Below are positions 1-64,000 of a stretch of 64,000 nt of DNA, piece after piece. Both the position numbers and the translations under genes were made by a program. Origin of the DNA: Astropecten irregularis (taxonomy: Eukaryota; Echinodermata; Asteroidea; Paxillosida; Astropectinidae); NCBI GenBank assembly GCA_963971285.1, contig OZ020265.1, positions 64,501 through 128,500 of the forward strand, written 5' to 3'. Under the pieces are notes generated by a model. That model worked only from the letters and a program-made list of their open reading frames with translations, ran no database searches and had not been told where the DNA came from. Positions within the stretch are counted from its first letter, which is position 1. Every line of letters begins with the position of its first letter.

Positions 1-92
1 CCCAATGACCAGGGATAATAATTGATTTGTGCCATGAGTGTCATGCTTGGCGGATACCGGCGCATTATAAGTGTCCATTATTATTAAACATA
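1..92 (+). mobile_element. 3' part of the same SINE family
   Basis: CCCAATGACCAGGGATAATA and GGCGCATTATAAGTGTCC with an ATTATTATT tail match the ends of the copies at 14098 and 38335. The 5' part lies off the window. Confidence 0.7.
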
Positions 93-93
93 C

Positions 94-3000
94 CTGTAAT
101 GATAGGCTTAGAAGACTCTACTGTGACATTCCGAGTGATAGCCTGGCTAGCCAAATTGGCATGATTGATGGCTCTGACAGACAGGCTATATGTGACATCA
201 TCCTCTAGGTTCAGACCTGACCAATCAACTCGAGTCTCTGATGTAGATCCACAAGGTGACCAAGATGTCATGAATGAACTGGGTCCAATCAGACGACACT
301 AGATCAGGAAAATGTCAACAGCAAATAACTTCATTTCCTCTATGCACATGAAACCATTGTGGTCACAGAGATAGTTCTTTGCACAAACCATAGTGGCTAT
401 GTTCTGACGCAATATTCCAAAGACCAAAAAAAGGTCTACCCTTTGCGGTCACAGCGGGAGGTAAACATTTCATCACAAACCCCTTGGGTCCATACTACAC
501 AGGGTTAAAATGAAAACAGTCTATCTCTGGTGTTTAGAGGTCACTCGTGTTGCATAACTCTGAAACTAAACTTCCCTTAATTCACAAGTAGTGACATTAA
601 TCACCGATGAGTTATGCACACGCTCAAGGTCACTCTAACCTGGATGTGGTTGAGATAGACCGTTCAGATGTCTTAAGGCACATTTGTAGACCGGTCTACG
701 TAGTCTAGACCGTCTCTCCTCGGCGGTCTAAGTTTTTTAAGCACCAAAAAGAGTCAAATGAGACCGTTCAGACACAAGTAGGTAGACCCTTTGCAGTTTA
801 AACTGAAGATAGACCACTTTTAGTACTGTCTGAACGCCCCCATTATCTTCACAGCTGAGCATGATACACAATCCAGCAAAGTACATTGTACCTGATATTG
901 TTGTATTCCGTATGGATCCATAAATCCATCCCATGATCCTTTGAGAGTATGTCGCTGTGACTGGTAGTTACGTCGTGTTTCATACTGAGTTTCAGACACA
1001 GTAATTATATTCACAACAGCCGCTGATGACATAGGATGCTCTGTTACTATGGTAACACCATCTGATGATTTCCATGAGGATTGTTCTGCATTATTGTGGC
1101 ATTTGACTGTGACATATAACCTTTGACCTTCTACTATAGTCTGATTGAGACTAATGGTTGCCGTGGAAGTAGCATGTTGACTTGCTGAGTTTGGTATTAT
1201 GTCATCAAATCCTGGTTCAGATCCTGAATGAAACAACAAAATGTGCAGCTGAGTAAAGTGACTTTCACTCATATGAAGATTCTCTGATAGAATAATAACA
1301 ACAATAATCATATGGGAGGCTTATCATCCTCACTGGCAGCTGGGGTGCTGAATTGCAAAGGATGCAGCTACAACATGATCAAGTTGATGGCAGCATCCTT
1401 GGCTGTCAGCACACTTCAACCCATAATGATCATGGAGCACAGCCTCAGATCGAAAGTGTCGGATTTTTGTGGAGGGAGGAAAACCAGAGAACCCGGAGAA
1501 AAACCCTCGTAGCATAGGAGAGAACCAACGCACAACTCTACTCACATATGACACAAGCTGGGATCGAACCTGGGCCACATTGGTGTGAGGCGAGTGCCTA
1601 AAGCACTTGCCACCTATGCCCCTAAATGCTCATTTATTATGCACTGTCCACTCATATTGACGCTAGCTTGGCCGATTCCAGGGATCCCACCCCTTAACCA
1701 AGAAAAGAAAACTCTTCACGGGCCCCGGCCGGCGTCTGCGGGCTCGCTCGCTTTGCAGCTCGGACCGCCACGAAGACGGAGGGCTCCGTCATTCGGGTAC
1801 ATGAATATTGACCCGATACCATGCTCATAGAAAGAGCAACTTAAGTTCAGTAATAATGAGATGTCTTTACTTACCCACTGACCATTGACAGTATTCAACA
1901 CCACTCTCTGGGTCAGACGCTGACCAGCTGAAACTCAGAGAAGTATCATCTGAACTGAAGTCAATATCTATAGAAAGAAAAATAATCAGCAGTTTTTAGC
2001 TCAGTGTTTCTGAATATAGATGCAGCTGCAAGTTTGTCTAGGTACAGTACAGGATTGGTAACATACCCAAACAGAAATATTCACAGATTTACCTATAACT
2101 TTCAGTAAATGAAGATGGTGCTGGTAGAAACATACCGTTTACCCACCTGAAATGCTGTATTTATCAAAAAATTAGTAAAACAAAGACCAAAAACAGTTTT
2201 GATCTCGGGGTAAGATCAAACCATTCTTTATGTTTTATAAGAAAAATTGAGTCGGGTTTTCTCTATTTTCTCGTGACTCAGATGTCCAATTGAGCTCAAA
2301 TTTTCACAGGTTTATAATTTCATACATTATTGGATCAGACAAAGTGTGAGTGCTGTTCTGTGTGACCTTAACCAATCATGTATTATACCTTGAAATCTTT
2401 GAAAGACAAATTTGATTCTTTGCAAGAATATAAAGATTTCTGATTTTCAAATGTCTTACATACCATGTTGACTCCCACCATCGATGACGTAATGTATAAC
2501 AGGCGGTGTCAGATCTATCATGATGAGGTCAGAGGTTGCTATGGCAATAAGGTCAGCAGCATTTCTAGCTATGACAGTAACAATGACATGTGAGCCATGT
2601 GACATCTTGAGATCAGTGTTCATAGCAGTAGTCTGTAAACCAGTGGATGTAAAACTCTGTAACTGGGTACCTCCTGGGGTAGTGCCTGCAACAAATTCAA
2701 GATATAAAAATCCTCAGAGTTAGGAGGGCCTGGCATGTTTTTATCCTAGCAGGATCTTTCTCAAAGGCAGCTCAGAGTTAGGAGGGCCTGACATTTCGAT
2801 CCTCGGAGGATCTTTCTTAAAAGGTGCTCAGGTTAGGAGGGCCTGATGTTTCGATCCTAGCAGGATCTTTCTCAAAGGCTGCTCAGACTTTATAGGAGGG
2901 CCTGACATTTCAATCCTAGCAGGATCTTTCTCAAAGGCTGCTCAGAGTTAGGAGGGCCTGACGTTTCAATCCTAGCAGGATCTTTCTCAAAGGCTGCTCA

Positions 3001-3634
3001 GAGTTAGGAGGGCCTGACATGTTTCGATTCTAGCAGGATCTTTCTCAAAGGCTGCTCAGAGTTAGAAGGGTCTGATGTTTTGATCCTAGCAGGATCTTTA
3101 TTGAAGGTTAAATGACAAGAGGACAAGAACATGCAAGTAAAGATGCACATAATGGATGAGAAGATCAGAACAAAGGGGGATGGGGGTAGGTAAGTGTGGC
3201 CAGGGAAAGAAGGGGCAGGGGTGGGCAAGATCAAAGGTAGACAACAGCAAAGGCGTACTTAAGGTGAAAATCGTATTTAAGGTGATCAATCACCAATACT
3301 TTATCCACAGTTTCATTCAGAACACCTACAATTATATTCCTTGCCTACAGTGCAATGTATTATCACTTTAGTTACACTGTCAACAGATAAGTATCAGAGA
3401 AGTATTCATGTCATGTACAATATAGCATTAGGAATTGCACACTTAAATGTTTCTTCGGGACAATTAACAAGAAATTGACAATTACTTACCGATGGCCCAG
3501 CTGTAGTCCAGTATGGGACTCTCAGGATCAATGAAATACCAATCAGCCTGAATAGATGACCAGCTATGAATAAACTGAGTATGAATATCAACTGAACCTT
3601 CACCAGTGCTTGCTCCGATGGTAAGTTCCATTAC
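94..3634 (-). CDS. Exons 50-54: DTTPP modules, last visible exons
   Basis: Exons 3490-3634, 2464-2685, 1875-1967, 892-1223 and 94-298 (residues about 3019-3350). Exon 50: HSWSSIQADWYFIDPESPIL then DYSWAIG. Exon 51: GTTPGGTQLQSFTSTG, VIVTVIARNAADLIAIATSD, LIMIDLTPPVIHYVIDGG. Exon 52: LSFSWSASDPESGVEYCQWS. Exon 53: LYVTVKCHNNAEQSSWKSSD, GSWDGFMDPYGIQQYQ. Exon 54: YSLSVRAINHANLASQAITR. Exon 54 ends in phase 1 with a GTATGT donor, so at least one more exon lies beyond the left edge. Its acceptor is taken at CTGATCTAG|TGT, the only in-phase one. Confidence 0.85.
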
Positions 3635-6600
3635 CTGTTACAAGAAATATGACAGCACATCAGATAATAAGGCTGTGACACAAATATCTGGCTGCGGCTG
3701 CAAATTACACATGCACCTATGGCAGCCACTAGCCAGTGACTGCAGCCGTTTCCATAGACTTGTGTGTTATTTGCTGTCGCAGCCAGAGATTTGGGACATG
3801 CAGCCAAAGAACCAAATACCAATGGAATAGGGCAATGCAGACATGAATCAGACAAGAGTATACACTTCAGTATCTTAGCACTGGTGTTTAGAATGCCAGT
3901 CATTATTCCAATATGAGGATCAAGCAAGGAATGGATAGGCATCAGAAAAACAGACGACAAAGCTCATATGTCTTAGTTCACACACTCCATATATATCAAG
4001 CACTTTAATAACATCAGGTGAAACTGCTCGGAGTTAGGAGGGCCTGGCGTTTCAATCCTAGCAGGATCTTTCTCAGAGGCTGCTCAGCGTTAGGAGGGCC
4101 TGACGTTTCGATCCTAGCAGGATCTTTCTCAAATGCTGCTCAGAGTTAGGAGGGTCTGACGTTTTGATCCTAGCAAGATCTTTCTCAGAGGCTGCTCAGA
4201 TGGTCTGACATTTCGATCCTAGCAGGATCTTTCTCAAAGGCTGCTCAAAGTTAGGATGGTCTGACGTTTTGATCCTAGCAAGATCTTTCTGGAAGGCTGC
4301 TCAGAGTTAGGATGGTCTGACGTTTCGATCCTAGCAGGATAAAAAAAGGCTAAATGACAAGAGGACAAGAATATACAAACAAAGATGCGCATCCATTTAT
4401 TTATCTTTACTTGCATGTTCTTGTCCTCTTGTTATTTAGCCTTCGATAAAGATCTTACTAGGATCGAAAAGCGTATCAGGCCCTCCTTACTCCAAGCATT
4501 TTATATATTTCAGGTCATTTGTGGCTGATGAGCAGTTTGCAGAAGTTCATTACTTGTATTGATCATGTGAAACTGAATTTTATTTTGATTACCTGAATAT
4601 AATCCAACAGGATTCCGTTTGTTTCACCAACTGATGAGATAACTAAGGTAGAGATATCTCCAGTAGCAGTGAAGTAAAATCTGTGCTCCTGCCACTTAAT
4701 GGACGTCAGATCCTGCTCTGAATGACCATGAGTTGGTTGGTCATACAAACGATAGACACGATTCAATCCCGGGGCTTGAATGCGACCTTCCTGGTTCAGT
4801 AACGGATTATGAGAAGATACAACATGACTTGCAAAGAAGACAATCAGGTAATGACTTCCTGGTGTCGTGTTGAAGGTCTGTGAAATAGAACCATGAAGAG
4901 ATAGATAGGAATATCCATCCTTAGCAATCTTCTTCCCAGATGTCATCAAGGAGAATTGGCTGTTAGCCGACACATTCCATCCAACTGGTTCATGACTGGG
5001 TGTATCATCTCCTACAGCCCAAGTATCTGTTGCTGATGGTACATCAGACCTCAAGCTGATGACGGTGGGATCACTCTCTGTGATCTTGTCTGTGGAGTCT
5101 GTCTGAGGTGAGACCAAGCTTCCATCCTCAGTAGATGTCTCTACCATATCTGAAATGTGCAACATGACAACATTATTGCATACAACTGCTGCTCTAGTAT
5201 AAATCCCAAACAACAATACACAATGAGTTGTTGCAATTTCATGTAACTACGGTCACACCCCAGAGCAAACTGGCTGGACATCATCTGCAAATTCAACAGT
5301 AAGAAACACGATTCAAATACTGTACCTATTGACTTATAAACCCTGCAATTTTCACAAAGTATCCTCTAACCAAGATACTATTCACATGTCTCAGTTTGAA
5401 TTCTACAACAATTCTAAAACAAGAAAGATTTGAGGCTTTGCATTGTGACAATTGGTATATGGATCAGTTTGTGGATACACTATGTAAGAATCGTTCGTAC
5501 TTTCGCACTTCTAGTTCGTTCTCACATCTCGTAAGGTCTCAACGTTTCGACTAGAGCACTTCTGGTCTGCTGGTGATGACTAGAGCAGGCTAGTCGAAAC
5601 GTTGAGACCTTACGAGAAGTGTGAACGAAATAGAATTACTAACGATTCTTAAATAGTGTTTCTGCAAACCAATCCACAATCCTGAAACAGACAAATAATA
5701 TACATTTCTCACCTGTGGGGTTCGGTTCTTCCAGTTCTTCAAACGATGGATTGAGAATCAAGTTATGACCACGATGGATGTGTTCCTGTGGCTCAGGAGG
5801 AGTTGTATCTACTATAACTCCATCTGATGAGACTGATTCTGACTGACGTCCAGATGCATCAAATGCTGACACCTTGGAGTAATACTTCATACCTGAGGAG
5901 AAATCATAGATCAAGACTGAATTGATCAGGGATATTTGTTGTTCGTCCTTCGTGGTCACAAGATGACCATGACATCTAGTTAAATTAACTGATTGACGGT
6001 GTGTCCGGAGGTGACTGAAGAGACCAATCCGGTGAGGAAGCCTCTCCCACAGGTGGGGCAGAAGTGAACATTAGGGCCGTGTCATGGGGTCATTCGTACA
6101 TACGTGGAGGCAACAAAGTATGCTGCATACAGCAGGAAAATTCTGGTAGCACAAAAGACATTTCTCTTATAGTATCTTACGATTCTCAAGATTGCCTAGA
6201 AGCGATTGTCTATTCATTTGTCATAGGCTTAAGACTACCCTATAAATATTCAGGGGTCAATTTCATCAAACTCATCGTAACTTACTATCAATTGTAGGAC
6301 TTGTGATGCATTGGAACATTACGTAGGATAAGTAGGATACGATGGGTTATCCTTCGTAACTCAAGTTACCATCGATCGCAGGGCTTCATGAAATCGACCC
6401 CTGGCACACTATCAACTACAGTGCTTAGCCGAAATACTACCAATAGATGATATCTAGTATGTATGCATTACCATACTGCAGGCAATGTATACTTAGCACC
6501 TGAGTATCTCTGGGGGTTTATGAAATAGAGGCTGAGGCTCTGGCTCAGGCTCCATTTCTTGAATCCATTCTAAAGTAACAGGTATCAAAATAGAGGCTTT

Positions 6601-9600
6601 TGGCTGCAGTTTGGAAGTAGATTCTATGGTTTGAAAAGGAAAACAGAGCTTCAGCTTCAATGAAAAACCACAATCTATATTTGTTTTATATGGATGACAG
6701 AGCCTGATGCCTGAGCCTGAGCCTGATGAGCCTGAGCCTGAGCCTCTGTTTCATAAATGCCCTATGACTCATTTAGCAGGTTTTAGCATTTTGCTTTTGA
6801 GAAACAGGGGCCAATTTCACTACGCTACTTAGCACAAAGATTTGCTTAGCACAAAAATGTCTTTCCCAATAAAACAAACCACCGTTAAAAATTCATTTGA
6901 TATCCACGGTCAGTGAACAACAGCCAAAGAACAATCACAAGCGATAGACAACACATGGAAATTTGGTTGTAACCCTGTTTTTATTAAGACACAAATGTCA
7001 TGCTTAGCAAATTTTTGTGCTTAGCAGCGCCATGAAATTGGCCCCAGGATTATGTAGATATTACTATGTACCTTGTGTAAGTGGTAGCTCTGGAGTCTGA
7101 GTGGCAGATACTTGAATACCAACATCCATACAGGAGATCATGCTATCATCTCTAGGATCATTACTCTGATAAATACACCACTCATAATGATCAATATATG
7201 AATCTACATCTACAAAGCCATGCCAAGATGCTGACATCACTGCGCTGGAATTCTGATATTCAACGTCATAAAGATCTGTAAGACAAGATAAAAAATAACA
7301 ATATCTGTGACTTCCGTTGAATTATTTCTGAAATTGACATTGCATATTCTTTTCAAGTTCTGAATTATTCAACACTTAAGCAGAAGGTCATGGGTTCGAA
7401 TCCCACCTAAGCCAGCGCATGATTTGTTCATGTGCACTCAACAAGCACTGGGTAAAATAAGGTAGGTTTGCAGTGACACCATATAATCTCTTCTGTGAGA
7501 ATGTGTGGTTCTGAGAAGAACCGGTGGTATTATCTCAACGTTCCGAGCAGTGTGCTCTGTTCGTCCTAAGTCACTCTCCTGAGGACGAACAGAGCACACT
7601 GTTCGTAGCATTGAGATAATACCTCCGGTTCTTCTCAGAACCACACACTCTCACAGAAGAGATTACATGGTATCACTTCAAACCTACCTTCTTTTAAAGG
7701 GATTACATACGTTTGGTAATTTGAGCCTACGGTTTGTTTCAAACCAATATAATTGTATATATATACCATAAAACTAACCTGTGAAAGTTTCAATTCAAAA
7801 GGTGGTAGCGTTTTTGAGATTTTGGGGACAAACTAGAGCGGTTATTTCACGCCAGAGAACAGTTAGTCAATAGCTGAGAAGCGTTACGGCCATAACGCTT
7901 CTCAGATTCATAATTTTTGGAGATAAAAAGTGACATATTTTTCTATAACCGCGGTACTTCGAATTGAACGTTTCTCAATATGCATTATACTATCCAAAGC
8001 AGCTGTACTTCTCACCAAGTAAGTTTTTATTGCCATAAATTTTCAGAGTCATTACCAAACGTATGCAATGCCTTTAATACTTCCACCATGCTTAGCTTCA
8101 TGTCTTATTTAAGCACTGAGTATGCAGTGCTCATCCACGTCGGTGAAGGGCAAGCCTAATTTGCATATTATCTATTTCCCGACCAAATTCATTAATATTC
8201 ATGACTTAAAATCTTGTTTCAAATCTTACTGAGCTCAAATCCTAAGCAGATGATGTGATTACTAAAGAGGGATGTTTACTGTTAGAAACAATAGTAAAAA
8301 GAGAACTGGGGTGCGTTCCACGCCAGCTAACTACGCACACGCCACACAATGTGCGCCATCGTTTTTAAACAGGAACGCACTGTTCGCCAAACACGCACAC
8401 AACGTTCGCCTTACATAGCTAACGGTGTAGAGGAGGTGTTTGCTGAAGTTGGCTAAGAACATTAAATGAAAGATGCACGCAATACCAAACACACGTTCGC
8501 CATTTGTTGTTTGTGTGTTCCACTTCAGAATCCAAGCGTAACGCAAACGGCGCGAACATGTTAATGTATGTTCGCGCAAACGGAACGCACCCCTACATAA
8601 CAAGATTATATTACTACATACCTTTCCCATCAAATACAAGACCGATGTTTGGAGGATCAATGTCCACTATAAAGCCATCACTGCTTGTGACTGTATGAAG
8701 ACCAGCTTTATTGAATGCTCGTACATTACTAAAGTAACGATGTCCTATCTTGAGTCGTAGTCCATCAAAATACGTGCTGGAATCACTGGCAGGGAAAGTG
8801 TGCTCAGCAAACAGACGAACATCTTCACCTATGGAAAACAAAATGAAAATATTTGCCTTGAAACTACAATTGAGGAATACCACTAAAAGGAATTAATATG
8901 GTATAAGGGGTGGATTTCACCAAACTCATTGTAACTTACTATCAATCGTATAGGATTTCTGATGCATTACAACCCTACGTGGGATACGATAGGTTATAAT
9001 TCATAACTCGAGTTACAATTGATCGTAGGGCTTTGTGAAATCGACATCTGGGCCACAGATATGCATAACAGAAGCATTGAACATGAGCAAACAAAGTAAA
9101 CAATATCTACGATCGTGACCATTTGAAATAGAAGTCTACTTGCTTGTAGTTGCAGCTATTATTTACTAACCTCCTGGGTAGGTGCTTAGAGAGACGTGAT
9201 AGTGAGTGATATTACTATCCAGAAATACTCCATGCCATGAGATGTATACAATGCTAGGATCTGTCAGATAATCAGTATCATCACTGGAGTCAGCCCTCTT
9301 CAGATCCTTGATCTAAAGATAATCAGATTAACAATAATAAGATCACAGATTATCCCATGATGTTCATGGATTAGCAGCACCTATTATACAGGTGCTACAC
9401 CTGTTCATCATTCTATGTACATTTATTATAGTATTATCATTGTTGGGTTTATACACAGGAGGGTAAAGGGGGGGTGGTTATTTGTGAGGAGTTTCAATGG
9501 GAGACTTTGGAGAACCGGTCTTCTAGTCAACAGCGGATGTATGCACAAAACAATGCGCACATGCTCACAATTGCGTACACGGGCACTGTTGACTTAAAGA

Positions 9601-12600
9601 CCGGTTCTCCAAAGTCTCCTATTTGATTCAAAAGCAAAAATAGGAAGAATTTTGCAACAGCAAATTTGCAACTGTGCTCAAAATTCCAGAGGGAACCAAG
9701 ATGAGGAAAGAGGTCCTATAAGTTGGAGGGGACACACACCTTCACCCCTTGTACTGCATTATACATTAAGACTTGACTATGTTCAGCTACATGTATGTTA
9801 CCTTGGTGCCTCGGGTTGTTATGATTCTTGGCGGTGTTACATCTGGGATAATTCCATCTGATCTGAATACAGCATATGTCTCAGTATCATACCATGCACG
9901 GATGAATATGTGATATCTTACTCCACTTGTCAGCTTCTTATCTGAGAACAAGTGAATAAAAGTATATTAACGATAACTAAGATTGTATCAAATGGTTGAA
10001 ATAGGAAAGACTGACAGTAAGACAGATTGGCATACTGTATCATGAGATTTATCAAGTTTCCGCTCTGCGATCGAGAACATTTAGACATACAACTCTCAAC
10101 TCAATCGGACCTTGGGTTTGTTCATAATTGATGCGTGTAGTTTACCTCTTTAAGGCATTGTAACATGACACCTGATGACGTCATGATGAGATAAATATTC
10201 AGCACACATCTCCAACATAGGGACTTGTTAGGGCCTGTTTAAAAGTGACAAAAGTTGCACAGAGAATACTCCTGTGCAAAGTCTATGGGATTTTGAAGGA
10301 GAAGAAGAGGAAGCAGAAGAAAAAAAATCAAAACAAAATCGATACCTTTCCGTTGCACACGAAAAGCCAATTATTATCTAAAATGACTAGTAGTCTGCAG
10401 GTTTATTGCAATATAAGTAACTAGTTGTATACCTTCATCCAGCAAAATGACAGTGTGATGATCTTGTCCGACATCATACCATATCCTCTCAGTAACTGGA
10501 TCAAAGACGCCTGATGGTTCAATATCTGATGAGGAGTCATCACCAATACTCCATTCATACCTTAGCAAGAATCAACACAGGCAATTAATGGGTAACAGGT
10601 GGATTCATATGTGACAGGTGGAAAGTCAATCAATTATGCAGCCAATAATATCAGAGTATTTACCAACTGATACTTGTAATAGCAGGAAGAAGCCTTTATG
10701 TAATGAGTACAATGAATGCACCTGTTATTTCATGGATATTTGAAACTCACCATTTAATATCAAGACCCTTCTGCTCAATGACTCGCCATGCTGCTGCCAA
10801 CATGTACCGTGTGGGTGTATCATCAATATCAATTACTGTATTGATATCGTGAAATGTCAAGTCCAAAGTGTCCAGTACTTCTATTTCAGAGTTAGGATTG
10901 CCTGAAAAATAATGAGAAATAACAAAAGCAATATAAATGGAACAAATCACAACATGATAACTATGTTTGCTTGAATGTCTGCTCAATCACATGGCACTCA
11001 CATGATTACAGTGGCCTGGTGCACATGTTTGGTTAATAAGGGCGCATGACAGTCACATGTACTTACCTATAATTATATGATTACAGTGGCCTAGTGCACA
11101 TGTTTGGTTTATAATGGCACATGACAGTCACATGTACTTACCTGTAATTATATGATTACAGTGGCAAAGTGCACATGATTGGTCAATAAGGGCACATGAC
11201 AGTCACATGTACGTACCTGTAATTATATGATTACAGTGGCCTGGTGCACATGATTGGTCGATAGGAGCACATGCGCAATGGCCCTCGCATGTTGCAGATG
11301 AGCAGCGTCTCAGCAGGACAAGAGCGCCCTCATAAGGTGATGTGGGAGAGGTTTCAAATGTGGAATGATGACGACCACTTGATATTCCAACCTGAGACAA
11401 ATCAAATGATAAAAATCACAGAATTTTAAGTGAATGACTTTAGTCTGACACTTCAGACACTTTGGTCTGTTAACCTTTCTATGACTTCATATAATCTACA
11501 AGGAAAAGTCACTGGATGGAGGTTGCTGGTTCGAATCTCGCTCCAGTCAATTTTTCTTTATTCACTTTCAATGACTTAATCCAGTCAGTTTCCCTTGTGG
11601 TTTATTTGATGATTTCACTTGAAGTATGGTCAAAGGCAAAAGCAAGATTTGGCAAAAGGGGAGTTATTTAATTACAGGAGATCAGCAGCAAAGACCTGGC
11701 CAATTTCAAAGAGCTGCTTAAGCAAGAAAATTTGCCATAAGCACGAAAAACCTTGGTAGATAAAATCAGTATGCTGGCCAAAACTCCTTGTGAATGTTAT
11801 ACTCAGCAAACAATGGCCCAATACAAGTCAAAAGCAGTAAATATCACATGGAAATTTGGCTAGTAATCCTGTTTGATCAAGGAAAACTTTTCATGCTTAA
11901 GCAAATTTTGTGCTTAAGCAGCTCTATGAAATTGGCCCGTTACTTACTCCATTCACAGCCCAGATAGACACAAAGATATAGAGGTGGGCCGAGTCTGTTA
12001 TACTGCCCTCTAGTGGTACGATAGCTGTCTGTACAATGCCCTCATCAAGCACTATACTATCGTTATCATGGGTGATCCGGACTGGTCCACTCTATAAAGG
12101 GGAATCAAGACACAAACAAAAACATGAATCACTGGCAAATATTCTGACATAAAGCATGAAATAAAGTCTTTTCAGCTAAGATTTTCAAACAGACGAGAAG
12201 TTAGTAGGTGCGTTCAAGTAGGTCACCTAGGTTGCTCCGAGTCAGCCCCCATACTGTTGGATAAGGTCTGACGTCATTCTCAGAGTTCACCCAGGGCAGC
12301 CACCAGTGACCCTGCTCGTGAGCAGAGTCAGTGGTGGGAAACACGTCACACAAATTCAAGATGGCGGATTCAAGATAAGCGCTTGATTAGCCCGGCTGTG
12401 GGGGCTGATTCGGGTGACTTGACCCGTATTGACCGAGGGAAGCTACTCGAACACTCTTACTGAGAGTGGCAAACAGCCAGATGAAATGAAAGGGTTGTCT
12501 GTGTGTTGCTTCTTAGATTATATAAGATATTAAGTTCAAGCAAATGACACACAATTGGACAGAGATTAACAACCAAAAATAACTTCATAACAACAAGATA

Positions 12601-15600
12601 AGCATAGTATATGTACATTACCTTAGTGAGTTCAGATCCTCCAAAGGTAAATCCAACAGAGATAAAGTAATGACTGATACCAGAATGAACATCAGTAAAT
12701 CCCAACCAGGCTAAAGCTAAGGAACTAGTAGATGTGCTTGTATCTTCTAACCATGTCATCCAACCAGAGTGATAGCTTGGAGGTGATGGAGTAGTGTCTG
12801 GACTCACAGTGGTGATATTGGTGGAATTCATCCAGTCATCTTGCTTCATTGTTGAAGGAATAGACATGATATTAAAAACTCACAATATTGGAGTAACTTT
12901 GGTCGACAATCTCCCATTGAGCTGAGACAGTGGCAATGTAAATGCAATGAGCAATGCTTTGCAAATCAAACTCATATGACATAAATATTATTAAGATTGA
13001 AAAGTGAACAAATGAAAATTGACTGGAGCGGGATTCCAACCAGCAACCACCAGAATACCACTATACTGGCACTCTACCAACTGAGCTATCCAGCCCTATG
13101 TTGGCAGTGTCCCTGAAAGTCAATTATCTTTGTTGGTTTGGCAGTTAGAAGCCATGAAACCAATCACATACATACAGGATCATGGAAGATATGTTGCAGT
13201 ATTTATGCTGGCGGCAACCTGAGAAACAGTACATGGGGGGTCACTCAAAGAGGATGCGACTTTTTAATTAAGACTTACTGAGGAGGTTGTGCTATATTGC
13301 TGTTGTGTAGTATCGTCTAGTGCTAGATCAGTTGGTGTTATCCAGATGATGTCATGTCTTCCTAAGTTAGCTGCACTTTCTGTACTTACAGCAAACGTAC
13401 CAATAGATGGTGGACTACTATCAACCTGAGAAATCAAAGCACATTCACATTCACATGATATTACATTCAGAATGTTGCATTGCAAACACATGTGGCTCAG
13501 TATTCAGAATCTACCATAATATCACACACTTACAGTGTACCTAGCATGGCACTTACCAATAAAGAATATGTCATAGCTTAGCACTTACCAATAAGGAATC
13601 TGTCATAGCTTAGCACTTACTAATAAGGAATCTGTCTTAGCTTCAGTACACAGTCCAGCATAGTTACATGCAATCACAGTAATGATGTACTGACTACCAT
13701 CATGTAATTGCAGGTTAGTGAAGGTGTGATCTATCTCACTTCCAGCAATCTACAACAAAAATAACAACAAGAATTGCTTATAATCTCACACGGTGTGGAA
13801 TTGGTAGCAGGCATTCTTCATAGATTTTACGCTTACTCAGTAAGCACTGAAATTTGGTGCTTAGCACAGAATTGACATTGGGCCATGTACAGAATGTCTG
13901 TGCTATGTTTAAGTACATGAATTTTACCTTGATTGGTGGTATATCAACATCTCCATTGTGATGTGTAGTTATAGACACATACTGGTCTTTAATTCCACTC
14001 TCTGTATCCTTAAACAACCAGGAGAAGCGAAGAACATCGTGCAGAACCTGAACAACGTAATCAACCAAGAAAATGCAAACGTTTCAGATAATAGAGTGCA
14101 GTGGTCTGGAGTGTCGTACTCATGATCTGGTGGTAAATTTACAGATTGTGGGTTCGAATCCAGCCATGGGTTAATGGTGCTTGCATCCTTGGGCAAGACG
14201 CTTTATCGCATATTGTTTCTCTTCACCCAGGTGTAAATGGGTACCTGTGAGGGTAGAAATCGCTTTGTGCTTGATTAGCCCTTGTGCGATTTACAATAGC
14301 AGGCGCTGTATACTCCCCAGGGAGTTGAGATGTTTTCAGGAATGTTAATGGACCCGATGACCAAGGATAATAATAGCGTTGTGATACCACTCTTGTGCAA
14401 GAACGCTATATAAATGCCTAAATTATTATTATTATTACAAATACCAACCATCACAAACATTGCAATTAATACCAATGCTTTCTAATATCTTTCCCTGACA
14501 TTGAGTTACAACTTACCTGTGTGTTGTTAAGGACCATCCCAACTGTCCCATCAACAGCAGGTGCATGGACTACAACAGGTGGAGTTGAGTCTATACTGAA
14601 TCCATTAGATGTAGCTTCATTCCACATACCCAGTTGGTTATATGCACGTACAGTGATGTACACATTACTTCCTATGGGTAGTAGGTTTGATTCTGATAGG
14701 AATATCATAGCATCTTCTGATAGCTCAATGCGTGTGAATGGTAAGATGTCTCCAGCTGCTGGTCTAGTACCTGCACTCCACTCATAATAAGCAAGGCCAG
14801 AATGAGGATCATGGAAGCCCCACCAGTGAGCTGACAGTAGGGACCTTCAAGAAATGAAAATCACCAATTATCATCATGAATGTAGTTACATCACTGAAAG
14901 CAACAGGAATCTATATTACTATGACAGCTAATCAAAATACATGTACTTCCAAAGCAAGTAAAGAATTAAAATTATATGACCAATCTGTGAATTAAAGTGC
15001 TGATAATGATGAGGATATTATAGTTATTAGAAATATCAGACAACCAAACAATACTGAATTCAAACCTAATATTCTTGAACGCTCTAGAGTTAGGAGGGCC
15101 TGACGCTTTTCGATCCTAGCAGGATCTTTCTCAAAGGCTAAATGGCAAGGGAACAAGAACATTCAAGTAAAAGATGCACATTTTTCATTTAGCCTTTGAG
15201 AAAGATCTTGCTAGGATAGAAATGCATCAGGCCCTCCAAACTGTGACCAGCCTTTGAGAAAGATCCTGCTAGGATCGAAATGCGTCAGGCCCTCCTAACT
15301 CTGAGGAGCCTTTGAGAAAGATCCTGCTAGGATCCAAACATCAGGCCCTCATAACTCCAAGAAGCAGTTTCACATGATGTTATTAAAGTGCTTGATATGT
15401 ATGGAGTCTGTGAACTAAGACCTAATACGACAAAGCTCATATTTTTGTCAACAACTTTTCTGATGCCTATCAATTGTTTGCTTGATCCTCTTCTTAGAAT
15501 ATGCGGACTGCCATTCTGAATACTGGGTCATTTGGGCTGATGAGCAGTTTGCAGCAGTTTATGACTTGTATTGAAATATTCTTGAAGAAATATCATTCAT

Positions 15601-18600
15601 AGACTGATGACTAGATTAAGAATGAACAAACCTTGATGATTGGTAATTGATATCAGGACTACCAGGTGCACCATCATACACATGACCAGCCACTGGAGGT
15701 GAATCATCAATCATGACCCCATCAGAGGTCACTGAGGTACAAAGGTCAGCAGCATTACAGGATGTTACAGTCACATAGTAGGTCAAACCAGGCACAAGGT
15801 TCAAGTTGCCTGCAGAAACATCTGAAAGAGAAATGTGTTCACAAATGCAAGCAATTTGTAACTTCTGTTCCCAGTGAAAGTTGCCCAAATCTTTAAAACC
15901 TGGCCGGGGCCAATTTCATCGAGCTGCTTAAGCACCAACATTTGCTCAACACAAAAACCTTGGTAAATAATATCAGTATGCCAGCCAAAACTCCTTGTGA
16001 ATATAATGCTCAGCAAACAATGGCAGAATACAAGTCAAAAGCAGTAAATATCACTTGAAAATTTGTTTGTTAATCCTGTTTGATCAAGGAAGAATTTTCA
16101 TACTTAAGCAATTTTTGTGTTTAAGCAGCTCTATGAAATTGGTCCCTGGAACACACGATAGATCCTGGTAATATCAGTGCAGAATAAGATTGCGTTGTCA
16201 TTAGCAACTTACTTGTGTCCAATCCCACATGCTGCTCAGGTATGACATCACTACATCCTTTACAAATCCCAGCTTTCCAAGAATAACCAACGAGGGCGCT
16301 ATGCGGATCATGAAATCCTTCCCAGAATGCATTCAACATCCTCCGGTTGTCTTGAAAGTCTTGATCTCTGTGATTGGCTGGAGCTGTTGCTAGGTTACCA
16401 TCAAAGACATGACCAGCCAATGGGGGGCTTGCTTCAACTGTGAATGCGCCAAAACTCTTCAATGTAATCAGTCCAACATTGTTGACAGCCTTCAGAAAAG
16501 AATGATAAAAATTAACTGATTAATCAAAGACAACAAGCTACTACGGTATAAAGACAGATTCAGGATTACAAACCTGGCAGTACAGATCAATTTAGGAAAT
16601 CCTTCATTTAACATTTCCTTAAGGTAATATCATCATACTTTGGTTTTTGTCAAAGAAATGCAGATTCATGGGCACAAATATCAAGGAGGATACAGTAACA
16701 GTCATCTGTGAAATTTTCAGTCCCATACAGTGCCCACTTTTTGAGAAAACAGTGAAAAACAGCCATGGTATTTCTTAAGTGTTTTCTCTTTTATTTTTGA
16801 TCTTTTAAAAGATTTTCAATCGTTGCTTTACTAATTTCTGGATAAATACAGCATTTCAGGCGGACAAATTTTAACGGTATGTTTCTACCACCACCATCTT
16901 CATAATTAAGTTATACGTACATCTCAGTGTGAAAATTTCTGTTTTGGTTTCTTACCAAAGTATGATAGTACCTTTAAGGAAAGATCAAAACAAATTTGTG
17001 TCACTTCAATTGGAAAGTAAGAACATTAACCACCACAGCTTAGTAATATTAATAATTTACCACCTATTCATAAAACACTTGAAGTCTCACCTTGACAGAT
17101 ATGAAATATGAATGACCCTCTTGTAAGGTCAAAGGTCGTGAGGGGTCAGTGACCCCAGACTGTGAATTCTCTCTAGTGAAAGGCATGATGTCACCATGAC
17201 CAGGATGTGAACCAATACCCCACTCATAGTACGCAATACCACTCTCCTTGTCTGAAAATACATTCTCCCAGCTAAAGATAAGAAACAAGACGGACATTCA
17301 AATCATTAGTTACATCAATACAATCAATAGTCTGAAGTTGCTATTATCTGTGGTTAATTTGTTCATGTGATGTGCCCCATAATCTCATATCCAGGGGCCA
17401 ATTTCATAGAGCTGCTTAGCACAACAAACTTGCTAAGCATGATATGTCTGTCTTAATAAAAACAGGGTTAACAATCAAATGTCCATGTGTTGTGTATCAC
17501 TTGTGATTGTTCTTTGGCTGTTGTTCGTTAACCATGAATATCAAATAGAATTTTTAATGGTGATTTGTTTTATTGAGCAAAACATTTTTGTGCTAAGCAA
17601 ATTTTTGTGCTAAGCAGCTCTATGAAATTGGCCCCTGGATAGCAAGGGCTCTATGGTCCACAGAATCTGGATCAAAGATCAAGTCTCTGAGATCAACTAA
17701 AGATATTATGTAATCATCAAAATATCCAAAAGGGAAACTGACTGGTTAATTTTAAAAATTGACTGGAGAGGGATTCAAACCTGCTACCTCCGGAATACCG
17801 CACCAGCGCTCTTACCAACTGAGCAATCCAGACCTACGTTGGTGGTGTCACGAGATGATTGACTTTTAGGGACACCACCAACAGAGGGCTGGATAGCTCA
17901 GTTGGTAAGAGCGCTGATATGGTATTTAGGAGGTTGCTGGTTTGAATCCTGCTCCAGTCAATTATTCTTTGTTCACTTTACATTGATAAAGATATAAGAG
18001 TTAAATAGTCAATGCTAGCAGTAGATGAATACAATGTGAACACTCATTTGATCTAGTAGACATAATGTAAAACAACTACAACAAACATTTATCTATACGG
18101 AACATCTTCCTTGGCTCCCAAATTTTATGTATAATGTATAGGCTTGCTGAACATTGTTCACTATAATGAACGACCACTATAACAAACAATTGCCTTGCAT
18201 CCCAGCGTGTTCGTTATAGTGGCGGTTCACTAAACTGCAATCATTTAGCATCAGCATATCACATGGCTCAAATCTTACCACAGTTCCCACTATCAATATC
18301 AGTCACTGTAACATGTAGAGACAAAGCTTATTCATACCTTGCTGAGATAGATGTAGTAGATTGAATGAAACTGCCACCAATGGACAAAGTATGACCAGTA
18401 GTGACGATAGGAGGTGACGTATCTATGGTAACTGAATCTGACATCACTTCAGTAGACAGACCAACAAAGTCAGTACCTAATAGAAAGAAACTAAGACTAT
18501 TAATATATGATTATCAATGACTAATAGTTGTATCTATGGTAACTGAATCTGACATCACTTCAGCAGACAGATCAACAAAGTCAGTACCTAATAGAAAGAA

Positions 18601-21600
18601 ACTAAGACTATTAATATATGATTATTAATGACTAATAGTTGTATCTATGGTAACTGAATCTGACATCACTTCAGCGGACAGACCAACAAAGTCAGTACCT
18701 AATAGAAAGAAACTAAGACTATTAATATATGATTATTAATGACTAATAGTTGTATCTATGGTAACTGAATCTGACATCACTTCAGCAGACAGATCAACAA
18801 AGTCAGTACCTAATAGAAAGAAACTAAGACTATTAATATATGATTATTAATGACTAATAGTTGTATCTATGGTAACTGAATCTGCTTACAGAATATTTTC
18901 CACTAAGAGGCAAATTATTAACAAAACGATAGTCTCCAAATCTGTCTAATGTTCTATTGTCTTTAAGGTTTTTCATGAATCAACCTTACAGAGACGTAGT
19001 GAAACTCATTGTTTCAGGACTTGAATACAAGACTATGATGTTCTTACCTCTAATGGTAGCATAGTAAGTATGTCCATTCTGCAATCGTAGGTTGTGTATG
19101 ATGATATTATTGGTGATTCCAATCCTTGTGAATTCTTTCACATAATTTCCACCTCGCATAGAACCTGAAAAATACAAAAGGAAATATCATCAGATGTTTA
19201 AGGTCACTTTCAACTATGGCCTGGTAATTTCTTAGGAGAGAACATTTCATTTGAACATTATTCTATCATTAAAGGTACAGTACAGGATTGGTAAGGTGCC
19301 CAAACAGAAATGTTCACAGATTTACGTATAACTTTCAGGATATGAAGATTGTGCTGGTACAAACATACCGTTAAAATATTTCCACCTGAAATTGTGTATT
19401 TATCAAGAAATTAGTACAACAAAGACCGAAAACAGTTTTGATCTCTGGGTCAGATCAAAACCATTCTTTATGTTTTATAAAAAGAATTAAGTTGGGTTTT
19501 CGCTATTTTCTTGTGGCTCAAATTTTCACAGGTTTGTCATATCAAGTACATGTTTGATTAGACAAAGTGTGAGTGCTGTTCTGTGACCTTTACCAATCAT
19601 GTTTTATACATGTACCTTTAAAATGAATGATAAAGATTTTGGTTGATGCAAATATGCAAATAATGTTTACCTAATGAATATTCATAGTACTTGATGGCTG
19701 ATCGATGTCTTGTTAAACCGTGTTCCTCAACATCAATAAATGGATCCCAATGAAGCACTAACTCTGACGTAGAAGTCTGTCAACAGGAAAAATCAAAACA
19801 AATCAAAATCATTCACCAAGATGACATCATTCATTTATTGTACAATGTAAGAAAACATCCAAAATATCGATCTATATCAATTACCTCTATTCTTCAAATC
19901 AGTATTTGTCAAATCAACCTGCTAAGAAGCTATTATGAGTCTGTTACATTGTAAAAGCACATCTGTTCTTAGTTGTCAATCAAGCTCTAAGTTTGTGGAT
20001 CGGTTTGCGGAAACACCATGTTAGAATCGTTTGTACTTTCGCACTTCTATTTCGTTTGTCCTTCTTGTAAGGTCTCAAAGTTTCAACTAGCCTGCTCTAA
20101 TCATCATCAGGAGACCTGATTAAAGTAGGCTAGTCGAAATGTTGAGACCTTATGAGAAAGTGCGAACAAAATTGAAGAGCGAAAGTACGAATGATTCTTA
20201 CACTGTGTTTCCGCAAACCAATCCACATATCAATTGTCACCATGCAAAGCCTCAAATCTTTCTTGACCTTGAGTTAAATACTAAGCAGCATTTTGCATAG
20301 TGTCATTAACCATGCAAGTAGCACATTGCTCTTACAGGAATATATATTAATGGATTGCGATGTTTGAAGATTCAATTCACAACATAAGAAAGATTCTTTG
20401 CTCATTTTTCACTGACAATTCTTAGATTTACCTGATATGTTTGATGTTGGTTCCATCCGATCCATACAGAGCCAGGGGTCGGTGGGGTCGTATCTATGAC
20501 AACACCATCACTACAGCTGGACACAGAGGGCAGTGTTTGTTTCCATAGCTCATATTCCACAGTCACGTTGTCAGCGTGGATGCAAATACGATAACGCTTC
20601 CCATGTTCAAGAGACAAATCAGGAACATTCACAAACTCATTCTCTAAAAGGAAAGAATTGCAAATATTGTTAAATAATGTCGAAACATTAACCCTAACCC
20701 ACTTGCATACCACAACCTACCACACTAAGGTTTTTCCTGTGGTAAGTATGGTATCCTGCATACCACAATACACCATAGAGTGGTTGGTGTGGTAATGCAT
20801 GGTTTATGATCCAGTTCCCCTGTGGTAATGTGTGGTAAGCAGCTCTTGTCTTTTGTGATAGGTGCAATGGGTTAGGGTTAATATCCAGTTCCCCTGTGGA
20901 GACTGTGGTAATGTGTGGTAAGCAGCTCTTGTCTTGTGTGGTAGGTGCAGAGGGTTAGGGTTAACATCCAGTCCCCTGTGGAGACTGTGGTAATGTGTGG
21001 TAAGCAGCTCTTGTCTTGTGTGGTAGGTGCAGAGGGTTAGGGTTAATATTCAGTCCCCCTGTGGAGACTGTGGTAATGTGTGGTAAGCAGCTCTTGTCTT
21101 TTGTGATAGGTGCAGAGGGTTAGGGTTAATATCCAGTCCCCCTGTGGAGACTGGTAATGTGTGGTAAGCAGCTCTTGTCTTTTGTGATAGGTGCAGAGGG
21201 TTAGGGTTAATATCCAGTCCCCCTGTGGAGACTGGTAATGTGTGGTAAGCAGCTCTTGTCTTTTATGATCGGTGCAGAAAGTTAGGATTAATATCCAGTC
21301 CCCCTGTGGAGACTGGTAATGTGTGGTAAGCAGCTCTTGTCTAGGCCTGGGCGATTAACTCGATTAATCGATTAATCGCGATTACATTCCTGTGTCGATT
21401 ACTCGATTAGTAAATTCTGAACTACTCGATTAATCGTGTCAGCGCGATTAGTGCCTTCGAGTTGTGATTAATTCCATGAGTTACTACTATTCTCAGGAAA
21501 CGAAAGGTTGTCGGGACTTGTCGCACACATGAGTTATTGGAAACATACAGTTTAAACGTGTCGGGGTGAATTTGTATTCAAGCCTGACAGCTGACAACAA

Positions 21601-24600
21601 AGTTTTTCTCAACTAATCCTAGGCCCACGTGTTTACAATGGGTTCGGCTACCATGGCCGGCGGCGCATGGCGCGATGGCATTCAACTACTCGAGTACGGA
21701 CGCTACTCGATTAGACGATTACTGTACTGGACTACTGTATCGTATCGTATGATAATCGTGAAGTGAACATGTGGAGTAATCGTGAAATGTAAAATAATCG
21801 CGATGTGTTTAGTAATCGTGAACTGTATAATAATCGTGTTCACTGTTCAGCCTACATGGCTAAATTAACCTACTCAAGTTACTGAAGGAATATCAATAAT
21901 TATGGACGATATTAGCTTCACGAATTTTGCATTATACCTTATCAGAACAAAAATGGCAGTGCTCAATGCCTCGGAAATCGGAACTGATCGCTGTTGAAAC
22001 TTGTAAGAATCAATTCATTACGCTAGTGCAGTTTACTGCAGTGCCGCTATGATGAAAACAAGGTACATGCTGCTTGTATAGTCACTTCCGGGTAATCGCG
22101 ATTAATCGATTAATCGCGATTATTTCCTCCGCGATTAATCGATTAGTGAAAATCACTAATCGCCCAGGCCTACTCTTGTCTTGTGTGGTAGGTGCAGAGG
22201 GTTAGGGTTAATATCCAGTCCCCCTGTGGAGACTGTGGTAGTGTGTGGTAAGCAGCTCTTGTCTTGTGTGGTAGGTGTAAAGGGTTAGGGTTAATATCCA
22301 GTCCCCCTGTGGAGACTGGTAATGTGTGGTAAGCAGCTCTTGTCTTGTGTGGTAGGTGCAGAGGGTTAGGGTTAATATCCAGTCCCCTGTGGAGACTGGT
22401 AATGTGTGGTAAGCAGCTCTTGTCTTGTGTGGTAGGTGCAGAGGGTTAGGGTTAATATCCAGTCCCCCTGTGGAGACTGGTAATGTGTGGTAAGCAGCTC
22501 TTGTCTTGTGTGGTAGGTGCAGAGGGTTAGGGTTAATATCCAGTCCCCCTGTGGAGACTGTGGTAATGTGTGGTAAGCAGCTCTTGTCTTGTGTGGTAGG
22601 TGCAGAGGGTTAGGGTTAATATCAAGTCCCCCTGTGGAGACTGTGGTAAGCAGCTCTTGACTTGTGTGATAGAGGGTTAGGGTTAATATCAAGTCCCCCT
22701 GTGGAGACTGTGGTAAGCAGCTCTTGACTTGTGTGATAGAGGGTTAGGATTAATATCAAGTCCCCCTGTGGAGACTGTGGTAAGCAGCTCTTGACTTGTG
22801 TGATAGAGGGTTAGGGTTAATATCAAGTCCCCCTGTGGAGACTGTGGTAAGCAGCTCTTGACTTGTGTGATAGAGGGTTAGGGTTAATATCAAGTCCCCC
22901 TGTGGAGACTGTGGTAAGCAGCTCTTGACTTGTGTGATAGAGGGTTAGGGTTAATATCAAGTCCCCCTGTGGAGACTGTGGTAAGCAGCTCTTGTGTGAT
23001 AGAGGGTTAGGGTTAATATCAAGTCCCCCTGTGGAGACTGTGGTAAGCAGCTCTTGTGTGATAGAGGGTTAGGGTTAATATCAAGTCCCCCTGTGGAGAC
23101 TGTGGTAAGCAGCTCTTGTGTGATAGAGGGTTAGGGTTAATATCAAGTCCCCCTGTGGAGACTGTGGTAAGCAGCTCTTGTGTGATAGAGGGTTAGGGTT
23201 AATGGATAACAGTGTAAGATGATATCAGACTTTGTTTGTAATATTTACCTGTTCTTCCACAAGCCTTGACCAATGGATGATCACATGGGAAGTTCAAACC
23301 ATTATCCAAGTTGCCATATTCACTGGATCCTGTTTCTTCAATAGCACCCCATACATAATCTCTATGACGTAGCGTTGGCCAGACTGCTGATAATGTAGTT
23401 GTAGATGAGATGTAGTTCTTGTCTGGTTCCGGCCACACAGCATTCTGTTCCATAGTGACTTCATCTAGAACATATAAGGGAAAGAACAAAACAAACTAAG
23501 ATAACCCTCATAGATTGGAACTTCATTATGTATCAAAAGAATATTAACAACTAATAAACTGCAGCAAACTGCTCATCAACCAAAATAATGAACTGAAATA
23601 TATCAAATGCTTGGAGAATTAGGAGGGCTTGATGTTTCCGATCCTAGCAGGATCTTTCTAGCTTGCCTTGGCTTGTCTTTGAGAAAGATCCTAGTTCTAG
23701 GATCAAAACGTCAGGCCCTCCTAACTCTGAGCAGCACTTGAGAAAGATCCTGCTAGGATCAAAACATCAGGCCCTCCTAATTCTGAGCAGACTTTGAGAA
23801 AGATCCTGCTAGGATCGAAACATCAGGCCCTCCATACTTCAAGCAAAAGAATATTGAAAAATAGCATCCTTTACAAAACACTCCAATTAAATATGAATAA
23901 ACTTTTTGTTGCTATTTTTGATAATAATTATTAAACTAAAACCACAACTCACGATCTGCATCGATGACAAGATGTGGGATGATTAATGTGACATCATCAC
24001 AATCATGAATCTCAGTACTTGCAATGGATGATAGACCAGCCTTATTATACCCTCGGATGGACAGGTGAAGACAAGCACCATGATCCAACTTGCTCTCATA
24101 ATGAGCAGTGAATCGAATCTGGAATAAAGTCAAGATGATAACAACAACAAATACTTAGGGTCTTAGTGTTCATCTTCTCATCAGGAAACATGGTCCAGGG
24201 AGTTAAGCTTATTTATATAACACCTTAGTAGATCCTTGTCATTTGATTGGAGGATTGTATGTCACGTGGTATTTGATAAATAGACCAATTCATGGCTTAC
24301 GTCACAACCGTTGAAATTTGTACCATCCACCGTGCATTTTTGGTGCCATCCGATTTGTACCATTGCACGCCAGGGACTCTAATACGTGATTGGTCAAGCG
24401 GCGTTCCATTTATTTGTCACTGCGTGCGCGCGTACGCGTTGGTGTGCAACGTACGCGCGTTACTGTAATAAGAGCAATATAGTTTGCCAAGATTTTAAGC
24501 TTTTTTTGTCTCGCTAACTCTTAAAATGTTATCCTCCAATCAAAATCAAATGACAAAGATCTACTTAGATGTTATATAAAACAAATAATGAATGTTTCAC

Positions 24601-27600
24601 ATTCGTAGAATGGAAAAAATAATTTCATTCGGTGACAGATGGACTGTTCCATTCCACTCGGCTTCGCCTCGTGAAATGGAACAGTCCATCTGTCACCTCA
24701 TGAAATTATTTTTACCATTCCACTCATAAACATTCATTATTTGTATAGTAGTAGCTTAAAGGTAACATCATACTTGTGTAGCATGGCAAAACAGAACTGT
24801 TCACAGTTTTACCTATACATGGTATAAAGATGGTGATGGTAGAAACATACCGTTAAAACTTTTTATGCCAGAATTTATGATGTATTTATCCAGAAAAGAG
24901 TACAACCAAGGACAAACACTTTTGATTTCAGAGAGATTAAAACTCCAGTGAATAGATTTGAAAATACCGTGAGAGTTTTTCACTGTATTTTCAAAAAGTG
25001 GGCACCATATAGGACTGAAATTTTCACAGATGACTGTTACTGTATCTTCCTTGATATTTGTGCCCATGAATCTGCATGCCTTTGGCATTGGCAAAAACCA
25101 AAGAATGAAATTACAGCATTTTCTGCCTATTTTGGACAACAAATTTACATACATGAGTAGTCTCCACTAAATGAGGAGTTAGAATTTATTTGATCAGTAT
25201 TGATTGACTGATGATATGAAAGCATCCATAAAATTATCAAAATGGAAGGAACTTACCGTTTCCCCAGTAACCAGGAAATCATCAATTCGTTTCCAATGGC
25301 TGAGCATGGCTTCATTCTCTGTAATACTCGACTCATAGTAATCCATCAACTCAAGCTGGTTGTCATGGGCAACGTATTCATGTACAAATGGGTCATACTG
25401 TACTCTGATCTCAGTCTTATCTGGTAAATTCTCGATACTGGTTACCATGACATCACCAACCTCTGGTGGTTGGGATAATACCCAGAATCCATCAGTGATA
25501 ATAGGAAGGAAACATACGCTAACGTGGCAGAATTGGACCTGAAACAAGACAGAAATGGGATTCCTGGTTTAACATTTGATGGGCAAATCTGTGCAAATGA
25601 CAAAACATATTGCTTAAGTGTGCTTTCATATGATGGAAAGCTGGCCATTCACTTGAACTGGCATCTGGGGCAAATTTCACTAACGCTTTGCGATCATCGC
25701 TAAAGCCCAAATCCATCACCAAACGGAAAATCTATCGCTACTTTGTGTAGCAATTTTCCTTTTAGCGATGGATTTGAGCTTTAGCGATGATTGCAAAGTG
25801 TAAATGAAATCGACCCCTGGTCTGATTTTTCTAGTTTTTTAGTGTGACAATATTTCAAGAAGAGTTCCTAGCAGCCTAGTACTAGTATTATCATATACAG
25901 TGGAACGCCACTGTAACGGACACGCTGGGATGCACAGAAATTGTGCGTTATAGTGGTAGTTCATTACATATTCAGCAGGCATATACACTGTACATAACAA
26001 TTGGGAGCCAAGGATGATGTTAAGTATATAGCCAAATGTTCAGTATATCGGTGTTCATTATAACAGCATTCCACTGTATAGAGTCAATGCTACTAGTAAA
26101 CATACAAATTGCTGCATAGTGAAATACTGAGAGTACCTTTGAAACAATTACCTTTGATCTGTAATGAGCACCGTCATGAAGACCCATACCAGCTGCAATA
26201 TGCTGAAAGGTCATACCAAGATCTTGACTATCAAGGAATGAAATCCAATTTGTTGTAATATTCCCTTCACCTGAGGAAACAAATAAAGGGTCAAACGTCT
26301 CTTAGAGGTACAAGATTATGTCATAAATATTGACCCCTCGATTCACCCTGCTAACCGCAGCTACCTCGGTGGCCTAGCGGTATGGCATCTGCACTAGTAA
26401 GCAGGAGGTCGTGGGTTCGAATCCCACCTGAGTCAGCACATGATTTTTTCACGTGCACTCAAAAGCACTGAGTATACAGTGCTCATCCACGTCGGTGGAG
26501 GGCAAACCTGATTTGCAAGATAATGTCCCTTTCTCTTAAGACTTTGGGTGAATTTGAGAAGTAATGTTACCCATGTATAAAATCCAGTCACATAAAAAGA
26601 GGTTAAGTATTTTCTTCAAGTTACCTAAGTAAATTTCAACTTCCTGTTCCACTCCCCATAGGACATTGGTAACAAAAGGCTGCAACATCTCAGGAATGGT
26701 CCATCTTGAAGAGATGTCTGAGGTAGAAGACTGGTAAGAGATGTCATCCTGGCAGGGTTGAGGAGACTGATGGGATCCTGATGAAGATGATGCTGCAAGA
26801 AGACGACAAGGAAATAACTGATAACAAACACAGAGTAAGAACATCTTGAGGAATGGTCTAAGGAAGAAGACTGGTAAGAGATGTCATCCTGGCAGGGTTG
26901 AGGGGACTGATGAGATCCTGATGAAGATGATGCTGCAAGAAGACGACAAGGAAATAACTAATAACAAACACAGAGTAAGAACATCATCTTGAGGAATGGT
27001 CTAAGGAAGAAGACTGGTAAGAGATGTCATCCTGGCAGGGTTGAGGAGACTGATGGGATCCTGATGAAGATGATGCTACAAGAAGATGACAAGGAAATAA
27101 CTGATAACAAACACAGAGTAAGAACATCTTGAGGAATGGTCTAAGGATGAAGACTGGTAAGAGATGTCATCCTGACAGGGTTAAGGAGACTGATGGGATC
27201 CTGATGAAGATGATGCTGCAAGAAGATGACAAGGAAATAACTGGTAACAAACACAGAGTAAGAACATCTTGAGGAATGGTCTAAGGAAGAAGACTGGTAA
27301 GAGATGTCATCCTGGCAGAGTTGAGGGGACTGATGGGATCCTGATGAAGATGATGCTGCAAGAAGAAGATGAGGAAATAACTGATAACAAACACAGAGTA
27401 AGAACATCTTGAGGAAGGAAGAAGATGATGTCATCCTGGCAGGGTTGAGGAGACTGATGGGATCCTGATGAAGATGATGCTGCAAGAAGACAATAAAATA
27501 ACTGATAACAAACACAGAGTAAGAACATCTTGAGGAAGGAAGAAGATGATGTCATCCTGACAGGGTTGAGGAGACTGATGGGATCCTGATGAAGATGATG

Positions 27601-30600
27601 CTGCAAGAAGACAATAAAATAACTGATAACAAACACAGAGTAAGAACATCTTGAGGAAGGAAGAAGATGATGTCATCCTGGCAGGGTTGAGGAGACTGAT
27701 GAGATGACCCTGAGACAGATGATGATACATGATGAACAGTTAGTAAGCAGCTGTAAAACAGCTCTTAGAGATGTCACTTGTGTAGGCTTGATGGAAAAGA
27801 TCAAGAAATCCTTATTTGAATGGCAATATACATAGGAAGAGAGACTTAGGCACTAGACCCAAGGCTCAAACCAGGACTTACTGTTGTCTGGATCACAACC
27901 CAATCCATCTTTGATGGTTGCGCCATCTAATACTTGTTCCCGTGGAATGATCTTAATACCATCGGAGGTAACATTGACACTACCAGTAGATGAAGTGGCA
28001 CGAACGGTGACAAAGTAGATCTGAGAAGTAAAAACAGGTTACAAAGAATACTTGACAAAGAACACATCAGATGTAGATAATATAAAGAATCCTACATTAA
28101 CTGACTAGATGGGAATCAATCATAGGATGTACTGAATTGACAACTGAGAAGCTTTTATCTGAGACGCGTTTCTTACCATAAGTGGAGTAAGATTCAAGTT
28201 ATCCAGCCGATATGACGTTGCCACACCAACATCAATGAATCCACCACTAACATCAAAGGAACCTGTTTCTCCAGAGCCAACAGCAATCTCATAATTGATA
28301 TCCAGATGTGGATGTTCAAATCCAAACCAACGAGCTGAAATGCTGGAGGTATTCATCTGAACGTCTATATCCTTGGCTACCTGCATCAAAGTAAAACAGA
28401 GCAACAACAAACCTTACACATCAAGGGTAACACTTCGCACAATTCCAATATTTACATGAAGCCCTTTCCAAAATACTGTCAATGCTGCAGGACTATTACA
28501 TACAAATATCACATGATTTGAGGGTGGACAGTCGATTCTAGCTCCAGAGGTGTTGGAAGTTCACAAACTATAGTTCCAGAGGCGATGTTTGTCAACATCC
28601 AACACCGAGGGAAGCTAGAATCAACTGTCTACATTAAATAAACCATGTGATATTTGTTTTACTATACCTCATAAATATTCTTCATAATCCACAATTTTGT
28701 CGAGATCGGTATCAGTATAAGGGCCCAAGTGCAAGCAAATGTTCATGTTCATGAGCCTTCAAGTAGGTCGAAGTTCATGCACGAGCACTGCGAACTTTGC
28801 CTAGGATGCACAGTGAGATGTTCCATGTGCAGTGAGATGTTACATGCGCAGCGAGATGTTACATGCGTAGTGAGATGTTACATGCGCAGTGAGATGTTAC
28901 ATGCGCAGTGAGATGTTACATGCGCAGTGAGATGTTACATGCGTAGTGAGATGTTACATGCGCAGTAAGATGTTACATGCGCAGTGAGATGTTACATGCG
29001 TAGTGAGATGTTACATGCGCAGTGAGATGTTACATGCGCAGTGAGATGTTACATGCGCAGTGAGATGTTACATGCGCAGTGAGATGTTACATGCGCAGTG
29101 AGATGTTACATGCGCAGTGAGATGTTACATGCGCAGTGAGATGTTACATGCGCAGTGAGATGTTACATGCACAGTGAGATGTTACAAGCGCAGTGAGATG
29201 TTACATGCGCAGTGAGATGTTACATGCGCAGTGAGATGTTACATGCGCAGTGAGATGTTACATGCGAAGTGAGATGTTACATGCGCAGTGAGATGTTACA
29301 TGCGCAGTGAGATGTTACATGCGCAGTGAGATGTTACATGCGCAGTGAGATGTTACATGCGCAGTGAGATGTTACATGCGCAGTGAGATGTTACATGTGT
29401 AACAGTTCCTTTGGAGATTCCCCGGCCTACTCACTGGTGATCAGCAAATATATCCACTGGCACGTGATGGTGAATTGGCCAATTGGGATTCAGCTCTTGG
29501 TCATGAATATTTATGAGTAATTGACTGAAAAGATTTGTTGTAAAGATCTCAACACAACGTACCCCGAGTTGAGGAATGTCCATTTCTCCAGGAGGAGCAA
29601 CATCTAATACAACGCCCTTGGATGGTAACTGTACAATATGTCTATACACAGATGACGTGCCAATAGTTGACAGTCCTGCCCCATTCTGTGCTATGACTGA
29701 AACAAAGTATTCATGATCGCCATGGAGATACCAGTCTAGATTAGCCAATGAGAATGCAGCACAGGATGTACGGGTCAAACAAGGACCAAGTTTGTAGTTT
29801 CTCTCCGTCTGAAAAGCCAGCGTGTCAGTGCCGCCTGGGGTGCTACCTGGGATTGGAAGTCAAGAAAATATACCAGTATATTAATCCTTTGTGACAAAGT
29901 TACAGTTTCATAGGAGAACTAGAATGAGATAATATTTCATCAGGTAAAGTTGCAATGATACATCTTGTGCCTCCCTCAACTTATCTAAGTTTATGAGACT
30001 CACCGATGCCTACTTGGTATCTAAGACCAGTATCTTCATCATCTATGAAGCCTCTATCTCCCCATTCAGCTATCAGGTAGTCATTCTAAACAGTCTATAG
30101 AACTAGGAACACCCTAGTTAATACCTCTAGGTTTATGAGACTCACCGATGCCTACTTGGTGTCTTAGACCAGTATCTTCATCATCCATGAAGCTTCTATC
30201 TCCCCATTCAGCTATCAGGTAGTCATCATCGACACTGACGGTAACTTGTCCAACAAACATTGGTGGGCTGGTGTCCACGATGAATGGCCCAATAACCTTC
30301 AACAGAAAATGGAAAAGTTCAAGTATTTTCAATCACACTGGTCATTTTCCTATAACTTGATAAATACATGTTTGTTTCATCCAAATCTAGGCTGCTCATA
30401 GTTAGGAGAGCCTGACGCGTTTCAATTCTAGCAGGATCTTTCTCAAAGGCTGCTCAGAGTTAGGAGGGCCTGACGTTTTGATCCTAGTAGGATCTTTCTC
30501 AAAGGCTGCTCATAGTTAGGAGGGCCTGACGCATTCTGATCCTTGCAGGATCTTTCTCAATGGTCATTTTCCTATTACTTGGCAAACATGTTGTATAATC

Positions 30601-33600
30601 CAATATTCGCAATTTGATTTTTGAATACCTTTGTAGTGGATAACTGAGCCTGATTGACAGCTTTGACGACCAGATGAAAGACAGATCCCTGGCTGATGAG
30701 AGGATGATACATCATGAATTGATCATGACCAGAGGTTGATATGAAGGTCACAAGGTCAGGGGTTGGGTTGAGGGAATTGGAAGTCAATCCAATCTCATAG
30801 TCATAGATGGAACTCTCTGAATCCAGTCCAGTCCAGGATATAAGAACCTGTCAATGTAGGAAAGACATGCAACAATCAGCTGACATTGATATGAAGGTCA
30901 CAAGGTCAGCTGTTGGGTTGAGGGGATTGGAAGTCAATCCAATCTCATAGTCATAGATGGAACTCTCTGAATCCAGTCCAGTCCAGGATATAAGAACCTG
31001 TCAATGTAGGAAAGACATGCAATAATCAGCTGAGGTTGATATGAAGGTCACAAGGTCAGAGGTTGGGTTGGAGGGATTGGAGGTCAATCCAATCTCATAG
31101 TCATAGATGGAACTCTCTGAATCCAGTCCAGTCCAGGATATAAGAACCTGTCAATGTATGAAAGACATGCAATAATCAGCTGATGTTGATATGAAGGTCA
31201 CAAGGTCAGGTGTTGGGTTGAGGGGATTGGAGGTCAATCCAATCTCATAGTCATAGATGGAACTCTCTGAATCCAGTCCAGTCCAGGATATAAGAACCTG
31301 TCAATGTAGGAAAGACATGCAACAATCAGCTGAGGTTGATATGAAGGTCACAAGGTCAGGGGATGGGTTGAGGGGATTGGAGGTCAATCCAATCTCATAG
31401 TCATAGATGGAACTCTCTGAATCCAGTCCAGTCCAGGATATAAGAACCTGTCAATGTAGGAAAGATATGCAACAATCAGCTCAGCAAATAACCTCCAAGA
31501 ATACTTATAGGATCAATCCTATTCAGGTAAGGTAGAACGGCAAATGTTAACCCACTAAGTCAGTGAATCAATGGCTCTGTTATCATGGTAACAACTCCAG
31601 TAATGAGAAACCATTAGCGATTAATAGGGGATTGAGCCAGTAAACCAGTAACTCAGGGCAGTAATGTAATCAGCCAGTTAACTAGAAACTGGTAAACCAG
31701 TTAACTTATGTTGAATATTACACCTACATGCTTATGAGCCAGTAAACCAGTTACTGAGGGAAGTTATGTAATCAGCCAGTAAACTAGAAACTTGTAAACT
31801 GGTTAAATGATGTCTACATTCTTATGAGCAGCCAGTAAACCAGTGAACCAGGGGGAGTAATCTTATCAGCCGGTCCAGTAAACTGGTAAACTGGTTAACT
31901 GATGTTGAATATTATACCTACATGCTTATGAGCCAGTAAACCAGTTACTCAGTGGAGTAAACCCGTTAACTGATGTTGCATATTACACCTACATGCTTAT
32001 GAGCCGCAAGGAAGAATTTCTCCTCAATTCCAGACATCCAAGTACAGTTGACATCTCCATTCAGTATTGATGAGATATTACTAGATCCAAGCATCGTAGG
32101 ATAAACCAGTATGTCATCAACCAGGGTAGCCTTGGAACTGGACACAAGAGAGAAATATCAAGGAATTCAACAACACTGTACAGATACCCTTGTACACTTG
32201 ATCTTTCTTTGTATAGGGGCCAATTTCATAGAACTGCTTAAAGCACCAAAATTTATGTAAGCACCAAAAACCTTGGTAAATAAAATCAGTATATGCCAGC
32301 CAAAACTCCTTGTGAATGTTATGCTCAGCAAACAATGGCCGAATACAAGTCAAAAGCAATAAACATCACATGAAATTTTGGCTGGACTTTTCATGTTTAA
32401 GCATTTTTTGTTCTTAAGCAGCTCTATGAAATTGGCTACAGGGTTGTTTGTGTCTTTTGTTTTCTTTTCTTTTCAATTGGGACTTTTGTCTGCATCTGCA
32501 TGTTTCTTAAAATTCCTTATAAACAAATATTATGAACAGACCGTCCATATTTACAACCAGTTTTAGTAAGCATTGGTTTGAATGAGTTACATACTCATTC
32601 AACCATTCCATGGGCCTTTTCCAAAACCTAAGCTCCGGCTCAGGCTCTGGCTCATCACCATTTTGTGAATCCCTCATAAAATAACGCGTGTCAAAAAGAA
32701 GGCTTTTGGCTGCAGTTCGGAAGTAGATTCTTTGATTTGACAAGGAAAACAGAGCTTCAGCTTCAATGACAAACCACAACCTATATTTTCAGCATAAGGA
32801 TGACATGCAGAGACGGAGCCCAAGCCCGAGCCCGAGCCCGAGCCCGAGCCGAGGTTTGGAAAAGGCCCTAGTACATACTTAGAAACCACTAGTCAGTTTC
32901 AGACATGTCTCCTACCTGCAACTGCTCGATGCGTGTACAAACTCTAGCCTCCTACGCTGAGCATCAATAGTCCACACTCTACCATCATTATCCTTAGCAA
33001 GACCCGGCCACATACGTCCATTACTGATTGTAATCTCTGATAATTCAGGTGGAGTTGCATCAATCACAACACCATCAGAACACACTGCCTCTGATGGCTC
33101 CAAGGCACGATTGTACGCAATGACGGTGATGTAATACTGGCCTGGAGAGGGCGCTGTCCAACTCGCATGGTTTGATGTGGTCCTCGTCATCTAAACAATT
33201 CACAGAACAATCAAACCACAGGAACAATCAACTTAGGCCCAAAAAAAAAAATTGTTGCGTTGCCCTCAAGTGGAAAAATTTAAATTTTGGGTCGGTCGGT
33301 CGATTTTTTATTTTTTTTTTGGCCGACTTTCAAACATTTAAGAATCAATACTGTGTTGTTCATATACATGGTCACCAGGGCTTATAAATCAACGGTCTTG
33401 GGTCGTTTTGAGGAAACACGCTTTTTTACTGCTAAATCTTACATTTTCTGTCAAAAATGGTGAGTTTTTATACTTTAGGACTCGGAAAAAAAAAAAAGAA
33501 AAAAAAATCCCGACCCAAAGTTTTGTCATTTTACGGTCGGTCGCTGAAGGCAACACAACAAATTTTTTTTTAGGCCTTATGGTCAGAATTATTTTAAATA

Positions 33601-36600
33601 GTGAACAAGAAAAAAGGTTAAATCAAATTTGAATTTGACAAAAATGGAGGGGGTGACACCATAAGTTGAAATATTTTTGAAAACAAAACATGACCAAAGA
33701 TGAAAGGAAATAACAAGTACAAAGCAAAGGATTGCATAGATTCAATGCAAGTCATAAACTGCTGCAAAATGCTCAGCAGCCAAAAAATGACCTGAAATAT
33801 ATAAAATGCTTAGAGTTATAGGAGGGCCTGAGCCGTTCCGATCTTAGCAGGATCTTTATAGGTAAGCGTTTGATAAAGATCCTGCTAGAATGGAAACGCT
33901 TCACGCCCTCCCAACTCCGATTGGTAGATTCTAATATATTATTTACTTACAGGTTTGTGTGACGTTTCATCATTCAAACATGAGACATCAAAGAGATACT
34001 CATAGAACATAACACCACTCTCCTTATCAAAGAATCCATCCCAATGAGCTGTAAGGTCATTGACCTCTTGATAGTCGACCTCATTTGACCCCTGCATCCC
34101 ATCATGCACCACACCAGCTTGCGGAGGGGATGTATCCACAGTTATCTATAAAGTATGCAAGGTAATCATCAAATAACCACAAGGGAATCTGACTGAATTT
34201 AAAGTAATTGAAAAGTGAACAAAGAATAATTTACTGGAGCAGGATTCGAACGGGCGACCTCCTGAATACCGTACAGGCGCTCTACCAACCATATCCAGCC
34301 CTACATTGGGTGTCCCTAATAGTCAATAGCGCTCCGCACTAATGACGTCACAAAATCCCCGGCTGTCAGACAAACATTGTCTCACACGCGTAGTGTACAT
34401 GGACGCGCACACCCACATACGTGCATGGTTGCAATGTTTGTCTGAGATCCGGTGCTATTTTTAGCGTAAGTGCGGAGCGCTATTATCTTCGTTCGTTTGG
34501 CAGTCAGAACCCATAAAACCAATGCTTCAACCTGAGAACGGTACATGTATTAAGTTTTACAAACCTAGGACATCTTTGAAGTATATCTGTAGGTGTTTGT
34601 GAAATGGAGGCTTAGGCTCAAGCTAAATTTCTTCAATCTATTATAAAATAACGGGTATCAAAATAGAGGCTTTTGGCTGCGGTTCAGAAGTAGATTCTCT
34701 GGTTTGAAAAGGAAAACTTAGAGCTTCAGCTTCAATGAAAAACCACAACCTATATTTTCAGCATATGGAGCCGGAGCCTGAGCCGAAGCATGAGCCTGAA
34801 CCTCCGTTTAGTATAAAACCTCCTATGTTTACCAGCCATTAAAGCATAGCTGGTAACCATTACTATTATGCAATTGTAAACATACCTTGATAGTCTGGGT
34901 GGACACCAGTCTTGCATGGTTGGTAACCGTCAGTGTAATGAAGTAATCATAGTCATGGACACCAATGATGAATGTAGGTTGGAAACCATAGTCTGTTGCA
35001 TAGCAATCACCTATTGGAACACACACGCATGTAACAGGGTCACAGTCCTCAGTTTCCTATAAGAAAATAAGACAAGTTACATATTTAAAGGTATAATACA
35101 TGATTGGTACATGTAAAGGTCATAGAGAACGAAGCACCCACACTTTGTCTGATCCAGCATGTACATGTACATGAAGTAATTTGAGCTCAATCGGACATCT
35201 GAGTCAGAAGAAAATAATGAAAACCCAACTTTTTCTTATAAAACATGAAAAATGGTTTTGATCTTACCCCGAGATCAAAACTGTTTCGGTCATTGTTTTG
35301 CTCATTTCTGGATAAATATAGCATTTCAGGGGGAAATATTTTAACGGTATGTTTCTAACAGCATCATCTTCATACCCTGAAAATTATACGTAAATTTGTG
35401 AACATTTCTGTTTGGGTATGTTACCAATCCTGTACTGTACCTTAAATCTTGGGTTTACAAATTGATTATGACCACTAAATATTGAAAACTTAAAATTGAT
35501 GTGACGTTCTTACCGTATTGATTTTCCTTGCAGGTACTGTCTGTCTACCAAGCTCCACCTCTGATCCAGTATAGTTGTCATAGAGACGCCATTCAATGGT
35601 TCTAATACCACTGTGAAGATCATACGTCCTGAATTCAACACTGTACAAAGATTAACAAGGAACAATTATTGCATTTCATGATAGAAACTCAAGAAAAGAT
35701 CTTACAATGTAACAGAAGTTACAGAAGTTAGGGATTGTAACAACCCATACTTTGACCGTTCCTTTGGAGAAAATGAGCGCAAATCTAATACAATGATTAA
35801 TAAGCAGTTTTGCATCTGATCAAATAAAAAATGATAATTATCAACACACCAACTGAAATGTGAATAAGTAGACCTTTCTTTTGCAACGTCACAGCCCAAG
35901 TTTTTGCCAACCAAGATGGCGGAAACTATGGCAAGCCGTCAAAGCCGGGCATAAAAAATAACCACAATTTGTACCCAATTTGTACACAACATTTCATAAA
36001 CATTGAAAGATATTGCTGAATGTAATAGAAACAACACAAGCAATGATGGTATGTATTTTGTACAGATATGTAAAGTTTGCAAAAATGTTGAATTTGATCA
36101 CGAGCCGTCTGTCAAGAAGACGAAATGATTTGCAACATTTGGCCGCCCATGCCAACCATCAGTCAATTCTTGTAAACAAAAGAAAGGTCTATAGCATCAC
36201 TGCATGTCGCAATGATGTAATGTCGTTGTACTGCGGTAAGTTCATACCTCATATCATGAAGATCAGCTGAATTATGAACTACCACGTTCACCTCACCGTC
36301 TCGTACCAACCAGAAATCTTCAATCATTGGTGGTGATGAATCAAGATGAATCAACACATTGTCCCTCACAAAGTGACCAGCTATGTCTCGAGCTTCCACC
36401 CAGAACCGAATGGAATCACCATCAACTAAGGCTAGGTCATAGGTCACTTGTGTGTTTGTAGTTTCATTTCTCCAGTTATCTGAGATACTCTCCGTAGCAT
36501 TGATGGTTGTACGTCCACCCATGTGATCAATATCAGGAAGAACAAGGAACTTTGTCACACCGATAGCATTAGGGACCTCAGCACGACCACGACGTCCAAA

Positions 36601-39600
36601 GTTCTGGTCATAATCTACAAAATGAAAAGCAATGTGATATTTTCCAGTAAGGTGACATGTACCGGTATGCTATAAATGAACTTATCTAAGAGAGCACTTG
36701 TAGACAACCAGACAGTTTCTTTTCAGGATTGTCCTCTATCAAACTTGCAAAGCCAGTTTAAGGTCCTTCACCTCACTGGCATATTCCTCCAAGTTCATGT
36801 ACATATTCTTTGTATGCCTTTCTTTGGTTTTCTTTTACATTACCCATCTTTGATAATGATATCTTTGCAGTACTCACCATCGTCAATGCTCCCAGCAACA
36901 TAGGACCCAATAGGTTTCAATAATCCTTGGGTATGATGAAAAACATTCCTGTAACGATTCTGCCAGACTATCTGCACTGAAGTCCTTCCTCCAGTCATGT
37001 CTACATTGGTCTGCCAAACATAATCAGTCTCTACAGTCGCTGAGACTACACGCAATGGAGAATCACTATGGATAGTGACGTCATTAGGATCATCATCAAA
37101 GAATACAAAGCGTCTTGTGAGCTTGTGATTACCAGCATTGTCAATAACAGTAAGGATGAAGGAATATACACCTGTACAATAGAATGAGAGAATAATTCAA
37201 TTAATACATTAATAAGCATTGACAGGTGGCATTTATATGAAAGCAGCTACCAGAAATCAGACTTCATAACAGCAACCAAATGGAATTACTACACAACAAG
37301 GAATGTGTTTGCATACATGTAACCTACAAGTTACAAAAGCCACTGTTTAGGACGATTTTGTGACTCGATCTTTGAAATGCAAAGCAAGAATATTGTTGTG
37401 ATTTTACATGATTGCATTGTTGTATTAATTAATTATCCTAAAGCCCGCCGAGCGTTCATGCCGCCGCTAGCTGCCCGCAAGCTTCACTTGACCATGATTG
37501 TATATTGCCGCTGCGTGCAGAGAAGCGTTCGCTGCGCGAGCTGCGCTAGCGCCCTCTTGCGAGGCCGCGCGTGTAATTGCTTTGCCGTGCCACACGCGCG
37601 CTGCGCTGCTCCTGTCTTATGTTTCCTCCTTTATATTTGTTGTGATAATGTTTTGTTCTTTATTCGATGTTCTTGATATACAAATGTGTAATGATTTAGA
37701 ATGTTGACAGTTTGATAGTTGGACAGCTTGGCTGAAGATTGCGGTCAGGTAATTTTGGTCTGCCAAATAAATAAGTGATTACTGTTGTTGATGCAAAATA
37801 TCGTGTCAGTTTTCATTCCTTAATTGCCTCTTCCCGATGGCCGAATTCACCACAATATCCTGAAATCAGTCACAGCAATGATTCAAAAAGTTGCACCTGA
37901 TTTTTCTACATCACCAAAAGTGTATGAAATGACCAAAACATTTATTGAGGATTTGGGCAGTTTCCATGACAACTGCAGTAATGTATCAGTAAATTTATTC
38001 CAGAATGTGGTGTTAATAAGGAAGTTTATAAATGAAACATAACTCACCAATATGAGGCAATGTGACATCCTGACCACTATCAGTGATGTTATCATAAACA
38101 GCAGAGCTATCAAAGATTTCTGTCATGTGGGTGCCATGGCTACCAGATAGCTGTCGGACTTGTAAGTGATATTCCTTGATACCAGCAACATCATCTATCC
38201 AGTCTTGCCACGTGACTGTTACGTCAGACTTTGGAAAAAATTGACAAAATAAATCATGCATGAAGTGAAAGAAGTGAAACGGTATATAGACTTTGGTACT
38301 CGCTGGAAATGTACAGTACACAAATTACTTGGGGGAGCTGTGGCCTAGTGGTCTGGTGTATCGTACTCAAGATCTTGTGGTCAATCTACAGATTGTGGGT
38401 TCGAATCCAGCCATGGCATAGTGGTGCTTTCATTCTTGGGCAAAACGCTTGTCACATGTTGCTCCTCTTCACAAAGGTGTAAATGGGTACCTGTGAGGGT
38501 AGAGATGGCTTTGTGTGCTTGATTAGCCTTTGTGTGCTTTACAGTAGCCGGAGCTGTATACATGTACTCTCCAGGGAGCCGAGATTGTTTCAGGAATGTT
38601 ATTGGGGCCCGATGACCAGGGATAATAATGGTAAGCACCTTGAGCACCCTCTGGGTGAATATGTTGCGCATTATAAATGTCTTTGTTATTATTATTATTA
38701 CCTGCGTGGAAATTCTGAGTCAACTACGCAGAATTTCAGTAACGGATCATTCTATGTATTCAGTGCAGAGAATGCCGTAAGCATCCACTAACAATGATCT
38801 GTGGATATCAACTAACCTGTGAGGTTACATCACTCCCTGCATTCAACATGGTGGTTCGACATCCACTAATGCAGTGGTAGGGGTCAACAAAGTCAAAGGT
38901 GAAAGTTGAAGACCGTGTAATTGTCTGTCCATTGTAGTATCGTGTGATGATGTTGCCATGACTGTCTCTATTGTAGAGTTTTAAGTAACCACCATTATCT
39001 GCCTCAACGTCATAGCTCAACCTGGAATTCAAACATTTACACATATTTTGCTTTAATAATAGAACATGAAGGACCTAATCCAAACTCTATTCACTGTTGC
39101 CCATTTCCAAACCTCAGCTCCGGCTCAGGCTCCGGCTCCAGCGCTGTCATCCATATGCTGACTATATAGGTTGCGGCTTTTCAATGAAGCTGGAGCTCTG
39201 TATTCTTGTTCAAAATAGAGTATCTACTTCCTAACCGTAGCCCAAATCCTCTATTTTCATACCTGTTATTTTAGAATGGATTTACGAAATGGAGCCAGAG
39301 CCTGAGCTAGAGCCGAGGTTTTGAAAAGGGCCCAAACAAGTACAAGTGAACAGATACAATGCTGTAAGTATACACTCACACATCACTGGTAGCTGGTGTC
39401 CAGGAACTGTAGTCCAGGGTAAAGGTTCGTTCACATTCAACAAGGACAGTTGCTGGATTGTCACGAGAAAATGCTGTTCCAGTTGTTGATGTAGAGCAGG
39501 CTGTTGATCCAACTGAATAGGTTACTGCATGCGCCCCTGGAATACAGATTCAATTCATAAAGGATAAAACGTCATGAGGAAATGAACATTAAGTCTCAAG

Positions 39601-42600
39601 TCTGAATGACTCAGTGGCAGTGTCTTGGGGTGAAGCTTCGTGGTAGACACTCAGATTGAGTAAGAAAACAAAGCTTCAACTTTAAAACTTTTTTCAGCTT
39701 TGAAATGATGGAGAATGACAAACCGTAGCCTGAGTGGAAAGTTTTGAAAAGACCCTAAGTATGACACTCACTTTTGACGACTGACGTAACCTTTGCAGCC
39801 ACAATACCCAGACTAACACTTTGGAGGTACGGATGTCCACCAGCACTGTAGTCTGGTAGGCCAGTAGGTTGGTAGGAGCTAAGCCAATTAAACTTGATAC
39901 TTGTGAAGTCTCTGACATTGGTGTAGACGGTGGCTGTGCTGCCCTGCACTGAGGGAGACTCTAGAGTAGACGTCCCTTTAATAAGAGTTGCTCGATGCTC
40001 TGACATGACCGGTGGTTGAGACGCTTGAACTGATCAAGAAAAATAACAGGTAACATTGATAACTTACTGGTTCTACAGTCAGTTCCTGTGAACAGGTTCC
40101 TGGGTAACATTGATAACTTACTGGTTCTACAGTCAGTTCCTATGAACAGGTTCCTGGGTAACATGGATAACTTACTGGTTCTACAGTCAGTTCCTGTGAA
40201 CAGGCTCCTGGGTAACATTGATAACTTACTGGTTCTACAGTCAGTTCCTGTGAACAGGTTCCTGTGTAACATTGATAACTAATTACTGGTTCTACAGTCA
40301 GTTCATGTGAACAGGTTCCTGTGTAACATTGATAACTTACAGGTTCTACAGTCAGTTCCTGTGAACAGGTTTCCGGGTAACATTGATAACTTACTGGTTC
40401 TACAGTCAGTTCATGTGAACAGGTTCCTGTGTAACATTGATAACTTACTGGTTCTACAGTCAGTTCATGTGAACAGGTTCCTGTGTAACATTGATAACTT
40501 ACAGGTTCGACAGTCAGTTCCTGTGAACAGGTTTCCGGGTAACATTGATAACTTACTGGTTCTACAGTCAGTTCCTGTGAACAGGTTCCATGGATAACAT
40601 TGATAACTTACTGGTTCTACAGTCAGTTCCTGTGAACAGGTTCCTGGTAACATTGATAACTTGCTGGTTCTACAGTCAGTTCCTGTGAACAGGTTCCATG
40701 GATAACATTGATAACTTACTGGTTCTACAGTCAGTTCCTGTGAACAGGTTCCTGGTAACATTGATAACTTACAGGTTCTACAGTCAGTTCCTGTGAACAG
40801 GTTCCTGGGTAACATTGATAATTTATTGGTTCTACAGTCAGTTCCTGTGAACAGGTTCCTGGGTAACATTGATAATTTATTGGTTCTACAGTCAGTTCAT
40901 GTGAACAGGTTCCTGGGTAACATTGATAACTTACTGGTTCTACAGTCAGTTCCTGTGAACAGGTTCCTGGGTAACATTGATAACTTACTGGTTCTACAGT
41001 CAGTTCCTGTGAACAGGTTCCTGGGTAACATTGATAACTTACTGGTTCTACAGTCAGTTCCTGTGAACAGGTTCCTGGGTAACATTGATAACTTACTGGT
41101 TCTACAGTCAGTTCCTGTGAATCCACTCATACAACTACAAGCGGCGTTGGTACAGGATCCTGGGTAACACGCATTACTGTCAGACCTCCATGAACACTGC
41201 TCTGAAATGACCAAAGGACGTAAATTAAACATTAAATATGTGAACTTCACAATTAATGTCCAGGGCAACCCAAGGCAATGACCAGGGGCATCAAGGCAAT
41301 GACCAGGGGCACCAAGGCAATGACCAGAGGCATCAAGGCAATGACCAGGGGCACCAAGGCAATGACCAGGGGCATCAAGGCAATGACCAGGGGCATCAAG
41401 GCAATGACCAGGGGCACCAAGGCAATGACCAGGGGCATCAAGGCAATGACCAGGGGCACCAAGGCAATGACCAGGGGCACCAAGGCAATGACCAGGGGCA
41501 TCAAGGCAATGACCAGGGGCACCAAGGCAATGACCAGGGGCATCAAGGCAATGACCAGGGGCACCAAGGCAATGGCCAGAGGCACCAAGGCAATGACCAG
41601 GGGCACCAAGGCAATGCCCAGGGCCACCAAGGTTTTGACAAGACACACTAAGGGGACTGCCTGCAAGCTGGGAATGTTGGATGACAAAGAGAACGATTAT
41701 TACTTACTTATACACTGTCTCATGTCAGCCGTTTTCTTATAAGCTGATCCAAGAGCAGTCCCATAATCTCCATCACACGTGTCACACTTCTGATTACTAG
41801 AAGTGCTGCAGAACTCTGCAAGACAGTGTGCAATTTGGGTGCACTCTGCAAGAGGAAGAAAATCATGGCATAGGATGTCAGATCACAATCTGTTTAGCTC
41901 TAAGAATTGGCAACCATTGCTCTGTACTGGATAGGCTCTGTGGGTTGACTCTACGGTAGAGCGCTGGTATTCTAGGGGTGCGTTCCGCTTGGGCGAACAT
42001 ACGCGAACATGTTGGCGCCGTTTGCGTTATGCTTGGATTTTGTAGTGGAACGCACACACAACAAACCGCGAACATGTGAAGCGTACTGCGTCCATCTTTC
42101 ATTCAATGTAGTTAGCCAACTTCAGCAAACACCTCCTCTACACCGTTTGCTATGTTAGGCGAACGTTGTGTGCGTGTTTGGCGAACAGCGCGTTCCGGTT
42201 TGAAAACGGTGGCGCACATTGTGCGCCTTGCGCGTAGTTAGCTGGAGTGGAACACACCCCTGAGCTTGCAGGTTGAATGCTTCTTCGGTCAACTTGCAAT
42301 AATTTTGTATAAGTTGCTGCATTCATGATTATATTTACATCTGAAATAATATCAAACCGATACACATGTGATACTTGTTAGTAGGTCAACAGAACGTGTA
42401 GTGAGTCATTTGTGATTGTATGTGATGGAGTATTTACTGGGAATGATGTTTATTTCATACTTACGAGCACATCGTGGTGAGTAGTACCCACGATTACAGT
42501 TACTGCAATAATCAGGACTTGTACAGGTACCTCCATTGGGACATGTAGTTACGCCAAAGCAAATAGCTATGTACATGTACAAACAAAAGGAAGATTATTT

Positions 42601-45424
42601 ACATTATTGGAAAGATTGATCCACTAATGGACAATGTCAAAAGCATTATATCCTTTAACTTGAGGCTGAACTAACTTACCAGGTGCAAGTAATGATTAAC
42701 CTAATTTTCAGCAGTGTAGAACTGGGGTTGCATACCTGAAAGGTGTACAGGGTGTTTTTGACATACAATGATCACTTTGAAGCTGCAGCTGCAGTTTCTT
42801 TTTTAAATCTCAAAACGGCTGTGTCGTGCCCTCCAGTTCAGTCCCTCGATGTCAATTGTGTCAAGCCTGAGTGTTGTTCTGTCAGCGGATATCTTCCCAA
42901 AATATTTCCTTAGTGTATTTTTTTATTAAATTATTTTTGTGCACCAGTTGGTTTTATTCTGCATGGTTTTAACTAGTTGCAATGATCATAGTCCTCTCTT
43001 CCTTCTACCATGGTCTGACATGGCTAGCTTACATGTAGCTGCAGTAACTGTAGCCCAATATTACTCCTGACGTTGTCCGTCAGGAGTAATATTGGGCTAC
43101 AGTTACTGCAGCTAGCTTACATGTAGCCTAGTTGCAACATGCACTGTATTGTGATTGGATGACCATGCAACCAACATGCCCTCAATTGTGTCTTATTTCT
43201 CTATGACTACTCACTATGCCACAAGTACATGTACCACTACCAGGCCTACATATCATACATGTATCCTCGATGTACCAGTTTTCGAGGGTGTAAGCATTTT
43301 TGGAAAGAATTCCACTGATGACCATAATTTGTGCACAACTCTATGGAACCAATAGAGGGCGTTTTGAGCAAGATGGCTGCTGTTATATTGGAAGTGTACA
43401 ATTTGTATGTAAAAAAACCCTGTAAAACTCACTTTTCAGATATGCTACCCAAGTTTTCCACACCTGAGATTGAAGTTCATCATAATTTGTATCCAATAAG
43501 TTAACTCTTGGAGGATATAATCCTTTTTTCGTAATGGTCATCAGTGGAATTCTTTCCCTGTGGGTCGCTACCAGTGACCTATAGAAGGCCAACTCTCGAA
43601 AACAGGTAACAGTTACATGTACACTGCACTGACCATACGACCATTCACGACACAGTGCAATGTGTACAAAAATACTACTAAGCCTGTTACTCACGAGTTG
43701 GGCAACCTGCGGAGGTGCTACCAGTCCAACCTGTACAGCACTTATAACGGGTTCTATACCTGTAAACAGTAATCATAAATATTAATCAACAAACCTTGCT
43801 AAGTAAGATAATCAGTTCCATTCAATTCTACCGCCACGTCAAATTTCTACTGCAACAACACACGTGTGCAGAACCATAACAAACGGAAGTGCTCATTTGA
43901 AGTGCGCCCCCTATAGTGATAAAATAACTAGGCCCTCATGGGGTAACTTTTATTTGCTTTACTTTTAGATTAGTTTTAGTAAGGCAAGGGCCAGGAAAGA
44001 AATAAACATTGACTGGAGCGGGAATCGAACCTGCGACCGCGGAAAAGCTTGTGATATGGTAAATTAATGGTTTCATGACTTCTGACTGACAAACGAGCAG
44101 AGATAATTAATTATTTGGAACACCGCCCACATTATTATAATTATTGGGACCCGCCCATGCCCAGTGCCTGAGTTCCGAATCCCACATTAGTCAATTTTGT
44201 TGAAAGTGACCTAGCCTTACCTTCACTAAATTAATTAAACTTTTTCGATCGTATTATTTCAAAGAGATAAAATGATCAACTTGTTGTGTTAATAAAACAG
44301 TTATAATTCGACGGAACAATAAATTTCCAACGGAAACAAGTCGGTACCTTGTGCATCTTTTCCATCCAAAGGAACCGCATTTTGTCTTGTAACGTTCTGC
44401 ATAGCTGCAAACACTTCCTCTAGTGAAACAAAAATGAAAAAGGCAATTAAGGTTATCACATTAAAGACTTTGCAGAGACGTGTCGCGGATATAATGTCTC
44501 ATCTCCGCGACGTCACCGCAACTGATGGAGACGTCTCGGTGACGTCGCGAAGACTTCGCAGAGACTGGAGAAAGTCTCCAAAAAATCCACCATGTCAACA
44601 TTTCTTACGACTCCTCGGAGACTCCATTTTTTTTTTGAGGAGCCGTCTTGAAGAAGTCTCTGCAATTGCAGCAAAATGTGGAGCCGCGCAAACTAGTTGC
44701 AAACCAGTTTCAAGCTCCGTGAGATAGCTTTAAAGGTATATAATACATGACTGGTAAAGGTCACAGAACAGCTACACTCATACTTTGTCTCATCTGATCA
44801 AATAATCATGTACATGAAATAATAAACCTGTGAAAATTTGAGCTCAAGCGGACATCAGCTGAGTCACGAGAAAATAGCGAAAAACCAACTCAATTTTTCT
44901 TATAAAACATGAAGAATGGTTTTGATCTTACCCGGAGATCAAAACAGTTTTCGGCCTCTGTTTTACTTATTTCTGGATAAATGGAAATATTTTAACGGTA
45001 TATTTCTATCAGCACCATCTTCATACCTTGAGTGAAAGGGGATAACTAAAACAACTCAAGTGAGGGTGTCCTTTATGTTTGTTCCAAAAATCGTTCGGAC
45101 GAGCGATTTTTTTTTTAAAGACACCAAATCTTGATTTCCTTGAAAACCCCAGCATCTGATAAACCAAGATTTTCCATGGTGACTGTTTGTTTACGAACTG
45201 TTGAGTACATTTTCTGTCTCAAACTCAGTAATGTTTTTTTTTTGCCGGGAGGCCTTGCAAATCCTATATGCCCCCTTTAACATCAGTATACTCTCACTTT
45301 ATCCTTGCCGTCTTTTGCACAAAATTACACCACCATATTTTTTCATGCACAAAACTGACACTTACTCGGTTCCTGGTAGGTTCGTGGTTAAGACGATGGC
45401 GATACAAACGCTGATGAAAAGCAT
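94..45424 (-). CDS. Giant secreted EMI/EGF/DTTPP-repeat protein, 54 exons, 3' partial
   Basis: I do not recognise a named orthologue. Seen: 54 coding exons from the ATG at 45424 to the last visible exon at 94-298, all with GT-AG borders and matching phases, total 10,051 coding bases (about 3,350 residues); the gene continues past the left edge. Order: signal peptide (residues 1-20), EMI-like module (to about 65), Cys-rich EGF-like exons (65-180), then a long series of modules in which a W..F.D.eSGi.yYeW.iG segment is followed by an F/Y-x-V-T-V-x-A-x-N strand, then SDGv-iDttPP and often G.V.DG. About 20 such PP motifs are visible. Known: EMI and EGF modules occur in extracellular matrix or receptor ectodomains. 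Inferred: an extracellular adhesive or matrix protein. Whether it ends in a membrane anchor cannot be seen. Exon coordinates are given in the block entries that follow. Confidence 0.88.
1668..1835 (-). pseudogene. 28S rRNA-derived fragment
   Basis: On the minus strand the stretch TGAAGAGTTTTCTTTTCTTG followed by GTTAAGGGGTGGGATCCCTG GAATCGG, preceded by GC-rich GACGCCGGCCGGGGCCC and GGTATCGGGTCAATATTCAT, follows the order of a conserved 28S rRNA region (..CGGGTT..CCGA..GCCGGCGG..GAGTTTTCTTTTCTT..CCCTGGAATCGG). It is short, diverged and sits in intron 52, so it is a pseudogenic rDNA piece or part of a 28S-headed SINE. Confidence 0.7.
2710..3115. repeat. Array of GATCCTAGCAGGATCTTTCT units
   Basis: Tandem units of about 58-62 bp: GGAGGGCCTGACGTTTCGAT, CCTAGCAGGATCTTTCTCAA and GGCTGCTCAGAGTTA. 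The core CCTAGCAGG is palindromic. The same family recurs at 4020-4500, 15070-15365, 23595-23850, 30390-30560, 33800-33925 and 61260-61505, often with an inverted half and a CATGTTCTTGTCCTCTTGTC spacer. It is a mobile, tandemly expanding element of unknown class. Confidence 0.88.
4020..4505. repeat. Second array of the same family with an inverted end
   Basis: Six units in one orientation, then AAATGACAAGAGGACAAGAA, a spacer, and the complementary CTTGTCCTCTTGTTATTTAG with an inverted unit. This gives a hairpin-capable end, also seen at 15120-15300 and 61310-61450. Confidence 0.85.
4593..5892 (-). CDS. Exons 48-49: DTTPP module end plus jelly-roll carbohydrate-binding-like domain
   Basis: Exons 5713-5892 and 4593-5149 (residues about 2773-3018). 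Exon 48: YYSKVSAFDASGRQSESVSS, DGVIVDTTPPEPQ, then HNLILNPSFEELEEPNPTG. The LxNPSFE start, followed after a Ser/Thr/Asp-rich linker by VGWNVSANSQFSLM, YLSLHGSISQTFNTTPGSHY and an end that reads ILLDYIQV, matches the layout of galactose-binding-like jelly-roll families (DUF642 or CBM-type: NPSFE, GW, SISQTF..TPGS.Y, LDYI). Exon 49 is by far the longest exon of the gene (557 bases). A sugar-binding role is inference from fold resemblance only. Confidence 0.8.
5450..5640. mobile_element. Hairpin element with CGAAACGTTGAGACCTTACG
   Basis: TAAGGTCTCAACGTTTCGAC and GTCGAAACGTTGAGACCTTA are inverted around a loop with GCTGGTGATGACTAGAGCAG; the outer parts read TTCGTACTTTCGCACTT and GTGTGAACGAA. A fuller copy is at 19993-20228. 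Confidence 0.85.
6249..6415. mobile_element. MITE, GGGGTCGATTTCACGAA family
   Basis: Inverted ends GGGGTCAATTTCATCAAACT and CTTCATGAAATCGACCCCTG around ATCAATTGTAGGACTT. About 160 bp; copies at 8907-9053 and 59166-59316. Confidence 0.82.
6808..7047. mobile_element. MITE, CCAATTTCATAGAGCTGCTT family
   Basis: Ends are inverted copies of GGGGCCAATTTCA-x-x-GCTGCTTAGCAC (reverse complement TGCTTAGCAG..ATGAAATTGGCCCC). The element is about 240 bp. Further copies: 11697-11939, 15904-16146, 17394-17636 and 32216-32438. Coding potential is absent. Confidence 0.85.
7072..9312 (-). CDS. Exons 45-47: DTTPP modules
   Basis: Exons 9171-9312, 8622-8828 and 7072-7275 (residues about 2589-2772). Exon 45: YISWHGVFLDSNITHYHVSL. 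Exon 46: YFSNVRAFNKAGLHTVTSSD, GFIVDIDPPNIGLVFDGKG. Exon 47: SASWHGFVDVDSYIDHYEWC, IYQSNDPRDDSMISC. All borders are phase 1. Exon 46 is a clean example of the second half of the module and exon 47 of the first half. Confidence 0.86.
7478..7690. mobile_element. Palindromic MITE
   Basis: About 95-base arms: AATCTCTTCTGTGAGAATGT and GTGTGCTCTGTTCGTCCT pair with inverted copies to 7688. Only a few mismatches, so a near-perfect hairpin is possible. Confidence 0.8.
8307..8595. mobile_element. TIR element GGGGTGCGTTCC
   Basis: Ends GGGGTGCGTTCCACGCC and GGAACGCACCCC; rich in GTTCGCC/GGCGAAC. A second copy in the opposite orientation lies at 41973-42262. No coding frame inside. Confidence 0.85.
9802..12843 (-). 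CDS. Exons 39-44: DTTPP modules with a Cys-rich insert
   Basis: Exons 12622-12843, 11948-12091, 11217-11391, 10751-10901, 10433-10560 and 9802-9941 (residues about 2269-2588). Exon 39 starts QDDWMNSTNITTVSP; the acceptor at ATGAAG|CAA keeps phase 0 and has a TTTTTAAT branch-like sequence upstream, whereas farther acceptors meet a TGA. It continues LAWLGFTDVHSGISHYFISV. Exon 41 carries CSSATCEGHCACAPIDQSC, an unusual Cys cluster. Exon 42: AAAWRVIEQKGLDIKW. Exon 43: WYEWSIGDDSSSDIEPSG. Exon 44: YHIFIRAWYDTETYAVF, SDGIIPDVTPPRIITTRG. The donor of exon 41 is the last of three 75-bp tandem copies. Confidence 0.83.
10985..11245 (-). repeat. 75-bp array repeating the exon 41 donor
   Basis: About three and a half copies of a 75-bp unit containing CACTGTAATCATATAATTAC, AG|GTA donor and CATGTGACTGTCATG. 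Donor positions give exon ends at 11217, 11142 and 11067. Beyond the first, the exon frame meets TGA, so only 11217 is used in the model. Confidence 0.9.
13018..13105 (-). mobile_element. tRNA-like SINE
   Basis: On the minus strand GGCTGGATAGCTCAGTTGGT, then GGTTGCTGGTTGGAATCCCG. The B-box has TGGAATC instead of TCGAATC. Further copies or parts are at 11510-11565, 34225-34305 (minus), 44005-44060 and 63865-63950. Confidence 0.8.
13279..16489 (-). CDS. Exons 33-38: best conserved DTTPP modules
   Basis: Exons 16213-16489, 15632-15821, 14517-14844, 13928-14047, 13621-13749 and 13279-13425 (residues about 1872-2268). Exon 33: FTVEASPPLAGHVFDG, FWEGFHDPHSALVGYSWKAG. Exon 34: YYVTVTSCNAADLCTSVTSD, GVMIDDSPPVAGHVYDG. 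Exon 35: HWWGFHDPHSGLAYYEWSAG, GDILPFTRIEL, VYITVRAYNQLGMWNEATSN, FSIDSTPPVVVHAPAVDG. Exon 36: FSWLFKDTESGIKDQYVSI. Exon 37: YIITVIACNYAGLCTEAKTD. Exon 38: VDSSPPSIGTFAVSTE. Exon 35 alone spans nearly one whole module of about 105 residues and is the best single query for the repeat. Confidence 0.87.
13545..13645 (-). repeat. 32-bp triplication of the exon 37 donor
   Basis: The exon 37 end GATTCCTTATTAGTAAGTGC is present three times at a spacing of 32 bases, giving possible exon ends at 13621, 13589 and 13557. Only 13621 keeps phase and avoids the TAA that follows GTAAGTGC. Confidence 0.88.
14098..14437 (+). mobile_element. tRNA-derived SINE with ATT tail
   Basis: A B-box like GGGTTCGAATCCAGCC near the start, a body with GGTACCTGTGAGGGTAGA and CCGATGACCAAGGATAATAA, and an (ATT)n tail. 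The same family is complete at 38335-38702, and its tail is seen at 1-92. It lies in intron 35, same orientation as the plus strand. Confidence 0.85.
16619..16978. mobile_element. MITE, TAAAGGTAATATCATACTTT family
   Basis: Inverted ends TTAAGGTAATATCATACTTT and ACCAAAGTATGATAGTACCT with an inner AACGGTATGTTTCTACCA. About 355 bp; relatives, some more diverged (AAAGGTACAGTACAGGATTG type), at 2037-2400, 19275-19620, 24758-25165, 35088-35447, 44735-45040, 45798-46060 and 53187-53510. This is the most frequent family here. Confidence 0.83.
17091..19776 (-). CDS. Exons 29-32: DTTPP modules
   Basis: Exons 19671-19776, 19048-19164, 18338-18476 and 17091-17271 (residues about 1691-1871). Exon 29: LVLHWDPFIDVEEHGLTRHR and YYEYSLG. 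Exon 30: LRLQNGHTYYATIRG. Exon 31: VMSDSVTIDTSPPIVTTGHT. Exon 32: SWENVFSDKESGIAYYEWGI, GDIMPFTRENS, LQEGHSYFISVK. Together these give the complete module order (W..f.D.eSGi.YYeW.iG, di..F, G..Y.itV, iDtsPP) across several small exons. The acceptor of exon 31 lies at one end of a roughly 111-bp tandem array. Confidence 0.85.
17760..17965. mobile_element. Head-to-head pair of tRNA-like SINEs
   Basis: Minus-oriented copy (GACTGGAGAGGGATTCAAAC ... ACCAACTGAGCAATCCAG) followed at 17885 by a plus copy (GGCTGGATAGCTCAGTTGGT ... GGTTTGAATCCTGCTCCAGTC). The two form an inverted repeat around a 50-base centre. The A-box and B-box are visible in each. Confidence 0.85.
18422..18885 (-). repeat. About 111-bp array repeating the exon 31 acceptor
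   Basis: Four copies of CAGTACCTAATAGAAAGAAA at about 18471, 18581, 18693 and 18804, each with the acceptor TTCTATTAG|GTACTGAC and the first 50 or so bases of exon 31; a partial fifth copy ends near 18885. The copy at 18476 is the real exon start. Confidence 0.92.
20432..25538 (-). CDS. Exons 25-28: DTTPP modules
   Basis: Exons 25257-25538, 23953-24118, 23249-23464 and 20432-20643 (residues about 1399-1690). Exon 25: GFWVLSQPPEVGDVMVTSIE, then HWKRIDDFLVTGET. Exon 26: CLHLSIRGYNKAGLSSIAST. Exon 27: NAVWPEPDKNYISSTT, WPTLRHRDYVWGAIEETGS. Exon 28: YRICIHADNVTVEYELWK, CSDGVVIDTTPPTPGSVWIG. Phases are 0, 1, 1 and 0. Intron 27 contains the 2.4 kb minisatellite with an embedded hAT-like element. 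Confidence 0.85.
20750..23205 (+). repeat. Minisatellite with GGGTTAGGGTTAA core, about 2.4 kb
   Basis: Two subfamilies of unit (about 80 bp on the left, about 60 bp on the right) built from GTGTGGTAAGCAGCTCTTG, GGGTTAGGGTTAATATC and CCCCCTGTGGAGACT. Each unit has two telomere-like TTAGGG hexamers but no longer telomeric run. An 831-bp element interrupts the array at 21342-22172. Confidence 0.93.
21342..22172. mobile_element. hAT-like non-autonomous DNA element with 8-bp target duplication
   Basis: Terminal inverted repeats start TAGGCCTGGGCGATTA and extend through ATTAATCG-rich sequence; the flanking octamer CTCTTGTC is present at 21334-21341 and 22173-22180. An 8-bp target duplication and these ends fit the hAT superfamily. 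There is no transposase frame inside, so it is non-autonomous. It inserted into an existing unit of the minisatellite, so it is younger than the array. Confidence 0.85.
24210..24745. mobile_element. Two adjacent inverted-repeat elements
   Basis: 24210-24590 has ends TTATATAACA..TAGTAGATCC and CTACTTAGATGTTATATAA with TTTGATTGGAGGAT inside each arm. It is followed by 24600-24735, a hairpin with arms GATGGACTGTTCCATT and AATGGAACAGTCCATC around CGGCTTCGCCTCG. Confidence 0.75.
25668..25820. mobile_element. MITE, AACGCTTTGCGATCATCGCT family
   Basis: Ends GGGGCAAATTTCACTAACGC and its inverted copy, with long inner inverted repeats (GCTAAAGCCCAAATCCATC). A second copy at 63549-63666 begins 18 bases after the exon 18 donor of the lipid-transfer gene. 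Confidence 0.85.
26152..29846 (-). CDS. Exons 20-24: DTTPP modules
   Basis: Exons 29563-29846, 28177-28380, 27882-28020, 26625-26792 and 26152-26270 (residues about 1094-1398). Exon 20 opens with GSTPGGTDTLAF, continuing the ..IG module ending of exon 19, then YFVSVIAQNGAGLSTIG and KGVVLDVAPPGEMD. Exon 21: RWFGFEHPHLDINYEIAVG. Exon 22: IYFVTVRATSSTGSVNVTSD and GIKIIPREQVLDG, a module whose PP is lost. Exon 23: Ser-rich start then SSRWTIPEMLQPFVTNVLWG. Exon 24: HIAAGMGLHDGAHYRSK. The 5' end of exon 23 is repeated seven times in intron 22. Confidence 0.85.
26358..26450 (+). mobile_element. Second tRNA-like SINE family
   Basis: GGTGGCCTAGCGGTATGGCA, then GGTCGTGGGTTCGAATCCCA, then CGTGCACTCAAAAGCACTGA. 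A related piece is at 7380-7450 (GGTCATGGGTTCGAATCCCA). Confidence 0.8.
26705..27725 (-). repeat. 120-143 bp array repeating the exon 23 acceptor and 5' end
   Basis: Seven copies, recognisable by TCCTGATGAAGATGATGCTG at about 26776, 26916, 27057, 27199, 27342, 27462 and 27587. Each includes the acceptor TCTTCTTGCAG and the Ser/Gln-rich start of exon 23 plus intron sequence. The copies produce long open frames in other phases, which I regard as spurious. Exon 23 proper is the innermost copy (26792). Confidence 0.92.
28808..29397 (+). repeat. 19-bp minisatellite (GCGCAGTGAGATGTTACAT)
   Basis: About 31 highly uniform copies of a 19-bp unit in intron 20, with occasional CGT or CAC variants. There are no unique spacers and no known structure beyond the repeat. 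Confidence 0.95.
30004..30085 (-). CDS. Possible alternative exon 19b (duplicated half of exon 19)
   Basis: A near-copy of the 3' half of exon 19 sits about 140 bases downstream of it. On the minus strand it is preceded by CTATAGACTGTTTAG, a usable acceptor, and ends with the same GTGAGT donor as exon 19. Read from that acceptor it encodes NDYLIAEWGDRGFIDDEDTG and LRYQVGI. It starts in phase 0 and ends in phase 1, exactly as exon 19 does, so it could replace exon 19 between exons 18 and 20. The product would lack the VDTSPP half of the module. It may equally be a dead duplicate; only transcript data can tell. Confidence 0.4.
30146..34145 (-). CDS. Exons 15-19: DTTPP modules
   Basis: Exons 33951-34145, 32916-33190, 31993-32137, 30629-30847 and 30146-30296 (residues about 766-1093). 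Exon 15: ITVDTSPPQAGVVHDG, then HWDGFFDKESGVMFYEYLF. Exon 16: YYITVIAYNRALEPSEAV, then SDGVVIDATPPELSEI. Exon 18: VLISWTGLDSESSIYDYEIG, then FHLVVKAVNQAQLSTTK. Exon 19: FIVDTSPPMFVGQVTVSVDD and a second W..R.F.DDEDTGL segment. Exons 17, 18 and 19 each have a neighbouring tandem copy of part of themselves including one splice junction. The copies were excluded from the model because they introduce stops or lack a full exon, apart from the exon 19 copy described separately. Confidence 0.85.
30735..31490 (-). repeat. 150-bp array repeating the exon 18 acceptor and 5' half
   Basis: Five copies with a period of exactly 150 bases (the acceptor-proximal TAAGAACCTG recurs at 30841, 30991, 31141, 31291 and 31441). 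Each copy holds TTGACAG|GTTCTTATATCC and about 100 bases of exon 18. Only the 30847 copy continues into a complete exon; the others run into a TGA in intron sequence. Confidence 0.93.
31700..31995 (-). repeat. Irregular repeat containing copies of the exon 17 donor
   Basis: The exon 17 end and donor (GCTCATAAGCAT|GTAGGTG on the minus strand) recurs at about 31727, 31816 and 31919, each followed by GTTAACTGG/CCAGTTTACTGG-type sequence; spacing is 73 to 104 bases. The whole interval 31550-31990 is built from CCAGTAAACCAGTTA-like pieces. Confidence 0.75.
32605..32873. mobile_element. MITE, GAGCCTGAGCC family
   Basis: The ends carry short GGCTCA/GAGCC(T/C)GAGCC tandem runs in inverted order around GGCTGCAGTTCGGAAGTAGA and GAGCTTCAGCTTCAATGA. 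Copies at 6508-6770, 34590-34815, 39098-39331 and, interrupted, at 51333-51835. Confidence 0.83.
33232..33585. mobile_element. TIR element AGGCCCAAAAAAAAAAATTG
   Basis: Left end AGGCCCAAAAAAAAAAATTG, TTGCGTTGCC; right end GGCAACACAACAAATTTTTTTTTAGGCC as inverted copy. GGTCGGTCG occurs near both ends. About 350 bp, in intron 15. Confidence 0.78.
34325..34485. mobile_element. MITE, AATAGCGCTCCGCACT family
   Basis: AATAGCGCTCCGCACT and AGTGCGGAGCGCTATT are inverted ends; inside is GACAAACATTGTCTC. A diverged copy lies at about 57800-57925 (GCGCACTTGCGCTAAAAATAG ... GTGCCGAACGCTATT). The sequence is rich in CACACGCG and CATGCATG. Confidence 0.75.
34886..37171 (-). CDS. Exons 11-14: first beta-sandwich-like modules
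   Basis: Exons 36878-37171, 36248-36614, 35514-35640 and 34886-35056 (residues about 446-765). Exon 11 starts VYSFILTVIDNAGNHK, a classic Ig/FN3-like strand pair. Exon 12 holds SIRFWVEARDIAGHFVRDN followed by IHLDSSPPMIEDF, the PP core of the repeat family. Exon 13 encodes YDLHSGIRTIEWRLYDN, the next module start. Exon 14 encodes a Cys-rich insertion (CDPVTCVCVPIGDC) followed by YFITLTVTNHARLVSTQTIK. Fold assignment to FN3 or an Ig-like relative is inference; the recurring order of strands is visible. Confidence 0.85.
35871..36192. mobile_element. TIR element AGACCTTTCTTTTG
   Basis: AGACCTTTCTTTTG at the left and CAAAAGAAAGGTCT at the right are perfect inverted repeats about 300 bases apart, with CAAGATGGCGG inside. 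It lies in intron 12, ending some 55 bases before exon 12's donor side. Confidence 0.7.
38048..40023 (-). CDS. Exons 7-10: extracellular region between EGF and the repeats
   Basis: Exons 39772-40023, 39380-39536, 38817-39021 and 38048-38228 (residues about 181-445). There is no clear family match by eye. The content is beta-rich with many Thr/Ser and Tyr (SVQGSTATVYTNVRDFTSIK; FDFVDPYHCISGCRTTM). Exon 10 contains VTVTWQDWIDDVAGIKEYHL, which resembles the W..f.D..sGI..Y segment of the downstream modules, so the repeat series probably starts here. Borders are phase consistent (1, 2, 0, 1). The donor of exon 8 is read as GT|GTGAGT so that the shared codon forms Val with exon 9. Confidence 0.82.
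38335..38702 (+). mobile_element. tRNA-derived SINE, second full copy
   Basis: Starts GGGGAGCTGTGGCCTAGTGG (A-box like), then GGGTTCGAATCCAGCC (B box), the shared body and an ATTATTATT tail. Lies in intron 9. Confidence 0.87.
40040..41112 (-). repeat. 54-bp minisatellite repeating the exon 6 end and its donor
   Basis: About 19-20 tandem units of 54 bp (18 codons). Each unit joins two pieces of exon 6 (TGTTACCCAGGA and TTCACAGGAACTGACTGTAG) with the exon 6 donor AACCAGTAAGTTATC. Units nearest the exon are most alike. In the exon frame a unit reads SKLSMLPRNLFTGTDCRT. Intact donors with an open frame give exon ends at 41097, 41043, 40989 and 40935; beyond that a TGA and a mutated donor appear. 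Several units differ at CATGTGAAC or ATGGATAAC. Confidence 0.93.
41097..42566 (-). CDS. Exons 4-6: EGF-like Cys-rich modules
   Basis: Exons 42465-42566, 41708-41845 and 41097-41201 (all phase 1 borders). Exon 4 reads ICFGVTTCPNGGTC..PDYC, an EGF-like start. Exon 5 has C-x5-C-x3-C, then CDTCDGDYGTALG, resembling laminin/EGF spacing. Exon 6 encodes QCSW...NACYPGSCTNAAC followed by SCMSGFTGTDCRT, an EGF-type C-x-C...G-F-x-G-x-x-C ending. Phase-1 borders on all three are typical of shuffled EGF exons. The donor of exon 6 (exon end 41097) is the first of a 54-bp tandem array that repeats the exon end (see the repeat entry at 40040-41112). Confidence 0.85.
41255..41640 (+). repeat. 21-bp minisatellite (GGGGCACCAAGGCAATGACCA)
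   Basis: About 18 tandem copies of a 21-bp unit with only CAT/CAC variation (ATC/ACC), in intron 5 of the minus gene. Because 21 is a multiple of three and the unit lacks stops, long open frames exist on both strands; these are artefacts of the repeat. A three-copy relative occurs at about 58712-58785 in the lipid-transfer gene. Confidence 0.95.
43015..43135. repeat. Near-perfect 50-base hairpin
   Basis: GCTAGCTTACATGTAGCTGC, AGTAACTGTAGCCCAATATT and ACTCCTGACG are followed after TTGTC by their inverted copy. The loop is five bases. It lies in intron 3 of the minus gene. Confidence 0.88.
43300..43560. mobile_element. MITE with AAAGAATTCCACTGATGACC ends
   Basis: GGAAAGAATTCCACTGATGA and TCATCAGTGGAATTCTTTCC are perfectly inverted about 250 bases apart. 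The interior AAACTCACTTTTCAGATATG also occurs at 58160-58260 in a partial copy. Confidence 0.83.
43695..45424 (-). CDS. Exons 1-3: signal peptide and EMI-like module
   Basis: Exons 45366-45424, 44348-44419 and 43695-43759. Exon 1 encodes MLFISVCIAIVLTTNLPGT, a short hydrophobic stretch typical of a signal peptide; the ATG is the only in-frame start joining in phase to exon 2. Exons 2-3 encode VCSYAERY..KCGSFGWKRC then RYRTRYKCCTGWTGS. The spacing Cys-x-Tyr, Cys-Gly...Trp-Lys-Arg-Cys, Tyr-Arg..Tyr, Cys-Cys-x-Gly-Trp is the signature of the EMI domain, here shorter than the usual 75 or so residues. Phases are 2, 2 and 1. The sequence before the ATG may hold a further 5' UTR splice acceptor (TTTACAG just upstream of 45445), so the transcription start is not fixed. 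Confidence 0.85.
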
Positions 45425-46163
45425 GATTTCAATGATTGTATGCAACGCCAGTTAACGCCTATACCTGTAAACAATCAAATGATGGAAATGAACATTATTA
45501 TCAAATACAGGGAAAAGGCTCCCCAAAAAATAATGTCCATGAGTTCGACGCTACGTACAGGAGCACGCAGCGGCGTATAGGGAAACGGCGCCCGGCCGGG
45601 GCAAGCGCTTAAATTGAACCCCTAAATCCAACCTCTGATGCCAATAAAAAAATCAAACAATTTAAATTGGAATCTTTCTTTCTTTGTTCATTAGATAAGA
45701 TTTCCCAAGAACTTCAATAGTACAGCTACTTTTTTTTTTTTTTTTTTTTTTTTTTGCGCCCCAAAAGAAGTGGCGCCGGGGCACCTGATTGATAATGTTT
45801 AAAGGTAATATCATACTTTGGTTTTTGTCAAAGAAATGCAGATTCATGGGCAAAGATATCAAGGTAGACACGAGGTAGGCAGTAATTTGTGAAAATTATA
45901 CGGTGACCCTCTTTTGAGAAAACAGCGAAAAAAAAACAGGCAGAAATCTTTGAACGATATGTTTCTACCATCACCATTTTTATACCCTGTAAGTTATAGG
46001 TAAATTTGTGAAAATGTCTGTTTCGGTATGCTACCAAAGTATGATACTACCTTTAAATCGACGATTTGTTTCTAATTGTCACATTTGACTGCTTACCACA
46101 TCCGGAGACTGCATTTTTCTTTACTGTGTTTTAAACTAAAATGAAAGTTGTTAAAGCACAAGT

Positions 46164-48880
46164 ACACACAGAGAAAAATTTACACAAGATAAGTAAAATA
46201 TACCCTGTTTTACATGTAACGGGCGCACATGCGACATTACTAGGTAAAACTTACATAACGAGTGTTTGGTAAAATGTTACACAATAGTTAGGTAAATTTT
46301 TACTTTAAAATTGTGTAACAGATTTTACCGAATTTCTAGGTAAAACCCTTTTATGTAAAATTTTACACTGATATTAGGTAAATTTTTTACCACTATTCTG
46401 TGTAAGATAAATCAATTTACTTGTTAATTAAGTAAACATTTTACCATTTATCTATGTATTTTCGGCATTGTTTTTACATGTTAGATATGTAAATTTGTTT
46501 CTCTTACCGAGTTTCTCGGTAAATCCTTTTTTCAAAATCACAAACCGTTAAACATGAATTAATACACACATAGAAATTTCAAACTTGAATGCTGTTAGCT
46601 TTATTTCTATTTCTGACAAAGTTTAAAAATCAACATCATTAATGGGATAAAGCAAGGTGTATTTGTGCAAAATACAAGGCCTCCCAAATTCCTCTCTTAT
46701 ATGAAGTAGAAAAGAAACCTTAACACTGAGAGGTAGTGAAATAAATCAATAAGCTGGACGCTTGCATAGAACTTTCTATAAATGATACTTGCCAAATGAA
46801 ACAATTGTCAACATAATAGTAGACATTGAAACTGAACTGTCCCTTCATCTTCACTGTCCTACTCATCCACTGCAGGGTTCAGGTATATTGTTTTACCTCT
46901 GTGTCATTTGGAAATCACATTTAAGAATCGACTGATTTCTTTAAAAAAAATCTTTAATTTTTAAGTTTAAAAAATTTTTCTGAACCTGCAATGGAATAAT
47001 TATTAACAACAAATGTACATGTTGTAAACATCAATATAAGACACTAAACATCTATTGGAAAGTGCAGGAGAACATATTGACCCTTGCCTGTCTGCTACTG
47101 GTAAACAAAGCCCAGATAAAAATTGAAAAAGAAATCTGGCCATTTACATGTAAATATTTCATTTTAAAGCCATAGACCTTCTCTTGATTTAGGGAAATGA
47201 GACATGAACAATGCATGATGATTACCAAGAAATGTGAAATTTCAGATAAAACACTCACTATCCTCAAGAATGAATATGTGCTTACATAATACTGCAGCAA
47301 AATATCTAGAAATTTCTGATGGCATATCCCTTTACATTGTCTTTGAGCTCAAAGATGACAGACTCCATGAAGTCACATATACCTGAACAATTTTGTCTTG
47401 TTAGTGGTACTGCAAGTCTCAGACGAAGTATGTCTTAAAACAAATGTCCTATCTTCCGATAAAGATACATCTGTGGAGGTGCTTGGCGTTCTTTAACTAG
47501 GAGCACTTGTTGAAGAGCTATTGGTGTCACCACAGGACAAGAATCAGAACGGCTGTGGTTTTGTTGTTCCATCTTCTTGGTGATTGTTCTCCTGAAGAAA
47601 TGGAAACACAAATTGAAAGCAAATAAAATTTATTAGACCACGTACGACTGTATTTATCAGAGGCACTATGGAATAATTATTTGAAGACAAAAAAAACACT
47701 TCAGGGTCAATTTTCATTCAAACCTTGGACACGTGAATCCTCTGCCGCATATGTAGTTTTCTATGATTCATAATGAGCTTAATTACATCCAGATCCTATG
47801 AGCATTCCCGAAGTTTATTGTAGGTCTTCATATTTAGCGGTTTTCAGTCATGGATCCTGTTGTTACATTGTTTTTTGATATTTGAATTCATGTAAAACTA
47901 GACTCTGCAACATCTAAGTAAAAATTGGTACTTACCGAGTGAACATCGATAAAAAAACTGATGAAGTCTCAGTGAAGGATTATATGTTGTCGTACACATT
48001 TCGCCTTTCGTCGGCCAGTGAACAGAGGAAGTTGGAGAGCAGACAATTCCAAGTTGCTTTCAACTGAAGAAAATGTAAAAAAAACAAAACAAACAAACAA
48101 ACATAATTATCTTCTGTGAACAATACTGGTTTGCACCACCACCATTATCAACTGTCCGAAAAAAGGGGCCCAACTAGATTCTACCTGATGATAGTTCCCC
48201 CACATCGACATCCTTATCCTTCAGAAGATGGGTTTGCCAGGATGGAATAAATTTAAGGACGGAGCTTTAATAGAAGCTTTTCAGAGACTTCTGTCCATTT
48301 AGTTTGTCCTCAAATTACTACACAGAAATCAACGCATATGAATGTCACATTTTGTAACGGACGTATAACTTCCATGGCGTAATGTATTTTCACAGGTTAT
48401 AAATCCATATTAAATGTAGGTAAACCATTCACAAGTCAGCCATCCGTACCTTAATATTACACAAATTAACATGAAAACATTTACTAAGGTTAATTACCTT
48501 CACAAGATGACCAAACCTCCAAGCCTTCAGTGTGTTGTCCATTTCCATGCTGTTATGTGCGTCAAGTGAAGCCACGCATATTCGAACTCCCGAAAGTACT
48601 TGTTTGTTGTGTAAATTGAATGTCTGTCATGTATGTATTGTAAAACTTACCACGGCGTTATGAACTCTAATTTCTTACCACTTGATACACGTAAAGTACT
48701 TACTTCACTTATGTAAACTTTACACAATCATTGTAAACTTGTATGTTTACTCCCAAAATATGAAAAAAAAATTTACAAAACAAATGTGTATAGGTTTTTC
48801 ATGGGATTTTACATAAATTAAGTATTTTTTTACACAATATTCTTTACATATTTTATTTTTTACATTCGTTTTCTGAGTGT
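46164..48880. mobile_element. 2.7 kb TIR element with TTTAC-rich ends
   Basis: The ends are imperfect inverted repeats (ACACACAGAGAAAAATTTAC at left; ACACTCAGAAAACGAATGTA as reverse complement of the right). AAGT flanks both sides (46160-46163 and 48881-48884), a possible 4-bp target duplication. The outer 300-400 bases on each side are packed with GTAAA/TTTAC motifs; the middle is ordinary sequence with splice-like signals (see the entry at 47420-48600). I see no transposase frame. Confidence 0.6.
47420..48600 (-). other. Possible spliced transcript inside the TIR element
   Basis: Three exon-like segments with consensus borders on the minus strand: one ending at 48498 (GTAATTAAC donor) and reading MEMDNTLKAWRFGHLVK; one at 47936-48063 (TTTTCTTCAG acceptor, GTAAGTACC donor) that continues LKATWNCLLSNFLCSLADE then stops; and one from 47591 (TTTCTTCAG acceptor) reading KKMEQQNHSRSDSCPVVTPI. 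The joined frame is short, so it could be a noncoding RNA, a captured gene fragment or chance. Confidence 0.3.
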
Positions 48881-48884
48881 AAGT

Positions 48885-51330
48885 TCTGTTTAGAACGCGA
48901 ACAGCCGTGTTTTTTAGCCCTAACTCCGCTTACACGTCGAACCTGAGGTATAAAAGAAATGAACTACAGTTATTAAAATAAGAAACATTGTGCATCAAAT
49001 AGCATTGACTTCATGACTTCATGACTTTATGAATCATACTTACATTATTCACATGACGACATGACTTGACTTATTGGTAGTTTGCAAACACTGACTTCAT
49101 TGCATAGTGTCATCAAGTAATATACAACAATACTGCCTATTCAACAACATATTGAATACACGAATCTCTTATAATTGGCTGCAAAGAATAGTAATGAAAA
49201 ACAGATCCGGTTCAAACTGTTTGATGATCATAAAATAAGGCCCTCTGTTTGAGATAAGAGAATTATTACGGGATTCAGACACAATCAATGAGGTCAAAGA
49301 TAAGTATCTGGTATGCCAAAGTATCTGAGTTTCTAAGCTACATGCTATTGTAAGGTTCTGGGTTATCAGGTTTGAAAAGAAGATAGAACGTCCGCAGAAT
49401 GCTTTAATCTAGGGTTTTTATTTGTTGTAGCCTTTTATCTTCCATTTTATTGACATTTACACACCCTATAATACATATATCATTTTTTGTTGTTTACGTC
49501 AGTATAAGAATATGCATATAATGCACGAACAGACCTGGGGCTGCAGGTGCGCGAATGTAATCCAATTTGACTCCATAGCAGACACCTGTAACTCGTGATG
49601 AGTAGAAACAGATCCATTAGTCCGACAGGTGCTTTGTGATAATTCTGTTGGTAGTATCATCATCTTTGTATTCGTTTTGATTTCATTGGACTCAGATTGT
49701 GCAAGAACATGTATTCTGGTGAGTAACTCGCTGTGATTTATTTAAACAACCAATCGATTTGCTATGATGTAAGTCCACATTCATGTACCCCAACCAGCAA
49801 CCATGTTTGTTCATTGTGCAATGTGTTCAATACCGATTTAGCTAGAAGACAGCATTGAAGAAAGATGTAACTTTCTTTTATGTTTTCGTTGATTTATTTC
49901 GTGAAATACACACCATGTAGGTCTACAAATAAAGTCTCAAATTCAATAAAATAAGTGTAATTGTAGATTTATCACTCACCTTGAATTGATAAATAGTGGA
50001 GGATTACATAGGATTTCATTTATCTGGCCAAGCACCTGATAAACCCGTCTACGTATGCAACAAGCAAACTCTTCCATAATAATGCATAACACCGGATAAA
50101 CCCATAAGAAACATAAGGGAAATACCCTGTTACATCATACAATCATAAACTTACATGAACCATGAAGTTGCTCCAAGACCACACGGCATAGAATGAGCAG
50201 CGGTTCAGACAGGTTGATGTGAATAATGTAGATGTCTCAAGAATAATCAAGTAGAAGCATTCAATTCATCGGTGAGTTGGAAATAATGAATTGATATTCA
50301 TTTGTGTATTAAGTCAATACTTCTCATTACATTGTATATTCATGGTGCTCTGATGGGTTTCCTTATAATGCTTACATTGGCTGCAGTGTTTCCTTCTTTT
50401 ACTTTCTTCCTGGTTTCATTCCCGTAATCCGAGCTCTACGTGGGGTAAATCCATTGTTCTATTAATACATGTCATAATGACTCAAACAATTTTCTGGAAA
50501 CAAGTCGTATGATCATTCATTTTGAGTTTGGTTCCATTGGCACGGTCACGTTAAACCTGCAGCTTCAAATGCTGATGCATAACAAGTAAGTAGGCACTTT
50601 ATGAAGAATATTAAAACTAGCTTTGGTATAAGGCTTGCCCCGTTTCGTTGAGATTGAAACTGCATTAGGTATAAGTGGACTAGTTGTGAATGGTTTAATA
50701 TTGCTTTGTGTCACGTTAAATTAATTTACGGTGACAATGTTGTGTTAATGTTTTTAAGTTCTTTTTCCTTTCGTTTGCTCCCTTTTACCTCTAATTTGAG
50801 TGTAGGTTCAAGTAGATTTCCAGCTTTGAGTTCGGAATAATCCCTGTAGGCCTACCATGTCTTTGTTGAACAGTTTGACTTTACCAATCAAAACTAATCA
50901 TTATTTTGTCCGAGCTTTAATTTTTAAGGGTTATTGTGTACGTTTCGAATAGTGTTTTTATTGTCAATACTATAGAAGGGAAATAACTGTGAATGTGTAG
51001 GCCTACATCGCATTTGTTGCACTGAATAGAAACATGCACATTTCTTTTGCTTATACCTTATAGTGATACTGCTTTCCATCTTCTGCCTCGCTTGAGTTGT
51101 TTTCCATTTTTTGCCCGGTAATAGCTCAACAAACCGTAGTACTTAATGTCCAGGAAAGTCCGTTAATCGATGAGGAAGTGTTATCTCCTATTTGAGAACA
51201 AAACTACCAGATGTTTAACAGAACATTTTCACTTTCATTTTAGAGGAAATCAGGAAAACGTATAGCATAACTTTCCTTTTCAATTTAAATTATTATTTCA
51301 TAACTTCCTTATGAAGTGGCCGAATTGACG
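48885..51330. other. Intergenic interval without recognisable gene
   Basis: Between the TIR element and the nested insertion I find no coding exon with supporting splice phases, no RNA gene and no long repeat. Promoters and any 5' UTR exons of both divergent genes may lie here, but no core promoter motif could be assigned. Confidence 0.5.
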
Positions 51331-51332
51331 AC

Positions 51333-51835
51333 TATGGGCGTTTACGAAACGGAGGCTCGGGCTCCGTCTCAGGGTCTGGCTTCATTTTTCAAAATAGAGG
51401 CTTTCAGCAGCGGTTCGGAAGTAGATTCTCTGCCAGGCGCGGTTCTTGAGCCAACATTTATTTATTTTGTTTTTGGGGGGGGGGGGGGGGCTAGAAGATC
51501 CATTATTTTTTGGGGGGGCTAGAAGACCCAATATTTTGGGTTCTTCTAACATTCGCTTCTGCTATGTCTTATTAGGGGTCGAAAAACGTGCACATTATAG
51601 CCCACACAACCCTTTTTTAAATGTAATTGGCGCGTAATAACTGAAAAAATCTAGTATTTTCAAGAATGTTTTCACTTGCATTTTTCTGGGGGGGCTAGAC
51701 AAAATGTTTGGGGGGCTACAGCCCCCCCTAGCCCCCCGTAGAACCGCGCTTGTTCTCTGGTTTGAAAAGGAAAACAAAAAACACTATTTGCTTTTTCAAG
51801 CAAATGGATGGCTTTCGTAAACCTTGTATGTTCCT
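51333..51835. mobile_element. Nested pair of TIR elements
   Basis: The outer element is a copy of the family with GAGCCTGAGCC-type ends and GGTTCGGAAGTAGATTCTCT inside. It is split at about 51441 by an inner element of roughly 310 bases that begins CAGGCGCGGTTCT and ends AGAACCGCGCTTG. TTCTCTG is repeated on both sides of the insert, a probable 7-8 bp target duplication. The inner element has a long G run and CCCCCCTAGCCCCCC near its ends. Confidence 0.75.
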
Positions 51836-52362
51836 TTTTATATTGATTCGGTTGCTTCTATTTGTTTGTTTTGTTTGTTTGTTTGTATTTTTCGTTCTTG
51901 TTGATGTATTGTTCTGGGTATCATGGGTAGGCCCTTCTGTTTTTTGTAACTTTGATGTAAAACTTGGAGACGTGAATTTACGTTTCGATTAAAAGTTTGA
52001 AAGTGAATTTGCCCCGAGTGAGGTTTGAGTCAGCAGCCGTGTGGCAGAAATGAAAACATTTCTTCTTCTTCTTCTACTTGAAAGACTGTGAGATTAACTC
52101 GATGCTGACAAAAGATTCTAACTGGGGATAAAGTGTGCACAAATTAATTCGTTCTTTTGATATAGGCCTACTCCCCGATGCGTTTGATGAATGCATGTAG
52201 GCCCAATTTAAGTTCATTTTTGTTTGTATAAATTTTTTTTGCAGACTTTCCTTAAACCACAGAATAACGCACATTGTGTATTGAAGAGGACCGTGGTCTG
52301 CCAATGTGCCTGGCAGTATGGCCCATGGCCTACAGGCATACAGTGGTCATCAGTTTACTGTG

Positions 52363-54843
52363 ATGAAAGTCATCCTTATATTAGTCGCAGCAGGTTGGCT
52401 CAGTCCGGTATCAACCAGTTTCATCCGGTTCAAACCAGATACTGAGTATGTCTACACTTTCCGCTCATCAACAGATTTAAAGAATGTTCGAACATTACAA
52501 GCTGATGCAAAGGTAATCACAAATCGATATTCTTATTGATATTGTTAACCTTGTTTCTCCTGACAACTTACTAATCAAAAGTAAGTTACTACAGGGAAAT
52601 AATGTATGGTTTTCAAAATTAGTATGATATTCTTATTGTTTTCGGACATAAAGAAAATTGAAGCACTTGAGCTTTACTATATTATAGAGCTTAAACACAA
52701 CACTCAAGAAAGCGTCACATTATAAAATGTATCAGACCCAATAACCATAAGCAACCTGTAAATCCATGTCACAATCTCTATGGGTGTAGAATTTCATGTT
52801 CATGTGGCCAATGTATAATGTACGGGGCTTGTGAAAAGTGCCACGCGCTTCCGAAAATAGCAAGCGCGCGCGCGTGCAACCACAAGAAAGGGCGTCATTC
52901 ATTGGTGGACGTATTACGTACGCGCGCTAAAATTCCACCAATAGCGAGCGCCTGTTTGTAGGTTGCGCGTATCGATTTTGTCAGTCTTTTATTATTATAA
53001 AATGGATTCTGTAGGCCCCTACATACACTAAGAAGATTATTGTATCAGTAATGTTTAACGTTATGGGACAATAAATTGGCATGATTTGCTGTTTACATTG
53101 TTTTCATAGCATGGGGGATAATTTCATTTTATAGATCAAAAAAGTAGGGGGTATCCCATCTCCGCCCGAGATTACCCCGTAACCATTAAAGGCTAGGTAC
53201 AATCATAGCATACCGAATTGAAACAGAAATCTTTACAGATTTGGTGATGGTATAAACAGACCGTTAACAAACATTCTGCCTGAAATCTGTATTTATATCC
53301 AGAAAAGAGTAAAACCATTCACCCAGAACTATTTGGTCTTTTAAAGATAAAACATAACGATGAAAAGATTCTGAAAATACCGTGGGCGTTTTTCACTGTT
53401 TCTCAAAAACTGGGCACCACGCGTATGGGACTGGGAATTTCATAGACTGTTACTGTATCGTCCTTGATATTTCTGCCCATGAATCTGCATTTCTTTGAAA
53501 AAAAAAGTACGAGACGAGGAAGTGTTTTATGATTAATATAGAGATGGACGTGTAAAGTAAAGAAACTGCGGAAATGCTGACATTTTCGTTTCGTTTTGGG
53601 TTTTGTTTGTTTTGTTCAATGAAACCAGGCACTGTAAATGTCCCATGTATATTTTACTCTTTAGATTGGATTCGTGTTGGTGAAAAGAGCAAATGACAGC
53701 ACTCATGATCATCATCAACATATCTATTTCCGGGTTCATTCGGCTGGTATCTCAAGCGATGGACATCACGGTAAAAATAATTATAATCAACTGTGCTCAA
53801 CAACGAACCTAGCCACCGGACAAGTAAAGTAGGGAAGATGGCGTAGCCCAGGCTAACCCTTTTGTACTACTCGTCCAAACTTTCCAAATAATTCCATCAT
53901 AAAAATCAGTGGGGCTTTCGAATTATAATGCCATTGGCCTAATGTACACCATTTTGCTCTTTAACTTGTTGTATCACCTTTCTTTAAATAACTATTTCAA
54001 AAGCCATTCAAGTGGAGGGAGTGAAACTGCAATTCTTTAAATGGTACGGGCAATTATTTATGAGGAAAGAAAACACGCCGAGTGGAATCCTAAAAGATAA
54101 TTGTATATTTAGACTGAATAATTACACATGACATTACATGTACAGTACTATACGTGTTATTTTATGTAAGATTACTGAGTCGTCTACTTTCAAATTAACT
54201 CCGTGTGATTCTGAGATATCTCATACTTTGTTTCTCTTTCAGTTTTGTTAAGCGGAGAGAAGGATTTTAGCAAATGGTAAGATTTCTGTTCTGAAACTTT
54301 CAATATAATTATCTTGCTGTTTTTCTGTTTATAACAAGCATAATTATTACATCTCATTAATTCTTCCTGAAAATAGAAGCTAATTACGTAGAGATGCGGA
54401 ATGTTTATCGGTATGAATTTATTTATTCATACTTATTTATTATTTCGGTAGGTTTTCCTTCGACATCAACGCCAATGGGGCTATTGGTCAGGTGCAGTAC
54501 CCACGTGGCGAAGATGACCACGTGATATCGGCCAAAAAGGGTTTGGCCAGCCTATTGGCTGGTAATTTGCAGCACCCAAAAGGAAATCAGGTATGAACAC
54601 AAATTAAGCCAGTCACGGGCTATACAAGACCCTGACACTTGCGTTCACACCTGACCTATGCACTCAATTATTTCTCAGGTTGGTCCGAGTGGCTGGAATT
54701 ACGCGTGTAATGAAACTGGACATGAAGGATATCATGAAGCATCGTACACAGCGAGGATGAACCCTGGACGTGATGGTATCATTGTATTTACCAAGACTAG
54801 ACAAACTCATCCAATACCGTATGGCAAATCCAAACATCAAAAG
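52363..54843 (+). CDS. LLTP exons 1-5: signal peptide and N-terminal beta-barrel
   Basis: Exons 52363-52512, 53665-53770, 54243-54276, 54452-54590 and 54679-54843 (residues 1-198). The ATG at 52363 gives MKVILILVAAGWLSPVSTS, a good signal peptide; an upstream in-frame ATG at 52306 would bury it, so the later start is preferred. Then FIRFKPDTEYVYTF (first barrel strand), FVLVKRANDSTHDHHQHIYF (His-rich), FDINANGAIGQV, VISAKKGLASLLAGNL, and a Cys/His-containing stretch WNYACNETGHEGYHEASYT. Exon 3 is only 34 bases and is supported by phase 1 to 2 continuity. Confidence 0.85.
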
Positions 54844-57800
54844 GTACGAACAAATAATCCTCTGTGAAAAATGGGGGGAAATCACCTTATGGTCCAGTAA
54901 TTCTCTTTATCTCCACTTTCTACAGTCCACAATATTATTAAGTCATTGAAAAGTGACACGGAAAAAATGTTCACTGGCGCGATTCGAACCGGCGACCTCC
55001 CGAATACCGTACAGGCGCTCGTCTAGGGCTGGATAGCTCGATCAGTTGGAAGAGCCGCCGGAACGGTATTCCGGAGGTCGCTGGTTCGAATCCGCCGCTC
55101 CAGTGCATTTTTCTTTGCTCACTATTCAACGACTTATAATTATAATCCAATCAGTTTCCCTTGTACCGTTATTTGATGATGTCGCAATAAAAAGTTAGAT
55201 CGAGTTTCATGTTTCGTTTTGTATTACTTTTTTTAGGAGATTCACTTTCATCCAGGTTTGCGTGTACCAACTAAAATCAAGACAACGGATCATTTTGACG
55301 CGCCCAGGGAATCGACACCAGGGTAGGACTGTCTTCTTTCAACTTGCTTCGTCTTCCAAGAAGATTATTGCTCTTCCAATAAAATTATTCAGTTGGAAGA
55401 AGATTATTGAAACTGAAACCGTAGAGTTTGAAGCCCGCCACCATAGACTTCTGTGTTATTTGCGACCGCAGCCGCCGCAGCCAAAGATTCTATATTACGC
55501 CCTCTATTGTTGAAAATTAGAAAACGTAAAAATATTAGTCTGGTTCTCTTGTTGTCTTTGCAACAATTGTTTACATAACACGTGATACGTCTGGGTGAAA
55601 ACCATTAGCGGCAAAACATGAAAAGAACGTTCTGAAAGTGAACTTCGTGGAACTAGAATCGGAACTTATTTAGCGAAAATGTTGTATTTCTGCGGCTTCT
55701 TGATGGCAAATTCTGCGAAAAGATGCAAGAACTTGACTTGGGATGAATTATGTTACACATCGAAAACAGAGACAATGTTGCTGTACAGAAGTAGGCGGCA
55801 TTTTTCCGGTTTTGGTTTTGGCCAAAAAAGTACGTACACGCACTACAACTACAAGTAACGCTACACTCAGTTTGACAGATGCCGTACCTTGACAGTGTCA
55901 ATGACACTTGATGGAGGTAGGCTAAGTTATAGGTTTCAGGTCAACTCGGTCCGTAACCAACTCGGTCCGAGTCAACTCGGTCCGTGACCAACTCGGTCCG
56001 TATCCAACTCGGTCCATGACCAACTCGGTCCGTAACCAACTCGGTCCGAGGCCAACTCGGTCCGCAACCAACTCGGTCCGTGACCAACTCGGTCCGTGAC
56101 CAACTCGGTCCCTATGGGAAAATGCACGCAAAAACGTCTGGTAATTTTGTTGCAGCAAAACGAGTACGTAGTCTCGCAAATTGCGTGAATTTAACTATTT
56201 ATTTCGGTCTATTTATTCATTTATTCATTTATTATCTTAAAAGCATTAAAAGAATGAAAAATACATTGGCAGGTGCTGCCCAGCCCAGGGCCTGACAAAA
56301 AGTAAAAAAAACAACAAAAAAAACCCTGTCATCAAAAGCCGTGCCTTCCAAAACACCTGCCAATTATAAATCTTATATTAAATTATGTTATATGTATATA
56401 CACAGATTAATTAAAACAAAGCTAAAAAATAAAAAACAAAAACACAAAACAATCATCATTATTATTCATTAATTGATTTATTAATTTTTAACATAAAAAG
56501 CACGTTTTCATAAGGCATTTGACTTCGTGTATAATTTAATTAATATTTTAATTAAAATTGTATTGTGCCATTTTATCAAATTATTATGGTATCAACATAA
56601 TAAGACATAATTTATTTCTTCTCGGTTTCAGCCACAAGCAAAACATATTATGTTATGATGACATTAAAAAACATTAATGCAAGTAGCCTACATGTTGTAC
56701 ACTGCTGCTGCAAACTGCATGGATTCTTGTTTGAGTACGTTTTCCCATAGGGACCGAGTTGGTCACGGACCGAGTTGGTTACGGACCGAGTTGGTCACGG
56801 ACCGAGTTGGCCTCGGACCGAGTTGGCCACGGACCGAGTTGGTTACGGACCGAGTTGGCTTCGGACCGAGTTGGTCTCGGACCGAGTTGGTCACGGACCG
56901 AGTTGACTCGGACCGAGTTGGTTACGGACCGAGTTGACTGGCACCCAAGTTATATCTTAATACGTTCTAAGTAAAAGTATAATAATTGACTAAACTTAGC
57001 GAACAGATAATTGATATAAATCATGAAATGCATACATGATGGAATGGAAGAGTAGAGGAATGGTTAGCATAACATTACAAAGTTAATTGCCGTAAGTTTG
57101 TAACATTTTGAGTAATTTTGCCCGTTTTGATTGTGAAATTTGTGGTCAGTTGCAGTGAGTTGGCTTCATCTCTGTGGACACTCTCAGTCTGAGTCGCTGT
57201 GAATTGTTAATGAAGAGTAATTAGTTTGGCCGAGAGTCTGCATGAAGACAATTTTTTACAAAGATTTTTCTTTTTTTCCTGCCACAGATTTAAGCATGCA
57301 GTCAATGAGAATGAAGGAGATAATATCGGTAAATATAATTATATCAACACTCAACAGTCATTAATGCATAGCCGGCCATTTCGTCGTTTAGGATTAATTT
57401 TGAAACAATAAAGCAAATTATGTCATTATGATTTATCACAACCCCATTGTACGTATGGTCAAACGCATCATTGCATTGTAACATATAGTTTTTGAGAACA
57501 TTTTTTTTTCTTTTTTTTTCTTGTGCAAGTTTCTGTTATAGAGTCACACATACTGACCAGTGACTGATCTGTCATATTGAGGAATAATACTATTCATTTA
57601 AGTTGACAACATTTCCTCAACAGAATATCCTGAGATGCAGACTTTTTCAGAAGGGCAGCTGACGTTTATCCATGAGGCTTACTACCCATCACCTACTGGC
57701 CCATCTGAGAATGATGATGTCATTACTGATTCAATACAAATGAAGGTTAGAACTCACATAGCAAAAAGTGTTTATGACAGGTTCATACTTCCTGTGAATA

Positions 57801-60800
57801 GTGCTGCGCACTTGCGCTAAAAATAGCACCGAACCTCAGACAAACATTGCAAGTGGCCATGCAAACGTGTGGTGAGTGGGGGTATGTGCATGCATGGTAT
57901 GATCTCATTAGTGCCGAACGCTATTACCGGTACATGTAGTTTTACGATGCATGATGTTAATGATGCAACAACTAATACGCACTGTTTTACATGATACATG
58001 TATATTGTGATGCCAGATAATTTGCTTCACTTTGTAAGGTAGCATGAAGTACATTTAAACCGGGCTTGGGAAGAAACCATCACTTGTGTAAAATTTGTAT
58101 TGGAATGACAAAAGGCGTTTTGAAAAAATAGCTGCCGCTTCATTCAAAGTGTATCATTGTAGGTCAAAACACCCCATAAAACTCACTTTTCAGATATGCC
58201 ACCCCAGTGTTACAGCAGAGATTGAAGTTCATTTATGACTTGTATCCAGTAATTAATCTCTCTGTTTTGAATTTGATTTGATTTATTTAGATTCCAGATA
58301 GGAAGCTTCACTTGAATGTGTCCGTGTTGAAGGATTTCATCGTTGGAAACCTGACCTGTATGAGGACAACACCACTAAGAGGTGATTCCTTCATATCTTT
58401 TCTTCTGTTGTCTTGCCAAGTTGCCTCTTGAAGAATGACATGAAGACATGCCGTCCAGACAGAAGATTTCTGATAATATTTTTGTCTTGTTCATGTTTTT
58501 ATCATTATTAGGCAGCCATAAGCGTTCACATTGTTTCCAAGATCTAGTAGAAGCACTGCGCTCTGTGACTGATGATCAACTCGGTGAGATTGTGACTCCA
58601 TACTACAAACCACCACTGTCCAGGTACTTTAATATATGTTTAAATGGCAACTTAAAAGTACTTGAAAGTTGCCCTGTGCAATTAGTCTGTAATTTCAAAG
58701 GCATGAAAGATGGGGGCACAAAGGCAGTGGCCAGGGGCACCAAGGCAATGACCAGGGGCACCAATGCTATGGCTAGGGGCACCAAGTCTAAATTTCCTGC
58801 CCAAGATGATGATCAATAATTACTTGTTTTGTTGAATATGCTTACAGCAGTATAACGATATTATTTCTTTTGTCTCTAGACGTTATCGTGACAAGCAGAA
58901 TAGACTGAACATGTTGGATGCTGTAGCTGCCATGCATAATGATATCTCACAATCTCTACTTGCTGATCTCATTCTACTATCCCCAATACCAAACAAGGAG
59001 CTTGTGGAAAGACTACTCATTGCATCAGTTGGATTCAAACATACCATTTCAGAGGTACGTTAGTCTTGTTCTCAAGGTGTTATTGCATTTTTATTGTATT
59101 TGACGCCTCACTTTGAAAGTTTGAATGTTTTAAGATATCCTTAAAACCCTTTCTCCATTTTGGTCAGGGGTCGATTTCACCAAACTCTTCGTAACTTACT
59201 ATCAATTGTAGGACTTTTGATGCATTGAAGCCCTACGTGAGATATGCCCACTACAATGGGTTATCCTTCTTAATTCGACTTACGATCGATCGTAGGGCTT
59301 CGTGAAATCGACCCCTGGATTGCTAGTTAAGTTTAGAAATCATAATATGAAAATAGCTTAATTGTTAATTGTTTCACGGCAATGAAATATCTTGTTTTGA
59401 ATTGCAGCACTTTGTAGAGACTGTTGAAGACATTGTCTTTCATCCAGGTCAATATCCAGGTAAGTTCCCTGATTCATCAAGTCAAATTGATTTAATAATG
59501 ACCAATCATATTTGAGACTACAGAATTACCAAATGAAAAAGAAATAAACTAATCATTATTATGTGTGATTCAATTTGTTTAAGCTGCTCTAAACGACCGT
59601 GAGATTCAGAGAGTGGCTGTGCTGGTACTCGGCGCTTTAGCTGGTAACCTATGGAGTACCGGTCATCAACATGAGGCTGAGCAGATTGTTGCAAAGATTG
59701 AAGATAAGCTTGGAGTACATGGTAAGCCTATTGCAGAATTTGTGTATTAACTCAATGTGTTCACAAGGTATCTAGTTGTATCGATAGTCTATGTGATAGA
59801 TGCACTCACCGTACAGTGAGCCAGCATCTATCATATGCACGCAAATTTCCTGATTAATTATGCAAGCCAACCCAGCACTGACCTCTAGGTTTTGACCAAT
59901 CAGGGGGCACGGTGAGTGCATCGATCATGTAGATAGCTGCTGCTGCAGGAATGCGCGGAATTGACCAATCAACATCCTCCGCCATGATCCAGACGGAAAT
60001 GTTCTCAAAACAGATCTGATTGGCTGATGTGCCGCGTTGCATAGTATTTGCATGCACGCATGTATCAGACGTTCGTACGTAGTGACACGGAGTAGAACGG
60101 GTGAGACTCAGACTATTGTATGGATAGAGTTCTGAGTTAGAGTTACTTGTACTATTGCAGTGTGTTTTTATTGACATAGCCTGATATTGTAGTCTTGTTA
60201 CTGTATGCACTCTACCAGACCCATGGGCATATGACAAGACCCTGTCATCACTGACTGATGATGAGAAGGATGAACATCACCATGATACAGTAGCATGGAT
60301 TGAAGCTCTAGGCAATGCTGGACTACATCGATCATTCCCTCATATTCACAGTTACTGTATTCACTCTACCACCAGACCCATGGGCATATGACAAGACTCT
60401 AGCATCACTGACTGATGATGAGAAGGATGAATATATCACCATGATACAGTGTCATGGATTGAAGCTCTAGGCAATGCTGGATTACATCGATCATTCCCTC
60501 ATATTCACAGTTACTGTATTCACTCTACCACCAGACCCATGGGCATATGACAAGACTCTAGCATCACTGACTAATGATGAGAAGGATGAATATATCACCA
60601 TGATACAGTGTCATGGATTGAAGCTCTAGGCAATGCTGGATTACATCGATCATTCCCTCATATTCACAGTTACTGTATGCACTCTACCAGACCCATGGGC
60701 ATATGACAAGACTCTAGCATCACTGACTAATGATGAGAAGGATGAATATATCACCATGATACAGTGTCATGGATTGAAGCTCTAGGCAATGCTGGATTAC

Positions 60801-63531
60801 ATCGATCATTCCCTCATATTCACAGTTACTGTATTCACTCTACCACCAGACCCATGGGCATATGACAAGACTCTAGCATCACTGACTGATGATGAGAAGG
60901 ATGAGCATCACCATGATACAGTAGCATGGATTGAAGCTCTAGGCAATGCTGGATTACATCGATCATTCCCTCATATTCACAGTTATACCAATGCTAGTAG
61001 TACTCATCCATTGCTGAAGAGAGCTGGTCTACATTCTATGAGGGATTACCATCATGATGAGGTATGTCATCCTATTTATACACCAACCATTATTGCTGCC
61101 AAATTTGTTGAATTTGTTTTACTCTTTTCAAGACAAAGAGAGTCTAACAATCTGAAAGATACAAACAAGTTTCTAAGAAGTGGCTTTCATTAGCATCATG
61201 AAGGCTGCCTTGGTTGATGCATTCCTGATGTCACCAACAAACTGTACATGTAGACTGTCTTGATTGGAGTTAGGTTGGTGTGATGTGTTTCGATCCTAGC
61301 AGGATCTTTATCGAAGGCTAAATGACAAGATAGAGGACAAGAACATGCAAGAACATGGACGAACCCCTCCCCTTTGTCCTGATCCTCTCATCCATTTATG
61401 TGTATCTTTATATGCATGTTCTTGTCCTCATGTCATTTAGCCTTCAATAAAGATCCTGCAAGGATATCGGATCGAAACATCATGCTCTCCTAACTCCAAG
61501 CATTTTATAAATGTCAGGTCATTATTTTGGCTGATGAACAGTTTGCAGCAGTTTATTACTTGTAGACTTTCCCATTGGAGTCTAGTAGCAGTTAGTTGGA
61601 TGACATCTGAAGAAAGAACAACATCTAAAGCGATCTACATCTTCATATGTCTCATAAAGACCGAGGTGGACAGTTGTACAGTGTGGTCTATTGAGTCAAT
61701 TTGAGGTTATAGATTATTTCATCATCCTTTCTGTAATGTTCCTTTCCATTCACAGGCTGCCGGCATTCTACTGAAATCAGCTTTAGATGAAGATGAAGAT
61801 GATAACGTCCGCTATGAAGCATCTTTGTTCTACAAGAATCATCCTTATGGTGGAATCCATAATGTGTCCAAGTTGATCAATCTTGAGGAGTGAGTATATA
61901 ATGACATCATTGAGTGACAGTCAGTGCATCGCATACTGGAATGTTTCAATTGCTTCTAGTTTATACACACGTTAACCCAGGGATCACAGTGTCATTGAAG
62001 ACATGGAGTTCCTCAGAATCACAACTCAAACTTATGTTTTTACGCAATAATTTTACATGAAAGTCATACCTTTGATAACCTAAGTATGAAGATAGCATTT
62101 TATTCTTTTCGAATCTAAAACCTTGGCAGACCACGATCCTGCTTTAATATACTGTTTAGGCAGAGTGATTGAGACATCCTTATTAGTCATACCATAATAC
62201 GCATGCACAAATTCCTTACAAATCTGTGAAGGTAGCTCTTGAAAGAAGAAATTGTCTGTTTCCAAAAATGCTGATTCCATTTGCTGCTTACAGTAACCAC
62301 AGCCATGATGTACATTTAGATAAGATACATTCTTGCTATTGTTTGTTACAGTTATGCTACATCCAATACAACGTATGATGTAAGCACTGATGTAGTCAGT
62401 GTGCCATCTAGACATCGTGTACGTCGTGGATTCTGGGATGGTCTGGAGTTCAAGCTAGCTTCTCCCTCTTATTACTGGAAGAAGTCCATCGGTAGTTCAG
62501 CGACAGGAGCAGAATTTGGCCTGACCATCCGAAATGAACTGGATTTGAAGATAGGTAGGGATAAACGTACATCACATGGTACTGTTTTTCAGTTAGATCT
62601 TGCTCAAAGTATACCAATTCCGTAGGAAAATGATATGTGTATTGTTGCAACCAGAAGTTTTTACTTTACAAACTTTGAACATGCTCTGACTATTTGTAAA
62701 TGAAAGAATATCACTTTTGGACACAGTGAAGCTTTTAAAAAGAGCTGCAAATTTGAACTTAATACACTATAAATCAATATACTCTGGCCATCTTTATATG
62801 AAAGAAAATCACTTTAAAACTTGGAGAAAGTTCTATAAATACCCAGAGGTTGAAACTTGTCATTCTAGTGAGTTTACTCAAGGTGTACTAAAAGGTTATC
62901 TGTTCTGTAACCTGCAGAATTGAATGATAAACCTATTTGTGATTGACTTGTTTTCTTGTTGTCTTGCATACATGTAGCTCCACTAAGTGGTCATCTGCGT
63001 GTGGATTTGTTAGATGAAGCATATGCCACTGTCATTGTTGGTATGATCGGACAGAAATATGACGTTGCTCGAGCTCGCTTCTGCTTTGGTGGTCATGTAG
63101 ACTACAACCTCAACATATTTCAGGTGAGTTTGTAGAATAAATCATTCATAAAAATGTTCATCCATTACAAACTGTGTTATCGTCTGGCAGTGTTGCATGT
63201 ATATTTTAGTAATGAATGATTATTTGCAGTGCAAAGTATTGAAAAAAACTAGTAATTACTATTTCTTCCATATGCAGCATATGGAGCTAATTGTTCTACA
63301 AAAGTTTTCTCTGTATAACCTTTATTTTTGAATTATTATCAAAATCAGGAGTTTGGAGTTGAGCGCATCAGTGACTTTGCCAAGATTTATGATCTCATCG
63401 TTGGTAAAGTCGTTGGTAACATCAGAAGAGCAGTAGACATCGTGGTTGGTCTCTTCAATGGTGATATCAACATCAATCAACTGTTTCATAACTTTGTTGA
63501 AGCATTGGAGACCATTCCTGAACGAATCATT
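52363..63531 (+). CDS. Large lipid transfer protein (vitellogenin/apolipophorin-like), 18 exons, 3' partial
   Basis: Seen: 18 exons with GT-AG borders and matching phases, 2,289 coding bases (763 residues), continuing past the right edge. Known: proteins of this superfamily (vitellogenin, apolipophorin, apoB, MTP) carry an N-terminal lipid-transfer module made of a beta-barrel, an alpha-helical horseshoe and beta-sheets that bind lipid. Matching features: signal peptide, FxPxTEYVYTF start, VISAKKGLASLLAGNLQ (cf. the N-x-K-R-G-x-x-S-x-L-Q-x-N-L motif), an alpha-helical part with LDAVAAMHND, VLGALAGNL and WIEALGNAGL. A dibasic R-V-R-R at residues 608-611 could be a furin site, as in insect apolipophorins and vitellogenins. 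Which family member it is cannot be decided because the C-terminal part (vWD domain or not) lies outside. It would act as a secreted lipid carrier. Confidence 0.88.
54965..55115. mobile_element. Second inverted pair of tRNA-like SINEs
   Basis: GCGATTCGAACCGGCGACCT in minus orientation, then GGCTGGATAGCTCGATCAGT and GGTTCGAATCCGCC in plus orientation, almost touching. Same family as 17760-17965. Lies in LLTP intron 5. Confidence 0.8.
55237..58381 (+). CDS. LLTP exons 6-9: barrel end and linker
   Basis: Exons 55237-55322, 57288-57328, 57624-57745 and 58291-58381 (residues 199-312). Exon 6: EIHFHPGLRVPTKIK..DHFD; its donor was placed at GG|GTAGGA because only this keeps exon 7 open as FKHAVNENEGDNIG. 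Exon 8: FSEGQLTFIHEAYYPSPT. Exon 9: LHLNVSVLKDFIVGNLTCMR. Intron 6 (about 2 kb) holds an inverted SINE-free segment with a foldback-type element at 55922-56945. Confidence 0.8.
55922..56945. mobile_element. Foldback (TU-like) element with tandem-repeat arms
   Basis: Left arm 55930-56115 is a tandem 16-bp repeat (CCAACTCGGTCCGTGA); right arm 56750-56940 is the same repeat inverted (GGACCGAGTTGGTCAC). Between the arms are inverted ..CCTATGGGAAAA.. sequences and an AT-rich core. Known: sea-urchin TU elements and Drosophila FB elements have inverted arms built of short tandem repeats. Lies in LLTP intron 6. Confidence 0.8.
58512..61889 (+). CDS. LLTP exons 10-15: alpha-helical lipid-transfer region
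   Basis: Exons 58512-58623, 58880-59054, 59408-59459, 59584-59721, 60850-61061 and 61756-61889 (residues 312-586). Helical-repeat features: DLVEALRSVTDDQLGEIV, RLNMLDAVAAMHNDISQSLL, VERLLIASVGFKHTISEHF, AVLVLGALAGNLW, VAWIEALGNAGLHRSF and GILLKSALDEDEDDNVRYEA. These follow the pattern of the vitellogenin helical horseshoe. Exon 14 is the fifth and only complete copy of a sequence repeated at 60219, 60376, 60535 and 60691; it alone continues in frame to a GTATGT donor. Confidence 0.85.
58712..58785 (+). repeat. Short array of the same 21-bp unit in LLTP intron 10
   Basis: Three to four diverged copies of the GGGGCACCAAGGCAATGACCA unit lie just downstream of exon 10. It is the same sequence family as 41255-41640, 17 kb away, in the other gene. 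Confidence 0.85.
60185..61000 (+). repeat. Five tandem copies of LLTP exon 14 (156-159 bp)
   Basis: Acceptor CTACCAG|ACCCATGGGCA or its CCACCAG variant occurs at 60219, 60376, 60535, 60691 and 60850. Copies 1 and 5 read GATGA(A/G)CATCACCATGAT and stay in the exon frame; copies 2-4 read GATGAATATATCACC and later AGTGTCATGG, which shift the frame. Only copy 5 continues to a donor, so copies 1-4 are taken as intronic duplicates. Confidence 0.92.
61260..61505. repeat. Copy of the same family in LLTP intron 14
   Basis: GTTTCGATCCTAGCAGGATC, CTTTATCGAAGGCTAAATGA, then the inverted half ending TCATGCTCTCCTAACTCC. It shows the minimal form: one unit in each orientation around a spacer. Confidence 0.85.
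62352..63531 (+). CDS. LLTP exons 16-18: dibasic site and start of the lipid-binding sheets
   Basis: Exons 62352-62554, 62978-63123 and 63349-63531 (residues 586-763). Exon 16 has VPSRHRVRRGFWDGLEFKLA; the R-V-R-R at 608-611 fits R-x-[KR]-R. It continues IGSSATGAEFGLTIRNELDL. Exon 17: LRVDLLDEAYATVIVGMIGQ and FCFGGHVDYNLNIFQ. Exon 18 is helical: FGVERISDFAKIYDLIVGKV and VVGLFNGDININQLFHNFVE. The donor after exon 18 (ATT|GTAAGT) is clear; the next exon lies beyond the window. Confidence 0.83.
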
Positions 63532-63864
63532 GTAAGTAAAATTCAGTCAGAGGCTGATTTCACAAACGCTTTGCGATCATCGCTGAAGCCCAAATCTATC
63601 GCTAAACCTTTGGCGATGGATTTGGGCTTAGCGATCATCGCAAAGCGTTAGTGAAATCTGCCCCAGTTTCCCTTGTGGTTATTTGATTAAAAAGCCGCAT
63701 CCTCTTTGAGTGATCCCCCATGTACCATTCTCAGGTTGTAGCATTGCTAATGCTGCACGTATTTTAAATGATCCTTGGGATATAGCGGTATGTGAGAAAT
63801 TTCATGGCTTCTGACTGCCAAACGAACAAAGATAATTGACTATTAGGGACATCACCAACATACG

Positions 63865-63955
63865 GCTGGATAGCTCAGTTGGTAAGAGAGCAGGTACAGT
63901 ATTCTGGAGATTGTTGGTTCGATTCCCTCTCCTATCAATTTTTCTTTGTTCACTT
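63865..63955 (+). mobile_element. tRNA-like SINE in the last intron
   Basis: GGCTGGATAGCTCAGTTGGT (A box) and TTGTTGGTTCGATTCCCTCT (B box). Followed by the TTTTTCTTTGTTCACTTTCA tail shared by other copies. Confidence 0.8.
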
Positions 63956-64000
63956 TCAATGACTATTTTTTAGTCTGTCAGATATTAAATCATTGTGAAT

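Follow-up and report, generated by a model that had tools for sequence, protein, structure and literature searches.

Tandem arrays spanning exon-intron borders in two neighbouring genes of the sea star Astropecten irregularis

In a stretch of 64,000 nucleotides of the Astropecten irregularis genome (contig OZ020265.1, hereafter the window), nine exons carry a duplication that contains their own splice junction. All nine had been proposed in an earlier note on this DNA, and a combination of TRF, self-comparison and copy alignments finds each of them roughly where it had been placed (Table 1). Eight are tandem arrays and one, at exon 19, is a spaced two-copy duplication; they contain splice borders of the gene models, namely five donors (exons 6, 17, 19, 37 and 41) and four acceptors (exons 18, 23, 31 and the plus-gene exon). 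In the copy alignments, every junction unit holds exon and intron sequence together. Junction-spanning arrays have already been described in amphioxus, where they are called mirages, and by their sequence the sea-star cases can be classed as the same kind. The arrays are probably, at about two chances in three, intragenic minisatellites that were founded at microhomologies and are tolerated because exon definition ignores the intron-side copies, with some excess at junctions left unexplained.

Table 1. Junction-spanning duplications, the further array counted with them, and the host genes (positions in the window).
Feature	Position	Strand	Description	Basis
Exon 6 donor array	40049..41121	-	54-bp unit, ~20 copies; exon 6 end 41097	TRF, copies
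Exon 17 donor array	31633..32008	-	irregular unit of ~70-105 bp; exon end 31993	TRF, self-comparison, exon-edge copy
Exon 18 acceptor array	30722..31484	-	150-bp unit, 5 copies; exon start 30847	TRF, self-comparison, copies
Exon 19 donor duplication	29984..30226	-	one extra copy; exon end 30146	self-comparison, copies
Exon 23 acceptor array	26702..27736	-	121-143 bp unit, 7-8 copies; exon start 26792	TRF, self-comparison, copies
Exon 31 acceptor array	18419..18884	-	111-bp unit, 4.2 copies, 98% matches; exon start 18476	TRF, self-comparison, copies
Exon 37 donor array	13542..13643	-	32-bp unit, 3.2 copies; exon end 13621	TRF, copies
Exon 41 donor array	11002..11273	-	75-bp unit, 3.6 copies; exon end 11217	TRF, self-comparison, copies
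Vitellogenin-domain gene acceptor array	60197..60985	+	154-160 bp unit, 5 copies; coding exon 60850-61061	TRF, self-comparison, copies
Intron 27 array, the only one of the ten counted that lacks a junction	20820..23203	-	unit 67-83 bp	TRF, self-comparison
Minus-strand gene	94..45424	-	54 exons in the window; runs past its low end	exon chain with consensus borders
Vitellogenin-domain (large lipid transfer) gene	52245..63531	+	17 exons modelled; continues beyond the window	

TRF and the self-comparison were both run blind to exon positions. The self-comparison returned 19 regions, eight of which contain a junction and correspond to eight of the nine cases; it missed the 32-bp array at exon 37, which was caught by TRF. 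TRF missed exon 19, and its row at exon 17 ends at 31960 and does not reach the last base of the exon, which the self-comparison passes (continuing to 32005). When all 138 pairs of an exon and its flanking intron were aligned and compared with shuffles, seven of the nine cases stood out clearly (z 13-68) and exon 37 was weak (z 4.4), while exon 17 is absent among the 24 of the 138 pairs listed. Further pairs in this test are exon 50 with its upstream side (z 4.4) and two plus-gene pairs (z 3.8 and 3.7). The unit at exon 6 consists of 25 nt of exon and a GTAAGT donor, followed by intron sequence; the GT is present in 17 of 20 near-identical copies in a row, of which the exon-abutting one alone fits the protein. 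The array at exon 17 holds only about 14 exonic bases. At exon 19, the extra copy is offset by 142 bp, made up of 101 homologous bp (95% identical) and 41 non-homologous bp. An insertion of some 830 bp (21343-22172) divides the intron 27 array into two parts.

The two host genes are neighbours and are unrelated to each other. The minus-strand model, an exon chain with consensus splice borders, yields 3352 aa without a stop. Its product is presumably a large secreted protein, the start of which we take to resemble an EMI/EGF-like motif, and it appears to carry fibronectin-III-like repeats. Fibronectin type-III domain-containing protein is among the names under which its relatives are recorded, and a Pfam scan of residues 1-1096 returned nothing at E <= 1e-3. 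The 22 proteins listed as relatives include 14 sea-star sequences (six from Acanthaster, six from Patiria and two from Asterias) with 62-70% identity over 80-100% coverage; beyond sea stars, the list continues with a brittle star (41%), an abalone (34%) and weaker matches. In a quick tree, the protein of the window branches outside the whole set of 14 sea-star sequences, and support at the excluding fork is modest (SH-aLRT 85). By these relatives the host is a sea star, probably of none of the three genera, and amphioxus, to which the literature parallels had pointed, is rejected as the source by both relatives and tree. The fibronectin-III-like gene forms a multi-copy family in sea stars, and in Patiria three of its paralogs and the vitellogenin-domain protein are recorded on contigs of equal length, which suggests that the linkage of the two genes is conserved. 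In the plus-strand gene, exons 6-17 of the model share an open frame, and the model lacks an exon between exons 5 and 6. The array that had been assigned to exon 14 of this lipid-transfer gene is borne out and lies at the 13th exon of the present model. The product contains a Pfam Vitellogenin_N domain (E=5.6e-11) and shares 68% identity with the Patiria miniata protein P0001 over 96% of 536 aa.

The proteins of relatives carry a single copy wherever an array exon is covered. The minus-strand product can be aligned colinearly with 15 relatives, some of them incomplete and 14 from sea stars; none of the 15 contains an insertion of at least 5 residues that matches an array unit, and none has such an insertion at exon 6. 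The array exon of the plus gene is likewise present as one copy in the Patiria relative. In the alignment of protein sequences, the exons flanking the array-bearing introns are colinear with the relatives' proteins. Some predicted Acanthaster proteins offer leads of their own: in paralog P0004 most of exon 29 is duplicated in tandem (33 aa), P0010 and P0012 are longer by seven residues at the border of exons 19 and 20, which is the site of the extra copy in the window, and P0015 has an 8-aa tandem-like insertion within exon 18, an array exon in the window.

Minisatellite-like duplications of intron/exon boundaries were reported in amphioxus globin genes (PMC3087553) under the name mirage, first given to such repeats in Adh3 (Canestro 2002, as cited there). 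In the excerpted text of that paper, mirage units measure 150-160 bp in the globins and 10-72 bp in Adh3, the arrays differ in length between alleles, and splicing is apparently undisturbed. Excerpts of a further paper (PMC3902484) add mirages in PGBD5 (60 and 108 bp) and troponin C, and argue that one amphioxus gene annotation contains mirage copies as false exons; the mirages in the excerpts of both papers are confined to cephalochordates. Like these mirages, the sea-star tandem units carry sequence from both sides of an exon-intron border, and both 5' and 3' borders are duplicated. Many, not all, copies keep their AG or GT in the amphioxus units of 10-160 bp as excerpted, and 42 of the 46 decoys, the additional copies of a splice site, keep theirs in the sea star. 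The sea-star cases differ in that the host belongs to another phylum and that nine of them sit in two adjacent genes. For the excerpted amphioxus mirages, instability in length and in somatic tissue is described together with undisturbed splicing; the sea-star arrays come from the sequence of one haplotype. No echinoderm case of junction-spanning arrays was found among the open-access literature matches listed (titles and abstract starts), and the excerpts of PMC2206037 and PMC3045353 contain no report of such arrays.

To count the junctions that random placement would capture, the arrays were collapsed to one copy and one unit of each was given a random position within the gene spans. The main count comprises ten arrays with a unit of at least 25 bp; five arrays that belong to a dispersed element of 56-bp units were left out as carried in by it, and TRF rows with a unit below 25 bp and a 28-bp, 1.9-copy row at 51484, which lies between the genes, also fall outside. 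A junction lies inside nine of the ten arrays compared with 2.78 expected (P(>=9) 3.8e-5); the expectation is 3.11 when wholly exonic placements are excluded from the null (P 1.2e-4). Without the two-copy exon 19 case, eight of nine arrays remain (P 9.4e-5, and 2.7e-4 with wholly exonic placements excluded). If the five dispersed arrays are taken as misses, P becomes 2.1e-3, or 6.1e-3 with that exclusion, and if three short-unit arrays are added to the misses, the two values are 3.6e-3 and 1.1e-2. Dispersed repeats, recognized as repeats seen elsewhere in the window, occupy 10,873 of the 35,274 intron bases of the minus gene; their removal from the null raises the expectation to 4.16 (P 1.6e-3, or 5.5e-3 with the split intron 27 array counted twice). 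Introns were also shrunk in the null to mimic insertions later than the arrays. At 75, 50, 35 and 25% of intron length, P is 8.7e-4, 1.0e-2, 6.2e-2 and 0.23 with the dispersed arrays left out, and at 25% nine captures are unremarkable beside the 7.5 expected; if those five arrays are scored as misses, the values are 3.2e-2, 0.20, 0.55 and 0.88. All of these P values are optimistic because the window was chosen for showing the pattern.

The earlier note had argued that arrays should rarely include a junction. This premise is wrong, because exons fill 27% of the minus gene once its arrays are collapsed, and 106 junctions fall within 37.6 kb; the capture chance per unit is 9-41% before any bias, and chance alone would put a junction inside 2.8-4.2 of the ten arrays. 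What stands of that interpretation is a nominal excess over random placement, while its rarity premise fails and, as set out below, both of its proposed causes are left unsupported. The excess is suggestive and is no proof, coming from a window picked for the pattern. Plain chance does not comfortably yield nine of ten (P 3.8e-5 to 1.6e-3), which counts against the explanation that we prefer.

The structure of the units bears on their origin. Calculated from the coordinates, the exonic share of a unit averages 61% (range 14-86%), and its comparison with a uniform distribution gives a KS p of 0.17, at low power (n=9). Duplications starting at exon borders, one of the causes put forward previously, are thus unsupported: the junction position is scattered within the units, donors and acceptors are both affected, and the apparent founding ends at exon 6 are interior. 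The RNA-templated variant of this idea, with spliced RNA as the source, is excluded, because each unit contains intron sequence and mature mRNA was therefore not the template. At exon 6, the intronic portion of the unit resembles an upstream segment of the exon: 22 of 27 aligned bases agree, 12 of them in one run (no shuffle test). On its intron side, the array terminates at TGTTACC, which is also present in exon 6. The sequence strongly suggests that the founding event at exon 6, the only array at which the ends were traced, had microhomology ends, one inside the exon and one inside the intron. The founding duplication would have arisen between the two TGTTACC copies, and an internal deletion afterwards would have produced the 54-bp unit.

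In the explanation that we prefer, a tandem duplication arising locally, with short direct repeats at its joint, would take in an exon border by chance, and the unit would then be multiplied by a copying mechanism that we infer to be unequal exchange or slippage. The exon-abutting copy would remain the working splice site because it alone is joined to the remaining exon, and therefore it alone yields the conserved protein. Exon definition pairs splice sites that enclose a short, intact exon. It would presumably select the exon-abutting copy as the one enclosing the shortest exon and ignore the intron-side copies. Selection would purge duplications lying wholly within exons, whereas those spanning a junction would be as harmless as intronic ones, so that a large share of the visible arrays would lie at junctions. 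The observations in favour of this explanation are the anatomy of the arrays, the absence of detectable constraint on the decoy signals, the stops that nearly all read-through decoys would introduce upon use, and the single copy in relatives' proteins that cover an array exon; the capture chance set by junction density and the microhomology suggested at exon 6 also speak for it.

A mutational process that favours exon-intron borders, for instance through chromatin, nucleosome or R-loop features, would instead generate more junction-spanning duplications than intronic ones. Such a process would account for the excess of captured junctions and for the occurrence of the pattern in two unrelated genes and, in the excerpted amphioxus papers, in several genes there. 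The breakpoints, however, lie away from the borders, and the apparent founding ends at exon 6 are in the interiors of exon and intron. The excess itself comes from one window selected for the pattern, and P is only 2e-3 to 1.1e-2 with dispersed and short arrays as misses, and 0.03-0.20 with dispersed arrays as misses and introns at 75-50% of their length. We therefore consider a border-favouring process unlikely. The broader proposal that sea stars and cephalochordates share a process which preferentially duplicates exon-intron borders, as a widespread deuterostome route to intron growth and spare splice sites, is speculative, and we regard it as rather improbable.

The other cause named in the earlier note, selection that maintains the arrays for useful spare splice sites, be it for splicing robustness or for regulated alternative exons, fits with the GT or AG left intact in most decoys and with the signals at exons 17, 19, 31 and 37, which are invariant among the few copies of each. 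The first three decoys of exon 6 (40934-41097) would also add 54, 108 and 162 nt to the exon without a stop or a change of frame, so that their use would insert 18-residue repeats. The signal columns are nevertheless more variable (41 of 531 cells, 7.7%) than the exon parts (108 of 2545, 4.2%) and intron parts (32 of 919, 3.5%) of the units, in a count for which one of the three exon 17 decoys was too short. The signal exceeds the rest of the unit in variability at exons 41, 23 and 6 and in the plus-gene array, is slightly less variable at exon 18, and owes some of its variation to worn edge copies at exons 41 and 23. The observed value falls at the 95th percentile of a circular-shift null with a mean of 4.3% (P(null <= observed) 0.95); across all arrays there is no sign of extra conservation of the decoy signals over the rest of the unit, although a weak effect is possible. 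Reading through the decoys adds at least one in-frame stop in 38 of the 41 covered (three decoys of exon 6, one of exon 23 and one of exon 41 were omitted), and the relatives' proteins show no matching insertion at exon 6. Retention of spare sites by selection is thus unsupported and seems very improbable. Assembly artefacts, in the form of collapsed or expanded repeats, appear more improbable still: the copy number of such arrays is hard to assemble, and one amphioxus globin mirage is aberrant in the draft assembly according to the excerpted PMC3087553, but identity to the exon-abutting copy ranges here from 73 to 100%, and the copies combine distinct indels with variants that they share, beyond what assembly error makes, and the nine loci differ in unit and sequence. 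The first four copies at exon 6 are identical, and exact copy numbers could still be wrong.

Two coding interpretations were rejected. The 54-bp array at exon 6 is not taken as coding, as its later copies contain stops and frame shifts and the extra residues are absent from relatives. Unit lengths divisible by three (54, 75, 111 and 150) do not point to coding selection, as all 25 decoys read through outside exon 6 add stops.

In the AGGT model, duplication of a proto-splice AGGT creates an intron. The excerpts of PMC4974935 and PMC3443670 deal with introns gained when a tandem genomic duplication copies splice signals. Splice signals are copied in both situations, whereas the sea-star arrays appear to lengthen existing introns and no new intron was seen. 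Ordinary intronic VNTRs or minisatellites are alike in having tandem, partly homogenised copies; the sea-star unit differs by including exon sequence and a working splice site. The nine cases in two neighbouring genes suggest that the mirage pattern extends beyond cephalochordates, and annotated sea-star genomes could directly test whether duplications favour splice borders. The arrays are natural tests of exon definition, as exemplified by the row of GT donors at exon 6, and gene finders may turn mirage copies into false exons.

Other repeats occur in the window. The dispersed element of 56-bp tandem units is found at 2706-3107, 4024-4340, 15191-15365, 23677-23845 and 30389-30563, with similar pieces near 33800-33920 and 61280-61500; it comprises inverted pieces across a short spacer and resembles a foldback-type transposon. 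Between exons 5 and 6 of the plus-gene model, two 16-bp arrays with reverse-complement units (55938-56115 and 56748-56939) flank about 630 bp. A 21-bp repeat (GGGGCACCAAGGCAATGACCA-like) is common to introns of both genes, at 41255-41653 and 58713-58786.
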